49,442 nt of DNA from Terriglobia bacterium (GTDB lineage: Bacteria; Acidobacteriota; Terriglobia; Terriglobales; Acidobacteriaceae), in contig JAVUPY010000084.1 in assembly GCA_032252755.1 (NCBI GenBank), forward strand, positions 1 through 49,442, given 5' to 3'. Below, piece by piece: positions 1 to 49,442 of the stretch. Every line of letters starts with the position of its first letter. Within the stretch, counting starts at the first letter, position 1. Under the pieces are notes generated by a model. The model was not told the origin of the DNA. It searched no databases and saw only the letters and a list, made by a program, of their open reading frames with translations. The position numbers and the translations under genes were made by a program.

Positions 1-260
1 CGGAAGCCACCGCCTGTTCGGACCATTGACTGCGGGGCAGATATTCTGGGCATCAGCGGCTATTGGTGACTGGATGCAGCGGAAATTCCGGCCGGCGACG
101 GGAGTCCGCCAGACCTCTACACAAGATTTCCAGCCAGTCCCAAATCCGAGAATATTCCGAATTCTTGACTAGCCGCCTTCGCTGCGCGCCGAAGTTGCCT
201 GTCCACGACGGTAATATCGCGCCGGTTGGCTCCGAGATTCAGCCGCGCGCAGTGTCCGGT
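1..260. other. Left edge, no confident gene
   Basis: No gene can be assigned here. On the plus strand the frame beginning at base 2 stays open for 56 codons to a TAG at 170-172 and could be the 3' end of a gene that starts outside the window, but its translation resembles no family I know. The RES toxin gene ends at 261 on the other strand. Confidence 0.3.
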
Positions 261-992
261 TCAGTGGATGGGAACGATTCGGACGCTGTGGTCATAACCG
301 GTTGCGGATGCAGTCATGGTCATTTCCAATCGCAACTCACGGCGAGGGCGATATATCAGCGCCGGTCGGAAGCAGACCAGGCAACGATGTCCACGGCGGC
401 GCACGCTGGGATAGACCAGGCCATTCGCTCGCTGCTCGATCAGGAGTTCCCGCGCGAAAGATTGTGATTTCCTGTAACAGGCGGGCACCGGCTCTGGTTG
501 CAGATACTCGGAGTAACGCCGGGCAGGTCGAAACACGTGGAAGTCGCTGTCGAAGTCGGCAAGCCAATCGTCGTAGGTCGAGGTCTCCTGATCGGGGCGC
601 TGATGCGGAAGCTCGGGGACAACGATCTCGGCCAGGCGCCGCTTCTTGTGATAGCTGACCTCGGCCACGGAAGTCTCAAGTTCGTCGGCGGCATACCAGC
701 CGCCGCGCGTGGCATCGCTGAAGCGGGCTCCGTATTCGTGGGTATGGGTGAAGGCCGCGTTCACGATCTGAGCGTTGGGAATTCCGTAGACCAGCTCATA
801 GGGACCGATCCCTGCCAGCCCGTGCTGCTCGCCCTGGATGCGGTCATTGGTCGCTCCATCGAGCAGAACGAGTTGCTCGAGCATACGGTCATCGTCGGCC
901 ACCTCTGCGAGCACGGTTTCCCGCTCACTATAGAGCGCAGGGATGAGGCGATGTTGCGCTTGGAAGGAGAAGTGTCGACGCGAGGGGATCAT
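261..992 (-). CDS. RES-domain toxin
   Basis: RES-family toxin of 243 aa. Members of this family degrade NAD+ and arrest growth when not bound by their Xre partner. The RES pocket residues are visible: R90 in GARFSD, Y100 in GGWYAADE, E111 in VAEVSYH and S196 in GLVYPSVRRRG, followed by the hydrophobic C-terminal strand with CLVCFRPALI. The first ~75 residues are an extension before the RES core. Its ATG overlaps the antitoxin stop by 4 bases (ATGA), so it is probably translated by coupling, in the usual antitoxin-first order. The domain assignment is confident; the NAD+ activity is inferred from the family. Confidence 0.88.
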   Translation of the reverse strand: MIPSRRHFSFQAQHRLIPALYSERETVLAEVADDDRMLEQLVLLDGATNDRIQGEQHGLAGIGPYELVYGIPNAQIVNAAFTHTHEYGARFSDATRGGWYAADELETSVAEVSYHKKRRLAEIVVPELPHQRPDQETSTYDDWLADFDSDFHVFRPARRYSEYLQPEPVPACYRKSQSFARELLIEQRANGLVYPSVRRRGHRCLVCFRPALIYRPRRELRLEMTMTASATGYDHSVRIVPIH

Positions 993-1432
993 TGCCCGCC
1001 ACGCCAGCTGTCGAGGATGCGCCGGACCGCCACCATGCCCGGCTGTCCATGTCGGATCATGAACTCGACCGGTGGTTGCCCGGCAAACAGGGGACCACGA
1101 TTTCCCAATGTCACCCAGCGATCCGCCCAGGGATCGCCGAAGTAGATGTGCAGCGCTTTGTAGATACCAAGGATCAAGGAGACGCGGACCAGCGTGTCCT
1201 GGTTAAGCTTGGTACGCTTGGGATGGGACTTCCAGGCATGGAAGGTCGAGGAAGCAATGCCGCCCAGCAGGGCGCGTGCCTGCGATTCCGACAAATTCCA
1301 GCGCCCGGCGATGTTGAGAAAGCCTCGGATGGCTGAGGCACTGAGGCGTTCGCGTTCGGTGGCATCGCCTAGATCAGCAGCGCGATCGAAGCCGTAGCCG
1401 GCGACCGCCGGTAGATAGGGAAAAGCGTTCAT
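989..1432 (-). CDS. Xre/MbcA/ParS-type antitoxin of the RES toxin
   Basis: Antitoxin of 147 aa with an N-terminal Xre-like helical region and a C-terminal MbcA/ParS/Xre (DUF2384-type) toxin-binding domain, seen around LILGIYKALHIYFGDP and PLFAGQPPVEFM. It should neutralise the RES toxin encoded directly downstream and repress its own promoter. I place the start at the ATG at 1432 because GAGG lies 7 bases upstream. An upstream in-frame TTG at 1486 is better explained as part of the TTGACA -35 box than as a start. The ATGA overlap with the toxin supports one operon. Confidence 0.87.
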   Translation of the reverse strand: MNAFPYLPAVAGYGFDRAADLGDATERERLSASAIRGFLNIAGRWNLSESQARALLGGIASSTFHAWKSHPKRTKLNQDTLVRVSLILGIYKALHIYFGDPWADRWVTLGNRGPLFAGQPPVEFMIRHGQPGMVAVRRILDSWRGGQ

Positions 1433-1440
1433 TAACACGC

Positions 1441-1474
1441 CTCGAAATCGATAATAATTATCCTCGATTTCGAG
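1441..1474. promoter_or_regulatory. Operator palindrome of the RES/Xre operon
   Basis: Perfect 11-bp inverted repeat, CTCGAAATCGA at 1441-1451 and TCGATTTCGAG at 1464-1474, with a 12-bp AT-rich centre. It covers the -10 box of the minus-strand promoter and its inner arm overlaps the GAGG ribosome site (1440-1443) of the antitoxin. It is most likely the autoregulatory operator of the Xre protein. In RNA only the arm next to the start would remain if transcription begins near 1450, so a full mRNA hairpin is less likely. Confidence 0.75.
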
Positions 1475-1486
1475 ATCAGGTGTCAA
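1457..1486 (-). promoter_or_regulatory. Promoter of the RES/Xre operon
   Basis: On the minus strand TTGACA (1486-1481) is followed after 18 bases by GATAAT (1462-1457), a near-consensus sigma-70 promoter. The predicted start lies near 1450 and gives a short leader before the antitoxin ATG at 1432. The -10 is inside the 1441-1474 palindrome. Confidence 0.72.
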
Positions 1487-1534
1487 CCGCCTCCATCGTG
1501 CGAGAATTCAGCCGCGAAGTGCGTTCCCCTTCGG

Positions 1535-1555
1535 TTGTGCAACCTGGTTGCACAA
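1535..1555. promoter_or_regulatory. 21-bp palindrome, probable protein-binding site
   Basis: Perfect 10-bp arms TTGTGCAACC and GGTTGCACAA around one central base. It lies about 50 bases upstream of the RES/Xre -35 box. An adjacent small hairpin (CGGGTGC 1558-1564, GCACCCG 1572-1578) lacks a T-tract. The owner of the site is unknown; it differs from the 1441-1474 operator. Confidence 0.5.
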
Positions 1556-1737
1556 ATCGGGTGCTTGCCCCGCACCCGTTAGAAACTGAGGCGCGGCCAA
1601 TCTCTCGGGGGAAGGGTCCACGCGCGCATGGGTTCGGAAGCACACTAATAAAACTACGGCCGGGTACCAAATTTTGGCTACATTTCGCAGTATTTTTTTC
1701 AATCGAGGACGAAGTCCCATATCGTGCACCGTGGCCG

Positions 1738-2082
1738 TTACTCCTCCTCATCGAAAAACGCATTGATCTCCTGGGTAAGCAGGTCGGAAAACAGCAGCAT
1801 CGGGCAGCTCTTCTGACTGCACTGGCTGTTCCGCCAAACCATTTCGGTTACTTGGGCGGGCGTGATGAGGATTCTCGGTTGTGGTTGAGCATCGGGATCG
1901 AAGGCGCCGCAAAAGTCGAGAAGCAGTTCGGCGAGCTTCCGTTTCCCGTCCGGCTGCAGATCCGGTCTCAGGATACCGGCACAGGCCCAGGTCGCATTGA
2001 CGCGCTCCTCAATCTTCTGCAGCTCTAATTTTCTTTTCGCGGCGAGCTGCTCAGCCTTCGCACGGCGACTTCGTCTTGACAT
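1738..2082 (-). CDS. Hypothetical charged protein, 114 aa
   Basis: Not recognised. The N-terminus is a basic, probably coiled helix (MSRRSRRAKAEQLAAKRKLE) and the C-terminus is acidic (INAFFDEEE). Two Cys lie in NSQCSQKSCP. No signal peptide or membrane segment. It is preferred over the longer overlapping plus-strand frame because it continues the run of minus-strand genes and has a protein-like composition. It ends 250 bases before the RES/Xre promoter. Confidence 0.6.
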   Translation of the reverse strand: MSRRSRRAKAEQLAAKRKLELQKIEERVNATWACAGILRPDLQPDGKRKLAELLLDFCGAFDPDAQPQPRILITPAQVTEMVWRNSQCSQKSCPMLLFSDLLTQEINAFFDEEE

Positions 2083-2118
2083 GATTTGGTCCGGTTATGC
2101 TCGGCTTTCCTGAAGTGT

Positions 2119-2760
2119 TCATCGACGGCGTTGCAAGACTTCGAAGTCAACGACAATGGGGTCCCGCTCTACTCCGCCCGAGCTCTCATCAAGTAGTGCA
2201 GCGTTGATGTGGTACGTCTTGCCTCGCTTGCGGGTGCCGTAACCCGCGTGCACATGGCCGCAGATATGCAGGATCGGTTGTACTCGTTTGAGAGCCTCTA
2301 GTAGCTCTCGGTCTCCTTCACGTTCCTCAGAGCCTGGAGGTCCGTCGAGAATTCCATAGGCAGGGCCATGCGAAATCAGGATTTCTATATCTGTGGGAAT
2401 CTGCGCCCATCGCTTCTTGCGGTCTTCAGGGTTGGACATCCCGAAGGCTCCGCCGTAGAGTGGCGTCCCTGGAGAGCCCCAGATCTTGACCCCTTCGATC
2501 TCGACCCCCGCATCAATAAGCAGGATCGCGTTGCTGATGGCACCTCGGTTGCGAAGGTCTTCCAGCAAGTATTCGTGATTTCCCGGAACGACCACCTTGT
2601 ACCGATGAGGCAATTCCCCGAGCCACCGATTGAAATCATGCAACATCGAGGGGCGCTTGGAGAAGAATGTGAAATCGCCAGCGTGGATCAGCATGTCGCC
2701 ATTTGGAACAACCAGTTCCCGATGCAGTTCGTGCGTATCGCTCATGCAGACGATGCGCAT
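2119..2760 (-). CDS. Calcineurin-like metallophosphoesterase
   Basis: Cytoplasmic metallophosphoesterase of 213 aa, full length for the small single-domain family. The five metal-binding blocks appear in order: SDTH (D8, H10), HAGDF (D29), GNHE (N61, H62), SHGP and GHVHAGYG near the C-terminus. The closest known types are the MPPED/239AB-like phosphohydrolases, but substrate cannot be read from sequence. Its ATG shares one base with the stop of the upstream gene (TAATG), so the two are translationally coupled. Confidence 0.9.
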   Translation of the reverse strand: MRIVCMSDTHELHRELVVPNGDMLIHAGDFTFFSKRPSMLHDFNRWLGELPHRYKVVVPGNHEYLLEDLRNRGAISNAILLIDAGVEIEGVKIWGSPGTPLYGGAFGMSNPEDRKKRWAQIPTDIEILISHGPAYGILDGPPGSEEREGDRELLEALKRVQPILHICGHVHAGYGTRKRGKTYHINAALLDESSGGVERDPIVVDFEVLQRRR

Positions 2761-3146
2761 TAGCTACTACCTCGCAGAGTGGCACAACGATAGTGGGCGT
2801 CTTTCTGTGGGGTGATGTTTTTGGGCAAGTGGAAGGTTCCAATGATGGCCTTCGGAGCAGCAGGATTCGCGATAATGCAGGAATCGGCGAATAGGAAGAA
2901 TGTCGCATGCCTTTTGTCATAGCCGACTCGCCCGCGGGGTGGTTCATCATACTCAACATCAGCGGGAATCGTGCGGCGCCGTTGCAGCATTGACCGGAAG
3001 TCGATGTGTCCGGTCGCGTGGGTCAGCGCATCCCCGTAAGGCTCCGCTTTGGACAGCGGGGTCGAGTCGGTGATGAGCCTTCTGCCGTAAAGCCAGAAAA
3101 TGCCAACGCGGGGCTCTACTTCAGGCTTTTCGTGCTTTTTCGGCAT
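2760..3146 (-). CDS. Hypothetical protein, 128 aa
   Basis: Not recognised. The start is placed at the ATG at 3146 (MPKKHEKPEVEP), which overlaps the previous gene by 31 bases; the frame stays open further upstream, but that part reads as the out-of-frame complement of the neighbour. The middle reads VGIFWLYGRRLITDSTPL and then a GDALTHATGHIDF block, suggesting a compact α/β protein without membrane segments. The TAATG junction with the metallophosphoesterase downstream suggests the pair is made together. Confidence 0.7.
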   Translation of the reverse strand: MPKKHEKPEVEPRVGIFWLYGRRLITDSTPLSKAEPYGDALTHATGHIDFRSMLQRRRTIPADVEYDEPPRGRVGYDKRHATFFLFADSCIIANPAAPKAIIGTFHLPKNITPQKDAHYRCATLRGSS

Positions 3147-3553
3147 CGTTTTGTAACACGGGTGGTCAGGACCCGCTTCATATGCTTTTTTAGCCCTTGG
3201 GGCGCATCGGGACAGTTGTACGCGAAGTGCTCTGCCACAACCTCCCGGGTATACCTCTCGTAACCATGGCCGCACCAAAGGCAGAACCCCACGTAGTTCT
3301 TGGAATCGCTCGCGATTTCCTTGAGCGCCTCAGGGAGTTTAGCTGGGAACTGAATCTCAACCGCTCCGGCTTCTTTGACCGCCTCTAACTCAGCCGGGCT
3401 AATTCCGTTTTCGTGTTTGGGACAGGCGCGAAGTTCGATTGGGCAGTCGCTGTGGTCGCCTACGTCACAAGGGAGGTCACAAAAGCACATGCATTTGGGA
3501 TTGCTGCATTCGTAATGATGACCGCCGATACCGCACAAGTGTTTATGAGCCAT
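3116..3553 (-). CDS. Cys/His-rich putative zinc-binding protein, 145 aa
   Basis: Unassigned protein. The first 45 residues are packed with Cys and His (CGIGGHHYECSNPKCMCFCD, then CDVGDHSDC and CPKH), and a second CLWCGHGY knuckle near residue 92 is followed by HFAYNC. This suggests two zinc-binding knuckles. The centre is a predicted amphipathic helix rich in Ala/Glu and the C-terminus is basic (TKRCRKSTKSLK), fitting a nucleic-acid-binding or adaptor role, which is inference only. First gene of a three-gene minus-strand run with 2760 and 2119. Confidence 0.75.
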   Translation of the reverse strand: MAHKHLCGIGGHHYECSNPKCMCFCDLPCDVGDHSDCPIELRACPKHENGISPAELEAVKEAGAVEIQFPAKLPEALKEIASDSKNYVGFCLWCGHGYERYTREVVAEHFAYNCPDAPQGLKKHMKRVLTTRVTKRCRKSTKSLK

Positions 3554-3609
3554 AGTCGTCTCAGAAATGGGGCACGGTTGTCTCGTGCCCCGGAGAGTGA
3601 TTGTTTGAG

Positions 3610-3825
3610 CTATTTGCGACGAATGAGCAAACCGCTATCAGCGTGATTGCTAGAAACGATGCGGCTCGCGGAATCGCGGGTCTCGTTGAAATGGGTGGTT
3701 GTGCGACCAAGCAGGTGCCCGCTGTTGTCACGCACCACGGCACCGCGACCAGAATCGAAGCCGGTGGTGAGTCTACCGACGACCTGGCGTTGGAAATCGC
3801 GAATGTAGTGAGTCTTGAGTGGCAA
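3610..3825 (-). CDS. Small β-rich protein of unknown function, 71 aa
   Basis: The start is set at the TTG at 3825 because a perfect AAGGAGG (3837-3831) stands exactly five bases upstream. The encoded protein begins MPLKTHYIRDFQRQVVGR and is a chain of short strands and turns (RLTTGFDSGRG, VVRDNSGHLLGRTT, ADSGLLIRR). Small proteins of this kind seem common in soil bacteria but I know no function for them. It sits alone between the Cys-rich gene and a divergent small gene. Confidence 0.65.
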   Translation of the reverse strand: MPLKTHYIRDFQRQVVGRLTTGFDSGRGAVVRDNSGHLLGRTTTHFNETRDSASRIVSSNHADSGLLIRRK

Positions 3826-3928
3826 CTGATCCTCCTTCCACACCCTTAACCTACGGCGATACGCGAGAAAATGGCTACAGTTGAGGAGCGCTGTATTCAA
3901 AATTTCCTCGGCAGCCGTAGATTTCTGA

Positions 3929-4201
3929 ATGGCTCGCCTTTATTGCGTAGATCTCGGGTTTCGTGAAGCCCCCAACCTCGTCCGGATGGCCACAAGCATC
4001 TTTGTTGCGGCAGAGAATGCTGCGGCGGCGATCCAGTACGTTGAGGATAGATTCTCAGCAGTCCTCCTCCGGGCATCCATCCAGCGTGTGGTGGAGGCCG
4101 AAGGTCTGATCATGAACTGGACCTCCGGTGAGCTCGAATTGGTTCGCGATTCGGAACAGACGCAGTTTGAGGGTAATCCAAACACTCAGCCGTGGGATTA
4201 G
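3929..4201 (+). CDS. Hypothetical protein, 90 aa
   Basis: Not recognised. It starts MARLYCVDLGFREAPNLVRM; a β-strand is followed by an Ala-rich helix (AAENAAAAIQYVEDRF) and two further strands, like a small α/β regulatory fold. No signal peptide or clear catalytic motif. The stop at 4199-4201 abuts the stop of the convergent phosphatase pseudogene at 4202 with no room for a terminator. Confidence 0.6.
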   Translation: MARLYCVDLGFREAPNLVRMATSIFVAAENAAAAIQYVEDRFSAVLLRASIQRVVEAEGLIMNWTSGELELVRDSEQTQFEGNPNTQPWD

Positions 4202-4619
4202 CTACGCTCGGTCGCTCACACCCAAATGCTGCCGAATACTGGCAATCAGCAAGGGGTGTGGCCGGACTTCGCCACGGAGGTGTCTCAGGAAGAGCAGGGA
4301 ATCGGCGAAGCTCAGGTAGCCGACGCGGTCGAGATAGGCGGCAACCACGGCCGGGGCACGGGACACGCCGGTTTGGCAGTGCACAAGAACTCGTCCGGTG
4401 GCAATGTGGGTTTCGATTGCTCCCAGCAAAGAGAGGAGTTGCACACCCGGAACCGGGATGCCATGCACCAGAGGCAGGTGCACGTAGCGAATCTCGGGGT
4501 TGCGATGTTCGAGAGTGGCAGAGAGAGATCACGGTAGAGATATGCCAGGGGTTCTTGAGGGTGAGCATTTCCGCGTCCTCGCGGTCGCCCAGGTAAAGTC
4601 GGTCGAAAACACGGGTCAT
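4202..4619 (-). pseudogene. Dual-specificity phosphatase, frameshifted in a TC repeat
   Basis: The two halves of a ~139-aa dual-specificity/tyrosine phosphatase lie in different frames. The N-terminal half starts at 4619 (MTRVFDRLYLGDREDAEML). The catalytic half is in the frame that ends at 4202 and carries the P-loop HCQTGVSRAP (HCx5R). The frames join in a TC repeat (GAGAGAGA on the plus strand, 4521-4528); adding one TC unit restores a continuous protein reading ISLSATLEHRNPEIRYVHLP, exactly as expected. So one dinucleotide has been lost relative to an intact gene. It is either a fresh inactivation, a phase-variable switch or a sequencing error. Confidence 0.8.
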
Positions 4620-4863
4620 CGCTGTTGTCCCAGAGGTAGATTCGAGACCACCTTTTCTAAACTACCGGGAAAATCATTTTTTTGGATAGAAGGCTCCGAC
4701 TGTAGCTGCTGTCGGACGAAGATGCGAAAAGAAAACTACTGCTCAGCAGCAAGACTGCAAGAAGTTTCAGGCGCATCTGACCCATTTCTGGCAAGACGTT
4801 TCTGAGGTGCGTGGTTTGTGATTCTAAGTGGGGGTGTCAGGAATTCGGCCGGTCAGAACATTG

Positions 4864-6078
4864 TCATATCGGCAACTGCGACACCAGAGCGTCAATGTCT
4901 TCCTTCGTGTTGTAGAAATGCGGGGCGATTCGCAGGCGCCCCAAACGAACGGAGACGATAATGTTCTTGGCCTCGAGTTGCTGATGGATGTTCTCTGAGG
5001 GACGAGCCGGATTGTCACAGATTACGATGGCGGACGTTTCGCCGGGTTCGGACGGGCTATGAACGGTGTAGCCACGCTCTGCAAGAGCTTCCCGGAGATA
5101 GGCGACAAGGTACAAGAGATATTCTTCGATCTGCGGTGGTCCCACCTCGAGGAACATCGCCAGAGTGCGGCCCACTCCGCAGATGCCGACCTCATTCATC
5201 GTGCCGCACTCGAGGGGTAGCGCTCCTTCGCGAAACTCAAGTCTTTCATGCACCGCGTAGTCCCGGAAATTCTGTACCGAGGTCCATCCTATGACAGTCG
5301 GTTCAACTCTTTGCCGGGCGCGGTCGGACAGATAGAGGAGGGAAATGCCTTTAGGTCCGAGCAGAAATTTGTGTGTGCCCGCGGCGAGCGCATCCACGAA
5401 ATCGCGCTCCACGTCGAGTTGGAATGCACCGAGACCTTGGACGGCATCAACCACAAACAGAATGTCGCGTTCACGACAGAATCGTCCGATCCGCTGGAGA
5501 TCGAATCGCTGACCAGTCCCAAATTGAACCCAACTGAGCGTCAGGACACGTGTTCTGTTGTTGACAAGGGAGAGAAGTCCATCGACTTCAATTCGTCCAC
5601 CAGTCTCAGGCTGGAGGCGCAGTTCAACTCCGTATGCGGAAGCAAGTCGTGACCACGGATAGACGTTGGCGGGAAATTCGATGGCCGCCGAGACTACGTT
5701 ATCGCCAGGTCGCCATGAGATTCCATTGGCGATCGCGGAGAGAGCCTCGGAGGTGTTGCGAAGGAATGCAACCTGCTCCGGCCGGGCATTAATCAGTCGG
5801 GCTGCCGCTGCGCGGGTTGCCGCGGTCGTCTGTTCCCACTGCTCAAAATTCCGGCCGCCGTGCTTCGCCACCCCATCCAGCATCTGTTGCATCGCTTGCA
5901 TGGTGGGAAGTGGCAGCGGTGCAACGCTGGCATGGTTAAGATACGTATAGCGCTGGGTGATTGGGAAAAGGCTGCGATACTGATATGGAAAGTCTCTCGG
6001 TAAAACGGGGTTAGCTGCTGCTGCCGCAGATTCTGCCACGTCGATGAATTGTCTGACCTTTTCCTGGTCCCGCGCCAA
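4864..6078 (-). CDS. Class V PLP-dependent aminotransferase (cysteine-desulfurase/epimerase-like)
   Basis: Fold-type I PLP enzyme of 404 aa. The PLP-lysine is K237 in AAGTHKFLLGPKG, the pyridine-binding Asp is D211 in VVDAVQGLGAF, and T109-S110-E111 in RNTSEA would hold the phosphate. This fits the class V group that includes isopenicillin-N epimerase-like and kynureninase-like enzymes; no Cys-loop of true NifS/IscS proteins is seen, so sulfur transfer is unlikely. No signal peptide. It is transcribed away from the amino-acid permease from a shared control region with two copies of the regional operator, which points to an amino-acid catabolic role. Confidence 0.9.
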   Translation of the reverse strand: MARDQEKVRQFIDVAESAAAAANPVLPRDFPYQYRSLFPITQRYTYLNHASVAPLPLPTMQAMQQMLDGVAKHGGRNFEQWEQTTAATRAAAARLINARPEQVAFLRNTSEALSAIANGISWRPGDNVVSAAIEFPANVYPWSRLASAYGVELRLQPETGGRIEVDGLLSLVNNRTRVLTLSWVQFGTGQRFDLQRIGRFCRERDILFVVDAVQGLGAFQLDVERDFVDALAAGTHKFLLGPKGISLLYLSDRARQRVEPTVIGWTSVQNFRDYAVHERLEFREGALPLECGTMNEVGICGVGRTLAMFLEVGPPQIEEYLLYLVAYLREALAERGYTVHSPSEPGETSAIVICDNPARPSENIHQQLEAKNIIVSVRLGRLRIAPHFYNTKEDIDALVSQLPI

Positions 6079-6196
6079 GTCGAGCTCCGTGGCACCGTAC
6101 GGCGGATCACGTCTCCGTCAGTGGTAAGGCCGCGATGTGCCGCGACGGTTATTGTCGAGCAAGCTCCGCAGGTTTCATGAGCCTGCATTCGGTAAA

Positions 6197-6212
6197 TGCA
6201 ACGAATGTTGCA
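6197..6212. promoter_or_regulatory. Regional operator, copy 1 (TGCAACGAATGTTGCA)
   Basis: Perfect 6-bp arms TGCAAC and GTTGCA around GAAT. It lies 6 bases downstream of the -10 box of the class V aminotransferase promoter, so it overlaps the transcription start, where a repressor would block initiation. Same motif as the sites at 6374, 7935, 11318, 16129 and 23784. Confidence 0.78.
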
Positions 6213-6218
6213 CAACGG

Positions 6219-6247
6219 AATCTATACAGACATCGATGATGTGTCAA
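6219..6247 (-). promoter_or_regulatory. Promoter of the class V aminotransferase
   Basis: Minus-strand TTGACA (6247-6242), 17-base spacer, TAGATT (6224-6219). The spacing is ideal and the operator begins directly at the predicted start of transcription. Confidence 0.7.
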
Positions 6248-6373
6248 GGGTTTCTATGTTGGAGGCAAGAAAATTCGATGTCCTCAGCGATCGTCCCCTA
6301 GCAGCAGTTGACAGCGGTTGCGGAAGTTCGCGCAGTCCGGTAACCTTCAGCGCACATCCTAACGGTTGTAACA

Positions 6374-6389
6374 TCCAACAGTTGTTTCA
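6374..6389. promoter_or_regulatory. Regional operator, copy 2 (TCCAACAGTTGTTTCA)
   Basis: TCCAAC-AGTT-GTTTCA, differing from the best copy at few bases and placed 24 bases upstream of the permease ATG. A TTGACA at 6308-6313 lies upstream, but no -10 at normal spacing is convincing, so the permease promoter itself is not assigned. Confidence 0.6.
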
Positions 6390-6413
6390 CTACGAGACCT
6401 TGAGGGCCTGAAG

Positions 6414-7874
6414 ATGGGATCAGGACGCGGCTATTCGGCAATGGCAGTAAAGCAGAAAGGGAGCCGTCCGGACTTGATCCGAGGGCTGGGTGTTTCCGCT
6501 GCTGCCGCTATTGTCATGGGAACGATGATCGGCACCGGCATCTTTCTCAAACCCAGCGAAATGGCCAACCAGGCTGGCGTGATCGGGATCGTTTTCGCCG
6601 CCTGGATTGTCGGCGGCATCCTGTCGCTCTTCGGCGGCCTTTGCTACGCGGAACTCGGGGCGTCAATTCCTGAAGCTGGTGGGGAATACAGTTACCTACG
6701 CAGAGGCTTCGGCCCGGTCTGGGGATTTCTTTTCGGATGGATGCACTCGGTCGTCGCACGGCCAGCTTCGGTTGCAGCCATTGCAGCAGGACTGGCTCGG
6801 TTTTGTGCGTTCCTGTTTCCCGTCCTGGCAACACCACTCTATGTAATTCATGGCCAGATGCCGTTTCTCAATCAGCCAATTCAGTTCGCATTTACATGGA
6901 TGCAGCCGCTTTCTGTGGTGTCCCTGATTGTGATCTCGTATGTAAACTACCTCGGGATCCGCGCGGGTGGCCGCTTACAGGTGGCGCTCACGATTGTGAA
7001 AGTGCTCTCACTGCTCGTGATCATCGTGGGAGGGCTAATGTTCCTGCACCGCGGTGAGCATATGACCCACGTAGAAATCGGGCGGCTCTGGCCGGCAAAC
7101 CTGGGATGGAAGGAGATTGGGGGCTTCTTCGGTGCTCTGGCGGCCGCTGTATGGGCCTACGACGGCTGGAATGATCTGAACCTCGTCGGCTCCGAGGTTG
7201 AGGATCCGGGACGAACTTTTCCGAGAGTGATCGTGACCGGGATGCTGATGGTCATTGTGTTGTTCCTGCTTTTCAATTACGTGTGTTTTACCGCCCTGCC
7301 GTTCAGCAGTATTCAAACTTCGCGAGATGTAGCTTCGGATGTCTTTTCGAGTTTCGCAGGCAAAGCGGCAGGACTCTGGATCACCGTCATCATGGCTATT
7401 TCCGCGCTGGGCACGCTCAATTCTTCGGCTTTGAGCGGCGCCCGAGTGGACTACGCCATGGCGCGGGACGGCTTGTTTTTCCGGTTCGCAGGCGCCGTGC
7501 ACCCGAAGTATCGATCACCTGGAAACGCCCTCATTTTCCAGTGCTGCATGGCGAGCCTGATGGCTCTTTCCGGGACCTTCGAAGACCTTACATCGCTGGT
7601 GATGTTTGGCAGTTGGATTTTCTACGGCTTTGCGGTTGCAGCCATGATCCGGATGCGAATTACGGAGCCCGACCTGCCGCGGCCTTTCCGTACCTGGGGC
7701 TACCCGCTCGTGCCCGTATTGTTCATTGCGGGGGCGTTTGCCCTTGCGGTGAGTATGTGGCTCAACCGCCCGATTCGTTCTTCGATCGGATTGGTGCTGA
7801 TCCTCTGTGGGCTGTTTTTCTACCGCTCGTGGCGAACGCGCGCAGCGCAGGGTTCGGCAGAGTTCTCTAAGTAG
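6414..7874 (+). CDS. APC-family amino-acid permease
   Basis: Inner-membrane amino-acid transporter of 486 aa with about 12 hydrophobic segments. The hallmark TM1 motif of the APC superfamily, GTMIGTGIFLKPSEMA, is near residue 40, followed by GGILSLFGGLCYAELG and the PEAGGEYSYLRRGFG loop typical of LAT/cationic-type transporters. The ATG at 6414 has GAGG eight bases upstream; an ATG at 6441 (MAVKQK) is an alternative. It is divergent from the class V aminotransferase, with two operators between them, so uptake and transamination are likely co-controlled. Substrate unknown. Confidence 0.92.
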   Translation: MGSGRGYSAMAVKQKGSRPDLIRGLGVSAAAAIVMGTMIGTGIFLKPSEMANQAGVIGIVFAAWIVGGILSLFGGLCYAELGASIPEAGGEYSYLRRGFGPVWGFLFGWMHSVVARPASVAAIAAGLARFCAFLFPVLATPLYVIHGQMPFLNQPIQFAFTWMQPLSVVSLIVISYVNYLGIRAGGRLQVALTIVKVLSLLVIIVGGLMFLHRGEHMTHVEIGRLWPANLGWKEIGGFFGALAAAVWAYDGWNDLNLVGSEVEDPGRTFPRVIVTGMLMVIVLFLLFNYVCFTALPFSSIQTSRDVASDVFSSFAGKAAGLWITVIMAISALGTLNSSALSGARVDYAMARDGLFFRFAGAVHPKYRSPGNALIFQCCMASLMALSGTFEDLTSLVMFGSWIFYGFAVAAMIRMRITEPDLPRPFRTWGYPLVPVLFIAGAFALAVSMWLNRPIRSSIGLVLILCGLFFYRSWRTRAAQGSAEFSK

Positions 7875-7892
7875 AAATCCCAATATGAGCTG

Positions 7893-7922
7893 TTGACAGC
7901 GGTTACGAGAGGGTGGTACCGT
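7893..7922 (+). promoter_or_regulatory. Probable promoter of the aminotransferase-deacylase-regulator unit
   Basis: TTGACA at 7893-7898, 18 bases, then TACCGT at 7917-7922 (weak -10). The -35 block TTGACAGCGGTT also occurs at 6308-6319 upstream of the permease. The operator at 7935 begins 13 bases after the -10. Confidence 0.5.
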
Positions 7923-7934
7923 CCGTCGCGAGCG

Positions 7935-7950
7935 TGAAACATATGTTGCA
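7935..7950. promoter_or_regulatory. Regional operator, copy 3 (TGAAACATATGTTGCA)
   Basis: TGAAAC-ATAT-GTTGCA, identical base for base to the copy at 23784. It lies 45 bases upstream of the aminotransferase start, in the expected leader region. Confidence 0.75.
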
Positions 7951-7995
7951 GTTATGATAAAGTTCGTGAACAGCGCCCAGCCAGGAAGGTGATCC

Positions 7996-9204
7996 ATGAC
8001 CGTTACAGCCACAGCCAAAAAGGTAGCGCTCTCACAGCGAGCGGCGCGACTGGTGCCAACCATGCCTCCCCCAGAACCTGCCGACGTGATTTCGTTGGGT
8101 TCCGGACATGGCTTCCCCGGAGTTTTCCCGGATCTCACAGAGATGGCGACGGTTGCACTGTCGCAGTATCGTCCGGAAACGTTGCAGTACGGGCCGACGC
8201 TGGGCTTACCGGACATGCGGGAATGGATCGCCGGCTATATGAGGGAGAACGGGGTTGAGACCTCGGCCGACAACGTGCTCGTAGTTAACGGCGCAAAGCA
8301 TGGCCTGGATTTGATTTCGCGCCTTTTGCTTGACGAGGGAGATACCGTCATCGTCACCGCGCCCACCTACTTCACTTGTATTCCGATCTTCAAGACATTT
8401 GGTGTGAAGTTCATCGAGGTGTCACAGGACGAGCACGGACTCGTGGTGGACGAACTGGAAGAGACGTTGCAGCGACGCGAACGCGAGGGACTTCCAACTC
8501 CGAAGCTGATCTACAACGTCCCGGATTATCACAACCCGGCAGGCGTTACGATGCCGCGGGATCGGCGCGAAAGATTGGTCAGGATTGCCGAGGCGCATGG
8601 GATGTACGTGGTTGAGGACAGCCCTTATCGCCGGGTGCGATTTGAAGGGGAGCAGGAGCCAATGGTAAAGGCGTTCGACCGCGGCGACACGGTCTTCGTG
8701 CTGGGCACATTTTCGAAATTGGTAGCTCCCGGGATGCGTGTCGGCTGGATTGTCACGTCGCCGGAAATGGTTGCTCGCTTGGCGCAATTGAAATCGGATC
8801 TTGGGTCGTGTCCGCTGACACAACGAATCATCCTCGAATTCTGTCGTGCTGGGCTTCTGGAGAAGCACACGAAGCGGGTCCAGGACACGTATCGCAGGCA
8901 TCGCGACACGATGATTGCGGCATTACGAAAAGAACTGCCCGAGGCATCTTTCGTGGTGCCTCATGGCGGCTACTATCTCTGGCTGACATTGCCGAAACAC
9001 ATTGACGCGGACAAATTGACGGAACGCGCAATGGCCGAGAAGGTGGGAATCATTCCGGGAAGCAAGTTTTACGCCGGCAATGGTCCGAAGGGGCTGGGCG
9101 CCCCGAAAAATAACATTCGGCTCTGCTATAGCCATGCCGATCCCCACGAGATCGAAGAAGCTATCCACAGACTCGCGCGAGCCGTGAGATCCATGAGCGC
9201 CTGA
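7996..9204 (+). CDS. Class I/II PLP-dependent aminotransferase (2-aminoadipate transaminase-like)
   Basis: Cytoplasmic fold-type I aminotransferase of 402 aa. N180 lies in YHNPAGVTM, D208 in VVEDSPYRRVRFEG, and the PLP-lysine is K241 in GTFSKLVAPGMRVGW. The SKLVAPGMRVGW signature and the absence of an N-terminal GntR domain place it with LysN/2-aminoadipate-type transaminases (MocR without the DNA-binding part). GAAGGTGATCC before the ATG provides a ribosome site. First gene of a three-gene unit with a deacylase-like enzyme and the regulator, under the operator at 7935. Amino acceptor and donor are unknown. Confidence 0.92.
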   Translation: MTVTATAKKVALSQRAARLVPTMPPPEPADVISLGSGHGFPGVFPDLTEMATVALSQYRPETLQYGPTLGLPDMREWIAGYMRENGVETSADNVLVVNGAKHGLDLISRLLLDEGDTVIVTAPTYFTCIPIFKTFGVKFIEVSQDEHGLVVDELEETLQRREREGLPTPKLIYNVPDYHNPAGVTMPRDRRERLVRIAEAHGMYVVEDSPYRRVRFEGEQEPMVKAFDRGDTVFVLGTFSKLVAPGMRVGWIVTSPEMVARLAQLKSDLGSCPLTQRIILEFCRAGLLEKHTKRVQDTYRRHRDTMIAALRKELPEASFVVPHGGYYLWLTLPKHIDADKLTERAMAEKVGIIPGSKFYAGNGPKGLGAPKNNIRLCYSHADPHEIEEAIHRLARAVRSMSA

Positions 9205-9238
9205 TAGATGCTCGGAAATAAATGCTGAGGAGGTGGAC

Positions 9239-10267
9239 GTGGCTTCCGTCCTGAGGATCGGTCCCGTTGTAGCGGAGCGAGGCCAGGTTGCGCGAGGATT
9301 TCTGCCGGTTGGCGAGACGATTACCGGGCCGGTTCAGTTGCCGGTCATCGTCATCCATGGTGCGGAGCGAGGGCCGGTACTTTGCCTCACCGCCGGGGTG
9401 CACGCGACGGAGTACGCTTCGATCGACGCAGTGATGCGGCTCATCAACGAGCTGCGGCCCGAGTCATTGCGGGGCTCGGTGGTTGCGGTGCCGATTGTGA
9501 ACATGCACATGTTCAGCTCCCGTTCACCGTTTGTTTCACCTCTGGATGGCGTCAACCTGAACAAGATAGCTCCCGGCGGCAAGGGCTCGATCTCCGAAAT
9601 GCTCGCGCAGAGCCTTTTCGAAGAAGTGATCACAAAATCGGAATACCACATCGATCTTCATGCCGGCGACTTTGGCGAGATGTTGCTGGAATTCGCCGGA
9701 TATAGTCTGACTGGAAACGGCGAATTGGATCGAAAAGGAGAAGCCCTGGCTCGAGTGTTCACTCCCCGGGTGTTCTGCCTGGCGCCGAAGGGTAGCACTC
9801 TGCCACCCTCGCCCGGCTTCGTGGCCAACGCAGCGGCAAATAAGGGAATTGTTTCCATCCTCGCGGAAGCTGGCGGAAACGGAACTCTGGAAGAGCTCGA
9901 TGTTCAGATTCACGTCCGGGGAGTTCGCAACGTACTTCGGTTTCTCAAGATGATGGATGGCGACCCGGAAATTCCGGGCCCGCAAGTGCAGGCGACCGAC
10001 TGGCACAACACCAGAACTAGTTGTTCGGGACTGATGCATTTGAAAGTTTCTGTAGGCGACGAGGTACGGGCGGGACAGGAGATAGCCGAAATACGGGACG
10101 TATTTGGTCAAACTGTCGAGACGGTTCGAGCCGCAAAGGGCGGCCTGGTAATGCTGGCTTGGGCTCATAAGGCGGTCAAATCGGGGGATCCGGTGGTTCG
10201 GTGCTGGTCCACAAGACCGGCGTTGCCATTCGCGGAGACGGACCGTTTCATCTCTCGTGCTAGGTGA
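9239..10267 (+). CDS. Succinylglutamate desuccinylase/aspartoacylase-family zinc hydrolase
   Basis: M14-like zinc amidohydrolase of 342 aa that would remove an acyl group from an N-acyl amino acid or a related amide. Zinc ligands are H55 and E58 in GVHATE and H141 in IDLHAG; E210 in LAEAGGNG is the likely general base. The C-terminal ~90 residues form the β-barrel appendage (SGLMHLKVSVGDEV, AGQEIAEIRD). I start it at the GTG at 9239, which has GAGGAGG five bases upstream, rather than at the GTG at 9233 inside that site. It lies between the aminotransferase and the RpiR gene, overlapping the latter by 4 bases. The acyl group is unknown. Confidence 0.9.
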   Translation: MASVLRIGPVVAERGQVARGFLPVGETITGPVQLPVIVIHGAERGPVLCLTAGVHATEYASIDAVMRLINELRPESLRGSVVAVPIVNMHMFSSRSPFVSPLDGVNLNKIAPGGKGSISEMLAQSLFEEVITKSEYHIDLHAGDFGEMLLEFAGYSLTGNGELDRKGEALARVFTPRVFCLAPKGSTLPPSPGFVANAAANKGIVSILAEAGGNGTLEELDVQIHVRGVRNVLRFLKMMDGDPEIPGPQVQATDWHNTRTSCSGLMHLKVSVGDEVRAGQEIAEIRDVFGQTVETVRAAKGGLVMLAWAHKAVKSGDPVVRCWSTRPALPFAETDRFISRAR

Positions 10268-11211
10268 AAAAGGTATGTAGCGATACAATTTCGCTTTCCG
10301 AAAGGTCCTCTGTGACAGTGCACGTAGATCGCAATACTCTTCCCAATGGTACATGGGCGCTTCTGCGGAACCTCACACCGCGAAGGCGCGAAATCATCCG
10401 ACCGGTTCTGGAGAGTCCCAGTACATATGTTCTGCTCGGGCTTCGCGGTGTTTCACGAAAGCTGAAAAGTGACCCGGCAACCGTATTGCGCACGGTGCAG
10501 GCCATGGGGTTCAAGCGCTACCGCGACTTCCAGCAGTACCTTCACGAGTACACGATTGCATTCAGCACCTCGCTCGAAGCTCTCGAGAAGGGATCAGAGC
10601 GCGCCAAGGGGACGGAAGGACTGATCCAGGCCTCAATCAAGCGGGACATGGACAACTTGAAGCAACTGCAGAACACGCTAGATCCGGGCCGGGTAATTGC
10701 GGTCGCCCAAAAGGTTTATGAGGCCAGGAGAATTCTCCTGATTGGCGGCGACATGGTAACCGCCCTCGTCACCTACCTGGACTACAACCTTGCGATGTTG
10801 GGGTTGAACGTAGTGCGTGCGGTATTGCCGGGAGAAATCAATCACCGGGTTCGCACAATCGGCAAGCAGGATGTGGTGATCGGGATCTCCTTCGGGCGCG
10901 GATTGCGACAGACGGTCGAAGGTTTGAAAGAAGCGCGAGAGAACGGCGCCTATTGCGTGGCCGTGAGCGATACATTCATCTCACCTGTCGCAAAACACGC
11001 GGACCAGTTTTTTCTCACGCCAACGGAAAAGCTCTCATTCGCAGATTCCTACGTTGCCTGCATGGCGCTGTTCAATGTACTGCTGATTGCATGCGCAAAC
11101 GTGGAACGTCGTAGCACGATGGCCCTGCTGAAGAAGGTCGCACAGGAGCAGCGGTCGGGATATCGCTGGTATTTCGAGGAGCCTCACACGCCGTCGCACA
11201 ACAACGACTAA
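10264..11211 (+). CDS. RpiR-type (MurR/RpiR) transcriptional regulator, candidate regulator of the region
   Basis: DNA-binding regulator of 315 aa with an N-terminal RpiR helix-turn-helix (GVSRKLKSDPATVLRTVQAM, residues ~60-85) and a C-terminal SIS domain (~140-265). The first SIS loop reads ILLIGGDMVTALV and the second VVIGISFGRGLRQTVE, departing from the usual GxGxS and SxSGxT phosphate loops, so its ligand may not be a sugar phosphate. The GTG at 10264 overlaps the preceding stop (GTGA). A GTG at 10312 with AAAGG upstream is an alternative start. It is the only regulator within the 6-31 kb core and is the best candidate to bind the repeated operator. Confidence 0.9.
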   Translation: MKKVCSDTISLSERSSVTVHVDRNTLPNGTWALLRNLTPRRREIIRPVLESPSTYVLLGLRGVSRKLKSDPATVLRTVQAMGFKRYRDFQQYLHEYTIAFSTSLEALEKGSERAKGTEGLIQASIKRDMDNLKQLQNTLDPGRVIAVAQKVYEARRILLIGGDMVTALVTYLDYNLAMLGLNVVRAVLPGEINHRVRTIGKQDVVIGISFGRGLRQTVEGLKEARENGAYCVAVSDTFISPVAKHADQFFLTPTEKLSFADSYVACMALFNVLLIACANVERRSTMALLKKVAQEQRSGYRWYFEEPHTPSHNND

Positions 11212-11228
11212 GATGTGTGCAGGCTTTT

Positions 11229-11244
11229 CGAAGCAGATGTTTCA
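11229..11244. promoter_or_regulatory. Weak copy of the regional operator
   Basis: CGAAGC-AGAT-GTTTCA: one good arm and a 4-of-6 left arm compared with TGAAAC. It lies upstream of the -35 box of the first esterase promoter, as an auxiliary site would. Could be chance. Confidence 0.35.
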
Positions 11245-11271
11245 AGGAAAATCAACCCAGCCTTCTCTGCC

Positions 11272-11300
11272 TTGACATGATCTCGTTGGGGTTATACTCT
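11272..11300 (+). promoter_or_regulatory. Promoter of the esterase 1 / M16 unit
   Basis: TTGACA at 11272-11277, 17 bases, TACTCT at 11295-11300. An overlapping TATACT at 11293-11298 is closer to consensus but leaves a 15-base spacer. TACTCT also follows a TTGACA at the TonB receptor promoter (16102). Confidence 0.65.
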
Positions 11301-11317
11301 GCCACGGTCCCCCTGAA

Positions 11318-11333
11318 AGCAACAATTGTTTCA
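11318..11333. promoter_or_regulatory. Regional operator, copy 4 (AGCAACAATTGTTTCA)
   Basis: AGCAAC-AATT-GTTTCA with the same AATT centre as the best copy at 16129. It starts 18 bases after the -10 and lies 45 bases before the esterase ATG. Confidence 0.75.
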
Positions 11334-11377
11334 TTTGCCGGAAACCTAGGGCCGGGGGGACTGGGAGAGAAACAGAG

Positions 11378-13057
11378 ATGGCTTTCGCCCGACTTCGTTC
11401 TGCAGTGCTACCCACAATTGTTGGCTATCTTTTCCTGTGCGCGGCGGCGATGGCCCAGGGGCCGCGGTTCGAAGTCTCATTCCCGGCATCGTTACAGGCA
11501 CAACCGATTACGGGCCGCTTGATTGTCGTTCTTGCAAGAAGAGACAGCCCTGAGCCCCGGTTGACCATCTCGGAGCTTGGCCCGCCAATTTATGGAATTG
11601 ACGTGGATCAGTTGCAGCCCGGAAGTCCGGCGGTTGTAGATTCACGAGCCTTGGGCTTCCCCTTGAAAATGTCAGAACTGCCTGCGGGAGATTACTACGC
11701 GCAGGCGGTCATGAATGTTTACACCGAGTGCCATCGCACGGACGGGCACAGCGTGTGGGTTTACATGAATGACGGGCTTGGAATGCACCTGCTGAATACC
11801 GCACCGGGGAATCTTTACAGCGAACCCGTGAAGGTGCACGTCGATCCGGCAGCACCTTCGACAGTCAAGCTTGAACTCTCGAAGGTGATTCCGCCCGACC
11901 CGGAACCGCAGGACACGGCGTGGTTGAAGCACGTGAAGATCAAGAGCGAGTTGCTCACCAGGTTCTGGGGCCACCCGGTATTCATAGGGGCGACGGTTTT
12001 GTTGCCTAAAGGATACGACGAGCATCCGCACGCTCATTATCCGGTCGTATATGTGCATGAGCACGGCATTCCATTTCAATTCACGACGGACGCGAGCCAT
12101 GAAGAGCAGGAGAAGCGAGGAGCACGCGCCGCGAATGTAGAGACCGGTTACGAGTTCTACCAGTCGTGGGACTCGGATAAATTCCCAAGGTTCATCGCGG
12201 TGACCTTTCACCAGCCGACGCCATTTTTCCCCTCCTCCTATTCAATCAACTCTGCAAATGATGGCCCGTACGGAGATGCGCTGACGAAGGAGATGATTCC
12301 GTACCTGCAACAGCACTTCCGAATCATCGATCAACCGTATGCACGGCTGGTGGAAGGCGCTTCGACCGGTGGATGGGAGACGCTTGCATTACAACTCCAT
12401 TATCCCGATTTCTTTGGTGGAGCATGGGTCTTCAATCCCGATCCCATCGATTTTCAGAACTGGCAGCTGATCAATATCTACAAGGATGACAATGCGTTCG
12501 AAGTTCCGGGCTTCCCGGAGTTTCATTCGTCCGAGCGTCCGTTCCGTCGCTCGACTGAAGGGCAGGTTATCTACACGCAAAGAAAGATGAGCCTCTTCGA
12601 AGCGGTCATGGGATCGCACGGCCGATCAGGAGATCAGATAGACGCGTGGGAGGCAATCTACGGACCGGTCGGTCAGGATGGTTATCCCGTTCCGCTGTGG
12701 GATCCGCTCACTGGAAAGATCGATCACAACGTTGCGCTCTACATGCGGGATCACGGTTACGACCTGCGGTACTACGCGGCGGCAAACTGGCCGACGCTGG
12801 GTCCGAAGATCGTGGGCAAGCTGCATTTCTTCTCCGGCGACATGGATAACTTCTATCTGAACCTGGCGGTCTACCGTTTCCAGGAATTTCTGGAAGGCAC
12901 AAAAGACCCGCATTACGAGGGTGAATTTTCGTTTGGCCGTCCACTGAAAGGCCACAACTGGCACAGGACGACGTGGGCTGAACTGGTGCGCGAGATGGCG
13001 GATTACGTTCGCAAGAACACGCCAGCCGGGCAGAACGTCGCAGAGTGGAATTACTGA
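11378..13057 (+). CDS. Secreted α/β-hydrolase esterase-like protein, copy 1
   Basis: Exported protein of 559 aa with a signal peptide ending near AAAMAQG. An N-terminal β-rich region (~25-200) precedes an esterase-D-like α/β-hydrolase domain. The nucleophile Ser is in the elbow VEGASTGGWETLALQ; candidate Asp and His lie in FFSGDMDNFYLN and PLKGHNWH. Reaction likely: hydrolysis of an ester or acyl bond in the periplasm. It has a full-length paralogue at 27025 with the same layout. Heads a unit with the two M16 peptidases 18 bases downstream, under the operator at 11318. No substrate can be read from sequence. Confidence 0.85.
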   Translation: MAFARLRSAVLPTIVGYLFLCAAAMAQGPRFEVSFPASLQAQPITGRLIVVLARRDSPEPRLTISELGPPIYGIDVDQLQPGSPAVVDSRALGFPLKMSELPAGDYYAQAVMNVYTECHRTDGHSVWVYMNDGLGMHLLNTAPGNLYSEPVKVHVDPAAPSTVKLELSKVIPPDPEPQDTAWLKHVKIKSELLTRFWGHPVFIGATVLLPKGYDEHPHAHYPVVYVHEHGIPFQFTTDASHEEQEKRGARAANVETGYEFYQSWDSDKFPRFIAVTFHQPTPFFPSSYSINSANDGPYGDALTKEMIPYLQQHFRIIDQPYARLVEGASTGGWETLALQLHYPDFFGGAWVFNPDPIDFQNWQLINIYKDDNAFEVPGFPEFHSSERPFRRSTEGQVIYTQRKMSLFEAVMGSHGRSGDQIDAWEAIYGPVGQDGYPVPLWDPLTGKIDHNVALYMRDHGYDLRYYAAANWPTLGPKIVGKLHFFSGDMDNFYLNLAVYRFQEFLEGTKDPHYEGEFSFGRPLKGHNWHRTTWAELVREMADYVRKNTPAGQNVAEWNY

Positions 13058-13075
13058 GAATTAAGGACGGGGATC

Positions 13076-14479
13076 ATGAGGATCATACGCGTTATTGGGA
13101 CCTTATTGTGCGCCAGCCTGCTCGCGACGCCAGTTTTAGCCCAGCAAAAGAAGGCGTCGTCGATGGCCGAAGAGTGGACGATTCCCGTAGTGGCGAAGAC
13201 GATGAAGAACGGATTGACGGTAATCGTTTCTGAAGATCACTCGGCGCATACCTTCGGCATGAACATCATCTACCGGATCGGCTATCGCCTCGAACCATCG
13301 GAACGCAGCGGATTCGCACATCTTTTCGAGCACATGATGTTCGAGGGAACGCCTGATGCGAAGAAAGGTGTGATGAGCGAAGTAGTGCGTGGCGGCGGCG
13401 GTTGGTACAACGCCGATACACGCGCCGACTATACCGAGTACATAGATTCGGCACCGATCTCGGCGCTCGACCCGGTTCTCTGGTGTGAAGCCGACAGGAT
13501 GAAGACTCTTGATTTCAACCCTGTCACGCTGGACAACCAGCGGAAGGTGGTCGAGGAAGAACTCAGGGGAAGCGTTCTCAACCGTCCCTACCAACTTTTC
13601 TACGTGATCGATTTACCGGATAAGGCATTCGACAATTTTGCCAACACTCACAACCCCTTTGGAAATTTCCAGACCCTCGACGCGGCTACTGTGGATGACG
13701 TGAAGTCCTTTTACGAACATTTTTACGCGCCGAACAACGCCATCATGGTCATCGTTGGCGATGTCACGCCGGATGAGGTGTTCGCGAAGGTGGAGAAGTA
13801 TTTCGGACGGATCGCGCCCCGCAAGGTCCCTCCGCCACCCGACGTTTCGGAGTCTCCCCAGAAGACGGAAAGACGGTTTGTTGAAGACGAAAAAATGGCG
13901 ACGACTCCGGCCCTGGCGATTGGATATCGCATGCCGCCCGGAAGTTCTCCCGATGCCTTGGTCGGTGGGCTCACCGCCGAACTGCTGGCCAGCGGGAGCG
14001 CCTCGCGTCTGAATCAGGTAATGGTGCAGGAAAAGAAGGTGGCGACAGATGTGAGCGGTGGTGCGAACTGGCCGCTTGGTACTCCTTTCGCCTATGGCGG
14101 ACCCACACTCATGACCGTGCTCGTCCATTATCCGTCGTCGACCAACGCCGACACCGTTATCTCCACCTTTGATGGGGTAGTGGCTGATCTCGATCAGCAC
14201 GGCCCGTCGCAGCCAGAGTTGGAACGAGTTCGCACCAAGATGCTGTCGGATTGGTACAGCGAATTGGAGAGCCCGGTGGAGCGTGCGACGGCAATCGCTT
14301 ACGCGCAACTGTTCTACGGCAATACGGATCGTGTGAATGAAGTCGGCAAGATACTGGCGAAGATTACCGCGAACGATGTCCGCGCCTTCGTCGCGAAGTA
14401 TATGAGACCGAACAATAGGACGATCATCATTCGCCAGCCTGTGAGCGCAAAGGCAGCGGCGACAAAAGAAGGGAAATAG
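13076..14479 (+). CDS. M16-family metallopeptidase, zinc-carrying subunit
   Basis: Secreted or periplasmic M16 peptidase of 467 aa with signal peptide (cleavage near ATPVLAQQ). The inverted zinc motif HxxEH is intact in FAHLFEHMMFEGT (residues ~81-93), and the third ligand Glu lies ~75 residues later in the RKVVEEELRGS helix. The C-terminal half has the M16 fold but no clear R/Y substrate-binding pair. It ends 4 bases before the second M16 gene, whose features are complementary, so the two should form one heterodimeric peptidase acting on short peptides. GGGG upstream of the ATG is a usable ribosome site. Confidence 0.92.
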   Translation: MRIIRVIGTLLCASLLATPVLAQQKKASSMAEEWTIPVVAKTMKNGLTVIVSEDHSAHTFGMNIIYRIGYRLEPSERSGFAHLFEHMMFEGTPDAKKGVMSEVVRGGGGWYNADTRADYTEYIDSAPISALDPVLWCEADRMKTLDFNPVTLDNQRKVVEEELRGSVLNRPYQLFYVIDLPDKAFDNFANTHNPFGNFQTLDAATVDDVKSFYEHFYAPNNAIMVIVGDVTPDEVFAKVEKYFGRIAPRKVPPPPDVSESPQKTERRFVEDEKMATTPALAIGYRMPPGSSPDALVGGLTAELLASGSASRLNQVMVQEKKVATDVSGGANWPLGTPFAYGGPTLMTVLVHYPSSTNADTVISTFDGVVADLDQHGPSQPELERVRTKMLSDWYSELESPVERATAIAYAQLFYGNTDRVNEVGKILAKITANDVRAFVAKYMRPNNRTIIIRQPVSAKAAATKEGK

Positions 14480-14483
14480 GGAT

Positions 14484-15887
14484 ATGCGACGAATCATCAC
14501 CGTTCTTGTTCTCTTCTTTCTCGCGATGCAGGTGTGGGCACAGGAAAGGGAGCTGAAACTGCCACCGGATCTTCCGCCGTATGGCCCGTTGAAGCCAATG
14601 AGTTCGCCCAAGGTTCAGGAGGAGCACCTCTCGAACGGGCTGACAGTATGGTTGGTGCCTCGGGCGGGATTCCCGAAGGTGACATTTCTGCTGACCGTTC
14701 GCGGTGGCTTTGCCGCCGATCCCCCGACGCGGCCAGGGATCGCGGAATTCCTCGCAGATACCGTGAATCAGGGCACTAAAAACCGCACTGTGCAAGAGAT
14801 CGCGCAGGAGATTCAGGCTGCCGGCGGCGAGTTGCAGGTAAAAGCGAGTACCGATTCAATCTCTCTTGAAGCAACTGTTTTGGCATCGCGTGCGGATCCG
14901 GCTTTATCGGTGCTGGCTGATGTGGCTCAGAACGCGGATTTCCCAGCAGGGCAGGTGGAGATCGTACGAAAGGGCCTGGAGAATTCACTACAGCGTCAAA
15001 TGGCAGAGCCAGCATTTCTCGCGCGACATGGATTAGCGGCGGCCATGTTCGGCGATCAACCGTACGCTGTCCTGGCGCCAACACAGGCGACCATGAAGGA
15101 CGCCACGGTTGAGGAACTGCGGTCAGAATACGCCCGGAGGTTTCGACCGGATCAAGCGATGCTCCTGGTGATTGGCGACTTCGAGGTTCCGCCGATGTTC
15201 GGCGTGATTCGTCAGCGGCTGGGTGCGTGGAAGCCGGAAGGTGACGCCAAGGTCGCCGCCCTACTGCCGCAAAAGCAGGAGGCAAACGGGACGCTATCGC
15301 TCATCCCGCGTGCAAACTCGGTGCAGACGCGGTTCATGATGGCATCTCTTGGACCCAAAGAGAAGGACCCCGACTATGCGGCCGCCCGGGTTGCGACGTT
15401 GGTATGTGGAAGGCGTATTTCTCGCAATATTCGTGAAGACAAGGGCTATGCATACTCTGCAGGGGCCGACGTGCTGCGGCAGGGGGAAGCCAACCTTCTC
15501 CTCGCCGCCGCTACCGTCCGTAATCCCGTGACGGGCGCTACCTGGAACGAGCTGCGGTACGAACTCGACAGGATGGCCACTACTGCGCCTACTGCGAGCG
15601 AGGTCGATGGAGCGAAACACTTCCTGATCGGGTATGAAGCGCTCAATCTGCAGCCTCAGGCTGCGCTCGCTGAGCGGTTGGGCGAACTTTGGACTATGGG
15701 GCTAGACGCAGACCAGATTGGCAAAGAAGGGGAAGCCCTCGAGAAGGTCACCGCCGCGGACGTTGAGAGGATAGGACGCGAGCGGCTTGCGGCGTCGCAG
15801 ATGACAGCTGTTGCGGTGGGGGATGGCAGCACCATTGAAGAACAGATTACGCCGTTGGGGATCAAGTTAAAGAAAACGCAAAAGTAG
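14484..15887 (+). CDS. M16-family peptidase-like partner lacking the zinc motif
   Basis: Second M16 subunit of 467 aa with its own signal peptide (FFLAMQVWAQE). Where the HxxEH motif should be it reads GIAEFLADTVNQGT, so zinc cannot be bound. The C-terminal domain keeps the Arg/Tyr pair in RNIREDKGYAYSAG, which holds the substrate in M16B heterodimers. Together with the gene upstream (4-base gap) this is the classical split arrangement: one subunit gives zinc and the other gives the R/Y site. Followed by 319 bases that contain the TonB receptor control region. Confidence 0.92.
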   Translation: MRRIITVLVLFFLAMQVWAQERELKLPPDLPPYGPLKPMSSPKVQEEHLSNGLTVWLVPRAGFPKVTFLLTVRGGFAADPPTRPGIAEFLADTVNQGTKNRTVQEIAQEIQAAGGELQVKASTDSISLEATVLASRADPALSVLADVAQNADFPAGQVEIVRKGLENSLQRQMAEPAFLARHGLAAAMFGDQPYAVLAPTQATMKDATVEELRSEYARRFRPDQAMLLVIGDFEVPPMFGVIRQRLGAWKPEGDAKVAALLPQKQEANGTLSLIPRANSVQTRFMMASLGPKEKDPDYAAARVATLVCGRRISRNIREDKGYAYSAGADVLRQGEANLLLAAATVRNPVTGATWNELRYELDRMATTAPTASEVDGAKHFLIGYEALNLQPQAALAERLGELWTMGLDADQIGKEGEALEKVTAADVERIGRERLAASQMTAVAVGDGSTIEEQITPLGIKLKKTQK

Positions 15888-16010
15888 AGCAAAGGCTGTA
15901 GTTCCTGATGGCCGGCGGAACGATAGGTTCGGGGTGCGACCTGGACCCGGTAAAGCCGTCTGCCCGCAATAGGGGGCGTTGCCACCCCGCAATTGAAAGT
16001 CTGCCATGGG

Positions 16011-16026
16011 TGAAACGTTTGTTGTT
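16011..16026. promoter_or_regulatory. Upstream copy of the regional operator (TGAAACGTTTGTTGTT)
   Basis: TGAAAC-GTTT-GTTGTT: intact left arm, right arm 4 of 6. It lies about 50 bases upstream of the TonB receptor -35 box and 118 bases from the main site, so two dimers could cooperate by looping. Confidence 0.45.
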
Positions 16027-16077
16027 ATCTTTTGCGTGTTGGGATATCTCGCTAAGGCAGGCCCATCTATTTAGCTA

Positions 16078-16107
16078 TTGACAGGAGTGAAACATACGCA
16101 GTACTCT
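16078..16107 (+). promoter_or_regulatory. Promoter of the TonB receptor unit
   Basis: TTGACA at 16078-16083, 18 bases, TACTCT at 16102-16107. The operator at 16129 lies just downstream. The TTG of this -35 box also opens an in-frame extension of the receptor ORF, which should not be taken as the protein start. Confidence 0.62.
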
Positions 16108-16128
16108 TTCGCCATTTTAGAACCAGAA

Positions 16129-16144
16129 TGCAACAATTGTTGCA
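16129..16144. promoter_or_regulatory. Regional operator, copy 5, best match (TGCAACAATTGTTGCA)
   Basis: A 16-bp perfect palindrome, the most symmetric copy in the window. It starts 22 bases after the -10 and lies 62 bases before the receptor ATG. I used it to define the motif. Confidence 0.8.
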
Positions 16145-16206
16145 TTACCCGGACAACGAAAACGAAAGACGCCGGCCGGCGACGCAGGCATGAACAGGAG
16201 ATCGCA

Positions 16207-19200
16207 ATGTTGAAATCGTGGCGCTTGATCCTCGGTGCCCTTTGGGTCGTACTAGCAATCGTCTCGCAGGGGACAGCACAGAACGCAGCGACAGGCGCCA
16301 TTGCCGGGACCGTGACCGACGCGTCCGGAGCGTCCGTGGTCGGGGCGCAAGTGAAGGTGACGAACGAAGCCACCGGTGAGGTGCGCAGGGTGACCTCGCG
16401 TTCCGACGGCTCGATTCTTATAAGCCTCCTGCCGCCTGGTGGCTATTCAATTATCGTCACCGCTCCTGGCTTCAAAACTGTCGACGTCAGCAAGGTCACC
16501 GTAACGGTGACAGAAACGGTCAATGTTCCGGTCCGCCTCGAAGTCGGTGCCACGAACGAGTCGGTGACTGTCACGGGATCGGAACTGCAGGTGAACACCG
16601 AATCCGCGGAGTTGGGTACGGTGACGTCCCGTCAAATGATCCAGAGCCTACCGTTGGTCACTCGGAACTATACACAGATCATTGCGCTCAATCCCGGCAT
16701 CTCAGCTGAGGTATCAAACGCCGGCGAACTGGGCAAGGGCAGTTCTTCTTATGGTGCTTCAACTGGCGGCTTCTCAGCCCAAGGTGGTAATACTAACGAC
16801 AACAATTTTCAAATGAACGGCGTCACTGTCAGCGACACGTTTGCAAGTGCACAGTTCAGCGGTGGAATAGCGGTCCCAAATCCTGACACTTTGCAGGAAT
16901 TCAAGGTTCTAACCGGGCAGTATGACGCCTCGTACGGCCGTAATGCCGGCGCGAATGTCAACGTTATTACTCGAGGCGGCACGAATGATTTCCATGGGTC
17001 GGTGTTTGAGTACTTTCGGAACGACGCCCTCAATGCGAATGAGTTTTTTCAGAAGCGGAATAATCAGCCGCGGCCGGTGTTAAGGAGCAATCAATTCGGG
17101 TTCACCTTCGGTGGGCCGCTCAAAAAGAATAAGCTCTTGTTTTTCGGTTCGTACCAGGGCACACGGCAGCGCAACGGAATGGCGGCTGGCTGTCTCAGCC
17201 GCGTGGAACTTCCGCCACTTACCAATGACCGCAGCGCCGCGGCCCTTGGGGCAATATTCGGCGGCAATGTCGGATATTTTAACTATGCGCTTGGGGTTAC
17301 AGCAGGCGTTCCGACCATAGCTGTCGACGGTTCCAATATCAACCCGGTCGCACTGAAACTCTTGCAGGCCAAGCTTCCGAATGGCCAGTATCTGATCCCA
17401 ACTCCCCAGTCGGTTCAGGCTTATACACCGTCAGCCGATCCTTCCGTGATTGATAGCGTGGGGACTTCGACGTTCAGTTCTCCCTGTCCGTACACTGAAG
17501 ACCAGTACATGGGCAATTTGGACTACTTGCAGTCGGACAAGAGCAAGTGGTCGGGCCGCACATTTGTCGCAAACAGCCAAGCGACGCAATCGCTGGCCGC
17601 AGGAGTTCCCGGATTCGGTGTCATCACTCCTGCCGACTACCGCAACATCAGTTTGGCCAACAGCTATGTCTTCAGTCCAGCACTTCTGAATCAACTGACC
17701 ATTGGTTTCACCCGGCAGCTGGCCGGACAGATTCAGGCGAATCCGTACAAATTCTCGGATTTCGGCATTACAGGGCTGACCGATGGGCCGCCCGTGATCT
17801 ATCTAAATGCGCTTACCACCGGTTTGAATATTGGCGGAAAAGGTCAAACGCAAACCGCCGCTCAAAATACCTATGAGGTTACTGATTCGATCTCCTGGAT
17901 TCACGGGAAGCACAGCTTCCGTTTTGGTGGCGGCGTTACCCGTTGGCAATACAATGCTTCCAACCTCCAATACTCTGGTGTGATGGAGTTCCTAACGTTC
18001 AGCGACCTTCTGCTCGGAAACGACGCCAATACGGCGGGATTGGGCGCTTACGGATATGGCAACCTTTATGGTTCCATCGCTCTGATAGGTGATTTGGCCC
18101 GTGATTATCGCATTTGGGAGAATAACGCTTGGGTTCAAGATGACGTGAGGATCACCAAACGGCTGACTCTGAATCTGGGCTTTCGCTACGAACGGCTCGG
18201 TGGAATGAGCGAGAAATGGGGCAGGAATACGTCTTTCGATTTCGCTCTGGCGGATCCGACTCCTCCCGCAACGGGGACGCTCGCAGGGTATTTGGTTCCC
18301 TCGAACTTCCGCAGCACGATACCCGACGGAGTTACAAAATCCGGCAATAACATGGGTATCGCCGGCGACGGCCAGAACACCTGGAATCCTCGCTTCGGCT
18401 TCGCTTGGCAGTTGCCCGGAACCGATCGACTGGTACTACGCGGCGGTTATGGAATGTTCCACAGCCGTACTACCGGCGTGGGGCTAATTCAATCCCTGAG
18501 CGCGCCGCCGCTTTCGTACATCGTGAATGACGTAGGGGCGGCCAATGCCGCAGCGACGGCTGCCAACCCATACGTCAGCCCGCTGCCCACATTGCCGTAC
18601 TTCCCGCTGATTACCCCGACCTCAGCCCAAACTCCGCAGGTTCTGTCGCAAAGTTATCGCCCCCCCACCTACCAGCGCTACAGCCTCGGGTTACAGGCGG
18701 CGCTTGCAAAAGATACCGTCCTCGAGGTCGACTATGTTGGAGCGCGCGACACGCAACTAATACGGCAGCGAAATATCGATCAGGCACAACTAGCCAGTCC
18801 GGACAATCCAATTCGTGGCGTGACCACCAATACCTCGGCCACCTCTAACATTCGTGCGCGCCTGCCTTACCAGGGATTATCCCCGACGGGAGCGCGCATT
18901 TATGAGAATGGGGCTGCCGGCTGGTACAACTCGCTACAGGTCAGCGCCAACAAGCGCATGAGCCACGGGCTGACGCTCCAAGGGTCCTATACGTTTGCCC
19001 GCGCGCTCAGCGACTCACCGGGGAGCATTTCGGCCACAATCGGCGGGCGTCCGAACGGTAACACCAACGATCCCAGGTCCACCTACGGCCCAGATCCGTT
19101 CGTGCGTGAGCATCGTTTCGTTCTCAGCTACCTGTACAATCTGCCCGGTCCGAAAGACGTGAATTCCTTCGCTGGACGGATTTTAGGTAACTGGTCACTT

Positions 19201-19674
19201 TCTGGAGTTACCGTGGCGCAGTCTGGGCACCGCCTTACTTTCGGCTATACCAACGCTGCGAACGTATTCGGCATCAACAGCGACCGTCCAGATTACGTTC
19301 CCGGCTGCAACATCAATACCTCCGGAGGGGTCGAAAGCCGGCTGAACGCGTACTGGAACCCGGCATGTTTCACCAAACCTGCAGCGCTTGCGGCTCCCAA
19401 CTCGGGAACGCTTTTCGGAACCAGTCCTATTGGCCTTGGACACGGACCTGACCAGGTCAACTTCGACATCTCAATCGCCAAGCAGATCCCAATCAAATGG
19501 CCGAACGAGGTTTCCCGTCTGGAGTTCTACACACAGTTCTTTAACGCGCTCAACCACCCCCAGTTTGCCGATCCAAGTACCCAGTTCACGGGGACTGGTT
19601 TTGGAGCAAACGCGATCACATCGACAGTTACGAACCCCAGGATTATTCAATTCGCACTGAAGTACAGTTTCTAA
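16207..19674 (+). CDS. Oar-like TonB-dependent receptor 1 with carboxypeptidase-regulatory domain
   Basis: Outer-membrane receptor of 1155 aa. The start is the ATG at 16207, preceded by AGGAG and followed by a signal peptide (MLKSWRLILG to QGTAQ). A CarboxypepD_reg-like β-sandwich comes first (GAIAGTVTDASGASVVGAQV), then a plug region (SLPLVTRNYTQIIALNPG) and a long β-barrel ending FALKYSF, with the terminal Phe typical of outer-membrane proteins. It probably imports large peptides or their fragments for the surrounding peptidases. No SusD gene is present, as usual in Acidobacteriota. A strong stem-loop follows before the S41 peptidase gene. Confidence 0.93.
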   Translation: MLKSWRLILGALWVVLAIVSQGTAQNAATGAIAGTVTDASGASVVGAQVKVTNEATGEVRRVTSRSDGSILISLLPPGGYSIIVTAPGFKTVDVSKVTVTVTETVNVPVRLEVGATNESVTVTGSELQVNTESAELGTVTSRQMIQSLPLVTRNYTQIIALNPGISAEVSNAGELGKGSSSYGASTGGFSAQGGNTNDNNFQMNGVTVSDTFASAQFSGGIAVPNPDTLQEFKVLTGQYDASYGRNAGANVNVITRGGTNDFHGSVFEYFRNDALNANEFFQKRNNQPRPVLRSNQFGFTFGGPLKKNKLLFFGSYQGTRQRNGMAAGCLSRVELPPLTNDRSAAALGAIFGGNVGYFNYALGVTAGVPTIAVDGSNINPVALKLLQAKLPNGQYLIPTPQSVQAYTPSADPSVIDSVGTSTFSSPCPYTEDQYMGNLDYLQSDKSKWSGRTFVANSQATQSLAAGVPGFGVITPADYRNISLANSYVFSPALLNQLTIGFTRQLAGQIQANPYKFSDFGITGLTDGPPVIYLNALTTGLNIGGKGQTQTAAQNTYEVTDSISWIHGKHSFRFGGGVTRWQYNASNLQYSGVMEFLTFSDLLLGNDANTAGLGAYGYGNLYGSIALIGDLARDYRIWENNAWVQDDVRITKRLTLNLGFRYERLGGMSEKWGRNTSFDFALADPTPPATGTLAGYLVPSNFRSTIPDGVTKSGNNMGIAGDGQNTWNPRFGFAWQLPGTDRLVLRGGYGMFHSRTTGVGLIQSLSAPPLSYIVNDVGAANAAATAANPYVSPLPTLPYFPLITPTSAQTPQVLSQSYRPPTYQRYSLGLQAALAKDTVLEVDYVGARDTQLIRQRNIDQAQLASPDNPIRGVTTNTSATSNIRARLPYQGLSPTGARIYENGAAGWYNSLQVSANKRMSHGLTLQGSYTFARALSDSPGSISATIGGRPNGNTNDPRSTYGPDPFVREHRFVLSYLYNLPGPKDVNSFAGRILGNWSLSGVTVAQSGHRLTFGYTNAANVFGINSDRPDYVPGCNINTSGGVESRLNAYWNPACFTKPAALAAPNSGTLFGTSPIGLGHGPDQVNFDISIAKQIPIKWPNEVSRLEFYTQFFNALNHPQFADPSTQFTGTGFGANAITSTVTNPRIIQFALKYSF

Positions 19675-19700
19675 CTCATTGCCACTCATCCCCTCAAGCA

Positions 19701-19743
19701 GAGTATTCGCCTGGCAACCGCATCTGGCGCCAGGCGAATACTC
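19701..19743 (+). terminator. Intercistronic stem-loop after TonB receptor 1
   Basis: Perfect 15-bp arms, GAGTATTCGCCTGGC at 19701-19715 and its complement at 19729-19743, with a 13-base loop. No T-tract follows, and the ribosome site of the S41 gene begins a few bases later. It is better read as an mRNA-stabilising or partial-attenuation element than as a full terminator. Confidence 0.7.
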
Positions 19744-19755
19744 AACGGAGAAATC

Positions 19756-21420
19756 GTGATCCCGAGTTCTCGTGCTTTGCTTCTGCAGGTAGTCATCGCT
19801 CTTTTTGTATGTCCTTTGTTTGCCCAAGCTCCTGAACATCTCACCCATGATCAAGCCTTTCAGGATGCTCGCGAATTCGTTCATCTGCTTGAGACGGCGC
19901 ATCCGGATCCGTATTCAAACCTCGGCGGCAAGGTTGCGTTCGAACGCAAGGCCGAAGACCTTTACAAGGCAATTCCCGCGGAGGGGCTGGATGTTCCCGG
20001 TCTCCGCGATCGACTGGCGGCTTTCATCGCGCCCCTGCATGATGGGCATACGCGAGTCGGCGGGCGAAGCGACAAGTGGAGCGATGATTCTCCCAAACTC
20101 ACAGTTGAGTTTCAGATCGCGTCCGATGGGCTACTGATTTCGGCATCCGATCTGCCGGAGTTGAAAGGTCTGCGCGGTTCCCGGTTACTTGCCGTGAATG
20201 GCATCACCGTTGACCAATTGCTCGAGCGGATGTCGCAGCAGGTGGCGACGGAAAACCAGTATGGGACGTACGTCGGACTCACGATCGTTTTGCGAAGTTC
20301 CAAGCTGCTGAGCAATCTGATTCCCGGCCTCGACCGTGCGTCGGGTGTCACCTATACCCTGCAAACGCCGGCTGGGCAGCGGATCGAGCGCAAGATCAGT
20401 TGGGGTGGAACGCATCCAGAGGACTCTCAGAAGTGGGTCGACCAGTCCTTGTACTGGCCGGGTCTAAAGCGATCCGAAGATCCTTTTTATTACCGCTTCC
20501 TTCCAGATGGCAAAACGGCTTATTTCCGCGTCGCCAACATGATGCCGCGCGAGGGTTATGAGATTGTCGAGAAATACCATGTCGGCAATCTCAAGGAGTT
20601 TCTCGCGGAGTACTACAAGCGACATAACCGGCCGATGCCCGCGGACACGGCCGCGGCACTGGCCGGGATTCCTTCACTTTTTGAGCAGGGAACGAACCTG
20701 CTGAACGAAATGAAGCGCAGGAACACGCCTAACCTGATCGTGGATTTGCGAGGAAATGGCGGCGGTTCGACGCCAACGTTTATTCCATTTATCTACCAGC
20801 TGTTCGGTGATACCTACTTCGCTCGCGCTACCGGTGCGCAGTTCGTGCAGGTCAAGTCTGAACTCTATCTCCAGAAGTACAACTCCACCGTGGCCGAAGA
20901 ACGTAAGAAGGATCCAAATTTTGAAGTGGGCGAGTACGAGTTCACCTCGAGCTACGAGGGCAAGACAACCGAGGAGAAGAGGATCAAGCGGATCTCAGAT
21001 TTCAGCGAACATCACATGTCGTTTGCCCCGGCGCTGGAAGCGATGAACGGCAAGCCGCTCTATACGCCGAAAAGACTGGTGGTTCTCTGCGATCCGGGCG
21101 TGTTCAGCGCGGCGTTCCAGGCGATGTTCTATCTGCACGATGTCGGGGCGGTGGTTGTAGGGGTGCCGTCAGCGCAATCGCCCAACGCGTTTATGGAAGC
21201 GACACCCTTCACGCTCACGATTTCGAAGATACCCGGTTCAATTTCGAATGGCATGCAGATGTTCATGCCTGACAATCCGAGGGCGAACATCTTTCACCCG
21301 GACTTTGAAGTCACGTATTCCACTTATAAAAAGTATGGTTTCGACGATGAGACTGCGTTGCGTTATGCGGTGGATTTGCTAGCGGCGGGAAAGATCGCGA
21401 CGCCGGCAAAGACTGAATGA
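19756..21420 (+). CDS. S41-family serine peptidase, exported
   Basis: Exported C-terminal-processing-like (S41) peptidase of 554 aa. It starts at a GTG with GGAG six bases upstream and has a signal peptide ending in PLFAQA. A helical N-terminal domain (EFVHLLETAHPDPYSNLG) and a DGHTRVGG segment are followed by a degraded PDZ-like part (GSRLLAVNGITVDQLL) and the S41 core: LIVDLRGNGGGSTP, then LVVLCDPGVFSAAFQAM, where the Ser is the probable nucleophile. It likely cleaves imported peptides in the periplasm. It overlaps or abuts the next gene and belongs to the TonB receptor unit. Confidence 0.88.
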   Translation: MIPSSRALLLQVVIALFVCPLFAQAPEHLTHDQAFQDAREFVHLLETAHPDPYSNLGGKVAFERKAEDLYKAIPAEGLDVPGLRDRLAAFIAPLHDGHTRVGGRSDKWSDDSPKLTVEFQIASDGLLISASDLPELKGLRGSRLLAVNGITVDQLLERMSQQVATENQYGTYVGLTIVLRSSKLLSNLIPGLDRASGVTYTLQTPAGQRIERKISWGGTHPEDSQKWVDQSLYWPGLKRSEDPFYYRFLPDGKTAYFRVANMMPREGYEIVEKYHVGNLKEFLAEYYKRHNRPMPADTAAALAGIPSLFEQGTNLLNEMKRRNTPNLIVDLRGNGGGSTPTFIPFIYQLFGDTYFARATGAQFVQVKSELYLQKYNSTVAEERKKDPNFEVGEYEFTSSYEGKTTEEKRIKRISDFSEHHMSFAPALEAMNGKPLYTPKRLVVLCDPGVFSAAFQAMFYLHDVGAVVVGVPSAQSPNAFMEATPFTLTISKIPGSISNGMQMFMPDNPRANIFHPDFEVTYSTYKKYGFDDETALRYAVDLLAAGKIATPAKTE

Positions 21421-21446
21421 TCGAAGAGATCTATTGGGAGGAAATT

Positions 21447-22202
21447 GTGGAAGAGAAATTACGCAGAGAATTACGTTGGTTGAAGGCCTATGCATTCCTT
21501 TCGATGTTGTTGTTCGCGGTGTTGATTTTTGTAGCCGCAGCCGGACCCGAGAAAACGAAGTTCGATCAGATTGAAGTTCACCGGATCAATGTTGTGGAAC
21601 CCGACGGTACTCTGCGGATGACGATTTCGAACAACGCCGAGTCGCCGGGACCCGTGTTGGGCGGTCTGTATATGAAAAAGCGCGAGGGCACACGCGGAGC
21701 CGGCATGATCTTCTTCAACGACCAGGGCGACGAGTGCGGGGGGATGACCTGGAGCGGCAAGAAGAAGGACGGCAAAATTGCCGCCGATGGCGGCCTCATG
21801 TTCGACCAGTTCGATCAGGATCAGACCGTGGGGATCAACTACACGCAGCACGGCGACCAGCGCGCCGCCGGTTTGCACGTGTGGAACCGGTCGCTGACAC
21901 CAATCGGAGACTTTGCGCGCCAAGTGAATACCGTGGAAGAAATGAAGGACGGTCCTCAGAAGACCGAGGCTTTGAAGAAGATTCGCGAACAGGCAATTGC
22001 AACCGGGATGGCGGGCCAGGAGCGAGTATTCGTCGGACGGATGGGAAACAACGACGCGGTGGTCAGCCTGAAAGATACAAATGGGAAGCCGCGCATTTTG
22101 CTTTCTGTGGACGCCCAGAACCAGCCTAAAATCCAGATGCTCGACGAGAACGGGAAGGTGGTCTACAGCTTGCCCGCGCAGGAGGCGGCGCCTCATCAAT
22201 AA
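21447..22202 (+). CDS. Membrane-anchored protein of unknown family, copy 1
   Basis: Not recognised. I choose the GTG at 21447 because GGGAGG lies five bases upstream; an ATG at 21417 overlapping the S41 stop (ATGA) is the alternative. The protein has a short cytoplasmic start, one membrane segment (AYAFLSMLLFAVLIFVAAAG) and a ~220-residue outside domain. The signature RINVVEPDGTLRM is followed by glycine-rich β-repeats (GAGMIFFNDQGDECGGMTW) and a final LSVDAQNQPKIQMLDENGKV block. A clear paralogue at 30066 shares this layout and also follows an amidohydrolase gene in its unit, suggesting an accessory to the peptidases or amidohydrolases. Confidence 0.8.
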   Translation: MEEKLRRELRWLKAYAFLSMLLFAVLIFVAAAGPEKTKFDQIEVHRINVVEPDGTLRMTISNNAESPGPVLGGLYMKKREGTRGAGMIFFNDQGDECGGMTWSGKKKDGKIAADGGLMFDQFDQDQTVGINYTQHGDQRAAGLHVWNRSLTPIGDFARQVNTVEEMKDGPQKTEALKKIREQAIATGMAGQERVFVGRMGNNDAVVSLKDTNGKPRILLSVDAQNQPKIQMLDENGKVVYSLPAQEAAPHQ

Positions 22203-22324
22203 CCGAGTAGAATGACGGAACCGCATCGATCATGGCGCAAGATCGCTTATGCGCATCGGCGGAACGAATCCCCGGATTCCGAGACTGTATTTCCGGGGTT
22301 CGACTAACCGCAAGGAGAATACTT

Positions 22325-23662
22325 GTGCGCAAGCTGCGTGTGTTCGGTTTTCTGCTGTTATTTTCCTCGTTGACATTTGGTCAGAGCGTGCCGACGCCTG
22401 CGCCCCTGCCTTCGAGCGCCGGCGCTGTGTATCTCATTAAGGCCGGTCTGCTGATCGACCCTGAAACCGGCACCGCCACGCCCAACCAGATGATCGCGGT
22501 GAACGGCGGTCGCATTGTTGCCATAGGCGCAAACATCGCCACACCCGCCGGAGCGGAGGTCATCGATCTCTCTGGTTACTCGGTACTGCCGGGCTTGGTG
22601 GATGCTCACACGCATCTCGCGACGACTACAGTTCCCGAAGACAACCACAATCTCTATTTCACCTATATTCACGACTCCACACCGTTACGTGCCATCCAGG
22701 CGGCTTCGAACGGCATGCAGATGCTCGATGCAGGTTTCACCGTGGTGCGCGACATGGGAAACAACGGCAATTACGCCGATACAGCATTACGCGTTGCGAT
22801 CGAGCAGGGGTGGATTCCTGGTCCAACCGTCGTCAACGCCGGACTCTTGATAGCCCCGATGGGCGGTCAATTCAATCCGACACCGGAGATGGCGATGCAG
22901 CACACAATCGTCTATCCCGAGTACCTCGAGGCCGACACTCCCGACGAGATCATCAAGGCGGTGCACCAGAACATCCTTTTCGGCGCGAAGCTGATCAAGG
23001 TGTGTGTCGATTGTAAGCCTTATGGCTATAGCGTTCAGGACCTGAAGCTATTCGTAAGCGAGGCAGCGCGTGCCGGATTGAAGGTTGCCGGTCACGTGCA
23101 GACGCATGCGGGCGCCTTGCGCGCCATTGAAGCCGGTCTCTGGTCGATCGAGCATGATTACGCGTTGACCGACGATGTGCAGAAACTGATGGCGCAGAAA
23201 GGGATCTGGCGTGTCGGCACCGAGGAGCCTGTCAGTTCCTACAGCGGCTCGCAGGCCGCGCTCGACAAGACAATTGCCGGGATCAAACAGGCGTACGCGG
23301 ACGGCGTGAAGATGGCATTCAGCACCGATATTGCCTCGTATATTCCCGGCTTAACTCGGGGCCAGCGCGCCATCGGCTACATCAGTACGTGGGAGAAGAG
23401 TGGGCTTCTCAGCAATGAAATTCTGAAGATCATGACCGTGAATGGATACAAGGTCTGTGACATTTACGACAAACGTGGACCGATTCGCGTCGGCTTTCCG
23501 GCGGATATGATCGCCGTAAAGGGGGATCCGCTGGAGAACATCGACGTCCTGCGGAACGTGAGCTTCGTAATGAAGGACGGTCTGGTATTCAAGCGTGCCG
23601 GCATCATGATGCCGGCAAAATTCTTTCATGGTGGCCCGGTGAACGGGTGGAACATTCACTGA
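22325..23662 (+). CDS. Secreted amidohydrolase (imidazolonepropionase/Xaa-Pro dipeptidase-like), copy 1
   Basis: Metal-dependent amidohydrolase of ~445 aa. I start it at the GTG at 22325, with AAGGAG upstream and a signal peptide (MRKLRVFGFLLLFSSLTFG); the longer frame to 22232 gives no signal sequence. Metal site: HxH in DAHTHL, bridging Lys in GAKLIKVCVDC, His in KVAGHVQTHAG and SIEHDY, and Asp in AFSTDIASY. Members of this subgroup hydrolyse Xaa-Pro, Xaa-Arg/Lys dipeptides or cyclic imides. A periplasmic dipeptidase role would fit the neighbouring S41 and M16 enzymes. A paralogue is at 28728. Confidence 0.88.
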   Translation: MRKLRVFGFLLLFSSLTFGQSVPTPAPLPSSAGAVYLIKAGLLIDPETGTATPNQMIAVNGGRIVAIGANIATPAGAEVIDLSGYSVLPGLVDAHTHLATTTVPEDNHNLYFTYIHDSTPLRAIQAASNGMQMLDAGFTVVRDMGNNGNYADTALRVAIEQGWIPGPTVVNAGLLIAPMGGQFNPTPEMAMQHTIVYPEYLEADTPDEIIKAVHQNILFGAKLIKVCVDCKPYGYSVQDLKLFVSEAARAGLKVAGHVQTHAGALRAIEAGLWSIEHDYALTDDVQKLMAQKGIWRVGTEEPVSSYSGSQAALDKTIAGIKQAYADGVKMAFSTDIASYIPGLTRGQRAIGYISTWEKSGLLSNEILKIMTVNGYKVCDIYDKRGPIRVGFPADMIAVKGDPLENIDVLRNVSFVMKDGLVFKRAGIMMPAKFFHGGPVNGWNIH

Positions 23663-23686
23663 CCGCCCACTCTCGTCGTCCCTGAT

Positions 23687-23702
23687 GGAATCAAATGTTG
23701 CA
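23687..23702. promoter_or_regulatory. Weak copy of the regional operator
   Basis: GGAATC-AAAT-GTTGCA: perfect right arm, left arm 4 of 6. It lies 97 bases upstream of the full site at 23784, a pairing like that at the TonB receptor (118 bases). Confidence 0.4.
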
Positions 23703-23737
23703 TTTCTTGAAGATAGATGGCAGAAGATAGCGTCGTC

Positions 23738-23766
23738 TTGACACCTGCGGCCTCAGGGCGTAAGCT
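23738..23766 (+). promoter_or_regulatory. Putative promoter of the Asp-box/esterase 2 unit
   Basis: TTGACA at 23738-23743, 17 bases, TAAGCT at 23761-23766. The operator at 23784 begins 18 bases after the -10, as at 11318. It lies inside the open frame of the following gene, which argues for a later start codon there. Confidence 0.5.
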
Positions 23767-23783
23767 CCCGCTACTCTCAATTG

Positions 23784-23799
23784 TGAAACATATGTTGCA
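23784..23799. promoter_or_regulatory. Regional operator, copy 6 (TGAAACATATGTTGCA)
   Basis: Identical in all 16 bases to the copy at 7935. It contains an in-frame ATG (23792) of the Asp-box gene, so the site may overlap the start codon. Confidence 0.72.
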
Positions 23800-26700
23800 C
23801 TCATCGAAAAGTGGTTTAACAACTCAACTTTGGTGTGGGTTCCTGTCATTGGCTATTTGCGCTGTGCCCCTTGTCGCAGAAGCTGCGGCATCGAGCGCCC
23901 TGTCAACCCCGGCATCCACAAAATACCATTCGGTTTTGTCCGGATTGCATTTTCGAGAGATCGGGCCCGCAATGCAGGGTGGACGCATCGATGCAATTGC
24001 TGTTGATCCGCGAGATCCCGACATCTTCTACATCGGGGCCGCGACTGGGGGAGTGTGGAAGACTACAAATGGCGGCACGACTTTTAGTCCAATGTTCGAC
24101 GATCTTCCGGCACTGACGGTCGGAGACATTGTTGTCGCACCCTCGAATCCATCCATCGTCTGGGTCGGCAGCGGCGAGCCAAACAACCGCCAAAGCTCGT
24201 CATGGGGCACCGGTGTGTATAAGTCCACAGACGGTGGCCATACCTGGTCGCACATGGGGTTGGAAGACACGCAGTCGATCGGCCGCGTCGCCATTGATCC
24301 CACGAATCCCGACGTCGTATACGTTGCCGCTCTCGGGCATCTTTGGGGGCCCAACGCGGAACGAGGCCTCTTCAAGACTGTGGACGGCGGGAAGACTTGG
24401 ACGAAGGTTCTTTTCATCGACAATGACACAGGCGTCGTTGACGTTGCACTCGATCCGGGCAGCCCGAACATTGTTTACGCGGCTGCTTATGAGCGGCGTC
24501 GCGCCCCGTGGGGGTTTGACGGTGGTGGTCCCGGTTCGGCTCTCTACAAGAGCACGGATGGGGGGGCCACCTGGAAGAAACTGACGGAGGGATTGCCGAA
24601 GACGGGCAATCTTGGCCGCATCGGGATCGCAATCTATCCGAAGAACCCGGCGATTGTCTACACCGTTATCGAGGGTAAAGGCGGAGGAATATTTCGCAGC
24701 GAGGATCGCGGCGAGAGTTGGAAGAAGATGGGCGAGAGCGAACCGGCCTCGCCATACTTCAGCCAATTGCGAATTGATCCGAACAACGACCTGAGAATCT
24801 GGGCGCTGCTCGATTTCCTTATGATTTCATCCGACGGCGGGAAGACTTTCACTCCCGATATGCGCACCGGAGCTCACTGGGACTTTCACGACCTCTGGAT
24901 GGATCCACGCAACTCCGGCCACATGCTCGCTGCGACCGACGGGGGACTTTACCGCAGCAACGACGATGGCAAAACCTGGGAATTCCTGAACTCGCTCCCG
25001 CTGGGGCAGGTCTATCGTCTCGGTTTCGACAACGAAAAGCCGTATCGACTCTGTGGCGGGTTCCAGGACAACGGTGTGCTGTGCGGCCCGAGTCGCACTC
25101 GGTCCGCCGAAGGAATCGCCAACACCGACTGGCAGCGCGTCCTGACGGGCGACGGATTTTTCGTGCAGATAGATCCGAGCGATCCCAACATACTTTATTC
25201 GGAGTCACAGGACGGCGCGTTGTCCCGTCTCGATCTGCGTTCGCACGAGTGGCTCCCCATAGCACCCCAGCCCGATCCGGGGGAGCCCCCGTACCGTTTC
25301 AGCTGGGACTCTCCCTTGCTGGTATCTAAGCAAGAGCCCGGCACCATCTACTTCGCAGCCAATTATCTTTTCAGGTCGACGGATCGCGGCAACACCTGGA
25401 CAAAACTTAGCGGCGATCTGACGACCGGCGTCGATCGCAACACGCTGACGATTCTGGGCAAGACGCCGAGCAAAGACACGGTCTCTCTGAACTATGGAAT
25501 CGCTTATTACCCGAGCATCAGCGCGGTCGCCCAATCTCCTCTCGACGCGAAGATTTTGTGGGCGGGGACGCAGGATGGCAATGTGCAGGTTTCGCGCGAC
25601 GGCGGACACACTTGGAACAACGTTGCGACCAACATCCGCGGCGTGCCGCACGGCACCTGGGTGAGCAGCGTCGTTGCTTCGAAGACCGCGCTGGGCGCTG
25701 CATACGTCGCGTTCGACGGCCATCGCGGAGACGATTTCAAGGCTTACATCTTCGGTACCACCGATTTCGGTCGCTCGTGGACTAACCTATCAGGCAGTAT
25801 TCCGGCCGGTGGCACAGTCCACGTTGTCTGCGAGGATCCCGCCAACCCCTCACTTCTTTTTGCCGGAACTGAGTATGGGGCGTACGTCTCGTTCGATCAG
25901 GGCAAGCAGTGGGAAAAATTGACCGAACTGCCGGATGTGCCGGTGCATGATATTGGCATCCAGCCCCGGGAACACGATCTCATCATGGGGACGCACGGCA
26001 GATCGTTCTACATTCTCGATGACATTCGTCCACTGGAGGAGCTGAGCGGGAAAGTGCTGGACTCCAAGCTGCACGTGTTCTCCATTCGCCCGGCGACGTC
26101 GTGGCGCTTGTTCATCAGCAGCAACGGATACAACGGCGATATTAAGTTCAACGCGCCGAACCCTCCAAACGGCGCGACGATTTCGTACTACCTCGATCAA
26201 GATGCAAAGCAGGTCACGGTAACCGTGCGCGACGCCTCGGGCGCTGTGGTGCAGACGATGAAGGCCGACGGCAAAGCCGGCCTGCACCGTGTGAATTGGG
26301 ATCTACGCTATACCACAGCGAACAAGCCTCTGGATCTGCAGATTTGGGCAGCGCAGCAGGGATTTCTAATCTACCATTCGCTACCGCACCTCGGAATGTC
26401 GGCCCCATTGGTTCCGCCGGGAGTTTATAGCGTTGAAGTATCGGCAGACGCGACAAATGTGATCGAGAAAGTCACTGTCGCCGACGACCCGAATGTCACA
26501 ATCAACGCCGCGGACCGCGAGGCTCACGACAAGCTGACCATGCAAGCATTCCATCTCTACGAACGGGGAATGGACGTGCAGCGGTCAATTCTGGGGATGG
26601 AGGGAGCCCTGAATTCCGCGCAGGAACATTGGAAGAAATATGGGGTTGAATTGCCGGCGGCCTTGAAAATATCAGCGGCAGACCTTCAGAAAACAGTCGA

Positions 26701-27028
26701 AGGACTGCATGCTGAAATCATGGGGCCGAAGGTGCGGGACCCGCTCCATCCTGCATCGACGCCATTGATTCGCCGCCTCGCGGAACTACTCTACTCCCTC
26801 GAGTCGTTCACTGCGGCTCCGACAGCAACCGAGCAGGAGCGGTACACCGCCTGGCGACGTACGCTCGCCGAACTCTCCGCCCGTGTGCAACGGGTTCGGC
26901 AACACGATTTACCGGCCTTGAACGACAAGATTCGCGCGGCTGGGATTCCTTACATCGCTGTTCCCAAGCCGAGTGGGGAAACAGAGAAGAAACAAGAAAC
27001 CAGTCTGGAAGAAGTTGATTTTCGATGA
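23792..27028 (+). CDS. Exported Asp-box (BNR/VPS10-like) β-propeller protein
   Basis: Protein of ~1078 aa from the ATG at 23792, which follows the promoter and operator and gives a normal signal peptide (LWCGFLSLAICAVPLVAEA). An upstream in-frame ATG at 23717 with GAAG before it is possible. About ten Asp-box repeats fill residues ~50-720 (STDGGHTWSH, TVDGGKTWTK, SEDRGESWKK, SNDDGKTWEF, STDRGNTWTK, SRDGGHTWNN), the fold of sortilin-type ten-bladed propellers. A β-sandwich (VTVTVRDASGAVVQTMKADG) and a helical tail follow. Such proteins are often labelled glycosyl hydrolases, but no sialidase catalytic residues are evident; peptide binding is a better guess. It overlaps esterase 2 by 4 bases. 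Confidence 0.88.
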   Translation: MLHSSKSGLTTQLWCGFLSLAICAVPLVAEAAASSALSTPASTKYHSVLSGLHFREIGPAMQGGRIDAIAVDPRDPDIFYIGAATGGVWKTTNGGTTFSPMFDDLPALTVGDIVVAPSNPSIVWVGSGEPNNRQSSSWGTGVYKSTDGGHTWSHMGLEDTQSIGRVAIDPTNPDVVYVAALGHLWGPNAERGLFKTVDGGKTWTKVLFIDNDTGVVDVALDPGSPNIVYAAAYERRRAPWGFDGGGPGSALYKSTDGGATWKKLTEGLPKTGNLGRIGIAIYPKNPAIVYTVIEGKGGGIFRSEDRGESWKKMGESEPASPYFSQLRIDPNNDLRIWALLDFLMISSDGGKTFTPDMRTGAHWDFHDLWMDPRNSGHMLAATDGGLYRSNDDGKTWEFLNSLPLGQVYRLGFDNEKPYRLCGGFQDNGVLCGPSRTRSAEGIANTDWQRVLTGDGFFVQIDPSDPNILYSESQDGALSRLDLRSHEWLPIAPQPDPGEPPYRFSWDSPLLVSKQEPGTIYFAANYLFRSTDRGNTWTKLSGDLTTGVDRNTLTILGKTPSKDTVSLNYGIAYYPSISAVAQSPLDAKILWAGTQDGNVQVSRDGGHTWNNVATNIRGVPHGTWVSSVVASKTALGAAYVAFDGHRGDDFKAYIFGTTDFGRSWTNLSGSIPAGGTVHVVCEDPANPSLLFAGTEYGAYVSFDQGKQWEKLTELPDVPVHDIGIQPREHDLIMGTHGRSFYILDDIRPLEELSGKVLDSKLHVFSIRPATSWRLFISSNGYNGDIKFNAPNPPNGATISYYLDQDAKQVTVTVRDASGAVVQTMKADGKAGLHRVNWDLRYTTANKPLDLQIWAAQQGFLIYHSLPHLGMSAPLVPPGVYSVEVSADATNVIEKVTVADDPNVTINAADREAHDKLTMQAFHLYERGMDVQRSILGMEGALNSAQEHWKKYGVELPAALKISAADLQKTVEGLHAEIMGPKVRDPLHPASTPLIRRLAELLYSLESFTAAPTATEQERYTAWRRTLAELSARVQRVRQHDLPALNDKIRAAGIPYIAVPKPSGETEKKQETSLEEVDFR

Positions 27029-28728
27029 GACTCTTTGAGAAACGATTGCTTCTGGCATTCGCGTTATGCGCCTCGGCGTTGGTGAGCGCCGCGCAAGTAA
27101 CCGAACCACGGTTCGAGGTACGCTTTCCGGCGAGCGTTCACTCCGGGCCAATCACCGGACGCGTGTTCGTCATCGTCACCCGCGACGGAAGCCGCGAACC
27201 ACGCGACCAGGTTGGGGCGCGATACATGGGCGCACCGTTCTTTGGGGTTGACATCGAGCAACTTCAACCGGGAGCCCCCGCAGTCATCGATGGATCCACG
27301 CTTGGATATCCACCGCGAAGTCTTCGCGATATTCCGCCGGGTGACTACTACGTACAAGCGTTTCTGAATATTTATACCCAGTTCCATCGCTCCGACGGAC
27401 ACACCATCTGGGTGCACATGGACCAGTGGGAGGGGCAGCAGACCTTTGCTTCGCCCGGCAACCTATACAGTCGGGTGCAGAAGGTCCACCTCGATTCGTC
27501 CAGATATACGGTAAAACTTGGTCTCACGGAGGTGATTCCGCCAGTCGAAGTCCCCCCGGACACGCAGTGGGTGAAGCACATCAAAATCCAAAGCAAGCTG
27601 CTGACAGCCTTCTGGGGCCACCCGATGTATCTCGGCGCGGTCGTGCTCTTGCCAAAGGGATACGACCAGCATCCGGACACCTACTATCCCGTCGACTATG
27701 AGCAGGATCACTTCAGCTTGGCGCCACCGTACCACTTCCGCGAAACGCCACCGGATGCTTCGGTCGGCTCGATACTCGCGATGCGACAGGGTGAGGGCTA
27801 TCAGCTTTTCAAAGACTGGACCTCAGACAAGTTCCCCCGAATGTTGATGGTCACATTTCTGCATCCGACGCCGTACTACGACGATTCCTACGCTGTGAAC
27901 TCGGCCAACAACGGTCCGTACGGCGACGCCATCATGACGGAACTCATTCCCTACGTCGAGTCTCACTTCCGGATTATTCGCGAACCGTACGCGCGAGTGC
28001 TGTCCGGTGGTTCGACGGGTGGTTGGGAATCGCTGGCATTGCAGGTGCAGCATCCTAAATTTTTCGGCGGGGCGTGGGTCTACTACCCTGATCCAATCGA
28101 CTTTCGTCAGTGGCAACTCAGCAACATCTACGATGACGAAAATATGTTCTATGCGCCGCCCGCGACAGCAACGCAAATAGGCAGCACAGACTGGCAGAAG
28201 TTGCACCGCCCCTGGCTACGCCTGCCGACAGGGCAGATCGTCGTAGATCAGAAGCAGGAATCGCAATTGGAAGAAGTTCTTGGAATGAAAGGCCGCTCCG
28301 CCGAACAATGCGATGCGTGGAACGCGGTTTACGGTCCTGTTGGCGCTGACGGTTACCCCGTTCCGCTGTGGAACAAAGAAACTGGCGTGATCGATCACAG
28401 TGTTGCGGCTTATATGGGAGATCACGGCTATGATCTCGATGCGTACATGCAACGCAATTGGGCCCGCATCGGTCCTTCGCTAGTGGGCAAACTGCACTTC
28501 TATGTCGGCGACGCTGACAATTTCTATCTGAACCTCGCTGTGTACCTTACCAACGACTTCCTTTCTCAAACCAAGAATCCCTACTATGCCGGATCCTTTT
28601 CATACGGTCGCCCTTTGAAAGGGCATGGCATTCGACCCACGACAACGGGTGAAATGCTGCGCCACATGGCCGAAGAGATCCGTCGTCATGCGCCGGCGAA
28701 TCAGCCGGCAGCCTCTTGGAATTACTAA
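27025..28728 (+). CDS. Secreted α/β-hydrolase esterase-like protein, copy 2
   Basis: Paralogue of the protein encoded at 11378, 567 aa, with the same layout: signal peptide (LAFALCASALVSAAQ), N-terminal β region starting RFEVRFPASVHSGPITGR, then the hydrolase domain with the elbow LSGGSTGGWESLALQ, YVGDADNFYLN and PLKGHGI. The start codon overlaps the preceding stop (ATGA) and its own stop shares a base with the next ATG (TAATG), so it is tightly coupled in the Asp-box/esterase/amidohydrolase unit. Similarity to copy 1 runs the full length, implying gene duplication within this locus. Confidence 0.85.
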   Translation: MRLFEKRLLLAFALCASALVSAAQVTEPRFEVRFPASVHSGPITGRVFVIVTRDGSREPRDQVGARYMGAPFFGVDIEQLQPGAPAVIDGSTLGYPPRSLRDIPPGDYYVQAFLNIYTQFHRSDGHTIWVHMDQWEGQQTFASPGNLYSRVQKVHLDSSRYTVKLGLTEVIPPVEVPPDTQWVKHIKIQSKLLTAFWGHPMYLGAVVLLPKGYDQHPDTYYPVDYEQDHFSLAPPYHFRETPPDASVGSILAMRQGEGYQLFKDWTSDKFPRMLMVTFLHPTPYYDDSYAVNSANNGPYGDAIMTELIPYVESHFRIIREPYARVLSGGSTGGWESLALQVQHPKFFGGAWVYYPDPIDFRQWQLSNIYDDENMFYAPPATATQIGSTDWQKLHRPWLRLPTGQIVVDQKQESQLEEVLGMKGRSAEQCDAWNAVYGPVGADGYPVPLWNKETGVIDHSVAAYMGDHGYDLDAYMQRNWARIGPSLVGKLHFYVGDADNFYLNLAVYLTNDFLSQTKNPYYAGSFSYGRPLKGHGIRPTTTGEMLRHMAEEIRRHAPANQPAASWNY

Positions 28729-30050
28729 TGAAACATCAGAAGTTCAGCGCAAAAGTCCTCGTTCTCATAACTGTGCTCGTGACCCTTGCAACAATCGTTC
28801 AAGCTCAGGAAAACCAGAATGGCGCAAAGCGAATAGTCATTCGTGCCGGACGTCTATTGAACGTTCGCACCGGCCAGATACTGCACGATCAGGACATTAT
28901 TGTTGAAGACGGCCTCATCAAGTCCGTCGGGAAGGCCTCAGCCGCACAGGAATCGGGAACTGTCATCAATTTGCCCAACGCAACGGTGCTGCCCGGCCTG
29001 ATTGACGCACACGACCACATCACCGGCGACCCTTCGATCAGCGACGTCGACAAGATCGAAATGTCCAACGCCCGGAGAGCACTCAAGGGCGCGCGAAATG
29101 CCCGGGTAACTCTTTTTGCGGGGTTCACAACCATTCGCAATGTCGGGGCCGACGGTTATCCCGACGTCGCGTTGCGCGACGCGATCAACGACGGCGACGT
29201 GATCGGGCCCCATATTCTTGCGGCAGGGCCGGCGATCACGATCGACGGCGGTTCCTGCGATAACATCCGTATGGCGCACCAATACCACTACACCTCGCCG
29301 GGAGTCGCCGACGGCGTTGAAGGCGTACAGCACAAGGTTCGCGAGGTCATCAAGTACGGCGCCGACGTCATCAAGATGTGCGCGACTGGGGGTTTACTTT
29401 CTCCTACAAATCCCGGCGCGCTCGAGTACAGCATGCCGGAGATGCAGATGATCGTGGCCGAGGCGCACCGGCACGGCCGTCGGGTCGCCGCCCACGCACA
29501 CGGTGCCGAAGGAATCCGCCTTGCTTCCGAAGCCGGGGTGGACTCCATCGAGCACGGATTTCTCATCGACGACGCGGCCATCGCCACAATGAAAAAGAAT
29601 GGCACCTACCTTGTCCCGACGGCCTACGTAATCAAATGGATTCCGAAACACGAAGCTGAAATGGGATTGTCGCCGGACCAGGCAAAACGACTCGAAGCGA
29701 TTCTGAACGAGGCCAAGGGCAATCTCCGCAAAGCATTTGCTGCCGGAGTGAAGGTGGCATTTGGAACGGACGCCGCCGTTTTTCCTCACGGAGAGAACGC
29801 GCGCGAATTCTCGATATACGTAGAGTTGGGAATGACTTCGATCCATGCAATCCAGACCGCAACCATCAACGGCGCCGATCTTCTTGGCCTTAAGGACAAG
29901 ACGGGAGCCATTGAACCGGGCAAGTGGGCCGACATCATTGCTGTCGATGGCGACCCGACTGCCGATGTTCGAACCCTCGAGCACATCAAATTCGTCATGA
30001 AGTCGGGAACTGTTTACAAAAACGAGTACGCCGCCCCAGCGGCAGAGTGA
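28728..30050 (+). CDS. Secreted amidohydrolase (Xaa-Pro dipeptidase-like), copy 2
   Basis: Metal-dependent amidohydrolase of 440 aa starting at the ATG at 28728; the frame opens 12 bases earlier at a TTG inside the esterase gene, which I reject. Signal peptide MKHQKFSAKV to TIVQAQ. Motifs: DAHDHITGD (HxH), DVIKMCATGG (bridging Lys), VAAHAHGAEG and SIEHGF (His), AFGTDAAVFPHG (Asp). The GTDAAVFPHGENARE stretch is characteristic of the prolidase-like amidohydrolases that cleave Xaa-Pro and other dipeptides. It differs from copy 1 in the first metal loop, so substrates probably differ. Confidence 0.9.
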   Translation: MKHQKFSAKVLVLITVLVTLATIVQAQENQNGAKRIVIRAGRLLNVRTGQILHDQDIIVEDGLIKSVGKASAAQESGTVINLPNATVLPGLIDAHDHITGDPSISDVDKIEMSNARRALKGARNARVTLFAGFTTIRNVGADGYPDVALRDAINDGDVIGPHILAAGPAITIDGGSCDNIRMAHQYHYTSPGVADGVEGVQHKVREVIKYGADVIKMCATGGLLSPTNPGALEYSMPEMQMIVAEAHRHGRRVAAHAHGAEGIRLASEAGVDSIEHGFLIDDAAIATMKKNGTYLVPTAYVIKWIPKHEAEMGLSPDQAKRLEAILNEAKGNLRKAFAAGVKVAFGTDAAVFPHGENAREFSIYVELGMTSIHAIQTATINGADLLGLKDKTGAIEPGKWADIIAVDGDPTADVRTLEHIKFVMKSGTVYKNEYAAPAAE

Positions 30051-30065
30051 TCACCAGGAGACGCT

Positions 30066-30791
30066 ATGAAGAAGATACTCGGCAATCCCAAGTTTCTCGC
30101 AGTCTACTCGGGCGTGTTAACGCTCGTCTTTGCCATCACCGTCCTAGCTGGCTTCACGGCGGACTCGCACAACTCGAAATTCGATGAGATCACAGTCAGG
30201 AGAATCAATATAGTCGAACCGGATGGAACCTTACGTATGGTGCTTTCCAACAAAGCCGATTTTCCGGGGATCATTCTTCACGGCAAGGAGCATCCGCATC
30301 CCAACCGCAAGACGGCTGGCATGTTGTTTTTCAATGACGAAGGCACAGAGAATGGCGGATTGATATTCGGTGGCGAAAAGAAGGACGGGAAGGGAAGCAG
30401 CTACGGCCACCTCAGCTTTGACGCCTACGATCAGGACCAGATATTCACGATTGACGCCGGCAAAACTGGCGACCAGAGCGCATCAGCGCTGTCGATGATC
30501 GATCGGCCGGAATATCCAATTTCTGAAGTCGTTGCCCTGACCGACCGCATTAAGGGCATGACCGATGAACAGAAAAAGGCCGAGATTGCGAAGTTTTCAA
30601 AAGAGCATGGCGCACCGCATGCACGACTATATCTGGGCCGCAGCGCGGATAAATCGGTGGCCCTGCGTTTGAAGGACCCCGAGGGGCATGACCGCGTCGT
30701 CATTGAAGTGGCAGCCGATGGTTCGCCCTTGCTCCAATTCCTCGACAAAGATGGAAAGGTTGTGAGTCAGATGCCTCCCAAGACCCCCTAA
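30066..30791 (+). CDS. Membrane-anchored protein of unknown family, copy 2
   Basis: Paralogue of the 21447 product, 241 aa. CAGGAG precedes the ATG. Membrane segment LAVYSGVLTLVFAITVLAGF, then FDEITVRRINIVEPDGTLRM, the glycine-rich strand block GMLFFNDEGTENGGLIFGGE, a helical segment (TDRIKGMTDEQKKAEIAKF) and a closing VALRLKDPEGHDRVVIEV block. The outer domain points to the periplasm. It closes the second unit just as copy 1 closes the S41 part of the first. Function unknown; a scaffold or substrate-binding partner of the amidohydrolases is a guess from repeated adjacency. Confidence 0.82.
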   Translation: MKKILGNPKFLAVYSGVLTLVFAITVLAGFTADSHNSKFDEITVRRINIVEPDGTLRMVLSNKADFPGIILHGKEHPHPNRKTAGMLFFNDEGTENGGLIFGGEKKDGKGSSYGHLSFDAYDQDQIFTIDAGKTGDQSASALSMIDRPEYPISEVVALTDRIKGMTDEQKKAEIAKFSKEHGAPHARLYLGRSADKSVALRLKDPEGHDRVVIEVAADGSPLLQFLDKDGKVVSQMPPKTP

Positions 30792-30871
30792 TCGCTCTCT
30801 GGCGAGCGGTGAGATGCGAGTTAGAGTGTAGTGAAGAACGTCCTGAATAGCCGATTAAACGGAGAGTACTT

Positions 30872-31048
30872 TTAGGCAGATTCTCTTTCGGTGGGGCGAT
30901 CTGAAGTTTCAAGGTTCCGCATTTCTTCCCGTACTCGTCTCAGCAGTTCGTAAATCCGCGGCCAGTGTTCCGGACGCAACAGGGCTCGCAGATGCTCAAG
31001 CTCCTGCTCTTGCTCTTTCAACGCCGCCATCTGTTCGTCGTAATTCAC
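30872..31048 (-). CDS. Small coiled-coil protein, 58 aa
   Basis: Short reading frame starting at a GTG at 31048 with AGG six bases upstream. It encodes a highly charged helical protein (NYDEQMAALKEQEQELEHLR, then PEHWPRIYELLRRVREEMRN) with a heptad pattern, ending TERESA. No signal peptide. The protein-like composition and strong helix support a real gene, although nothing identifies its role. It converges on the anchored-protein gene that ends at 30791. Confidence 0.5.
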   Translation of the reverse strand: MNYDEQMAALKEQEQELEHLRALLRPEHWPRIYELLRRVREEMRNLETSDRPTERESA

Positions 31049-31316
31049 CGCGAGCCTAGCTGAACCAGGAAAAGAACCAGTTAGAACCCTTTTCTGAGTG
31101 GGGGGCGCACCAATAACTTCTATGTTGGAAGGGCAACCCGCTATTCAGGATGTCCAGCCGATCCGCAGAAGGATGGACATTGTCGAATTTCCACGTCGGG
31201 GGCATATCTTCCATTACTCCGTTGCAACAGGAATGACTCACGAGAAAAGAATCAACACGATAGGGCGGGTCGGTTGGCAATCCGATTGCCCCCACGAGGA
31301 AGTGCGGGATGACAGA

Positions 31317-31694
31317 ATGCAAGCCGAACTCATGAAACTCGAAGCTGACTGGCTCCATGTCTTGCAGAGTGGGGACTCCGGCACTCTGGATGGGCTGCTT
31401 GACTCGGCATTCGTCTCCTCGCCATGGCATGCTCCAAACCAGTTGCTCCTGCGAGATGCATATCTCCGCGAAGCCAACCATGCCCAATTGCGAGGCTGCG
31501 AACTGACGCCCGTGTACGTGGAAGTGATGGGCAACTTTGCCATCGTGAAATGTCGGATCGCATGTGAATACGACGTAAACGGCAGGAAGTGGGTGGTCGA
31601 GCTTTCCATCACTGACATTTGGGTGCATCGAGAAGATGGATGGAAGGCGCTCAACCGTGATGCGTCCGGACGGGTCAACTCCAAACAGTATTAA
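31317..31694 (+). CDS. DUF4440/NTF2-like (SnoaL-type) small protein
   Basis: Cone-shaped NTF2-like protein of ~125 aa: an N-terminal helix (MQAELMKLEADWLHVLQSGD), the loop DSAFVSSPWHAPNQ, then curved strands (NFAIVKCRIACEY, WVVELSITDIWVHREDGWKA) ending LNRDASGRV. This is the DUF4440 pattern; members often have no known activity. The frame is open to 31098 but that part looks non-coding, so I start at the ATG at 31317; ATGs at 31173 and 31233 remain possible. A 61-aa gene follows. Confidence 0.7.
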   Translation: MQAELMKLEADWLHVLQSGDSGTLDGLLDSAFVSSPWHAPNQLLLRDAYLREANHAQLRGCELTPVYVEVMGNFAIVKCRIACEYDVNGRKWVVELSITDIWVHREDGWKALNRDASGRVNSKQY

Positions 31695-31716
31695 AGAAAA
31701 GGCTGGAGGCTCTGCT

Positions 31717-31902
31717 ATGGTCGATCAAGATTATGTTCAGAAGACAATTCGAGCTTATATCTCGATTTCGGTGATGCTGAATTCCAAAGCAGTTCTTTCT
31801 CCCAAAACGAAGTCATATCTGCGAGACCTGAGCAGCAAGTTGGAGGAGGAGATTACAAGTTTCAGGAAAGAAGAACCGTTCGAAAGCAATAAGGCAGCGT
31901 GA
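31717..31902 (+). CDS. Hypothetical protein, 61 aa
   Basis: Start at the ATG at 31717, nine bases after GGAGG. Mostly helical (MVDQDYVQKTIRAYISISVM, then SYLRDLSSKLEEEITSFRKE). No motif recognised. It lies 22 bases after the DUF4440-like gene and is probably co-transcribed with it. Confidence 0.55.
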   Translation: MVDQDYVQKTIRAYISISVMLNSKAVLSPKTKSYLRDLSSKLEEEITSFRKEEPFESNKAA

Positions 31903-32289
31903 GGCTTTGCCAACGGCTTCCCTAAGTTTTTCTGTCAGGAAAATCAACTAAGAACCCAATTCAGAAGAACCCAAATCCCCGCTCGAAGACAAATAGGGTC
32001 ATTCCGACCTCCAAACATCGCCGTCAGCCACACTCCCAGCACTCGTCCGAGGGCATCGAATACGGAAGGACTAAACAGCCCCGCGACCAGGTTTGGCCCT
32101 AGTCCGAGGGCTCATGCTGAGCCCGCACCCGCTGCCCCCTTTGCGCACCAGATCGATCCGCCAAACACGCGGTCCCTAGCGAGGGCCCTGAGGAGCTGCG
32201 CCGCTGCTGGAAGTGCATGAAAAACAGGCGGGGAGAAATAAATCCCCGCCTGAGGTAGTGCCCAAGACTCCGGGTTGTGGACCATGACT
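31903..32289. other. Intergenic stretch between convergent genes
   Basis: No gene seen. Apart from the terminator at 32220-32252 it holds one small perfect hairpin (GGGCTCA-TGC-TGAGCCC, about 32108-32124) without a T-tract. Confidence 0.6.
32220..32252 (-). terminator. Rho-independent terminator of the HAF-repeat gene
   Basis: Arms CAGGCGGGG (32225-32233) and CCCCGCCTG (32244-32252) with a 10-base loop. Read on the minus strand the stem is followed directly by TTTTT (32224-32220). It stands 38 bases beyond the stop of the HAF-repeat gene. Confidence 0.85.
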
Positions 32290-33567
32290 CTAGCGATTCC
32301 GGCGAAGCGGAATTTGTTGATTGAGCATTGTCGTTACTTGCTTCGGCAGGGCGGGTGCTCTCGTCGTCCCCCTTGCAGCAGGAGCGGCAGTCGGAGGAAT
32401 CGGAGTTAGCAGAAGTCCGTGAACTTCACCGGTTTCCATGTTGAACCCAGATGCGGCGATCTGACCAGCGTTGTTGATTGATGCCGTGATGAACACGAAC
32501 CAGGGAGAGCCGTTCGGGAGTGCAGCGTTCAAATCCGTGAACACACCGTCCTTCCAGGCGAATGCTTGCGGACCGTCCTCACCTACCGCAAAACCGGTTA
32601 ATTCGCGTTGATCGTTGACGGTATGGCAACAAGGGGCGATGGTAGCGAAGGCTCCTGAAACCATCACATCCTGGATTCCACTGGTCTTGTTCCACAGGAA
32701 CGTATGAACGGTTCCATCTGCCAATTCTTGTGTTCCGACTACATCCCCGCGATTGTTGATGTTGCCGGCCACGCTGTTTCCGATTGCAGCTGGCAGACTG
32801 TCGACCAACACTGGGGTTCCATCCGATTCCCACAGCACGGCATGCGGTCCACCTGGCTCTCCCGGGGGGAGCGTGGTATTGGAGCAGAGGCCTGAGACTC
32901 CGACGGCTTGCCCGCTGTCGTTGATGCCGAATGCAAAGGAAACGGTGTCGTCAGGGAGTGGGCGAAGGCGGCGCGGCGTTCCGTCGACTCCCCATCGGAC
33001 ACCTTCGAACCGAAGTTTCTGGTAGGGCACAGCACACGTGTCATCGAACGCAGTAGTTTCGGAGAAGCCGACGATTTCACCTGCCTTACTGGTCCAGTAC
33101 GCCTGGCTATTGTTGCCGCCCGGCAGCCGTTGGAGGGCAGCTACTACTCCGTTTTTCCAAACCGCTGCGACGCACTGGCGATGGGTGCCGAATGCGCAGA
33201 AGTCTTCTCCATTGGAATCGAACGTTGCGGTTTCGGAAATCATTGGCGCGATTCCGGAGCTGGATACGCCGGCGCTTGCACTGCTACAGTCAGGACAGGC
33301 AGCACCATCCAGAGTCCCCAACCCAATCATCTGCCCGCGCTGCCAGATGAAGGCCATTTGTGACAATCCATCGATTTGAGTCGGAGTTGCCGCGCCGCCA
33401 CCGACAATACCTGCCTCGTTGAGGGTATAGGTGTAGCTATAGGCCCCACCCAAGGTTCCTAAATCGGTCACGTTGTACTTGGCAGGTTTCGGTGCCTGTG
33501 CAACCGAGCTACCGATCAAAGCAACCGTAACTAACAGCGTGATACCAACAGACTGCTTCCAATTCAT
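32290..33567 (-). CDS. Exported HAF-repeat protein
   Basis: Secreted protein of 425 aa with signal peptide MNWKQSVGITLLVTVALIGSSVAQ. It is built from HAF-type repeats: DLGTLGGAYSYTYTLNEAG, then GINDSGQAVGVSG, NINNRGDVVGTQ and SINNAGQIAASG, each with the N-x-x-G-x-(I/V)-(V/A)-G core, alternating with AFxW-type strands (AFIWQRGQMIGL, AVLWESDGTP, TFLWNKTSG). HAF proteins are probable β-propellers of unknown role, common in Acidobacteriota and proteobacteria. Nine bases separate it from the gene upstream, so the two are one unit, ended by the terminator at 32220. Confidence 0.88.
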   Translation of the reverse strand: MNWKQSVGITLLVTVALIGSSVAQAPKPAKYNVTDLGTLGGAYSYTYTLNEAGIVGGGAATPTQIDGLSQMAFIWQRGQMIGLGTLDGAACPDCSSASAGVSSSGIAPMISETATFDSNGEDFCAFGTHRQCVAAVWKNGVVAALQRLPGGNNSQAYWTSKAGEIVGFSETTAFDDTCAVPYQKLRFEGVRWGVDGTPRRLRPLPDDTVSFAFGINDSGQAVGVSGLCSNTTLPPGEPGGPHAVLWESDGTPVLVDSLPAAIGNSVAGNINNRGDVVGTQELADGTVHTFLWNKTSGIQDVMVSGAFATIAPCCHTVNDQRELTGFAVGEDGPQAFAWKDGVFTDLNAALPNGSPWFVFITASINNAGQIAASGFNMETGEVHGLLLTPIPPTAAPAARGTTRAPALPKQVTTMLNQQIPLRRNR

Positions 33568-33576
33568 AGTTCCTCC

Positions 33577-33876
33577 TCAGAAATTCGATTTCCCGACGTG
33601 AGCCAAGAGCGAGTTCAGGCAAACCACAGGCGAACCATCTGAGGCCGCAGAACGATGCAGGTCACCTGAACTGAGCCATTCCTCGATTGCAGAACGGTCG
33701 AGATTGGTGACCACACCCAGATTCCCGAGTCCAATCATTTCCGTCTCGGCAGCGCATTGCGCGCACCACGACCGGGGCGAAACGTTGCCCCGGACAACCA
33801 GCAATGACTCGGTTTCGATGGTGAGGATCGTCCGCTTTGCCAAGCTTTGCTCCCGGCACCCACTTGGGGTGAACAC
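33577..33876 (-). CDS. Small excisionase/MerR-like helix-turn-helix protein, 99 aa
   Basis: The pattern is a β-strand (RTILTIETESLLVVRG), a zinc-like CAQC pair in SWCAQCAAETEMI, and then a helical winged section (DRSAIEEWLSSGDLHRSAAS) ending VVCLNSLLAHV. Small proteins with this order are frequent in Acidobacteriota and resemble excisionase-type DNA-binding domains. A regulatory or DNA-binding role for the HAF unit is inferred. The exact start is uncertain because the first 15 residues look poorly conserved. Confidence 0.65.
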   Translation of the reverse strand: MFTPSGCREQSLAKRTILTIETESLLVVRGNVSPRSWCAQCAAETEMIGLGNLGVVTNLDRSAIEEWLSSGDLHRSAASDGSPVVCLNSLLAHVGKSNF

Positions 33877-34058
33877 GACTAACTTCGGTCAGATAGGCTG
33901 AAATAGTCCTTTGGGGCGTTCTGATTACTTCTGATCATTTCTCGCTGGCACTTCAAGTGCCAGATAGCAAACACATTCCAGATGTCCCCGGGGGGTATGA
34001 AGGAAGGAGAACCGCAGGTTGCGTGGTAGCATTTAGCTGCCTTTGACGGTACCTTGCC

Positions 34059-36386
34059 GTGGATTCGACAACCCCAGGGAAAGAGCTTTACGAGTTCGAC
34101 GTGTTTCGCGTGGACGCCGAGCGCGAAACGCTGTTGCGGGCGGGAGAACCCGTCGCGCTGCCGCCGAAAGCGTTCCAGGTCCTGCTCGTCCTGGTCCGCA
34201 ACAGCCAGGAAGTGGTCACAAAAGATGACCTGATGAAAGAGGTTTGGCCCGACACGTTCGTCGAGGAGGCGAACCTCAGCCGCAACATTTTCCTGCTCCG
34301 GAAGGCACTGGGAGAGTCGCCCCAGGATCATCGTTATGTGCTGACCGTACCTGGACGTGGTTATCGGCTTGCGGAACGGGTGCGACTCGTCCCCGATCAT
34401 GAAGCTAGCATCGTCGCCGCCACTCACTCCAAGATCCAATTAGAAGTAAAAGAGAGCCAGCGTCGGTGGTGGCTCGGCGTCGTCGCGGGCTTGTTACTTC
34501 TGGGGGCCGGGGCTACGGCCGTCTGGGTCTTTGGCCACCATAAGCCGCGCCTGACTGATAGAGACACAATCGTGCTGTCCGAATTTGCGAACTCGACGGG
34601 CGATCCCGTGTTTGATGAAACGTTGCGCCGAGGGCTGGCTGTCCAACTGGCACAATCGCCTTATCTGACGCTGATTTCAGATGAACGAATGCAGCGAACC
34701 CTAGCATTGATGGGGCAACCCATGAATGCTCCGGTTTCGCGCGATGCTGCGCGCGTACTCTGTGAACGGACTGCGAGCGCCGCAGTTCTCGAAGGTTCCA
34801 TCAACAATCTTGGAAGAGCTTACGTTCTTGGACTTCGCGCCACGAGTTGCAGTACTGGGGACGTGCTCGCGGAAGAACAGGCCCAGGCAGCACGAAAGGA
34901 GGACGTGCTAGGCGTCTTGGGTGAAATGGCGAGCTCGTTTAGGCAGCGTCTCGGCGAGTCGCTTAGCTCTGTCTCGAAGTACAATACGCCGTTGCCGGAC
35001 GCGACCACTCCATCCCTGGACGCACTCCGTGCCTACAGTCTCGGTTGGAAATCGACTTTCGGTGCAACTGGACCGGCCGAGGGCATTCCATTTTTTAAGC
35101 GCGCCATTGAACTCGACCCGAACTTCGCAACTGCGTATGCAATGATAGGCCGGACCTACGGCGAGTTAGGAGAGGCGAACCTCTCGGCGGAGTACACGAC
35201 TAAGGCGTTCCAACTGAAGGAGCGAACGAGCGAACCGGAACGCTACTTCATCATGATGAATTACGAGATGCAGGTCACAGGCAATCTGGAAAAAGCCCGC
35301 CAAGCAGGTGAGCTCTGGGTGAATGCGTATCCGCGGGATGCGCACCCGCGGGGCCTCTTATCTTTCATTTACCAGAGCCTCGGCCGAACGGATAAAGCGA
35401 TCGAAGCAGGGCGAGCCGCCGTTGAGCTCGATCCTGATACCGTGCCCGGGTATGCCAATCTGGCTTGGGCCTATGTTCTTGCTGAGCAACCGCAGCGCGC
35501 GGAAGAAATCGTCAGCCACGCATCGAGCAGAGGACTTGAATTTCCCGACCTATACATCCTGCTCTACGACATTGCCTTTCTTAAGAACGATGAGAAGGGG
35601 ATGCAGAGGGCGGTCGCAATGGCAGATGGAAAACCCGGGGCAGAGCATTGGATGGCCGCCCGGCAGGCATGTGTGCTGGCGTACAAGGGTCGATTGAAGG
35701 AAGCGAGAGCATTGACTCGCCGAGCTGTGCTGCTTGCTCAAAAGGAAACTCAAGCCGACAGGGGCGCCCTCTATCTTGCTGCTCTCGCTACTCGTGAGGC
35801 ACTTTTCGGAGACAACGAAGAGGCCAAAGACGCAGCCAGGTCGGCTATGCGTCTCTCTAAGACTCGCGACGTGCTATACGGTGCGGCGTTCGCGTATGCA
35901 TGGGTGGGCGCCGACGCGCAAGCGGCGCCGATCGTGGACGATCTACAGAAACACTTTCCTGAGGACACGTTTGTAAACGGAATTTATCTGCCAACGATTC
36001 GGGCGATCATGGCGCGCAATCACCACGACAGCTCTCGAGCCGACGAATTGCTCCACTCCACAGCTCAATATGAACTGAGCGTTCCGGGCACTTGGTTCGG
36101 ATTCTTTGGCATGATGTACCCAACCTATGTTCGAGGCATGGTTTACCTCGACGCACGTCAACCGGACAAGGCCGCCGCCGAATTCAAGAAGATTGTCGAA
36201 CATCGAGACCTTGTCGCCAGCGATCCGATCGGAGCACTCGCGGCCCTTCAATTGGCTCGATCCTACTTCATGCAGGGTGATCTGAGACAGGCGGAGTCGC
36301 AATATCGGAACGTGATTGCAATTTGGAAGGATGCCTCCCTTGATGTCCCTGTCATCCGTCAGGCCCGGGCAGAGTCGCAGCGGTAA
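34059..36386 (+). CDS. Membrane-spanning winged-helix regulator with TPR domain
   Basis: Protein of 775 aa starting at a GTG. An OmpR/PhoB-type winged helix occupies residues ~8-105 (YEFDVFRVDAERETLLRAGE, NSQEVVTKDDLMKEVWPDTF, VPGRGYRL). A single membrane segment (WWLGVVAGLLLLGAGATAVW) follows near 128-150. Outside the membrane lies a TolB-like α/β domain (IVLSEFANSTGDPVFDETLR) and then a TPR array (GLLSFIYQSLGRTDKAIEAG and others) to the end. This is the CadC-like one-component architecture expanded in Acidobacteriota: DNA binding inside, sensing outside. Targets cannot be inferred. No operator could be assigned to it. Confidence 0.9.
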   Translation: MDSTTPGKELYEFDVFRVDAERETLLRAGEPVALPPKAFQVLLVLVRNSQEVVTKDDLMKEVWPDTFVEEANLSRNIFLLRKALGESPQDHRYVLTVPGRGYRLAERVRLVPDHEASIVAATHSKIQLEVKESQRRWWLGVVAGLLLLGAGATAVWVFGHHKPRLTDRDTIVLSEFANSTGDPVFDETLRRGLAVQLAQSPYLTLISDERMQRTLALMGQPMNAPVSRDAARVLCERTASAAVLEGSINNLGRAYVLGLRATSCSTGDVLAEEQAQAARKEDVLGVLGEMASSFRQRLGESLSSVSKYNTPLPDATTPSLDALRAYSLGWKSTFGATGPAEGIPFFKRAIELDPNFATAYAMIGRTYGELGEANLSAEYTTKAFQLKERTSEPERYFIMMNYEMQVTGNLEKARQAGELWVNAYPRDAHPRGLLSFIYQSLGRTDKAIEAGRAAVELDPDTVPGYANLAWAYVLAEQPQRAEEIVSHASSRGLEFPDLYILLYDIAFLKNDEKGMQRAVAMADGKPGAEHWMAARQACVLAYKGRLKEARALTRRAVLLAQKETQADRGALYLAALATREALFGDNEEAKDAARSAMRLSKTRDVLYGAAFAYAWVGADAQAAPIVDDLQKHFPEDTFVNGIYLPTIRAIMARNHHDSSRADELLHSTAQYELSVPGTWFGFFGMMYPTYVRGMVYLDARQPDKAAAEFKKIVEHRDLVASDPIGALAALQLARSYFMQGDLRQAESQYRNVIAIWKDASLDVPVIRQARAESQR

Positions 36387-36814
36387 TTAAAGAACCTCTG
36401 GCGGCAAATTCATGTCCCTTTACGGCCGGCGTAGAAATACCGCATTGTACACGGCAAAGCGTTTTCTCTTGAGATGCGGGATGGACAGTGGTTGATATTG
36501 CTTCGTGCAGAAAGCATTTTAGGTGAAACTCGCTGGAATCCCGGCTTTTCCCCTCCTTACATCATTGAGCATGAGCACGGCCACATTAAGACTCATTCTC
36601 ACGATGAAAGCGTAGCGGAGAATTGGGCACGTCATTACTTCTGAAATCAGCGGCAGAGACGAGTCGCCCAGAGAGCCGCACTCGATTGCCTGCGGCCAGT
36701 TCTGCCAAGCAACAACTCGCAATTCCTATCGGGTGCGATCCGGTATCTCAACCCGGGATCGTTTCAGCAATGTCCGCAACCAAGTGATAAGTTTAGAGTG
36801 GCACCAGGTAAGCG
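36387..36814. other. Intergenic stretch, possible 56-codon His-rich ORF
   Basis: Little can be supported here. A plus-strand frame at 36474-36644 encodes 56 residues with a His-rich stretch (IIEHEHGHIKTHSHDE) but has no clear ribosome site. It may be a small metal-binding protein or a gene remnant. Confidence 0.25.
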
Positions 36815-37870
36815 TCAGCGGGAACGTGATACGGCCGTCGAGCGCACAGTAGCAACCGAGTCCCTAATTCGAAGTTCTGTGCCGAGTATTATCTCCTGGG
36901 CGGGTTTTTTGGAGCCACTGATTCGCTCCAGCAGAAGATTCGCCGCTGAATACCCGAGCTGATAACCCGGCTGGTAGACGGAGGTAAGAGGTGGATTCGT
37001 GAACTCTGTCAGGTCGAGTCCGTCGAAACTAATGATGGAAACGTCTTTTGGGCAATTGAGCCGCAGTTCCCTCACCGCGGATAGTGCGCCGAGTGCCATT
37101 AGGTCATTCGCCGCGAAAATTACCGTCGGGCGTGGTACCAGGTTCAGCAGACGAAGCGTGGCGGTGTGACCGCTTGCTCGATCAAAAGATGCTTCCTGGA
37201 GATATTCCGGGGGGAGCTTGATTTTCGCCTCAGTAAGAGCCTCCATAAATCCTTGTAGTCGTTCACCAGCATTTGAGAGGTACTCGGGACCGGAAATGAT
37301 CCCAAAACACCGGTGCCCCATGCGAATGAGATGTTCAGCCGCCTTATGGGCCCCCTGGCGATTATCCGCAGCGACGAAGTCTCCTTTCCATCCCCTGGGC
37401 CTGCGGTCGAGACAGACTACTGGGGGGCCTGAAGGCGTAATCGTTAAGCTGCTGTCGGCGGATGGAATAATGAGGATCCCGGCTGGGAGAAACGACTTTA
37501 GGTCGCTGAGGTACACCACCTCTTTCGCTGGGTCATTATCGGTATTACAGAGCACAAGCCGGAAGTTGTTTTTGAACGCAACGTCTTCAACACCACGAAC
37601 GACGGCAGGGAAGAAAGGGTTTGTGATGTCCGGAATGATCATTCCGATCATGTTTGTGCGGTTGCGCCGGAGACCGCGAGATAATTGGTTGGGCTGGTAC
37701 CCGAGAAGACGCACAGCCTCCAGAACACGCTCTCGCAATTCTTCACGAACTGAGGCAGTTCCGTTGATTACGTGCGACACTGTTCCCAAAGAAACACCCG
37801 CACGGTCAGCTATCTGGTGCATCGTGATTCTCGAACCAGCGACGGCATTCTTCTTGGTACGCTGCGTCAC
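36815..37870 (-). CDS. LacI-family transcriptional regulator
   Basis: LacI/GalR regulator of 351 aa. The N-terminal helix-turn-helix and hinge are complete: TMHQIADRAGVSLGTVSHVI at ~17-36, then LGYQPNQLSRGLR. The periplasmic-binding-protein-like sensor begins MIGMIIPDITNPFFPAVVRG and contains VVCLDRRPRGWKGDFV and TVIFAANDLMALGAL. It lies 30 bases behind the secreted barrel/FGE-like gene in the same direction and is probably co-transcribed with it. The palindromes at 40120 and 40406 are the likely operators, which would place the second TonB receptor, sugar transporter and ribokinase under its control. Effector probably a ribose-like sugar, by context. Confidence 0.92.
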   Translation of the reverse strand: MTQRTKKNAVAGSRITMHQIADRAGVSLGTVSHVINGTASVREELRERVLEAVRLLGYQPNQLSRGLRRNRTNMIGMIIPDITNPFFPAVVRGVEDVAFKNNFRLVLCNTDNDPAKEVVYLSDLKSFLPAGILIIPSADSSLTITPSGPPVVCLDRRPRGWKGDFVAADNRQGAHKAAEHLIRMGHRCFGIISGPEYLSNAGERLQGFMEALTEAKIKLPPEYLQEASFDRASGHTATLRLLNLVPRPTVIFAANDLMALGALSAVRELRLNCPKDVSIISFDGLDLTEFTNPPLTSVYQPGYQLGYSAANLLLERISGSKKPAQEIILGTELRIRDSVATVRSTAVSRSR

Positions 37871-37900
37871 GTTGCATGCCTCAGCAAGGAAAACTTCATT

Positions 37901-40072
37901 CTACTCTGCATCGACTACGCATCTGAATCCGATTGTGCCCGCCCGATCGATGCTGGGTGCCATCAACAGATACTTGCCATGTTCCGATAGCTTGTACGCC
38001 TCTGGGAAATACCAGCGAGAACCCTGAGGCCGGTAGTGGCTAGCGCCTCTGACGATGGCAGCCCTGGTATGTTCGTCGGTGAATTCGTCGGTCCACTGCC
38101 AGACATTCCCGACCATATCCATGACTCCAAATTGGCTTTGTCCTTGAGGATGAGCATCAACATCAGCCGCCATGGCCATGGTGCGACCTGTATCTTGCTC
38201 AGGCACGGCCTTCGGATCCCACGAGTTTCCCCAAGGATAGGTACGCCCATCAAGCCCCTGAGCGGCGTACTGCCATTCCCACTCGTGCGGCAACCGTTTT
38301 CCCGCCCACTTGGCATAGGCACGAGCGTCTTCGAGAGATACCCAAACTACGGGCTCATTGCCGGCCCCAGCCGGATAAGTGCCGTTCCGCCAGTCTCGGA
38401 GGAAATTGTGATCGTCTTCAGGGTGGTAGTGCGTCGCATCCAGAAAGTGTTTGAATTCGGCATTGGTGACGGGATACTTATCGATCCAGAATGATTTCAC
38501 GTGGATCTGGTGCTCGTGGTAGCGCCTGGCGGAGTCTTCCCACGGATACTGGACGTCGACTCCTTCATCATTCATTCCTTCGATTTCGATCCCATTTACC
38601 CGAAACAAAAAATCCGCTTCGGGAATCTTGATCATTCCCGCGGTAGCAGCTTTGGCCGGTCTCGTTGCTGCTATTGGGACAAGCTGTTGAGGAATTGAAT
38701 GCCATTGGTCGGAAAAGCTAGCGAGAGGTTGGCTGCTCAAGGGCTGCATCGTCCTGAGAAGTGTCTCGAGTGTTGCGTTCGTCGATTGAGTTTCAAGGAC
38801 TGCACCAAAGCCGTTCCCCTCGAGATCAAAAGAGAGGACAACGTCGTTACCCTCTTTCTCGGGATGCAGTTCCACCCCATGCCATAAATCGAAGTAGCGG
38901 GCGTGTTCTCTATAGGGCGTCACTAGCTGACGCCCGTCGACCGAATAGTGATTGCGGTTTACTACCGTCCACAGTGTTTCGTCCTGGCCGGGCCACTTGC
39001 TTGCAAAGACGCCGAAGCGTTGGGTGAACGTGTAAGGTTCCCATTGAGGGCTGCTGAGCAGCGGTGCGTAGGAACGTTCTATCGTTGCCATCCGCCGTAG
39101 AGCTTCAGCATCTCTCGGTGTAATTTGATTCCAAATTCCCCAGATATTTTCCCAGCTCTCGAATCCGATGCCGTTAAAAAAGGCCTCCTGCAAGTCGTCA
39201 AGATGGTTGTGGGCCCAACGATTAGAAAGGTGGACCATGTGACGAGGTTCCAGCCATTTATAACGGCTAACGGACGGTACGAACTGATACCGCCAATAAC
39301 CCCAAGTCATATTGTTGTAGGCAAGCATCTCATCGGACGCCAACCCTGTCTCTGGTTCAAGTACAAGGGGATTGCCGCTCCTGTCGGAAGCGACTCGATA
39401 CGCTCTTGGGACACCCTCGAGTGTGTCGCCGTTGATTCCATCAGCACCTACGGCGGCGAGTTCACGCGTGATGGCGTCCACGTCTGAGACACCGGGTGAG
39501 CGTGTCCCCTGGTCCCAGAGCATGATTGGAAACAGAACGCGCACGCCTCGGCGGTGGAACGCGGAGATCATTTGCCGAACCTCCTGAGTGCCACCGGGAA
39601 GATCCGCAAACAGGTCATATTGGCTGCGATCGTCTACACCGATATTGGGATACGTAGGCCATACCAAGACGCTATCAATGCCGCCATATCGTCGTGTGAC
39701 ATCGTCAAGGTACCGCCCGACGGTGTACTGTCTTGTCTCCGGATTGTAGAAGAACCGATCATGGATCATCATCTGCGGTTGCACGAAGTTCGACTGCGTC
39801 CAACGGAGTTCGGGGCGTTGATACTCGTGGTCGTCGTATCCAATTCGGATGAGTCTTTCAGTTCGCCAGTGCCTTAGATCGTGCAGCCATTCGTCAATCT
39901 GTTGCCGGGTACAGGTTGCTGGAGCTGCTGTCGCATTCCACTCAGGAATGGCCCCGCACGACGGTCCTGGGATTTGTTCCCATTGCGGTGGATGCGCTGT
40001 GTCCTGGCCAATGGCCAACAGTGACAGGGAAGACAAAGCAAACAGAACAATTAGGCGAAAAAGTCGAGTCAC
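37901..40072 (-). CDS. Exported barrel-domain/FGE-like fusion protein
   Basis: Exported protein of ~723 aa. I prefer the GTG at 40072, seven bases after GGGAGG, followed by the signal peptide TRLFRLIVLFALSSLSLLAIG; an ATG at 40078 and a GTG at 40093 are alternatives. Residues ~80-400 look like a glycosidase-type TIM barrel (GGIDSVLVWPTYPNIGVDDR, RGVRVLFPIMLWDQGT, GADGINGDTLEG). Residues ~510-720 form an FGE-sulfatase/SUMF1 domain (FWIDKYPVTNAEFKHFL, GKRLPHEWEWQYAAQG, DMVGNVWQWTDEF). The FGE domain ends GFRCVVDAE and lacks the paired active-site Cys, so it is probably a binding rather than a formylglycine-forming domain. Likely a periplasmic or surface glycan enzyme. Confidence 0.82.
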   Translation of the reverse strand: MTRLFRLIVLFALSSLSLLAIGQDTAHPPQWEQIPGPSCGAIPEWNATAAPATCTRQQIDEWLHDLRHWRTERLIRIGYDDHEYQRPELRWTQSNFVQPQMMIHDRFFYNPETRQYTVGRYLDDVTRRYGGIDSVLVWPTYPNIGVDDRSQYDLFADLPGGTQEVRQMISAFHRRGVRVLFPIMLWDQGTRSPGVSDVDAITRELAAVGADGINGDTLEGVPRAYRVASDRSGNPLVLEPETGLASDEMLAYNNMTWGYWRYQFVPSVSRYKWLEPRHMVHLSNRWAHNHLDDLQEAFFNGIGFESWENIWGIWNQITPRDAEALRRMATIERSYAPLLSSPQWEPYTFTQRFGVFASKWPGQDETLWTVVNRNHYSVDGRQLVTPYREHARYFDLWHGVELHPEKEGNDVVLSFDLEGNGFGAVLETQSTNATLETLLRTMQPLSSQPLASFSDQWHSIPQQLVPIAATRPAKAATAGMIKIPEADFLFRVNGIEIEGMNDEGVDVQYPWEDSARRYHEHQIHVKSFWIDKYPVTNAEFKHFLDATHYHPEDDHNFLRDWRNGTYPAGAGNEPVVWVSLEDARAYAKWAGKRLPHEWEWQYAAQGLDGRTYPWGNSWDPKAVPEQDTGRTMAMAADVDAHPQGQSQFGVMDMVGNVWQWTDEFTDEHTRAAIVRGASHYRPQGSRWYFPEAYKLSEHGKYLLMAPSIDRAGTIGFRCVVDAE

Positions 40073-40119
40073 GGTCATTCCTCCCAACACCACACCTCGA
40101 ATTCCTGAACGGACCGAAT

Positions 40120-40133
40120 ATAAAAGCTTTCAT
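40120..40133. promoter_or_regulatory. LacI-type operator 2 (ATAAAAGCTTTCAT)
   Basis: Variant of the 40406 palindrome around the same AAAGCTTT core. It lies 4 bases after the minus-strand -10 at 40138 and 47 bases before the secreted-enzyme start. Confidence 0.55.
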
Positions 40134-40137
40134 TCCA

Positions 40138-40165
40138 AAAGTACAACGTTGTTTGAAGTGCTCAA
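40138..40165 (-). promoter_or_regulatory. Putative promoter of the secreted-enzyme/LacI unit
   Basis: Minus-strand TTGAGC (40165-40160), 16 bases, TACTTT (40143-40138). The operator at 40120-40133 covers the predicted transcription start. Confidence 0.45.
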
Positions 40166-40362
40166 CTGCAAGATTCGCTAACGAGACAGGCCGACCTGCG
40201 GGTGGGGAGGACAGGTTCGAAGGTGGACCCTCTTTCAGTCGGTACAGAGAAACTATGCGTGAATACTAGCTGAAAACCACTACTCACTAAGGAGACGTGG
40301 CGCATCGTCGTAAGGTGTAGATCGTGGAGGATGTGCCGTCGAGGCTGATCTGAAAATAACTC

Positions 40363-40392
40363 TTGACACATCCAGAGCTGCAGACGTAGCCT
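40363..40392 (+). promoter_or_regulatory. Promoter of TonB receptor 2
   Basis: TTGACA at 40363-40368, 18 bases, TAGCCT at 40387-40392. The palindrome at 40406 follows 13 bases later. Confidence 0.58.
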
Positions 40393-40405
40393 TCGATCGC
40401 CGAAT

Positions 40406-40419
40406 TTGAAAGCTTTCAA
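40406..40419. promoter_or_regulatory. LacI-type operator 1 (TTGAAAGCTTTCAA)
   Basis: A 14-bp perfect palindrome downstream of the TonB receptor 2 promoter and 63 bases before the receptor ATG. Even-length, centre GC, in the size range of LacI-family sites. A second copy lies at 40120. Confidence 0.7.
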
Positions 40420-40482
40420 GTTCGCCCACAATGCAATGCTCCTCCTCAGTAAGGGGCAGATACTCCCCAGGGGGTTTGGCGT

Positions 40483-43400
40483 ATGGCGTCAGCGTTGAAG
40501 TCGATATTCACGATTTGTGTAGCAGTTATTGTTTTCGCAATCCTCGCGGCCGCTCCCGCAGCCGCGCAATACTCCAGCGGTATTGCAGGGACGATAGTCG
40601 ATCCCACGGGAGCTGCGATATCTTCCGCTGAGTGCACTTTAGTTAACGAAGCGACCGACATTCGCCAAACGGCGCTATCGGATGGTCAGGGTTATTTCAG
40701 TATTCTCCATTTGGCTCCCGGGAAGTACCAACTCGAGATAACCGCACATGGGTTCCAAAAGTGGGTCCAAAAGGACATTCTGATTGAAGGGCACGACGTT
40801 CGTACCCTGTATCCGAAGCTGGTGGTTGGGCAGCAGACGGAGAGTGTCGAGGTATCAGCCGATGCGGAAATGGTGGAAACCACCAAGGGAACGATCGCCC
40901 GCACCTTGGAGCAGAAGACCGTCCAGGAGTCGCCACTAGTTGGCCAGAACCTCTACGCCAGCGTGGCCACGCTCGCCCCGGGAGTGACTGGTCTGGGCGA
41001 TGCGTCAGGGTCGATCGCGGCCGCAGGGTCCCAGGGAACGAACAGTTTCAGTTCAGAGGCAGGTTTCCAGATCAACGGAGCGGGCCAGCGCCAGGAGGCA
41101 AACGAATTCCAGGTAGACGGCACCACTGTCAACGGGAATTCTCGCGACGGAGTGGTGAATATTACTCCTGAACCCGACACCGTGGCGGAGATGAAGATCG
41201 CTGCTGCGACCTATTCGGCCGAGAAGGGCCGGCAGAGCGGCGCGCTGATAGAGATTTTCACCAAGTCTGGCACAAACAAATTCCATGGATCGCTGTCCGA
41301 GATGCACACTGACAGTGGTCTGACAGCTCGTACGGAGTTCCAGAGCAAACTGCCCCATTCGGTTCGGAACGACTTCGGCGGAACCGTCGGAGGTCCGATC
41401 ATCAAAGATCGTACCTTCTTCTTCGGGTCGCTCTTCTGGATGAAGAGCTCTTTGGGAACGACCTTCAAGGAGACCGTAGAGACAAAGGAATTCGAGGACT
41501 ATGTCATTCAAAACTTCCCCGATTCCATGGCCGCGAAGTTCTTCCAAGCCGCTCCTCCGGGCGCCTATCCAAGAAGCGACTTCCAGACTGTAGCCGATAT
41601 AAAGAACAACTGGTGGAGCTCGTACACTCCACCAAATATTCCCGATGATTTGGTTGCGACAGGCACGGCGATTATCAATGCCTCACCCAAAAACGACGGA
41701 TTCCAGGCGCACTTCCGGATTGATCACAACTTACGAGGCGATAAAGATAAGTTGTTTTACAGCTTCTTCCGAAACACCACGCAAGGTGAAAATGCGGATC
41801 CCCGGCCTCAGTATGCTTACATCAACCCAAATGGCACTTGGTACAACAAGATCAACTACGTCCACACTTTCTCCAGCTCCATGATGAATGAGGCTGGAAT
41901 TGCATATAACCGATTGACCGGAAGCCAGCCGGACCGCGTCCCGCCGCTCCCGAACGCTGCATGGATCGGCGGCGTCGATGCGACCTTCTGGCAGTGGGGT
42001 CCTTCGGGTTGGACGCAGAACAACTGGTATGCACATGACACGCTAAGCTACATACGGGGAGCTCACAATTTCAGGGTTGGTCTCGATGTTGATCGCCTAC
42101 AGGATCTGGATGATTTCACCAATGGGAACGCTCGCCCCTACTTCTTGTTCCTAAACGTCCTCGATTTCGCGGCGGACAACCCGTTCCTGCAAAGTGGTCC
42201 GGTGCTCGACGTTCGGACCGGTGGCGTTGCACACAACCTCTACCAGCGAGTGATGATGTTGTACGTCGCACCGTACTTCCAGGACGATTGGAAGGTCAGC
42301 AGGAATTTCACATTAAACCTGGGACTCCGACTCGATTACTTCGGGCACCTCTCGACGGTAATGAACGACAAAGATCCAATCGCCTTCTTCACGCCTGGGT
42401 CGGGCCAGACTTTCGCCGATCAAGTTGCGAATGGTTCTATGGAAGTGCGGGGATCTGCCGGTCAGGCGACGTCCAACGCGCAGTACCGGTTCGCACCGAG
42501 GGTCGGGTTCGCATGGGACGTCTTCGGGAATGGCAGGACATCGCTCCGCGGCGGATATGGAATCTTCAGCACGCGAGTCGGTGAATATTCCTACGTGAAC
42601 AACATGAGGACAAACCCACCTGATTTTGCCAGTCCGTCGATCAGCATCTTCAATCCTGGGGTCACTCTCGCCAATTTCTCCTATGGAACGAGTAGCTCCG
42701 GTGCACAGGGTTTCGCTCCGCCGCCGGGTATCACCTATCAGGTGGACGAGCATGGAGGCCTGGTTGGCACACGCACGAACGTCGGAGGCATCGATCCTAA
42801 CCTCGCACCTCCCATGGTGCACAGCTGGTCGTTAGGCCTTCAGCAGAAACTCGGCGGATTCCTGCTGGAAGCTGATTACTTCGGCAGCGCAAGCAGACAT
42901 CTTTATCTTCAGACAGACGTCAACCGCTTCGCTGGCGACATGATCATCAATGACGGGTATGCCGTGGGCCTCAACCAGAGCTTCGGTGCGATTACGTATG
43001 GACGCAGCATTGGGATCGCAAACTCGAACCTCGGAGCCTTCTCCATATCCAAGCACTTCACGAAAGGCTGGACCGCACACGCTATCTACACCTACGGCAA
43101 GTCCTTGGATCTCACGAGCAGTAATGACAACGGTGTGGGTGGTGGCCAGTCGGTCTTCGACGCCCAGACGCTTGCCGGCCAGTACGGTCGGTCAGACTTC
43201 GACTCTCGTCACAGATTCTCGGCGGACGCGGTTTGGAGCATCCCTACCGTCGGCCAGGGGTTTAGTCGAGTTCTTACTTCGGGCTGGACTCTTTCGCCAA
43301 TCATCATCCTGCAGTCTGGCCAGCCGTTTACGGTGTATAACGGCTCCGGATATTCGTCAGGCGGTGATTACAACGCCGATGGATTCAATTTTGACGTGCC

Positions 43401-43752
43401 GAACACGCCATCATTCGGGAACCACATCAGTACGGATCGTTCCAGCTTCCTCAAAGGCCTCTTTAAGGCGACTGACTTCCCAACCCCAGCCGCTGGGCAA
43501 GAGGGCAACCTGGGCCGCAATACCTACGACGGTCCAGGGTTCGCCGTCGTCAACTTGGCCGTCCAGAAATCTTTCGCGCTGTCCCCCCTAGGTGAGGCCG
43601 GACGACTCGAGCTTCGGGGCGAATTTCTCAACCTGTTCAACAGGGTGAACCTGGTGAATCCGGTTAGCGATTTGTCCAACGCTCTGTTCGGTTACTCTAC
43701 TGGCCAACATCCGGCGCGCCAGATTCAACTGGTGGCTCACATCCGCTTCTAG
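40483..43752 (+). CDS. Oar-like TonB-dependent receptor 2 with carboxypeptidase-regulatory domain
   Basis: Outer-membrane receptor of 1089 aa. Signal peptide SIFTICVAVIVFAILAAAPA; CarboxypepD_reg domain (GIAGTIVDPTGAAISSAECT); plug region with VQESPLVGQNLYASVATLAP; then the barrel, ending VAHIRF with terminal Phe. The Shine-Dalgarno is the GGGGG run before the ATG. Only distantly similar to receptor 1. Followed by a stem-loop, a GRP-type sugar transporter and a ribokinase, so a carbohydrate or nucleoside-derived ligand is likely. Expression probably controlled by LacI through the palindrome at 40406. Confidence 0.93.
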   Translation: MASALKSIFTICVAVIVFAILAAAPAAAQYSSGIAGTIVDPTGAAISSAECTLVNEATDIRQTALSDGQGYFSILHLAPGKYQLEITAHGFQKWVQKDILIEGHDVRTLYPKLVVGQQTESVEVSADAEMVETTKGTIARTLEQKTVQESPLVGQNLYASVATLAPGVTGLGDASGSIAAAGSQGTNSFSSEAGFQINGAGQRQEANEFQVDGTTVNGNSRDGVVNITPEPDTVAEMKIAAATYSAEKGRQSGALIEIFTKSGTNKFHGSLSEMHTDSGLTARTEFQSKLPHSVRNDFGGTVGGPIIKDRTFFFGSLFWMKSSLGTTFKETVETKEFEDYVIQNFPDSMAAKFFQAAPPGAYPRSDFQTVADIKNNWWSSYTPPNIPDDLVATGTAIINASPKNDGFQAHFRIDHNLRGDKDKLFYSFFRNTTQGENADPRPQYAYINPNGTWYNKINYVHTFSSSMMNEAGIAYNRLTGSQPDRVPPLPNAAWIGGVDATFWQWGPSGWTQNNWYAHDTLSYIRGAHNFRVGLDVDRLQDLDDFTNGNARPYFLFLNVLDFAADNPFLQSGPVLDVRTGGVAHNLYQRVMMLYVAPYFQDDWKVSRNFTLNLGLRLDYFGHLSTVMNDKDPIAFFTPGSGQTFADQVANGSMEVRGSAGQATSNAQYRFAPRVGFAWDVFGNGRTSLRGGYGIFSTRVGEYSYVNNMRTNPPDFASPSISIFNPGVTLANFSYGTSSSGAQGFAPPPGITYQVDEHGGLVGTRTNVGGIDPNLAPPMVHSWSLGLQQKLGGFLLEADYFGSASRHLYLQTDVNRFAGDMIINDGYAVGLNQSFGAITYGRSIGIANSNLGAFSISKHFTKGWTAHAIYTYGKSLDLTSSNDNGVGGGQSVFDAQTLAGQYGRSDFDSRHRFSADAVWSIPTVGQGFSRVLTSGWTLSPIIILQSGQPFTVYNGSGYSSGGDYNADGFNFDVPNTPSFGNHISTDRSSFLKGLFKATDFPTPAAGQEGNLGRNTYDGPGFAVVNLAVQKSFALSPLGEAGRLELRGEFLNLFNRVNLVNPVSDLSNALFGYSTGQHPARQIQLVAHIRF

Positions 43753-43762
43753 GGATGAGAGG

Positions 43763-43797
43763 GGCGACAGAATCGAGGTGAACTTAGTTCTGTCGCC
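43763..43797 (+). terminator. Intercistronic stem-loop after TonB receptor 2
   Basis: Perfect 10-bp arms, GGCGACAGAA at 43763-43772 and TTCTGTCGCC at 43788-43797, 15-base loop, no T-tract. Same position relative to the receptor gene as the stem-loop at 19701, with unrelated sequence. Probably sets receptor mRNA level above that of the downstream genes. Confidence 0.6.
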
Positions 43798-43847
43798 TAA
43801 CGGCCACCGACCAGATACGAGCTAAAAGCAAGTTTAGGAGACGGAAG

Positions 43848-44837
43848 ATGTATCAGCCAGAGGCGTACACGATGGCGCTACTGTTCATGATCATCAGCAT
43901 GATCTGCTGGGGCTCCTGGGCAAACACTCAGAAACTTACGACTGGTTTCCCTTTCCAACTCTTCTATTGGGACTATGTGATTGGGGTAATACTCGCCAGC
44001 CTAGTTTGGGGGTTCACGCTGGGCAGCGTCCACGGAGGAGTAACAGCCTTTCTGCCGAACCTGTTACAGGCCAGTAGTCCCAAAATTGCGCTGGCACTTG
44101 CAGGTGGGATTGTTTTTAACGTAGCCAATCTACTACTCGTTGCCGCCATTGCCGTCGCTGGCATGGCGGTCGCATTCCCCATTGGCATAGGTCTAGCGTT
44201 GATTGTGGGCGTTGTCCTCAATTATCTGATTCAACCTCGCGGTAATCCCCTTTTGCTCTTCGGCGGCGTAGCCCTAGTTCTGATCGCAATTCTGATTGAT
44301 GCCGTCGCTTACAAAAGACGCGAAGGAAATAACGTTGTAAGTGCACGAGGAGTCCGGCTCAGTGTGGTGAGCGGTATTTTGATGGGCCTGTTCTATCCAT
44401 TCGTTGCATCATCAACGATCGGTGAAAGCGCACTGGGGCCTTATTCGGTTTCGCTAGTTTTTGCCGTCGGAGTAGCAGTCTGCGCAATTCCCGTAAACGC
44501 CTGGTTAATGCGACATCCTCTCACGGGAGAACACCCGGTGAGCATGGCGAAGTACCGGGCCGCCCCATCGCACTTTCACTTTTGGGGCATTCTCGGCGGT
44601 GCAATCTGGTGCACTGGTGCTGTATCAAACTTCGTAGCTTCTAACACTCATATCGTAGGGCCTGCGATTTCATACGCGATCGGCCAGGGCGCCACAATGG
44701 TCTCCGCTGCGTGGGGAGTATTTATATGGCGGGAGTTTGCTAACGCACCGACCAACTCGCGTCGGCTGGTTCCTCTTATGTTCGTCTTCTTTGTTGTCGG
44801 CCTCGGGGTTATCGCTACTGCCCCCCTTTTCGGGTGA
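43848..44837 (+). CDS. GRP-family (DMT superfamily) sugar transporter
   Basis: Inner-membrane transporter of 329 aa with about ten hydrophobic segments, ATG preceded by AGGAG. The N-terminus LLFMIISMICWGSWANTQKL and the later GFPFQLFYWDYVIGVILASL match the glucose/ribose porter group of the drug/metabolite superfamily; conserved FNVANLLLVAAIAVAGMAVA and SYAIGQGATMVSAAWGVFIW follow. Often labelled a multidrug permease, but the ribokinase partner (GTGA junction) favours ribose or a related pentose. Confidence 0.85.
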   Translation: MYQPEAYTMALLFMIISMICWGSWANTQKLTTGFPFQLFYWDYVIGVILASLVWGFTLGSVHGGVTAFLPNLLQASSPKIALALAGGIVFNVANLLLVAAIAVAGMAVAFPIGIGLALIVGVVLNYLIQPRGNPLLLFGGVALVLIAILIDAVAYKRREGNNVVSARGVRLSVVSGILMGLFYPFVASSTIGESALGPYSVSLVFAVGVAVCAIPVNAWLMRHPLTGEHPVSMAKYRAAPSHFHFWGILGGAIWCTGAVSNFVASNTHIVGPAISYAIGQGATMVSAAWGVFIWREFANAPTNSRRLVPLMFVFFVVGLGVIATAPLFG

Positions 44838-44845
44838 CTGGAGTC

Positions 44846-45808
44846 ATGAATAAACCAATCGTCGTCGTGGGGAGTATCAACATCGATTTAGTCGCCCGGG
44901 TTGAGCGACTTCCAGTCTTAGGGGAAACGATCTCTGGGCTGAGCTTCCAGACTTATTCTGGGGGGAAAGGAGCCAACCAGGCTGTAGCGTTGGCCTGTCT
45001 AGGAGCTCCCGTAAACATGATCGGGCGGTTGGGTGATGACATCTTTGCTGCCCGGTTGAGAAGCGAACTCGAAGAGAAAGGTGTCGACGTCCGTCAGGTA
45101 GCAAACGTTACCGGCTCCTCCGGCACCGCAGTTATTGCAACCACCGTCGCGGGTGACAATTCTATCGTGGTTATTCCCGGAGCAAATGAGAAACTCGCGC
45201 CAGAGGACATTGATCTCTGTCGAGAGACTATCGAGAACGCCTGTATGGTCCTTGCACAATTGGAAATCCCAATTGCGACCAATTGCTACTTGGCTGAGAT
45301 TTGTCGTTCCGCTGGAGTGCCCTTCATGTTGGATCCAGCACCCGCAGTTCCCCTTCCTGCTGAACTGCTGCAATCGGTAACGTGGCTGACGCCTAACCAG
45401 AGTGAGGCCCAGATCCTGCTTGGCCTCGAAGCGAGCATACGCCCTGGAGCGGCAGAAGAGGTGATTCAGCGGTTACTCGAACTGGGTGTGGGCAATGTTG
45501 CACTAAAACTCGGAGCGGATGGTGTATTTCTCGCAGGAAAGGATGTTTCCGCCATTCATGTACCTGCATTTTCTGTCGATGCTGTGGACAGTACCGCCGC
45601 CGGAGATGCCTTTAATGGGGCATTCGCATACGCTCTGACGGTCCGGCAAATGCGACCTCGGGACGCTGCTGAGTTTGCTTGTGCTGTTGCTGCCCTTTCA
45701 GTGACCAAACACGGTGCTCAGTCCTCAATGCCCACGCTGCGAGAGGTTGAGGCGTTCCTCGCGCAACGTTTCGATGAACGCCAGAGGTTTGTGGCGACAC
45801 CACAATAA
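44846..45808 (+). CDS. rbsK: Ribokinase (PfkB family)
   Basis: Cytoplasmic sugar kinase that phosphorylates D-ribose to ribose 5-phosphate. Start at the ATG at 44846 (MNKPIVVVGSINIDLVARV); the GTG at 44834 overlapping the transporter stop is an alternative. PfkB signatures: GGKGANQAVALACLGAPV near residue 40, SSGTAVI, MLDPAPAVPLP, LTPNQSEAQ and the ATP/catalytic block DAVDSTAAGDAFNGAFAYAL, in which the Asp of AAGD is the base. The usual DTTGAGD reads DSTAAGD, a tolerated change. Length of 320 aa is normal. Coupled to the sugar transporter, it traps the imported sugar. Confidence 0.92.
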   Translation: MNKPIVVVGSINIDLVARVERLPVLGETISGLSFQTYSGGKGANQAVALACLGAPVNMIGRLGDDIFAARLRSELEEKGVDVRQVANVTGSSGTAVIATTVAGDNSIVVIPGANEKLAPEDIDLCRETIENACMVLAQLEIPIATNCYLAEICRSAGVPFMLDPAPAVPLPAELLQSVTWLTPNQSEAQILLGLEASIRPGAAEEVIQRLLELGVGNVALKLGADGVFLAGKDVSAIHVPAFSVDAVDSTAAGDAFNGAFAYALTVRQMRPRDAAEFACAVAALSVTKHGAQSSMPTLREVEAFLAQRFDERQRFVATPQ

Positions 45809-45853
45809 TTTTGCGTTCCTAAACCGGAGTCTTCGGCCCTGGCCTACATCAGC

Positions 45854-46055
45854 CTAGTCGATCCGTTCCATAAACAACAGGACAGGGTCCGTATCGCCTG
45901 GATTGACGGTTGAGACAGCAACTAGGCGGGTTGGCGACACCGCCCAAAAGACGAGATTCCTCGCGGGTAGGGACGGTGGATCGTTTCGACATACGTCACG
46001 AACTCACGACGAAGGGGATTGAAAAGTTCGTTGCTGATTATAAAAGCACACTTAA
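45854..46055 (-). pseudogene. Fragments of an unrecognised gene
   Basis: Two protein-like minus-strand pieces in different frames lie end to end: ISNELFNPLRREFVTYVETI and, after a frameshift near 45975, LVFWAVSPTRLVAVSTVNPG running to FMERID and a stop at 45854. They look like the tail of a decayed gene. Family not recognised. Confidence 0.3.
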
Positions 46056-46156
46056 GCTGACAGCCTAATCAGCCCCGGAATCTGCGCACCGAATGATCAG
46101 GAGAGCAGAGCCTTTCGTTTCTACACCGTGCCGGATCTCCGCGAACTCATGAATCA

Positions 46157-46596
46157 GAACGATGGCTCATGGAACCGACGTGAGCAACTGAGTTCCTGCG
46201 GCGCCAGAAGACCGCAAACGTCGGTACGGTAGATGCGAATGGTTGGCCCTATGTGGCACCGCTCGTTTATATCCACACGGCGGTGATTTGTTGTCTCTAC
46301 ACAGCCGATCACCCAGGACATTCCCTGACAAACGTGCAGCACAATCCCCGAATCTGTATCGAAGTCTCTGAAATCGGAGAACTGCGTCGGGGCAAACCCC
46401 ACGCCTGTAACTCTGTCCTGTATACACAAGCGTGGTTGCATTCTGCATTGCCCGGAATCGCGTGTAAGGAAGCAGTGGTCTCTGGATCATCTATTGGTCA
46501 AATACGGCAAGCCAAAGTGACCTTTAAGCTCGGTTATCCCTAGCAGAAGATCGAAGTAATCACGGGCAAGCACAGCACTAAGCAGGTAAGTAGTAT
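46157..46596 (+). pseudogene. Pyridoxamine 5'-phosphate oxidase-like flavoprotein, decayed
   Basis: A PPOX-type split-barrel protein can be followed across several frames: EFLRRQKTANVGTVDANGWP, then PYVAPLVYIHT and HSLTNVQHNPRICIEVSEIG in one frame, LDHLLVKYGKP in a second after ~46470, and KIEVITGKHSTKQ at the end behind an internal stop. Several frameshifts and stops are needed, so the gene is dead. Intact members bind FMN or F420 and reduce small substrates. Its decay, next to another remnant and a HipBA module, marks this as an eroding accessory stretch. Confidence 0.65.
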
Positions 46597-46806
46597 CCGG
46601 CATCTCAGGCTGCGTGATCGGCGTGGCCCGGCTATCCGACGTGCTCTGATCTACGAAGCCCACTACTTGTGCGGACAATAATGATCACGATCGAAATCAG
46701 GGTAATGAAACTGGGGGTTTCTTCGCCGGCCCAATTGGACATGCTCCACTATATAAAATGATATTTAAAGTTTGTATAAAATATATTTTAGTATATCACT
46801 CGACAA
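46597..46806. promoter_or_regulatory. AT-rich control region of HipBA
   Basis: From about 46745 the sequence becomes strikingly AT-rich compared with its surroundings. It holds a 14-bp perfect palindrome TAAAATATATTTTA (46777-46790) and a similar imperfect copy TAAAATGATATTTA (46754-46767) one helical turn pair upstream. These are good candidates for HipB operators overlapping the promoter. Confidence 0.6.
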
Positions 46807-47166
46807 TTGAATCATATATCGATTAATGTCTTTTATGTGGATAACAATACACAATTAGATATCATTCAAAATCTCCGCCGCGCTCGACAAGAACGGGACC
46901 TCTCGCAAGCGGAGTTAGCCCGCCAACTCAAGATGACGCAAGCGCAAATCGCGCGAATTGAGAACGGGCTTACTGATCCACGGCTGTCGACGCTTACCGA
47001 ACTCGCGCGTGCTTTGGGTTTGGAACCGATCCTTCTGCCGAAACAACTGCTCCCAGCAGTCAACTATCTGGTTGCACAGCATCGAGGTGTAGTCGAGCCA
47101 CCGGACTCCAAACGTCGGCTGATCGGAGCTGAACCGGAGGACGCCGATGGCGAGCACCATGAGTAA
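46807..47166 (+). CDS. hipB: HipB-like Xre antitoxin/repressor
   Basis: Antitoxin of up to 119 aa. Cro/cI-type helix-turn-helix: LRRARQERDLSQAELARQLK, then MTQAQIARIENGLTDPRLST and LTELARALGLEPILLPKQ. The C-terminal tail is acidic (EPEDADGEHHE). The listed start is a TTG; a GTG at 46837 (MDNNTQLDIIQNLRR) is equally possible, and neither has a clear ribosome site. It overlaps hipA by 20 bases, as in many hipBA operons. It should bind the AT-rich palindromes upstream and hold HipA inactive. Confidence 0.85.
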   Translation: MNHISINVFYVDNNTQLDIIQNLRRARQERDLSQAELARQLKMTQAQIARIENGLTDPRLSTLTELARALGLEPILLPKQLLPAVNYLVAQHRGVVEPPDSKRRLIGAEPEDADGEHHE

Positions 47167-48394
47167 AGCACGCCCTACAGTCCTCGAGGTTCGCCTGAAC
47201 CAGGTCCGGGTCGGAACGATCACACAGCTTCCATACGACCGTAATCTATTCGCTTTCGACGAGCAGTATGCAAATGACCCGATTCGACCTGTCCTGAGCT
47301 TAAGTTACTACGACGAGAACAGGCAGCTAATCGTTGAACCCGAGCAGGTCCAAACGAAAGTTCCGCCCTTCTTCTCAAACCTACTTCCCGAAGGTCGCCT
47401 GCGTTTGTACGTCGCCGAACTCGCGGGAATCAAGGAAGCGCGCGAATTCTATTTGCTCTGGCTGCTCGGCGCCGATCTTCCTGGTGCGGTAACGGTACAA
47501 GATATCGAGGGCCAGCCAATTCCACCACCTGAGAACGAAGCCTCTGAAAAAGCAAAGCGGCGCACGGGAAGAGTGTTACGTTTTTCGCTTGCGGGCGTAC
47601 AAGTGAAGTTTTCCGCGGTCGGCAGTCCGAAAAAGCAGCTCACGATTCCGGCCGAAGGACGCGACGGAGGCTGGATCGTGAAGCTGCCTTCGCCAACTTA
47701 TCCGCTGGTTCCCGAGAATGAGTACTCGATGATGAAACTGGCGGAAGCAGTCGGAATTCAGGTCGCGGAAGTGGGCTTAATTCCCACTAATCAAATCGAG
47801 GGTTTGCCGAAGGAGTTCGCGGGAGAGACTGCCAACTCACTCTACGTTCGCCGTTTCGACCGAACGCCAGAGGGTGGTCGAATACATATTGAGGACTTCA
47901 ATCAGATCTACCATCAGTTCCCGAGCGACAAGTACAGGAACTACAGCTATACGAACATGGCCGCTGACATCTCCACGTTTCTCGGTGAAGATGCGCTCGT
48001 CGAGTTCATACGTCGGCTGATTTTCAATGCAGCTATAGGCAACGCCGACATGCACCTGAAGAACTGGTCCGTGATTTACCCGGACGGCCGCACGCCCGCT
48101 CTTGCGCCGGGCTACGATTTTGTCTCGACCATTCAGTACATCGACGATCGCTCGCTGGCATTATCGGTCGCCAAGGAGAAGGATACCGGAAAGCTCGACA
48201 GGGAACTGCTTGCGAAATTCGCGAACAAGGCGCGGATTCCGAAAGTCCTAGTCACCGACACTGCAGCTAACGTGCTCGAAAGCCTGATGAAAGCGTGGAC
48301 CGACCTTGCGTTGCACCTTCCGCTCGATAAGAAGTCTCGGGCGAAGATTGAGGCGCAGTTTCGGTACATGCCCCTGATGCGAGCATTCGTTTAG
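47147..48394 (+). CDS. hipA: HipA-family serine/threonine kinase toxin
   Basis: HipA-like kinase of 415 aa, full length, ATG preceded by GGAGG at seven bases. N-terminal couple domain (RVGTITQLPYDRNLFAF, PPFFSNLLPEGRLR), ATP-loop region FSLAGVQVKFSA, KLPSPTYPLVPENEYSMMKL, SLYVRRFDR and the catalytic block AAIGNADMHLKNWSVIY with its Asp, followed by APGYDFVST as the metal Asp. All kinase residues seem intact. In E. coli HipA phosphorylates GltX and induces persistence; the target here is inferred only. Forms a toxin-antitoxin pair with hipB. Confidence 0.9.
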   Translation: MASTMSKARPTVLEVRLNQVRVGTITQLPYDRNLFAFDEQYANDPIRPVLSLSYYDENRQLIVEPEQVQTKVPPFFSNLLPEGRLRLYVAELAGIKEAREFYLLWLLGADLPGAVTVQDIEGQPIPPPENEASEKAKRRTGRVLRFSLAGVQVKFSAVGSPKKQLTIPAEGRDGGWIVKLPSPTYPLVPENEYSMMKLAEAVGIQVAEVGLIPTNQIEGLPKEFAGETANSLYVRRFDRTPEGGRIHIEDFNQIYHQFPSDKYRNYSYTNMAADISTFLGEDALVEFIRRLIFNAAIGNADMHLKNWSVIYPDGRTPALAPGYDFVSTIQYIDDRSLALSVAKEKDTGKLDRELLAKFANKARIPKVLVTDTAANVLESLMKAWTDLALHLPLDKKSRAKIEAQFRYMPLMRAFV

Positions 48395-48432
48395 TCAGGA
48401 ACTCGCCGGCCACAGCAACCTCTCATCAAGTT

Positions 48433-48461
48433 TTGACTATATGTGTTGACCATAGTAATAT
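48433..48461 (+). promoter_or_regulatory. Promoter of the Phd/VapC operon
   Basis: TTGACT at 48433-48438, 17 bases, TAATAT at 48456-48461, ten bases before the antitoxin ATG. A second TTGACC lies within the spacer. Such a short leader suggests near-leaderless translation. Confidence 0.65.
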
Positions 48462-48471
48462 TAGATGGACC

Positions 48472-48714
48472 ATGAAGGAAGTGGCAATTTCGGAGTTCAA
48501 AGCAAAGTGCTTGGCCCTGCTTGAGCAGGTGAACAAGACCAAACAGCCGATTCGGATCACTCGCTTCGGGAAACCAGTCGCGGAAGTCGTACCCCCTAAT
48601 CCCGTGGAGAAATCTGCAGATTGGCTAGGATCCATGGCGAAGACGATGCAGTTTACCGGGGATATTGTCTCGCCCGTGGGGGACGAAAGCGATTGGGAAG
48701 CAGGGGGCAAATGA
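48472..48714 (+). CDS. Phd/YefM-type antitoxin
   Basis: Antitoxin of 80 aa starting MKEVAISEFKAKCLALLEQV, the standard Phd/YefM N-terminal DNA-binding fold, with PIRITRFGKPVAEVVPP. The disordered tail (WLGSMAKTMQFTGDIVSPV, then DESDWEAGGK) would wrap the PIN toxin. The frame opens at 48433, but that codon lies in the -35 box, so I take the ATG at 48472. ATGA overlap with the toxin gene. Confidence 0.88.
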   Translation: MKEVAISEFKAKCLALLEQVNKTKQPIRITRFGKPVAEVVPPNPVEKSADWLGSMAKTMQFTGDIVSPVGDESDWEAGGK

Positions 48715-49100
48715 AGCTGCTTCTTGATACGCATATCTGGTTGTGGAGCCTGGCAGACCCAGGAAGGCTGGGTCGACGGGTTCTCAAGGAATTGAAAGAT
48801 CCAGGGAATCAGTTGTGGCTCTCGGCAATCAGCGTTTGGGAAGCATTGCTGCTCGCCGAGAAAGGACGGATCGAGCTACCGGAGGACCGCGCCAGGTGGG
48901 TGGGTGTCGCAACCTCCCATTTTTTGGAGGCGCCGCTGACGCATGCGATCGCTCTTGCCGCACACGAGCTTTCGCTATTTCACGGCGATCCTGCAGATCG
49001 GTTTCTGGCGGCAACTGCCCAGGTGTTGGACTTGACGCTAGTGACAGCCGACGAGCGACTGTTGGGGCTGGGTGACATCCGATCCCTAGCTAATCGCTAA
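48711..49100 (+). CDS. vapC: VapC-type PIN-domain ribonuclease toxin
   Basis: PIN toxin of 129 aa. Acidic residues for Mg2+ are visible: D in MKLLLDTHIWLW, E in AISVWEALLLAEKGRIEL, D in HGDPADRFLAATAQ and D in LTLVTADERLL. The ATG overlaps the antitoxin stop by 4 bases. VapC toxins cut initiator tRNA or rRNA; target not readable here. Third toxin-antitoxin module of the window. Confidence 0.9.
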   Translation: MKLLLDTHIWLWSLADPGRLGRRVLKELKDPGNQLWLSAISVWEALLLAEKGRIELPEDRARWVGVATSHFLEAPLTHAIALAAHELSLFHGDPADRFLAATAQVLDLTLVTADERLLGLGDIRSLANR

Positions 49101-49299
49101 GCGTGCTGGGTCAGCCCATACACCCGTGATCTGGGAAATGCTGTGACACTTGAACTCCTGAAGCCCGGTAGCAAACAGCTGGTGGGCGCCCAGAAAGCCA
49201 TTTAGTGTTTCGGCAGTAACAATGGTAGAAATGCCAGGAATTTTCGCATCGTAAGACTCCTTAACTGCGATTAAGAGCCCTAAACGACTGGGAGGGATC

Positions 49300-49442
49300 T
49301 TAGAATTGTATTCCGATCTCAACGACGTGAAGTGGCACAGAATTCGCCGTTCTTTCCGCTGACAAACAGAACCTACCCGCAGCACTCGTAGCTGCACCTG
49401 CCTTAGCGCCGAAGGGGCCGTTATTGTCCGCAATGACTTCGA
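49300..49442 (-). CDS. Possible 3' end of an exported protein gene, cut by the window
   Basis: A minus-strand frame entering from the right edge stays open to a TAA at 49300. It ends PLHVVEIGIQF, with a C-terminal aromatic residue like outer-membrane barrels, and includes DNNGPFGAKAGAATSAAGRF. Too short to assign. The 199 bases between it and vapC hold nothing recognisable. Confidence 0.3.
   Translation of the reverse strand, partial: EVIADNNGPFGAKAGAATSAAGRFCLSAERTANSVPLHVVEIGIQF

Follow-up and report, generated by a model that had tools for sequence, protein, structure and literature searches.

Gene organization and a shared operator

The window analysed here, the whole 49,442-bp stretch of a contig from a Terriglobia bacterium (Acidobacteriota), contains a cluster of six transcription units with 16 genes by the present count, close to the regulon of about 15 genes proposed in a sequence-only reading of this DNA. 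One unit, on the minus strand, encodes a class V aminotransferase/desulfurase-like PLP enzyme (4864..6078; Pfam Aminotran_5), and all other units are on the plus strand. The second encodes an amino acid permease of the APC type (6414..7874; Pfam AA_permease_2). The third includes a class I/II aminotransferase (7996..9204; Pfam, closest solved relatives 1x0m and 3aov), an AstE/AspA-type, distantly DoeB-like deacylase (9233..10267; Pfam, with NCBIfam below cut-off) and an RpiR-type regulator (10264..11211). The fourth consists of an esterase-type hydrolase (11378..13057; Pfam Esterase) and a pair of M16-family peptidases (13076..15887; Pfam). The fifth starts with a TonB-dependent receptor (16207..19674; Pfam CarboxypepD_reg, Plug and OMP_b-brl_4), followed in the same run by an S41 peptidase, an unknown 261-aa protein and an Xaa-Pro-dipeptidase-like amidohydrolase (together 19756..23662; Pfam, with NCBIfam XaaProDiPepCaul below cut-off). 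The sixth encodes an Asp-box/VPS10-type protein, a second esterase with 54% identity to the first, a second Xaa-Pro-dipeptidase-like amidohydrolase and an unknown 241-aa protein (together 23792..30791; Pfam, with NCBIfam below cut-off). By eye, the start of the TonB receptor is more likely ATG 16207, and an in-frame ATG of the Asp-box gene (23792) falls within the operator at 23784; both are corrections to the earlier reading.

The palindrome TGMAAC-N4-GTTKCA is present in the window as four exact and two one-mismatch copies, each at the head of a transcription unit. The exact copies are O1 (TGCAACGAATGTTGCA, 6197..6212) before the class V PLP-enzyme gene, O3 (TGAAACATATGTTGCA, 7935..7950; matrix score 23.5) before the aminotransferase-deacylase-regulator unit, O5 (the perfect palindrome TGCAACAATTGTTGCA, 16129..16144; 25.2) before the TonB receptor unit, and O6 (TGAAACATATGTTGCA, 23784..23799; 24.9) before the Asp-box gene, while the one-mismatch copies are O2 (TCCAACAGTTGTTTCA, 6374..6389; 18.9) before the permease gene and O4 (AGCAACAATTGTTTCA, 11318..11333; 24.6) before the esterase-M16-M16 unit. 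At up to one mismatch, these six sites compare with 0.46 expected and were equalled in none of 100 shuffles, which bears out the view that one shared operator heads the units. At up to two mismatches, 15 sites were found against an expected mean of 6.26 and a maximum of 12; two-mismatch copies within coding sequence (5876, 8456, 9523, 28787 and others) are at chance level.

The six sites served as the seed for a weight matrix, which was refitted on the loci of relatives. With this re-estimated matrix, the window gives nine matches of at least 15 bits, exactly the nine sites named from sequence, all with correct coordinates and letters. The three described as weaker copies, at 11229..11244 (17.5), 16011..16026 (15.3) and 23687..23702 (20.1), are the distal, upstream partners of O4, O5 and O6, respectively, in pairs that bracket the promoter. 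Since the refit threshold of 11 admits chance matches (143 versus a column-permuted mean of 42 and maximum of 85), conclusions were drawn from higher thresholds or from the window-only matrix.

A perfect TTGACA lies before all six operators, at distances of 35 (6197, minus strand), 66 (6374), 42 (7935), 46 (11318), 51 (16129) and 46 bases (23784). The -10 sequence of the O1 promoter is TAGATT, and the TTGACA ahead of 6374 is without an acceptable -10 at 16-19 bp. A stricter promoter scan (4700-24500) retained only that at 6247 among the operator-linked promoters, and its three promoter-like sites were fewer than the shuffle mean of 9.4.

The regulator encoded at 10264

The product of the gene at 10264 is an RpiR-type regulator with an N-terminal HTH and a C-terminal SIS domain. 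The SIS domain scores 58.7 bits in Pfam against a cut-off of 25, and the HTH is matched by HTH_6 with an E-value of 4.5e-4 and 20.6 bits, under the gathering score of 28.3. In a Foldseek comparison of its AlphaFold monomer model, the fold matches include NanR, RccR and MurR, and both domains align to the NanR-DNA complex (9dqn) and to RccR (8k3b), with rmsd values of 8-20 because the domain orientation differs; against 3sho the TM-score is 0.93 by target length. Its own gene is the last of the unit headed by O3.

The SIS phosphate loop, SxSGx[TSK], was found in none of the 79 regulator homologues, in which an RxLR motif takes its place; by eye, SxSGx(T/S/K) is present in the loops that align with it in 4ivn, MurR and NanR. 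The absence of the phosphate loop makes a peptide or an amino acid the probable inducer.

Recurrence of the operator beside regulator homologues

A search for related loci with an alignment as query gave 80 loci, while a single-protein query gave none; both locus sets leave out a regulator fragment and a partial match from the own genome. Among 360 permuted half-sites compared out of sample on 41 regulator loci from relatives, TGMAAC came first, with 34 matches against a mean of 4.4; crude ORF calls take up 92% of the sequence, and 16 of the 34 fall outside them. Scanned with the window-only matrix at a threshold of 11 bits, 27 of the 41 loci have a site flanking the regulator gene, compared with a mean of 3.1 and a maximum of 22 for 500 column-permuted matrices; three loci have one inside the gene. 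The 12 loci of paralogue clade II were intended as a negative control, but a related operator is carried by 7 of them at 13 bits or above, so that this clade became a second example.

At the genome level, the 35 genomes with a clade I regulator contain 17 strict sites against 4 for reversed-pattern controls, although a strict-core site is present in only 12 of them; the 257 genomes without this regulator showed no excess (48 strict sites versus 52 controls). Of the 68 xxPAT (main-type) regulators, 29 showed neither operator type in the flanks searched with one mismatch allowed, including a whole clade of seven to which some of the closest homologues by identity belong.

The gene cluster of the window was not found in any relatives' locus examined, and across 298 genomes of the order no homologue of the deacylase exceeded 38% identity. 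Nineteen deacylase loci of relatives gave one matrix match of at least 15 bits, at 15.2. Esterase homologues are common (134 of the 298 genomes, the own genome included), and the operator was detected in one of 19 esterase loci of relatives, that one adjoining an RpiR gene.

Altered operators beside altered recognition helices

An altered operator, TGTYAC, accompanies two separate clades of regulators whose recognition helices are altered. The main-type xxPAT regulators have TGMAAC beside 38 of 68 and TGTYAC beside 3 of 68. For the TDTAT regulators, TGTYAC is located beside all seven and TGMAAC beside none, and for the DAMT clade TGTYAC is located beside two of three. TDTAT and DAMT form one clade each, apart on the regulator tree. 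A one-residue code, from proline to threonine, did not hold up: helices with P-to-A changes (TDAAT, SDAAT and TAAAT) retain TGMAAC in 4 of 5 cases, and the VDTAT rows of clade II have TGTYAC in none of 4. The helix code is therefore not simple, and covariation between operator and helix is seen for two clades rather than for one residue.

Taken with the operator beside the homologues and the lack of excess where the regulator is missing, this altered form agrees with the earlier prediction of the 10264 product as the operator reader, for which the domain matches and the AlphaFold model also speak. The palindrome is very probably the operator to which this RpiR-type regulator would bind.

Extent and probable function of the proposed regulon

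At up to one mismatch, the loose pattern showed no excess over the whole 5.39-Mb genome (59 sites versus 64 for the reversed pattern), but the refined pattern, TGMAACRWWTGTTKCA, singles out the cluster and is nearly confined to it, indicating a local regulon. One further exact refined site, C70:130275, lies between gas-vesicle and GGDEF genes; outside the window, no other refined site remains when one mismatch is allowed. A genome-wide regulon was rejected because of this single outside site and the background level of the loose pattern. A weaker site at C24:191312 (score 20.0) is located on the downstream side of a GH3-type ORF and about 470 bases upstream of a response-regulator ORF; it was left out of the regulon count.

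In relatives, the operator-linked genes encode TonB receptors, the regulator, D-Ala-D-Ala dipeptidases, other peptidases, amidohydrolases and amino acid permeases. From this gene content in the window and in relatives, the function of the regulon of about 16 genes appears to be the uptake and breakdown of peptides, that is, peptide scavenging. We compared 116 proteins near operators in relatives (of 179, chosen by distance with proteins above 900 residues left out) with 116 farther ones (of 124, chosen at random). The near set is rich in peptidase families and includes 8 M15, 8 MR_MLE, 7 Beta-lactamase-fold and 3 S13 proteins, and the far set 3 MR_MLE and 1 Beta-lactamase among the 25 top families listed. 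Much of the M15 group is a single set of related proteins, since another seven near-set proteins share 53-60% identity with the first M15 protein. The idea that murein peptides are among the substrates comes from these unequal near and far counts, the sets themselves being unequal in size (47,975 versus 38,401 residues).

We tentatively propose, at odds that we rate somewhat below even, a change of ligand in a branch of the RpiR family in Acidobacteriota. This branch may have turned from the sensing of sugar phosphates to that of peptides or amino acids, a change in which one invariant Asp (163) and two Arg residues (212, 215) of the SIS domain would be instrumental, the ligands perhaps being D-amino-acid dipeptides from bacterial cell walls, and it may control the scavenging of cell-wall peptides and proteins by promoter-bracketing loops.

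Paired operators and a model of regulation

A new observation here is that strong and weaker operator copies are often paired around a promoter of the TTGACA type. The pairs are mostly 89-142 bp apart. Among 28 pairs of sites at 60-150 bp, three of them from the window, a perfect TTGACA lies between the sites in 16 (300 shuffles: mean 1.15, maximum 6) and is missing in 12; when one mismatch is allowed, the count is not above shuffles (21 versus a mean of 15.6 and a maximum of 22). All three window pairs hold a perfect TTGACA, at spacings of 89 bp (11229-11318), 118 bp (16011-16129) and 97 bp (23687-23784). At 13 bits, the partner spacings peak at 105-125 bp, a range that takes in 18 of 53 partner observations (each reciprocal pair contributing two), where the control mean is 0.28; the window spacings are outside the 105-111 peak. 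The evidence for helical phasing is not convincing, p being about 0.003 for all pairs, which are non-independent, and about 0.09 for unique spacings.

This arrangement suggests repression by a DNA loop. A dimer of the 10264 regulator would occupy the strong copy, which lies immediately after a sigma-70-type promoter, and, at several promoters, a tetramer would grip this site together with a second copy about 90-140 bp upstream, so that the promoter is looped out and the genes for peptide uptake and breakdown are kept off. A peptide or amino acid derived from an imported substrate would then bind to the SIS domain and release the regulator from DNA, allowing expression of the six units with their TonB receptor, peptidases, hydrolases, permease, PLP enzymes, deacylase and regulator. 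RpiR proteins form tetramers in crystal structures, and DNA looping by NanR has been suggested (PMC12713135). The whole mechanism, loop and repression included, has a little better than an even chance in our estimate.

The same regulator and operator could also act without a loop, each copy working as a separate road-block just beyond the promoter, and the role of the distal copies being limited to raising the local protein concentration. Such an arrangement would suit O1, O2 and O3, which have no scored partner at 60-150 bp yet lie in a similar position after TTGACA, and also the lower matrix scores of the distal copies in the window. It leaves the 105-125 bp peak and the TTGACA enclosed in 16 pairs unaccounted for, and we give it roughly one chance in five. 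Less probable still is an activator that switches the units on upon ligand binding. Pneumococcal NanR belongs to the same family, works as an activator and has been suggested to loop DNA (PMC12713135), and the weaker distal sites here do sit upstream; the NanR sites, however, are located about 55 bp upstream from the -35 box (PMC12713135), whereas the strong sites here are downstream of -10, the position of a repressor. That the palindrome is read by another regulator elsewhere in the genome, the RpiR gene being merely a target, would fit the clade of seven regulators without an operator beside them, but the altered operator beside two altered-helix clades and the site excess only where the regulator is present make it quite improbable. 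Chance or compositional palindromes, to which the background level of the loose pattern might point, are contradicted by the local excess and position of the sites and their recurrence in relatives, and deserve practically no credence.

Comparison with known systems

The domain order of the 10264 product, an N-terminal HTH with a C-terminal SIS, and a short palindromic operator are shared with the RpiR/MurR family, including NanR of Streptococcus pneumoniae and Vibrio vulnificus, MurR of E. coli, and RccR and HexR of Pseudomonas. The operators of this family include TGTAGT/ACTACA for RccR and TTGT-N7-8-ACAA for HexR (PMC5489143) and TCTGAAAGTACTTTTAGA for NanR (PMC12713135), and the operator here is distinct, TGMAAC-AWWT-GTTKCA. 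The system also differs from the family in its operator-linked genes for peptide uptake and breakdown, and from phosphosugar-sensing RpiR proteins in the replacement of the phosphate loop by RxLR. The effectors of the four structurally studied RpiR proteins are phosphorylated carbohydrates (PMC12713135); if the SIS domain here senses peptides or amino acids, this would be a departure from all four. The matched operator and helix variants would provide a first step towards a DNA-reading code for the RpiR family.

In a search of the open-access literature, no reconstructed regulon of this kind was found for Acidobacteriota; for one scavenging system of this phylum, the present analysis supplies a regulator with its operator, promoter layout and targets, all directly testable. 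The looping repressors GalR and LacI use two operators flanking the promoter at spacings of this order. They belong to a protein family unrelated to the 10264 regulator, and the likeness is in operator layout, looping here being a prediction. In E. coli, the recycling of murein peptides involves genes such as that for L-Ala-D/L-Glu epimerase and its regulator PgrR. The operator neighbours in relatives likewise include MR_MLE enzymes, M15 D-Ala-D-Ala dipeptidases and S13 carboxypeptidases, whereas the window itself has Xaa-Pro-type and other peptidases instead, and, in contrast to the PgrR system, the regulator is of a different family and is accompanied by TonB-dependent receptors.

Distribution of the operator in the window and in the genome

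The six strong copies of the palindrome TGMAAC-N4-GTTKCA that the sequence-only reading had placed at 6197, 6374, 7935, 11318, 16129 and 23784 were confirmed in position against the sequence. With one mismatch at most, the window carries 6 copies against 0.46 expected from dinucleotide shuffles, none of 100 shuffles reaching 6. With two mismatches at most, 15 copies were found against a mean of 6.26, and the additions within coding sequence fit chance. Over the whole genome the loose pattern showed no excess (59 copies against 64 for the reversed control). After refinement of the centre to RWWT, all sites of this genome with 0-1 mismatch were located inside the window except one, C70:130275 (L003:1501-1516), which lies away from the cluster, flanked by a gas-vesicle gene (GvpL/GvpF) and a GAF-GGDEF gene. 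Since the refined sites are nearly confined to the window, the operator set is a local regulon. A perfect TTGACA lies 35-66 bp before each of the six strong operators, a spacing that puts the operator at or soon after the expected transcription start. From this position, repression by the regulator is inferred.

The window also contains a separate uptake locus at 36815-45808, encoding a LacI regulator, an FGE-sulfatase-domain protein, a second OMP_b-brl_4 receptor, a ureide-permease-like transporter and a PfkB kinase, and no palindrome of at least 15 bits was found within it. Also encoded in the window are a RES-domain protein (261-992) and a HipA-type protein (47147-48394), both of families known from toxin-antitoxin pairs.

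Genes linked to the operator

By count from the ORF list and protein families, the six units hold 16 genes, with co-transcription within runs assumed. The first unit is a class V PLP enzyme and the second an amino acid permease; the third includes an aminotransferase, a deacylase and the regulator, and the fourth an esterase and two M16 peptidases. The fifth is composed of a TonB receptor, an S41 peptidase, an unknown protein and an amidohydrolase, and the sixth of an Asp-box protein, an esterase, an amidohydrolase and an unknown protein. The best NCBIfam match of both amidohydrolases was the Xaa-Pro dipeptidase model, under its cut-off. The esterases (11378-13057 and 27025-28728) are paralogues, 54% identical, in separate units of one regulon.

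Crude ORF calling beside 76 sites of relatives gave 137 flanking ORFs, of which 45 were TonB receptors and 38 RpiR genes; a group of 15 unlabelled ORFs was probably miscalled. Ten other target ORFs gave M15 D-Ala-D-Ala dipeptidases, Beta-lactamase-fold hydrolases, an MR_MLE enzyme, amidohydrolases, S9 and S15 peptidases and a Rieske oxygenase, with one lacking a match; three more ORFs matched the permease. The commonest families in 116 proteins within 4 kb of the sites were MR_MLE (8), M15 (8) and Beta-lactamase (7), followed by Amidohydro_3 (6), Amidohydro_1 (5) and AA permease (4), and, in a set of 116 lying over 6.5 kb away, Response_reg (4), Aminotran_3 (3), MR_MLE (3), YceI (3) and AA permease (2). 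The theme of the operator-linked genes is peptide scavenging, to which one group of relatives adds enzymes acting on D-amino-acid (cell-wall) peptides.

Association of the operator with the regulator

The 10264 gene product is an RpiR-type protein: its SIS domain scored well over the Pfam cut-off and its HTH_6 under it, and the AlphaFold model (mean pLDDT 87.6) gave NanR-DNA, VvNanR, RccR and 3sho as best fold matches, MurR being lower in the list. Of 298 genomes searched in the order, 41 have a homologue, the regulator's own genome among them.

The surroundings of the homologues were fetched as 55 stretches, none longer than 20 kb; 41 loci of clade I homologues and 12 of the paralogous RpiR clade II were used. 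With the pattern taken from the window only, TGMAAC came top among 360 permuted half-sites in clade I loci, matching 34 times where the mean was 4.4; crude ORF calls, covering 92% of the sequence, take in 18 of these matches. Scanned with a weight matrix from the six window sites, 27 of the 41 loci had a hit of at least 11 bits flanking the regulator gene, and 3 had one inside the gene, which is a somewhat shorter target; with column-permuted matrices the mean for the flanks was 3.1 loci and the maximum 22. The strict core GMAACAWWTGTTKC was counted 17 times in the 35 genomes that have a clade I regulator, 12 of them contributing, against 4 for the reversed control. The 257 genomes without any regulator match gave 48 copies, spread over 39 genomes (control 52). 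The 35 do not include the window's own genome, four genomes with clade II regulators only, or one genome with a fragment.

A clade of seven regulators without adjoining operator (L054, L081, L082, L083, L093, L100 and L145), some among the closest to the window regulator in identity, counts against the regulator reading the palindrome itself. In L081 (10780-10870) and L082 (10420-10560), whose regulators are close in sequence to that of the window, GTGA...TCAC palindromes were seen by eye in divergent promoter regions where the operator is absent. The contig of L149 is publicly labelled Betaproteobacteria; its regulator and operator are placed within an Acidobacteriota group on the tree, and the contig is probably a mislabelled bin.

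Covariation of recognition helix and operator

From an alignment of 104 distinct regulators, the five residues opening the recognition-helix region were read; in the window regulator they are SDPAT. Allowing one mismatch, xxPAT regulators carried TGMAAC in 38 of 68 cases and TGTYAC in 3 (two with both), 29 having neither. TGTYAC was found with all seven TDTAT regulators, TGMAAC with none of them (L073, a clade II VNTAT regulator with neither operator, was kept out of the seven), and TGTYAC also with two of three DAMT regulators. A single-residue explanation of the switch was ruled out by TDAAT, SDAAT and TAAAT regulators, likewise without proline, which kept TGMAAC in 4 of 5 cases, and by clade II VDTAT rows, with TGTYAC in 0 of 4. 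On the maximum-likelihood tree TDTAT formed one well-supported clade, joining 14 P-type rows (97/87), and DAMT another placed elsewhere, which suggests about two joint changes of helix and operator. The clade II paralogues (L067-L078), about 31-35% identical, have a related asymmetric, half-altered operator such as TGCAACAAATGGTGTA, and two VDKAT members have TGCACC...GGTGT. This clade-level covariation is the strongest argument for direct reading of the palindrome by the protein.

Paired sites around the promoter

In relatives, the distances from 76 non-redundant sites to a partner site showed a peak at 105-125 bp: 18 of the 53 partners seen at 13 bits fell there, each reciprocal pair entering twice, against a mean of 0.28 for column-permuted controls. 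The non-redundant pairs spaced 60-150 bp numbered 28, three of them from the window, and 13 of the 28 were 105-111 bp apart; helical phasing was not convincing. A perfect TTGACA lay between both sites in 16 pairs, 39-61 bp from the proximal site (mean 1.15 and maximum 6 in 300 shuffles), including the three window pairs (spacings 89, 118 and 97 bp), and was absent from 12; TTGACA with up to one mismatch showed no excess among the 28 pairs (21 against 15.6). A bracketed promoter is the layout of looping repressors. RpiR protein crystal structures are described as tetrameric, and DNA looping is proposed for NanR (PMC12713135).

Ligand pocket and comparison with known RpiR systems

Structures of NanR and MurR have SSSGST, SLSGST or SYSGSK as their SIS phosphate loop. 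The consensus of the window-regulator homologues at this loop is SFRRGLRQT, and SxSGx[TSK] was found in 0 of 79. Asp163, Arg212 and Leu214 are invariant (79/79) and Arg215 nearly so (78/79), and a similar loop, WRYLRDT, is present in 3sho, the nearest SIS domain of solved structure. An amino acid or peptide would fit such a pocket with Asp and Arg.

No description of the operator was found in the open-access literature searched. Both the observation of the sequence-only reading and its main interpretation proved right, and the cluster forms a local regulon of the RpiR type. In contrast to NanR and MurR, with their SxSGx[TSK]-type loop, the window-regulator group lacks that sugar-phosphate loop; because of this and of the promoter-bracketing pairs, the system is better described as a variant than as a simple new member.
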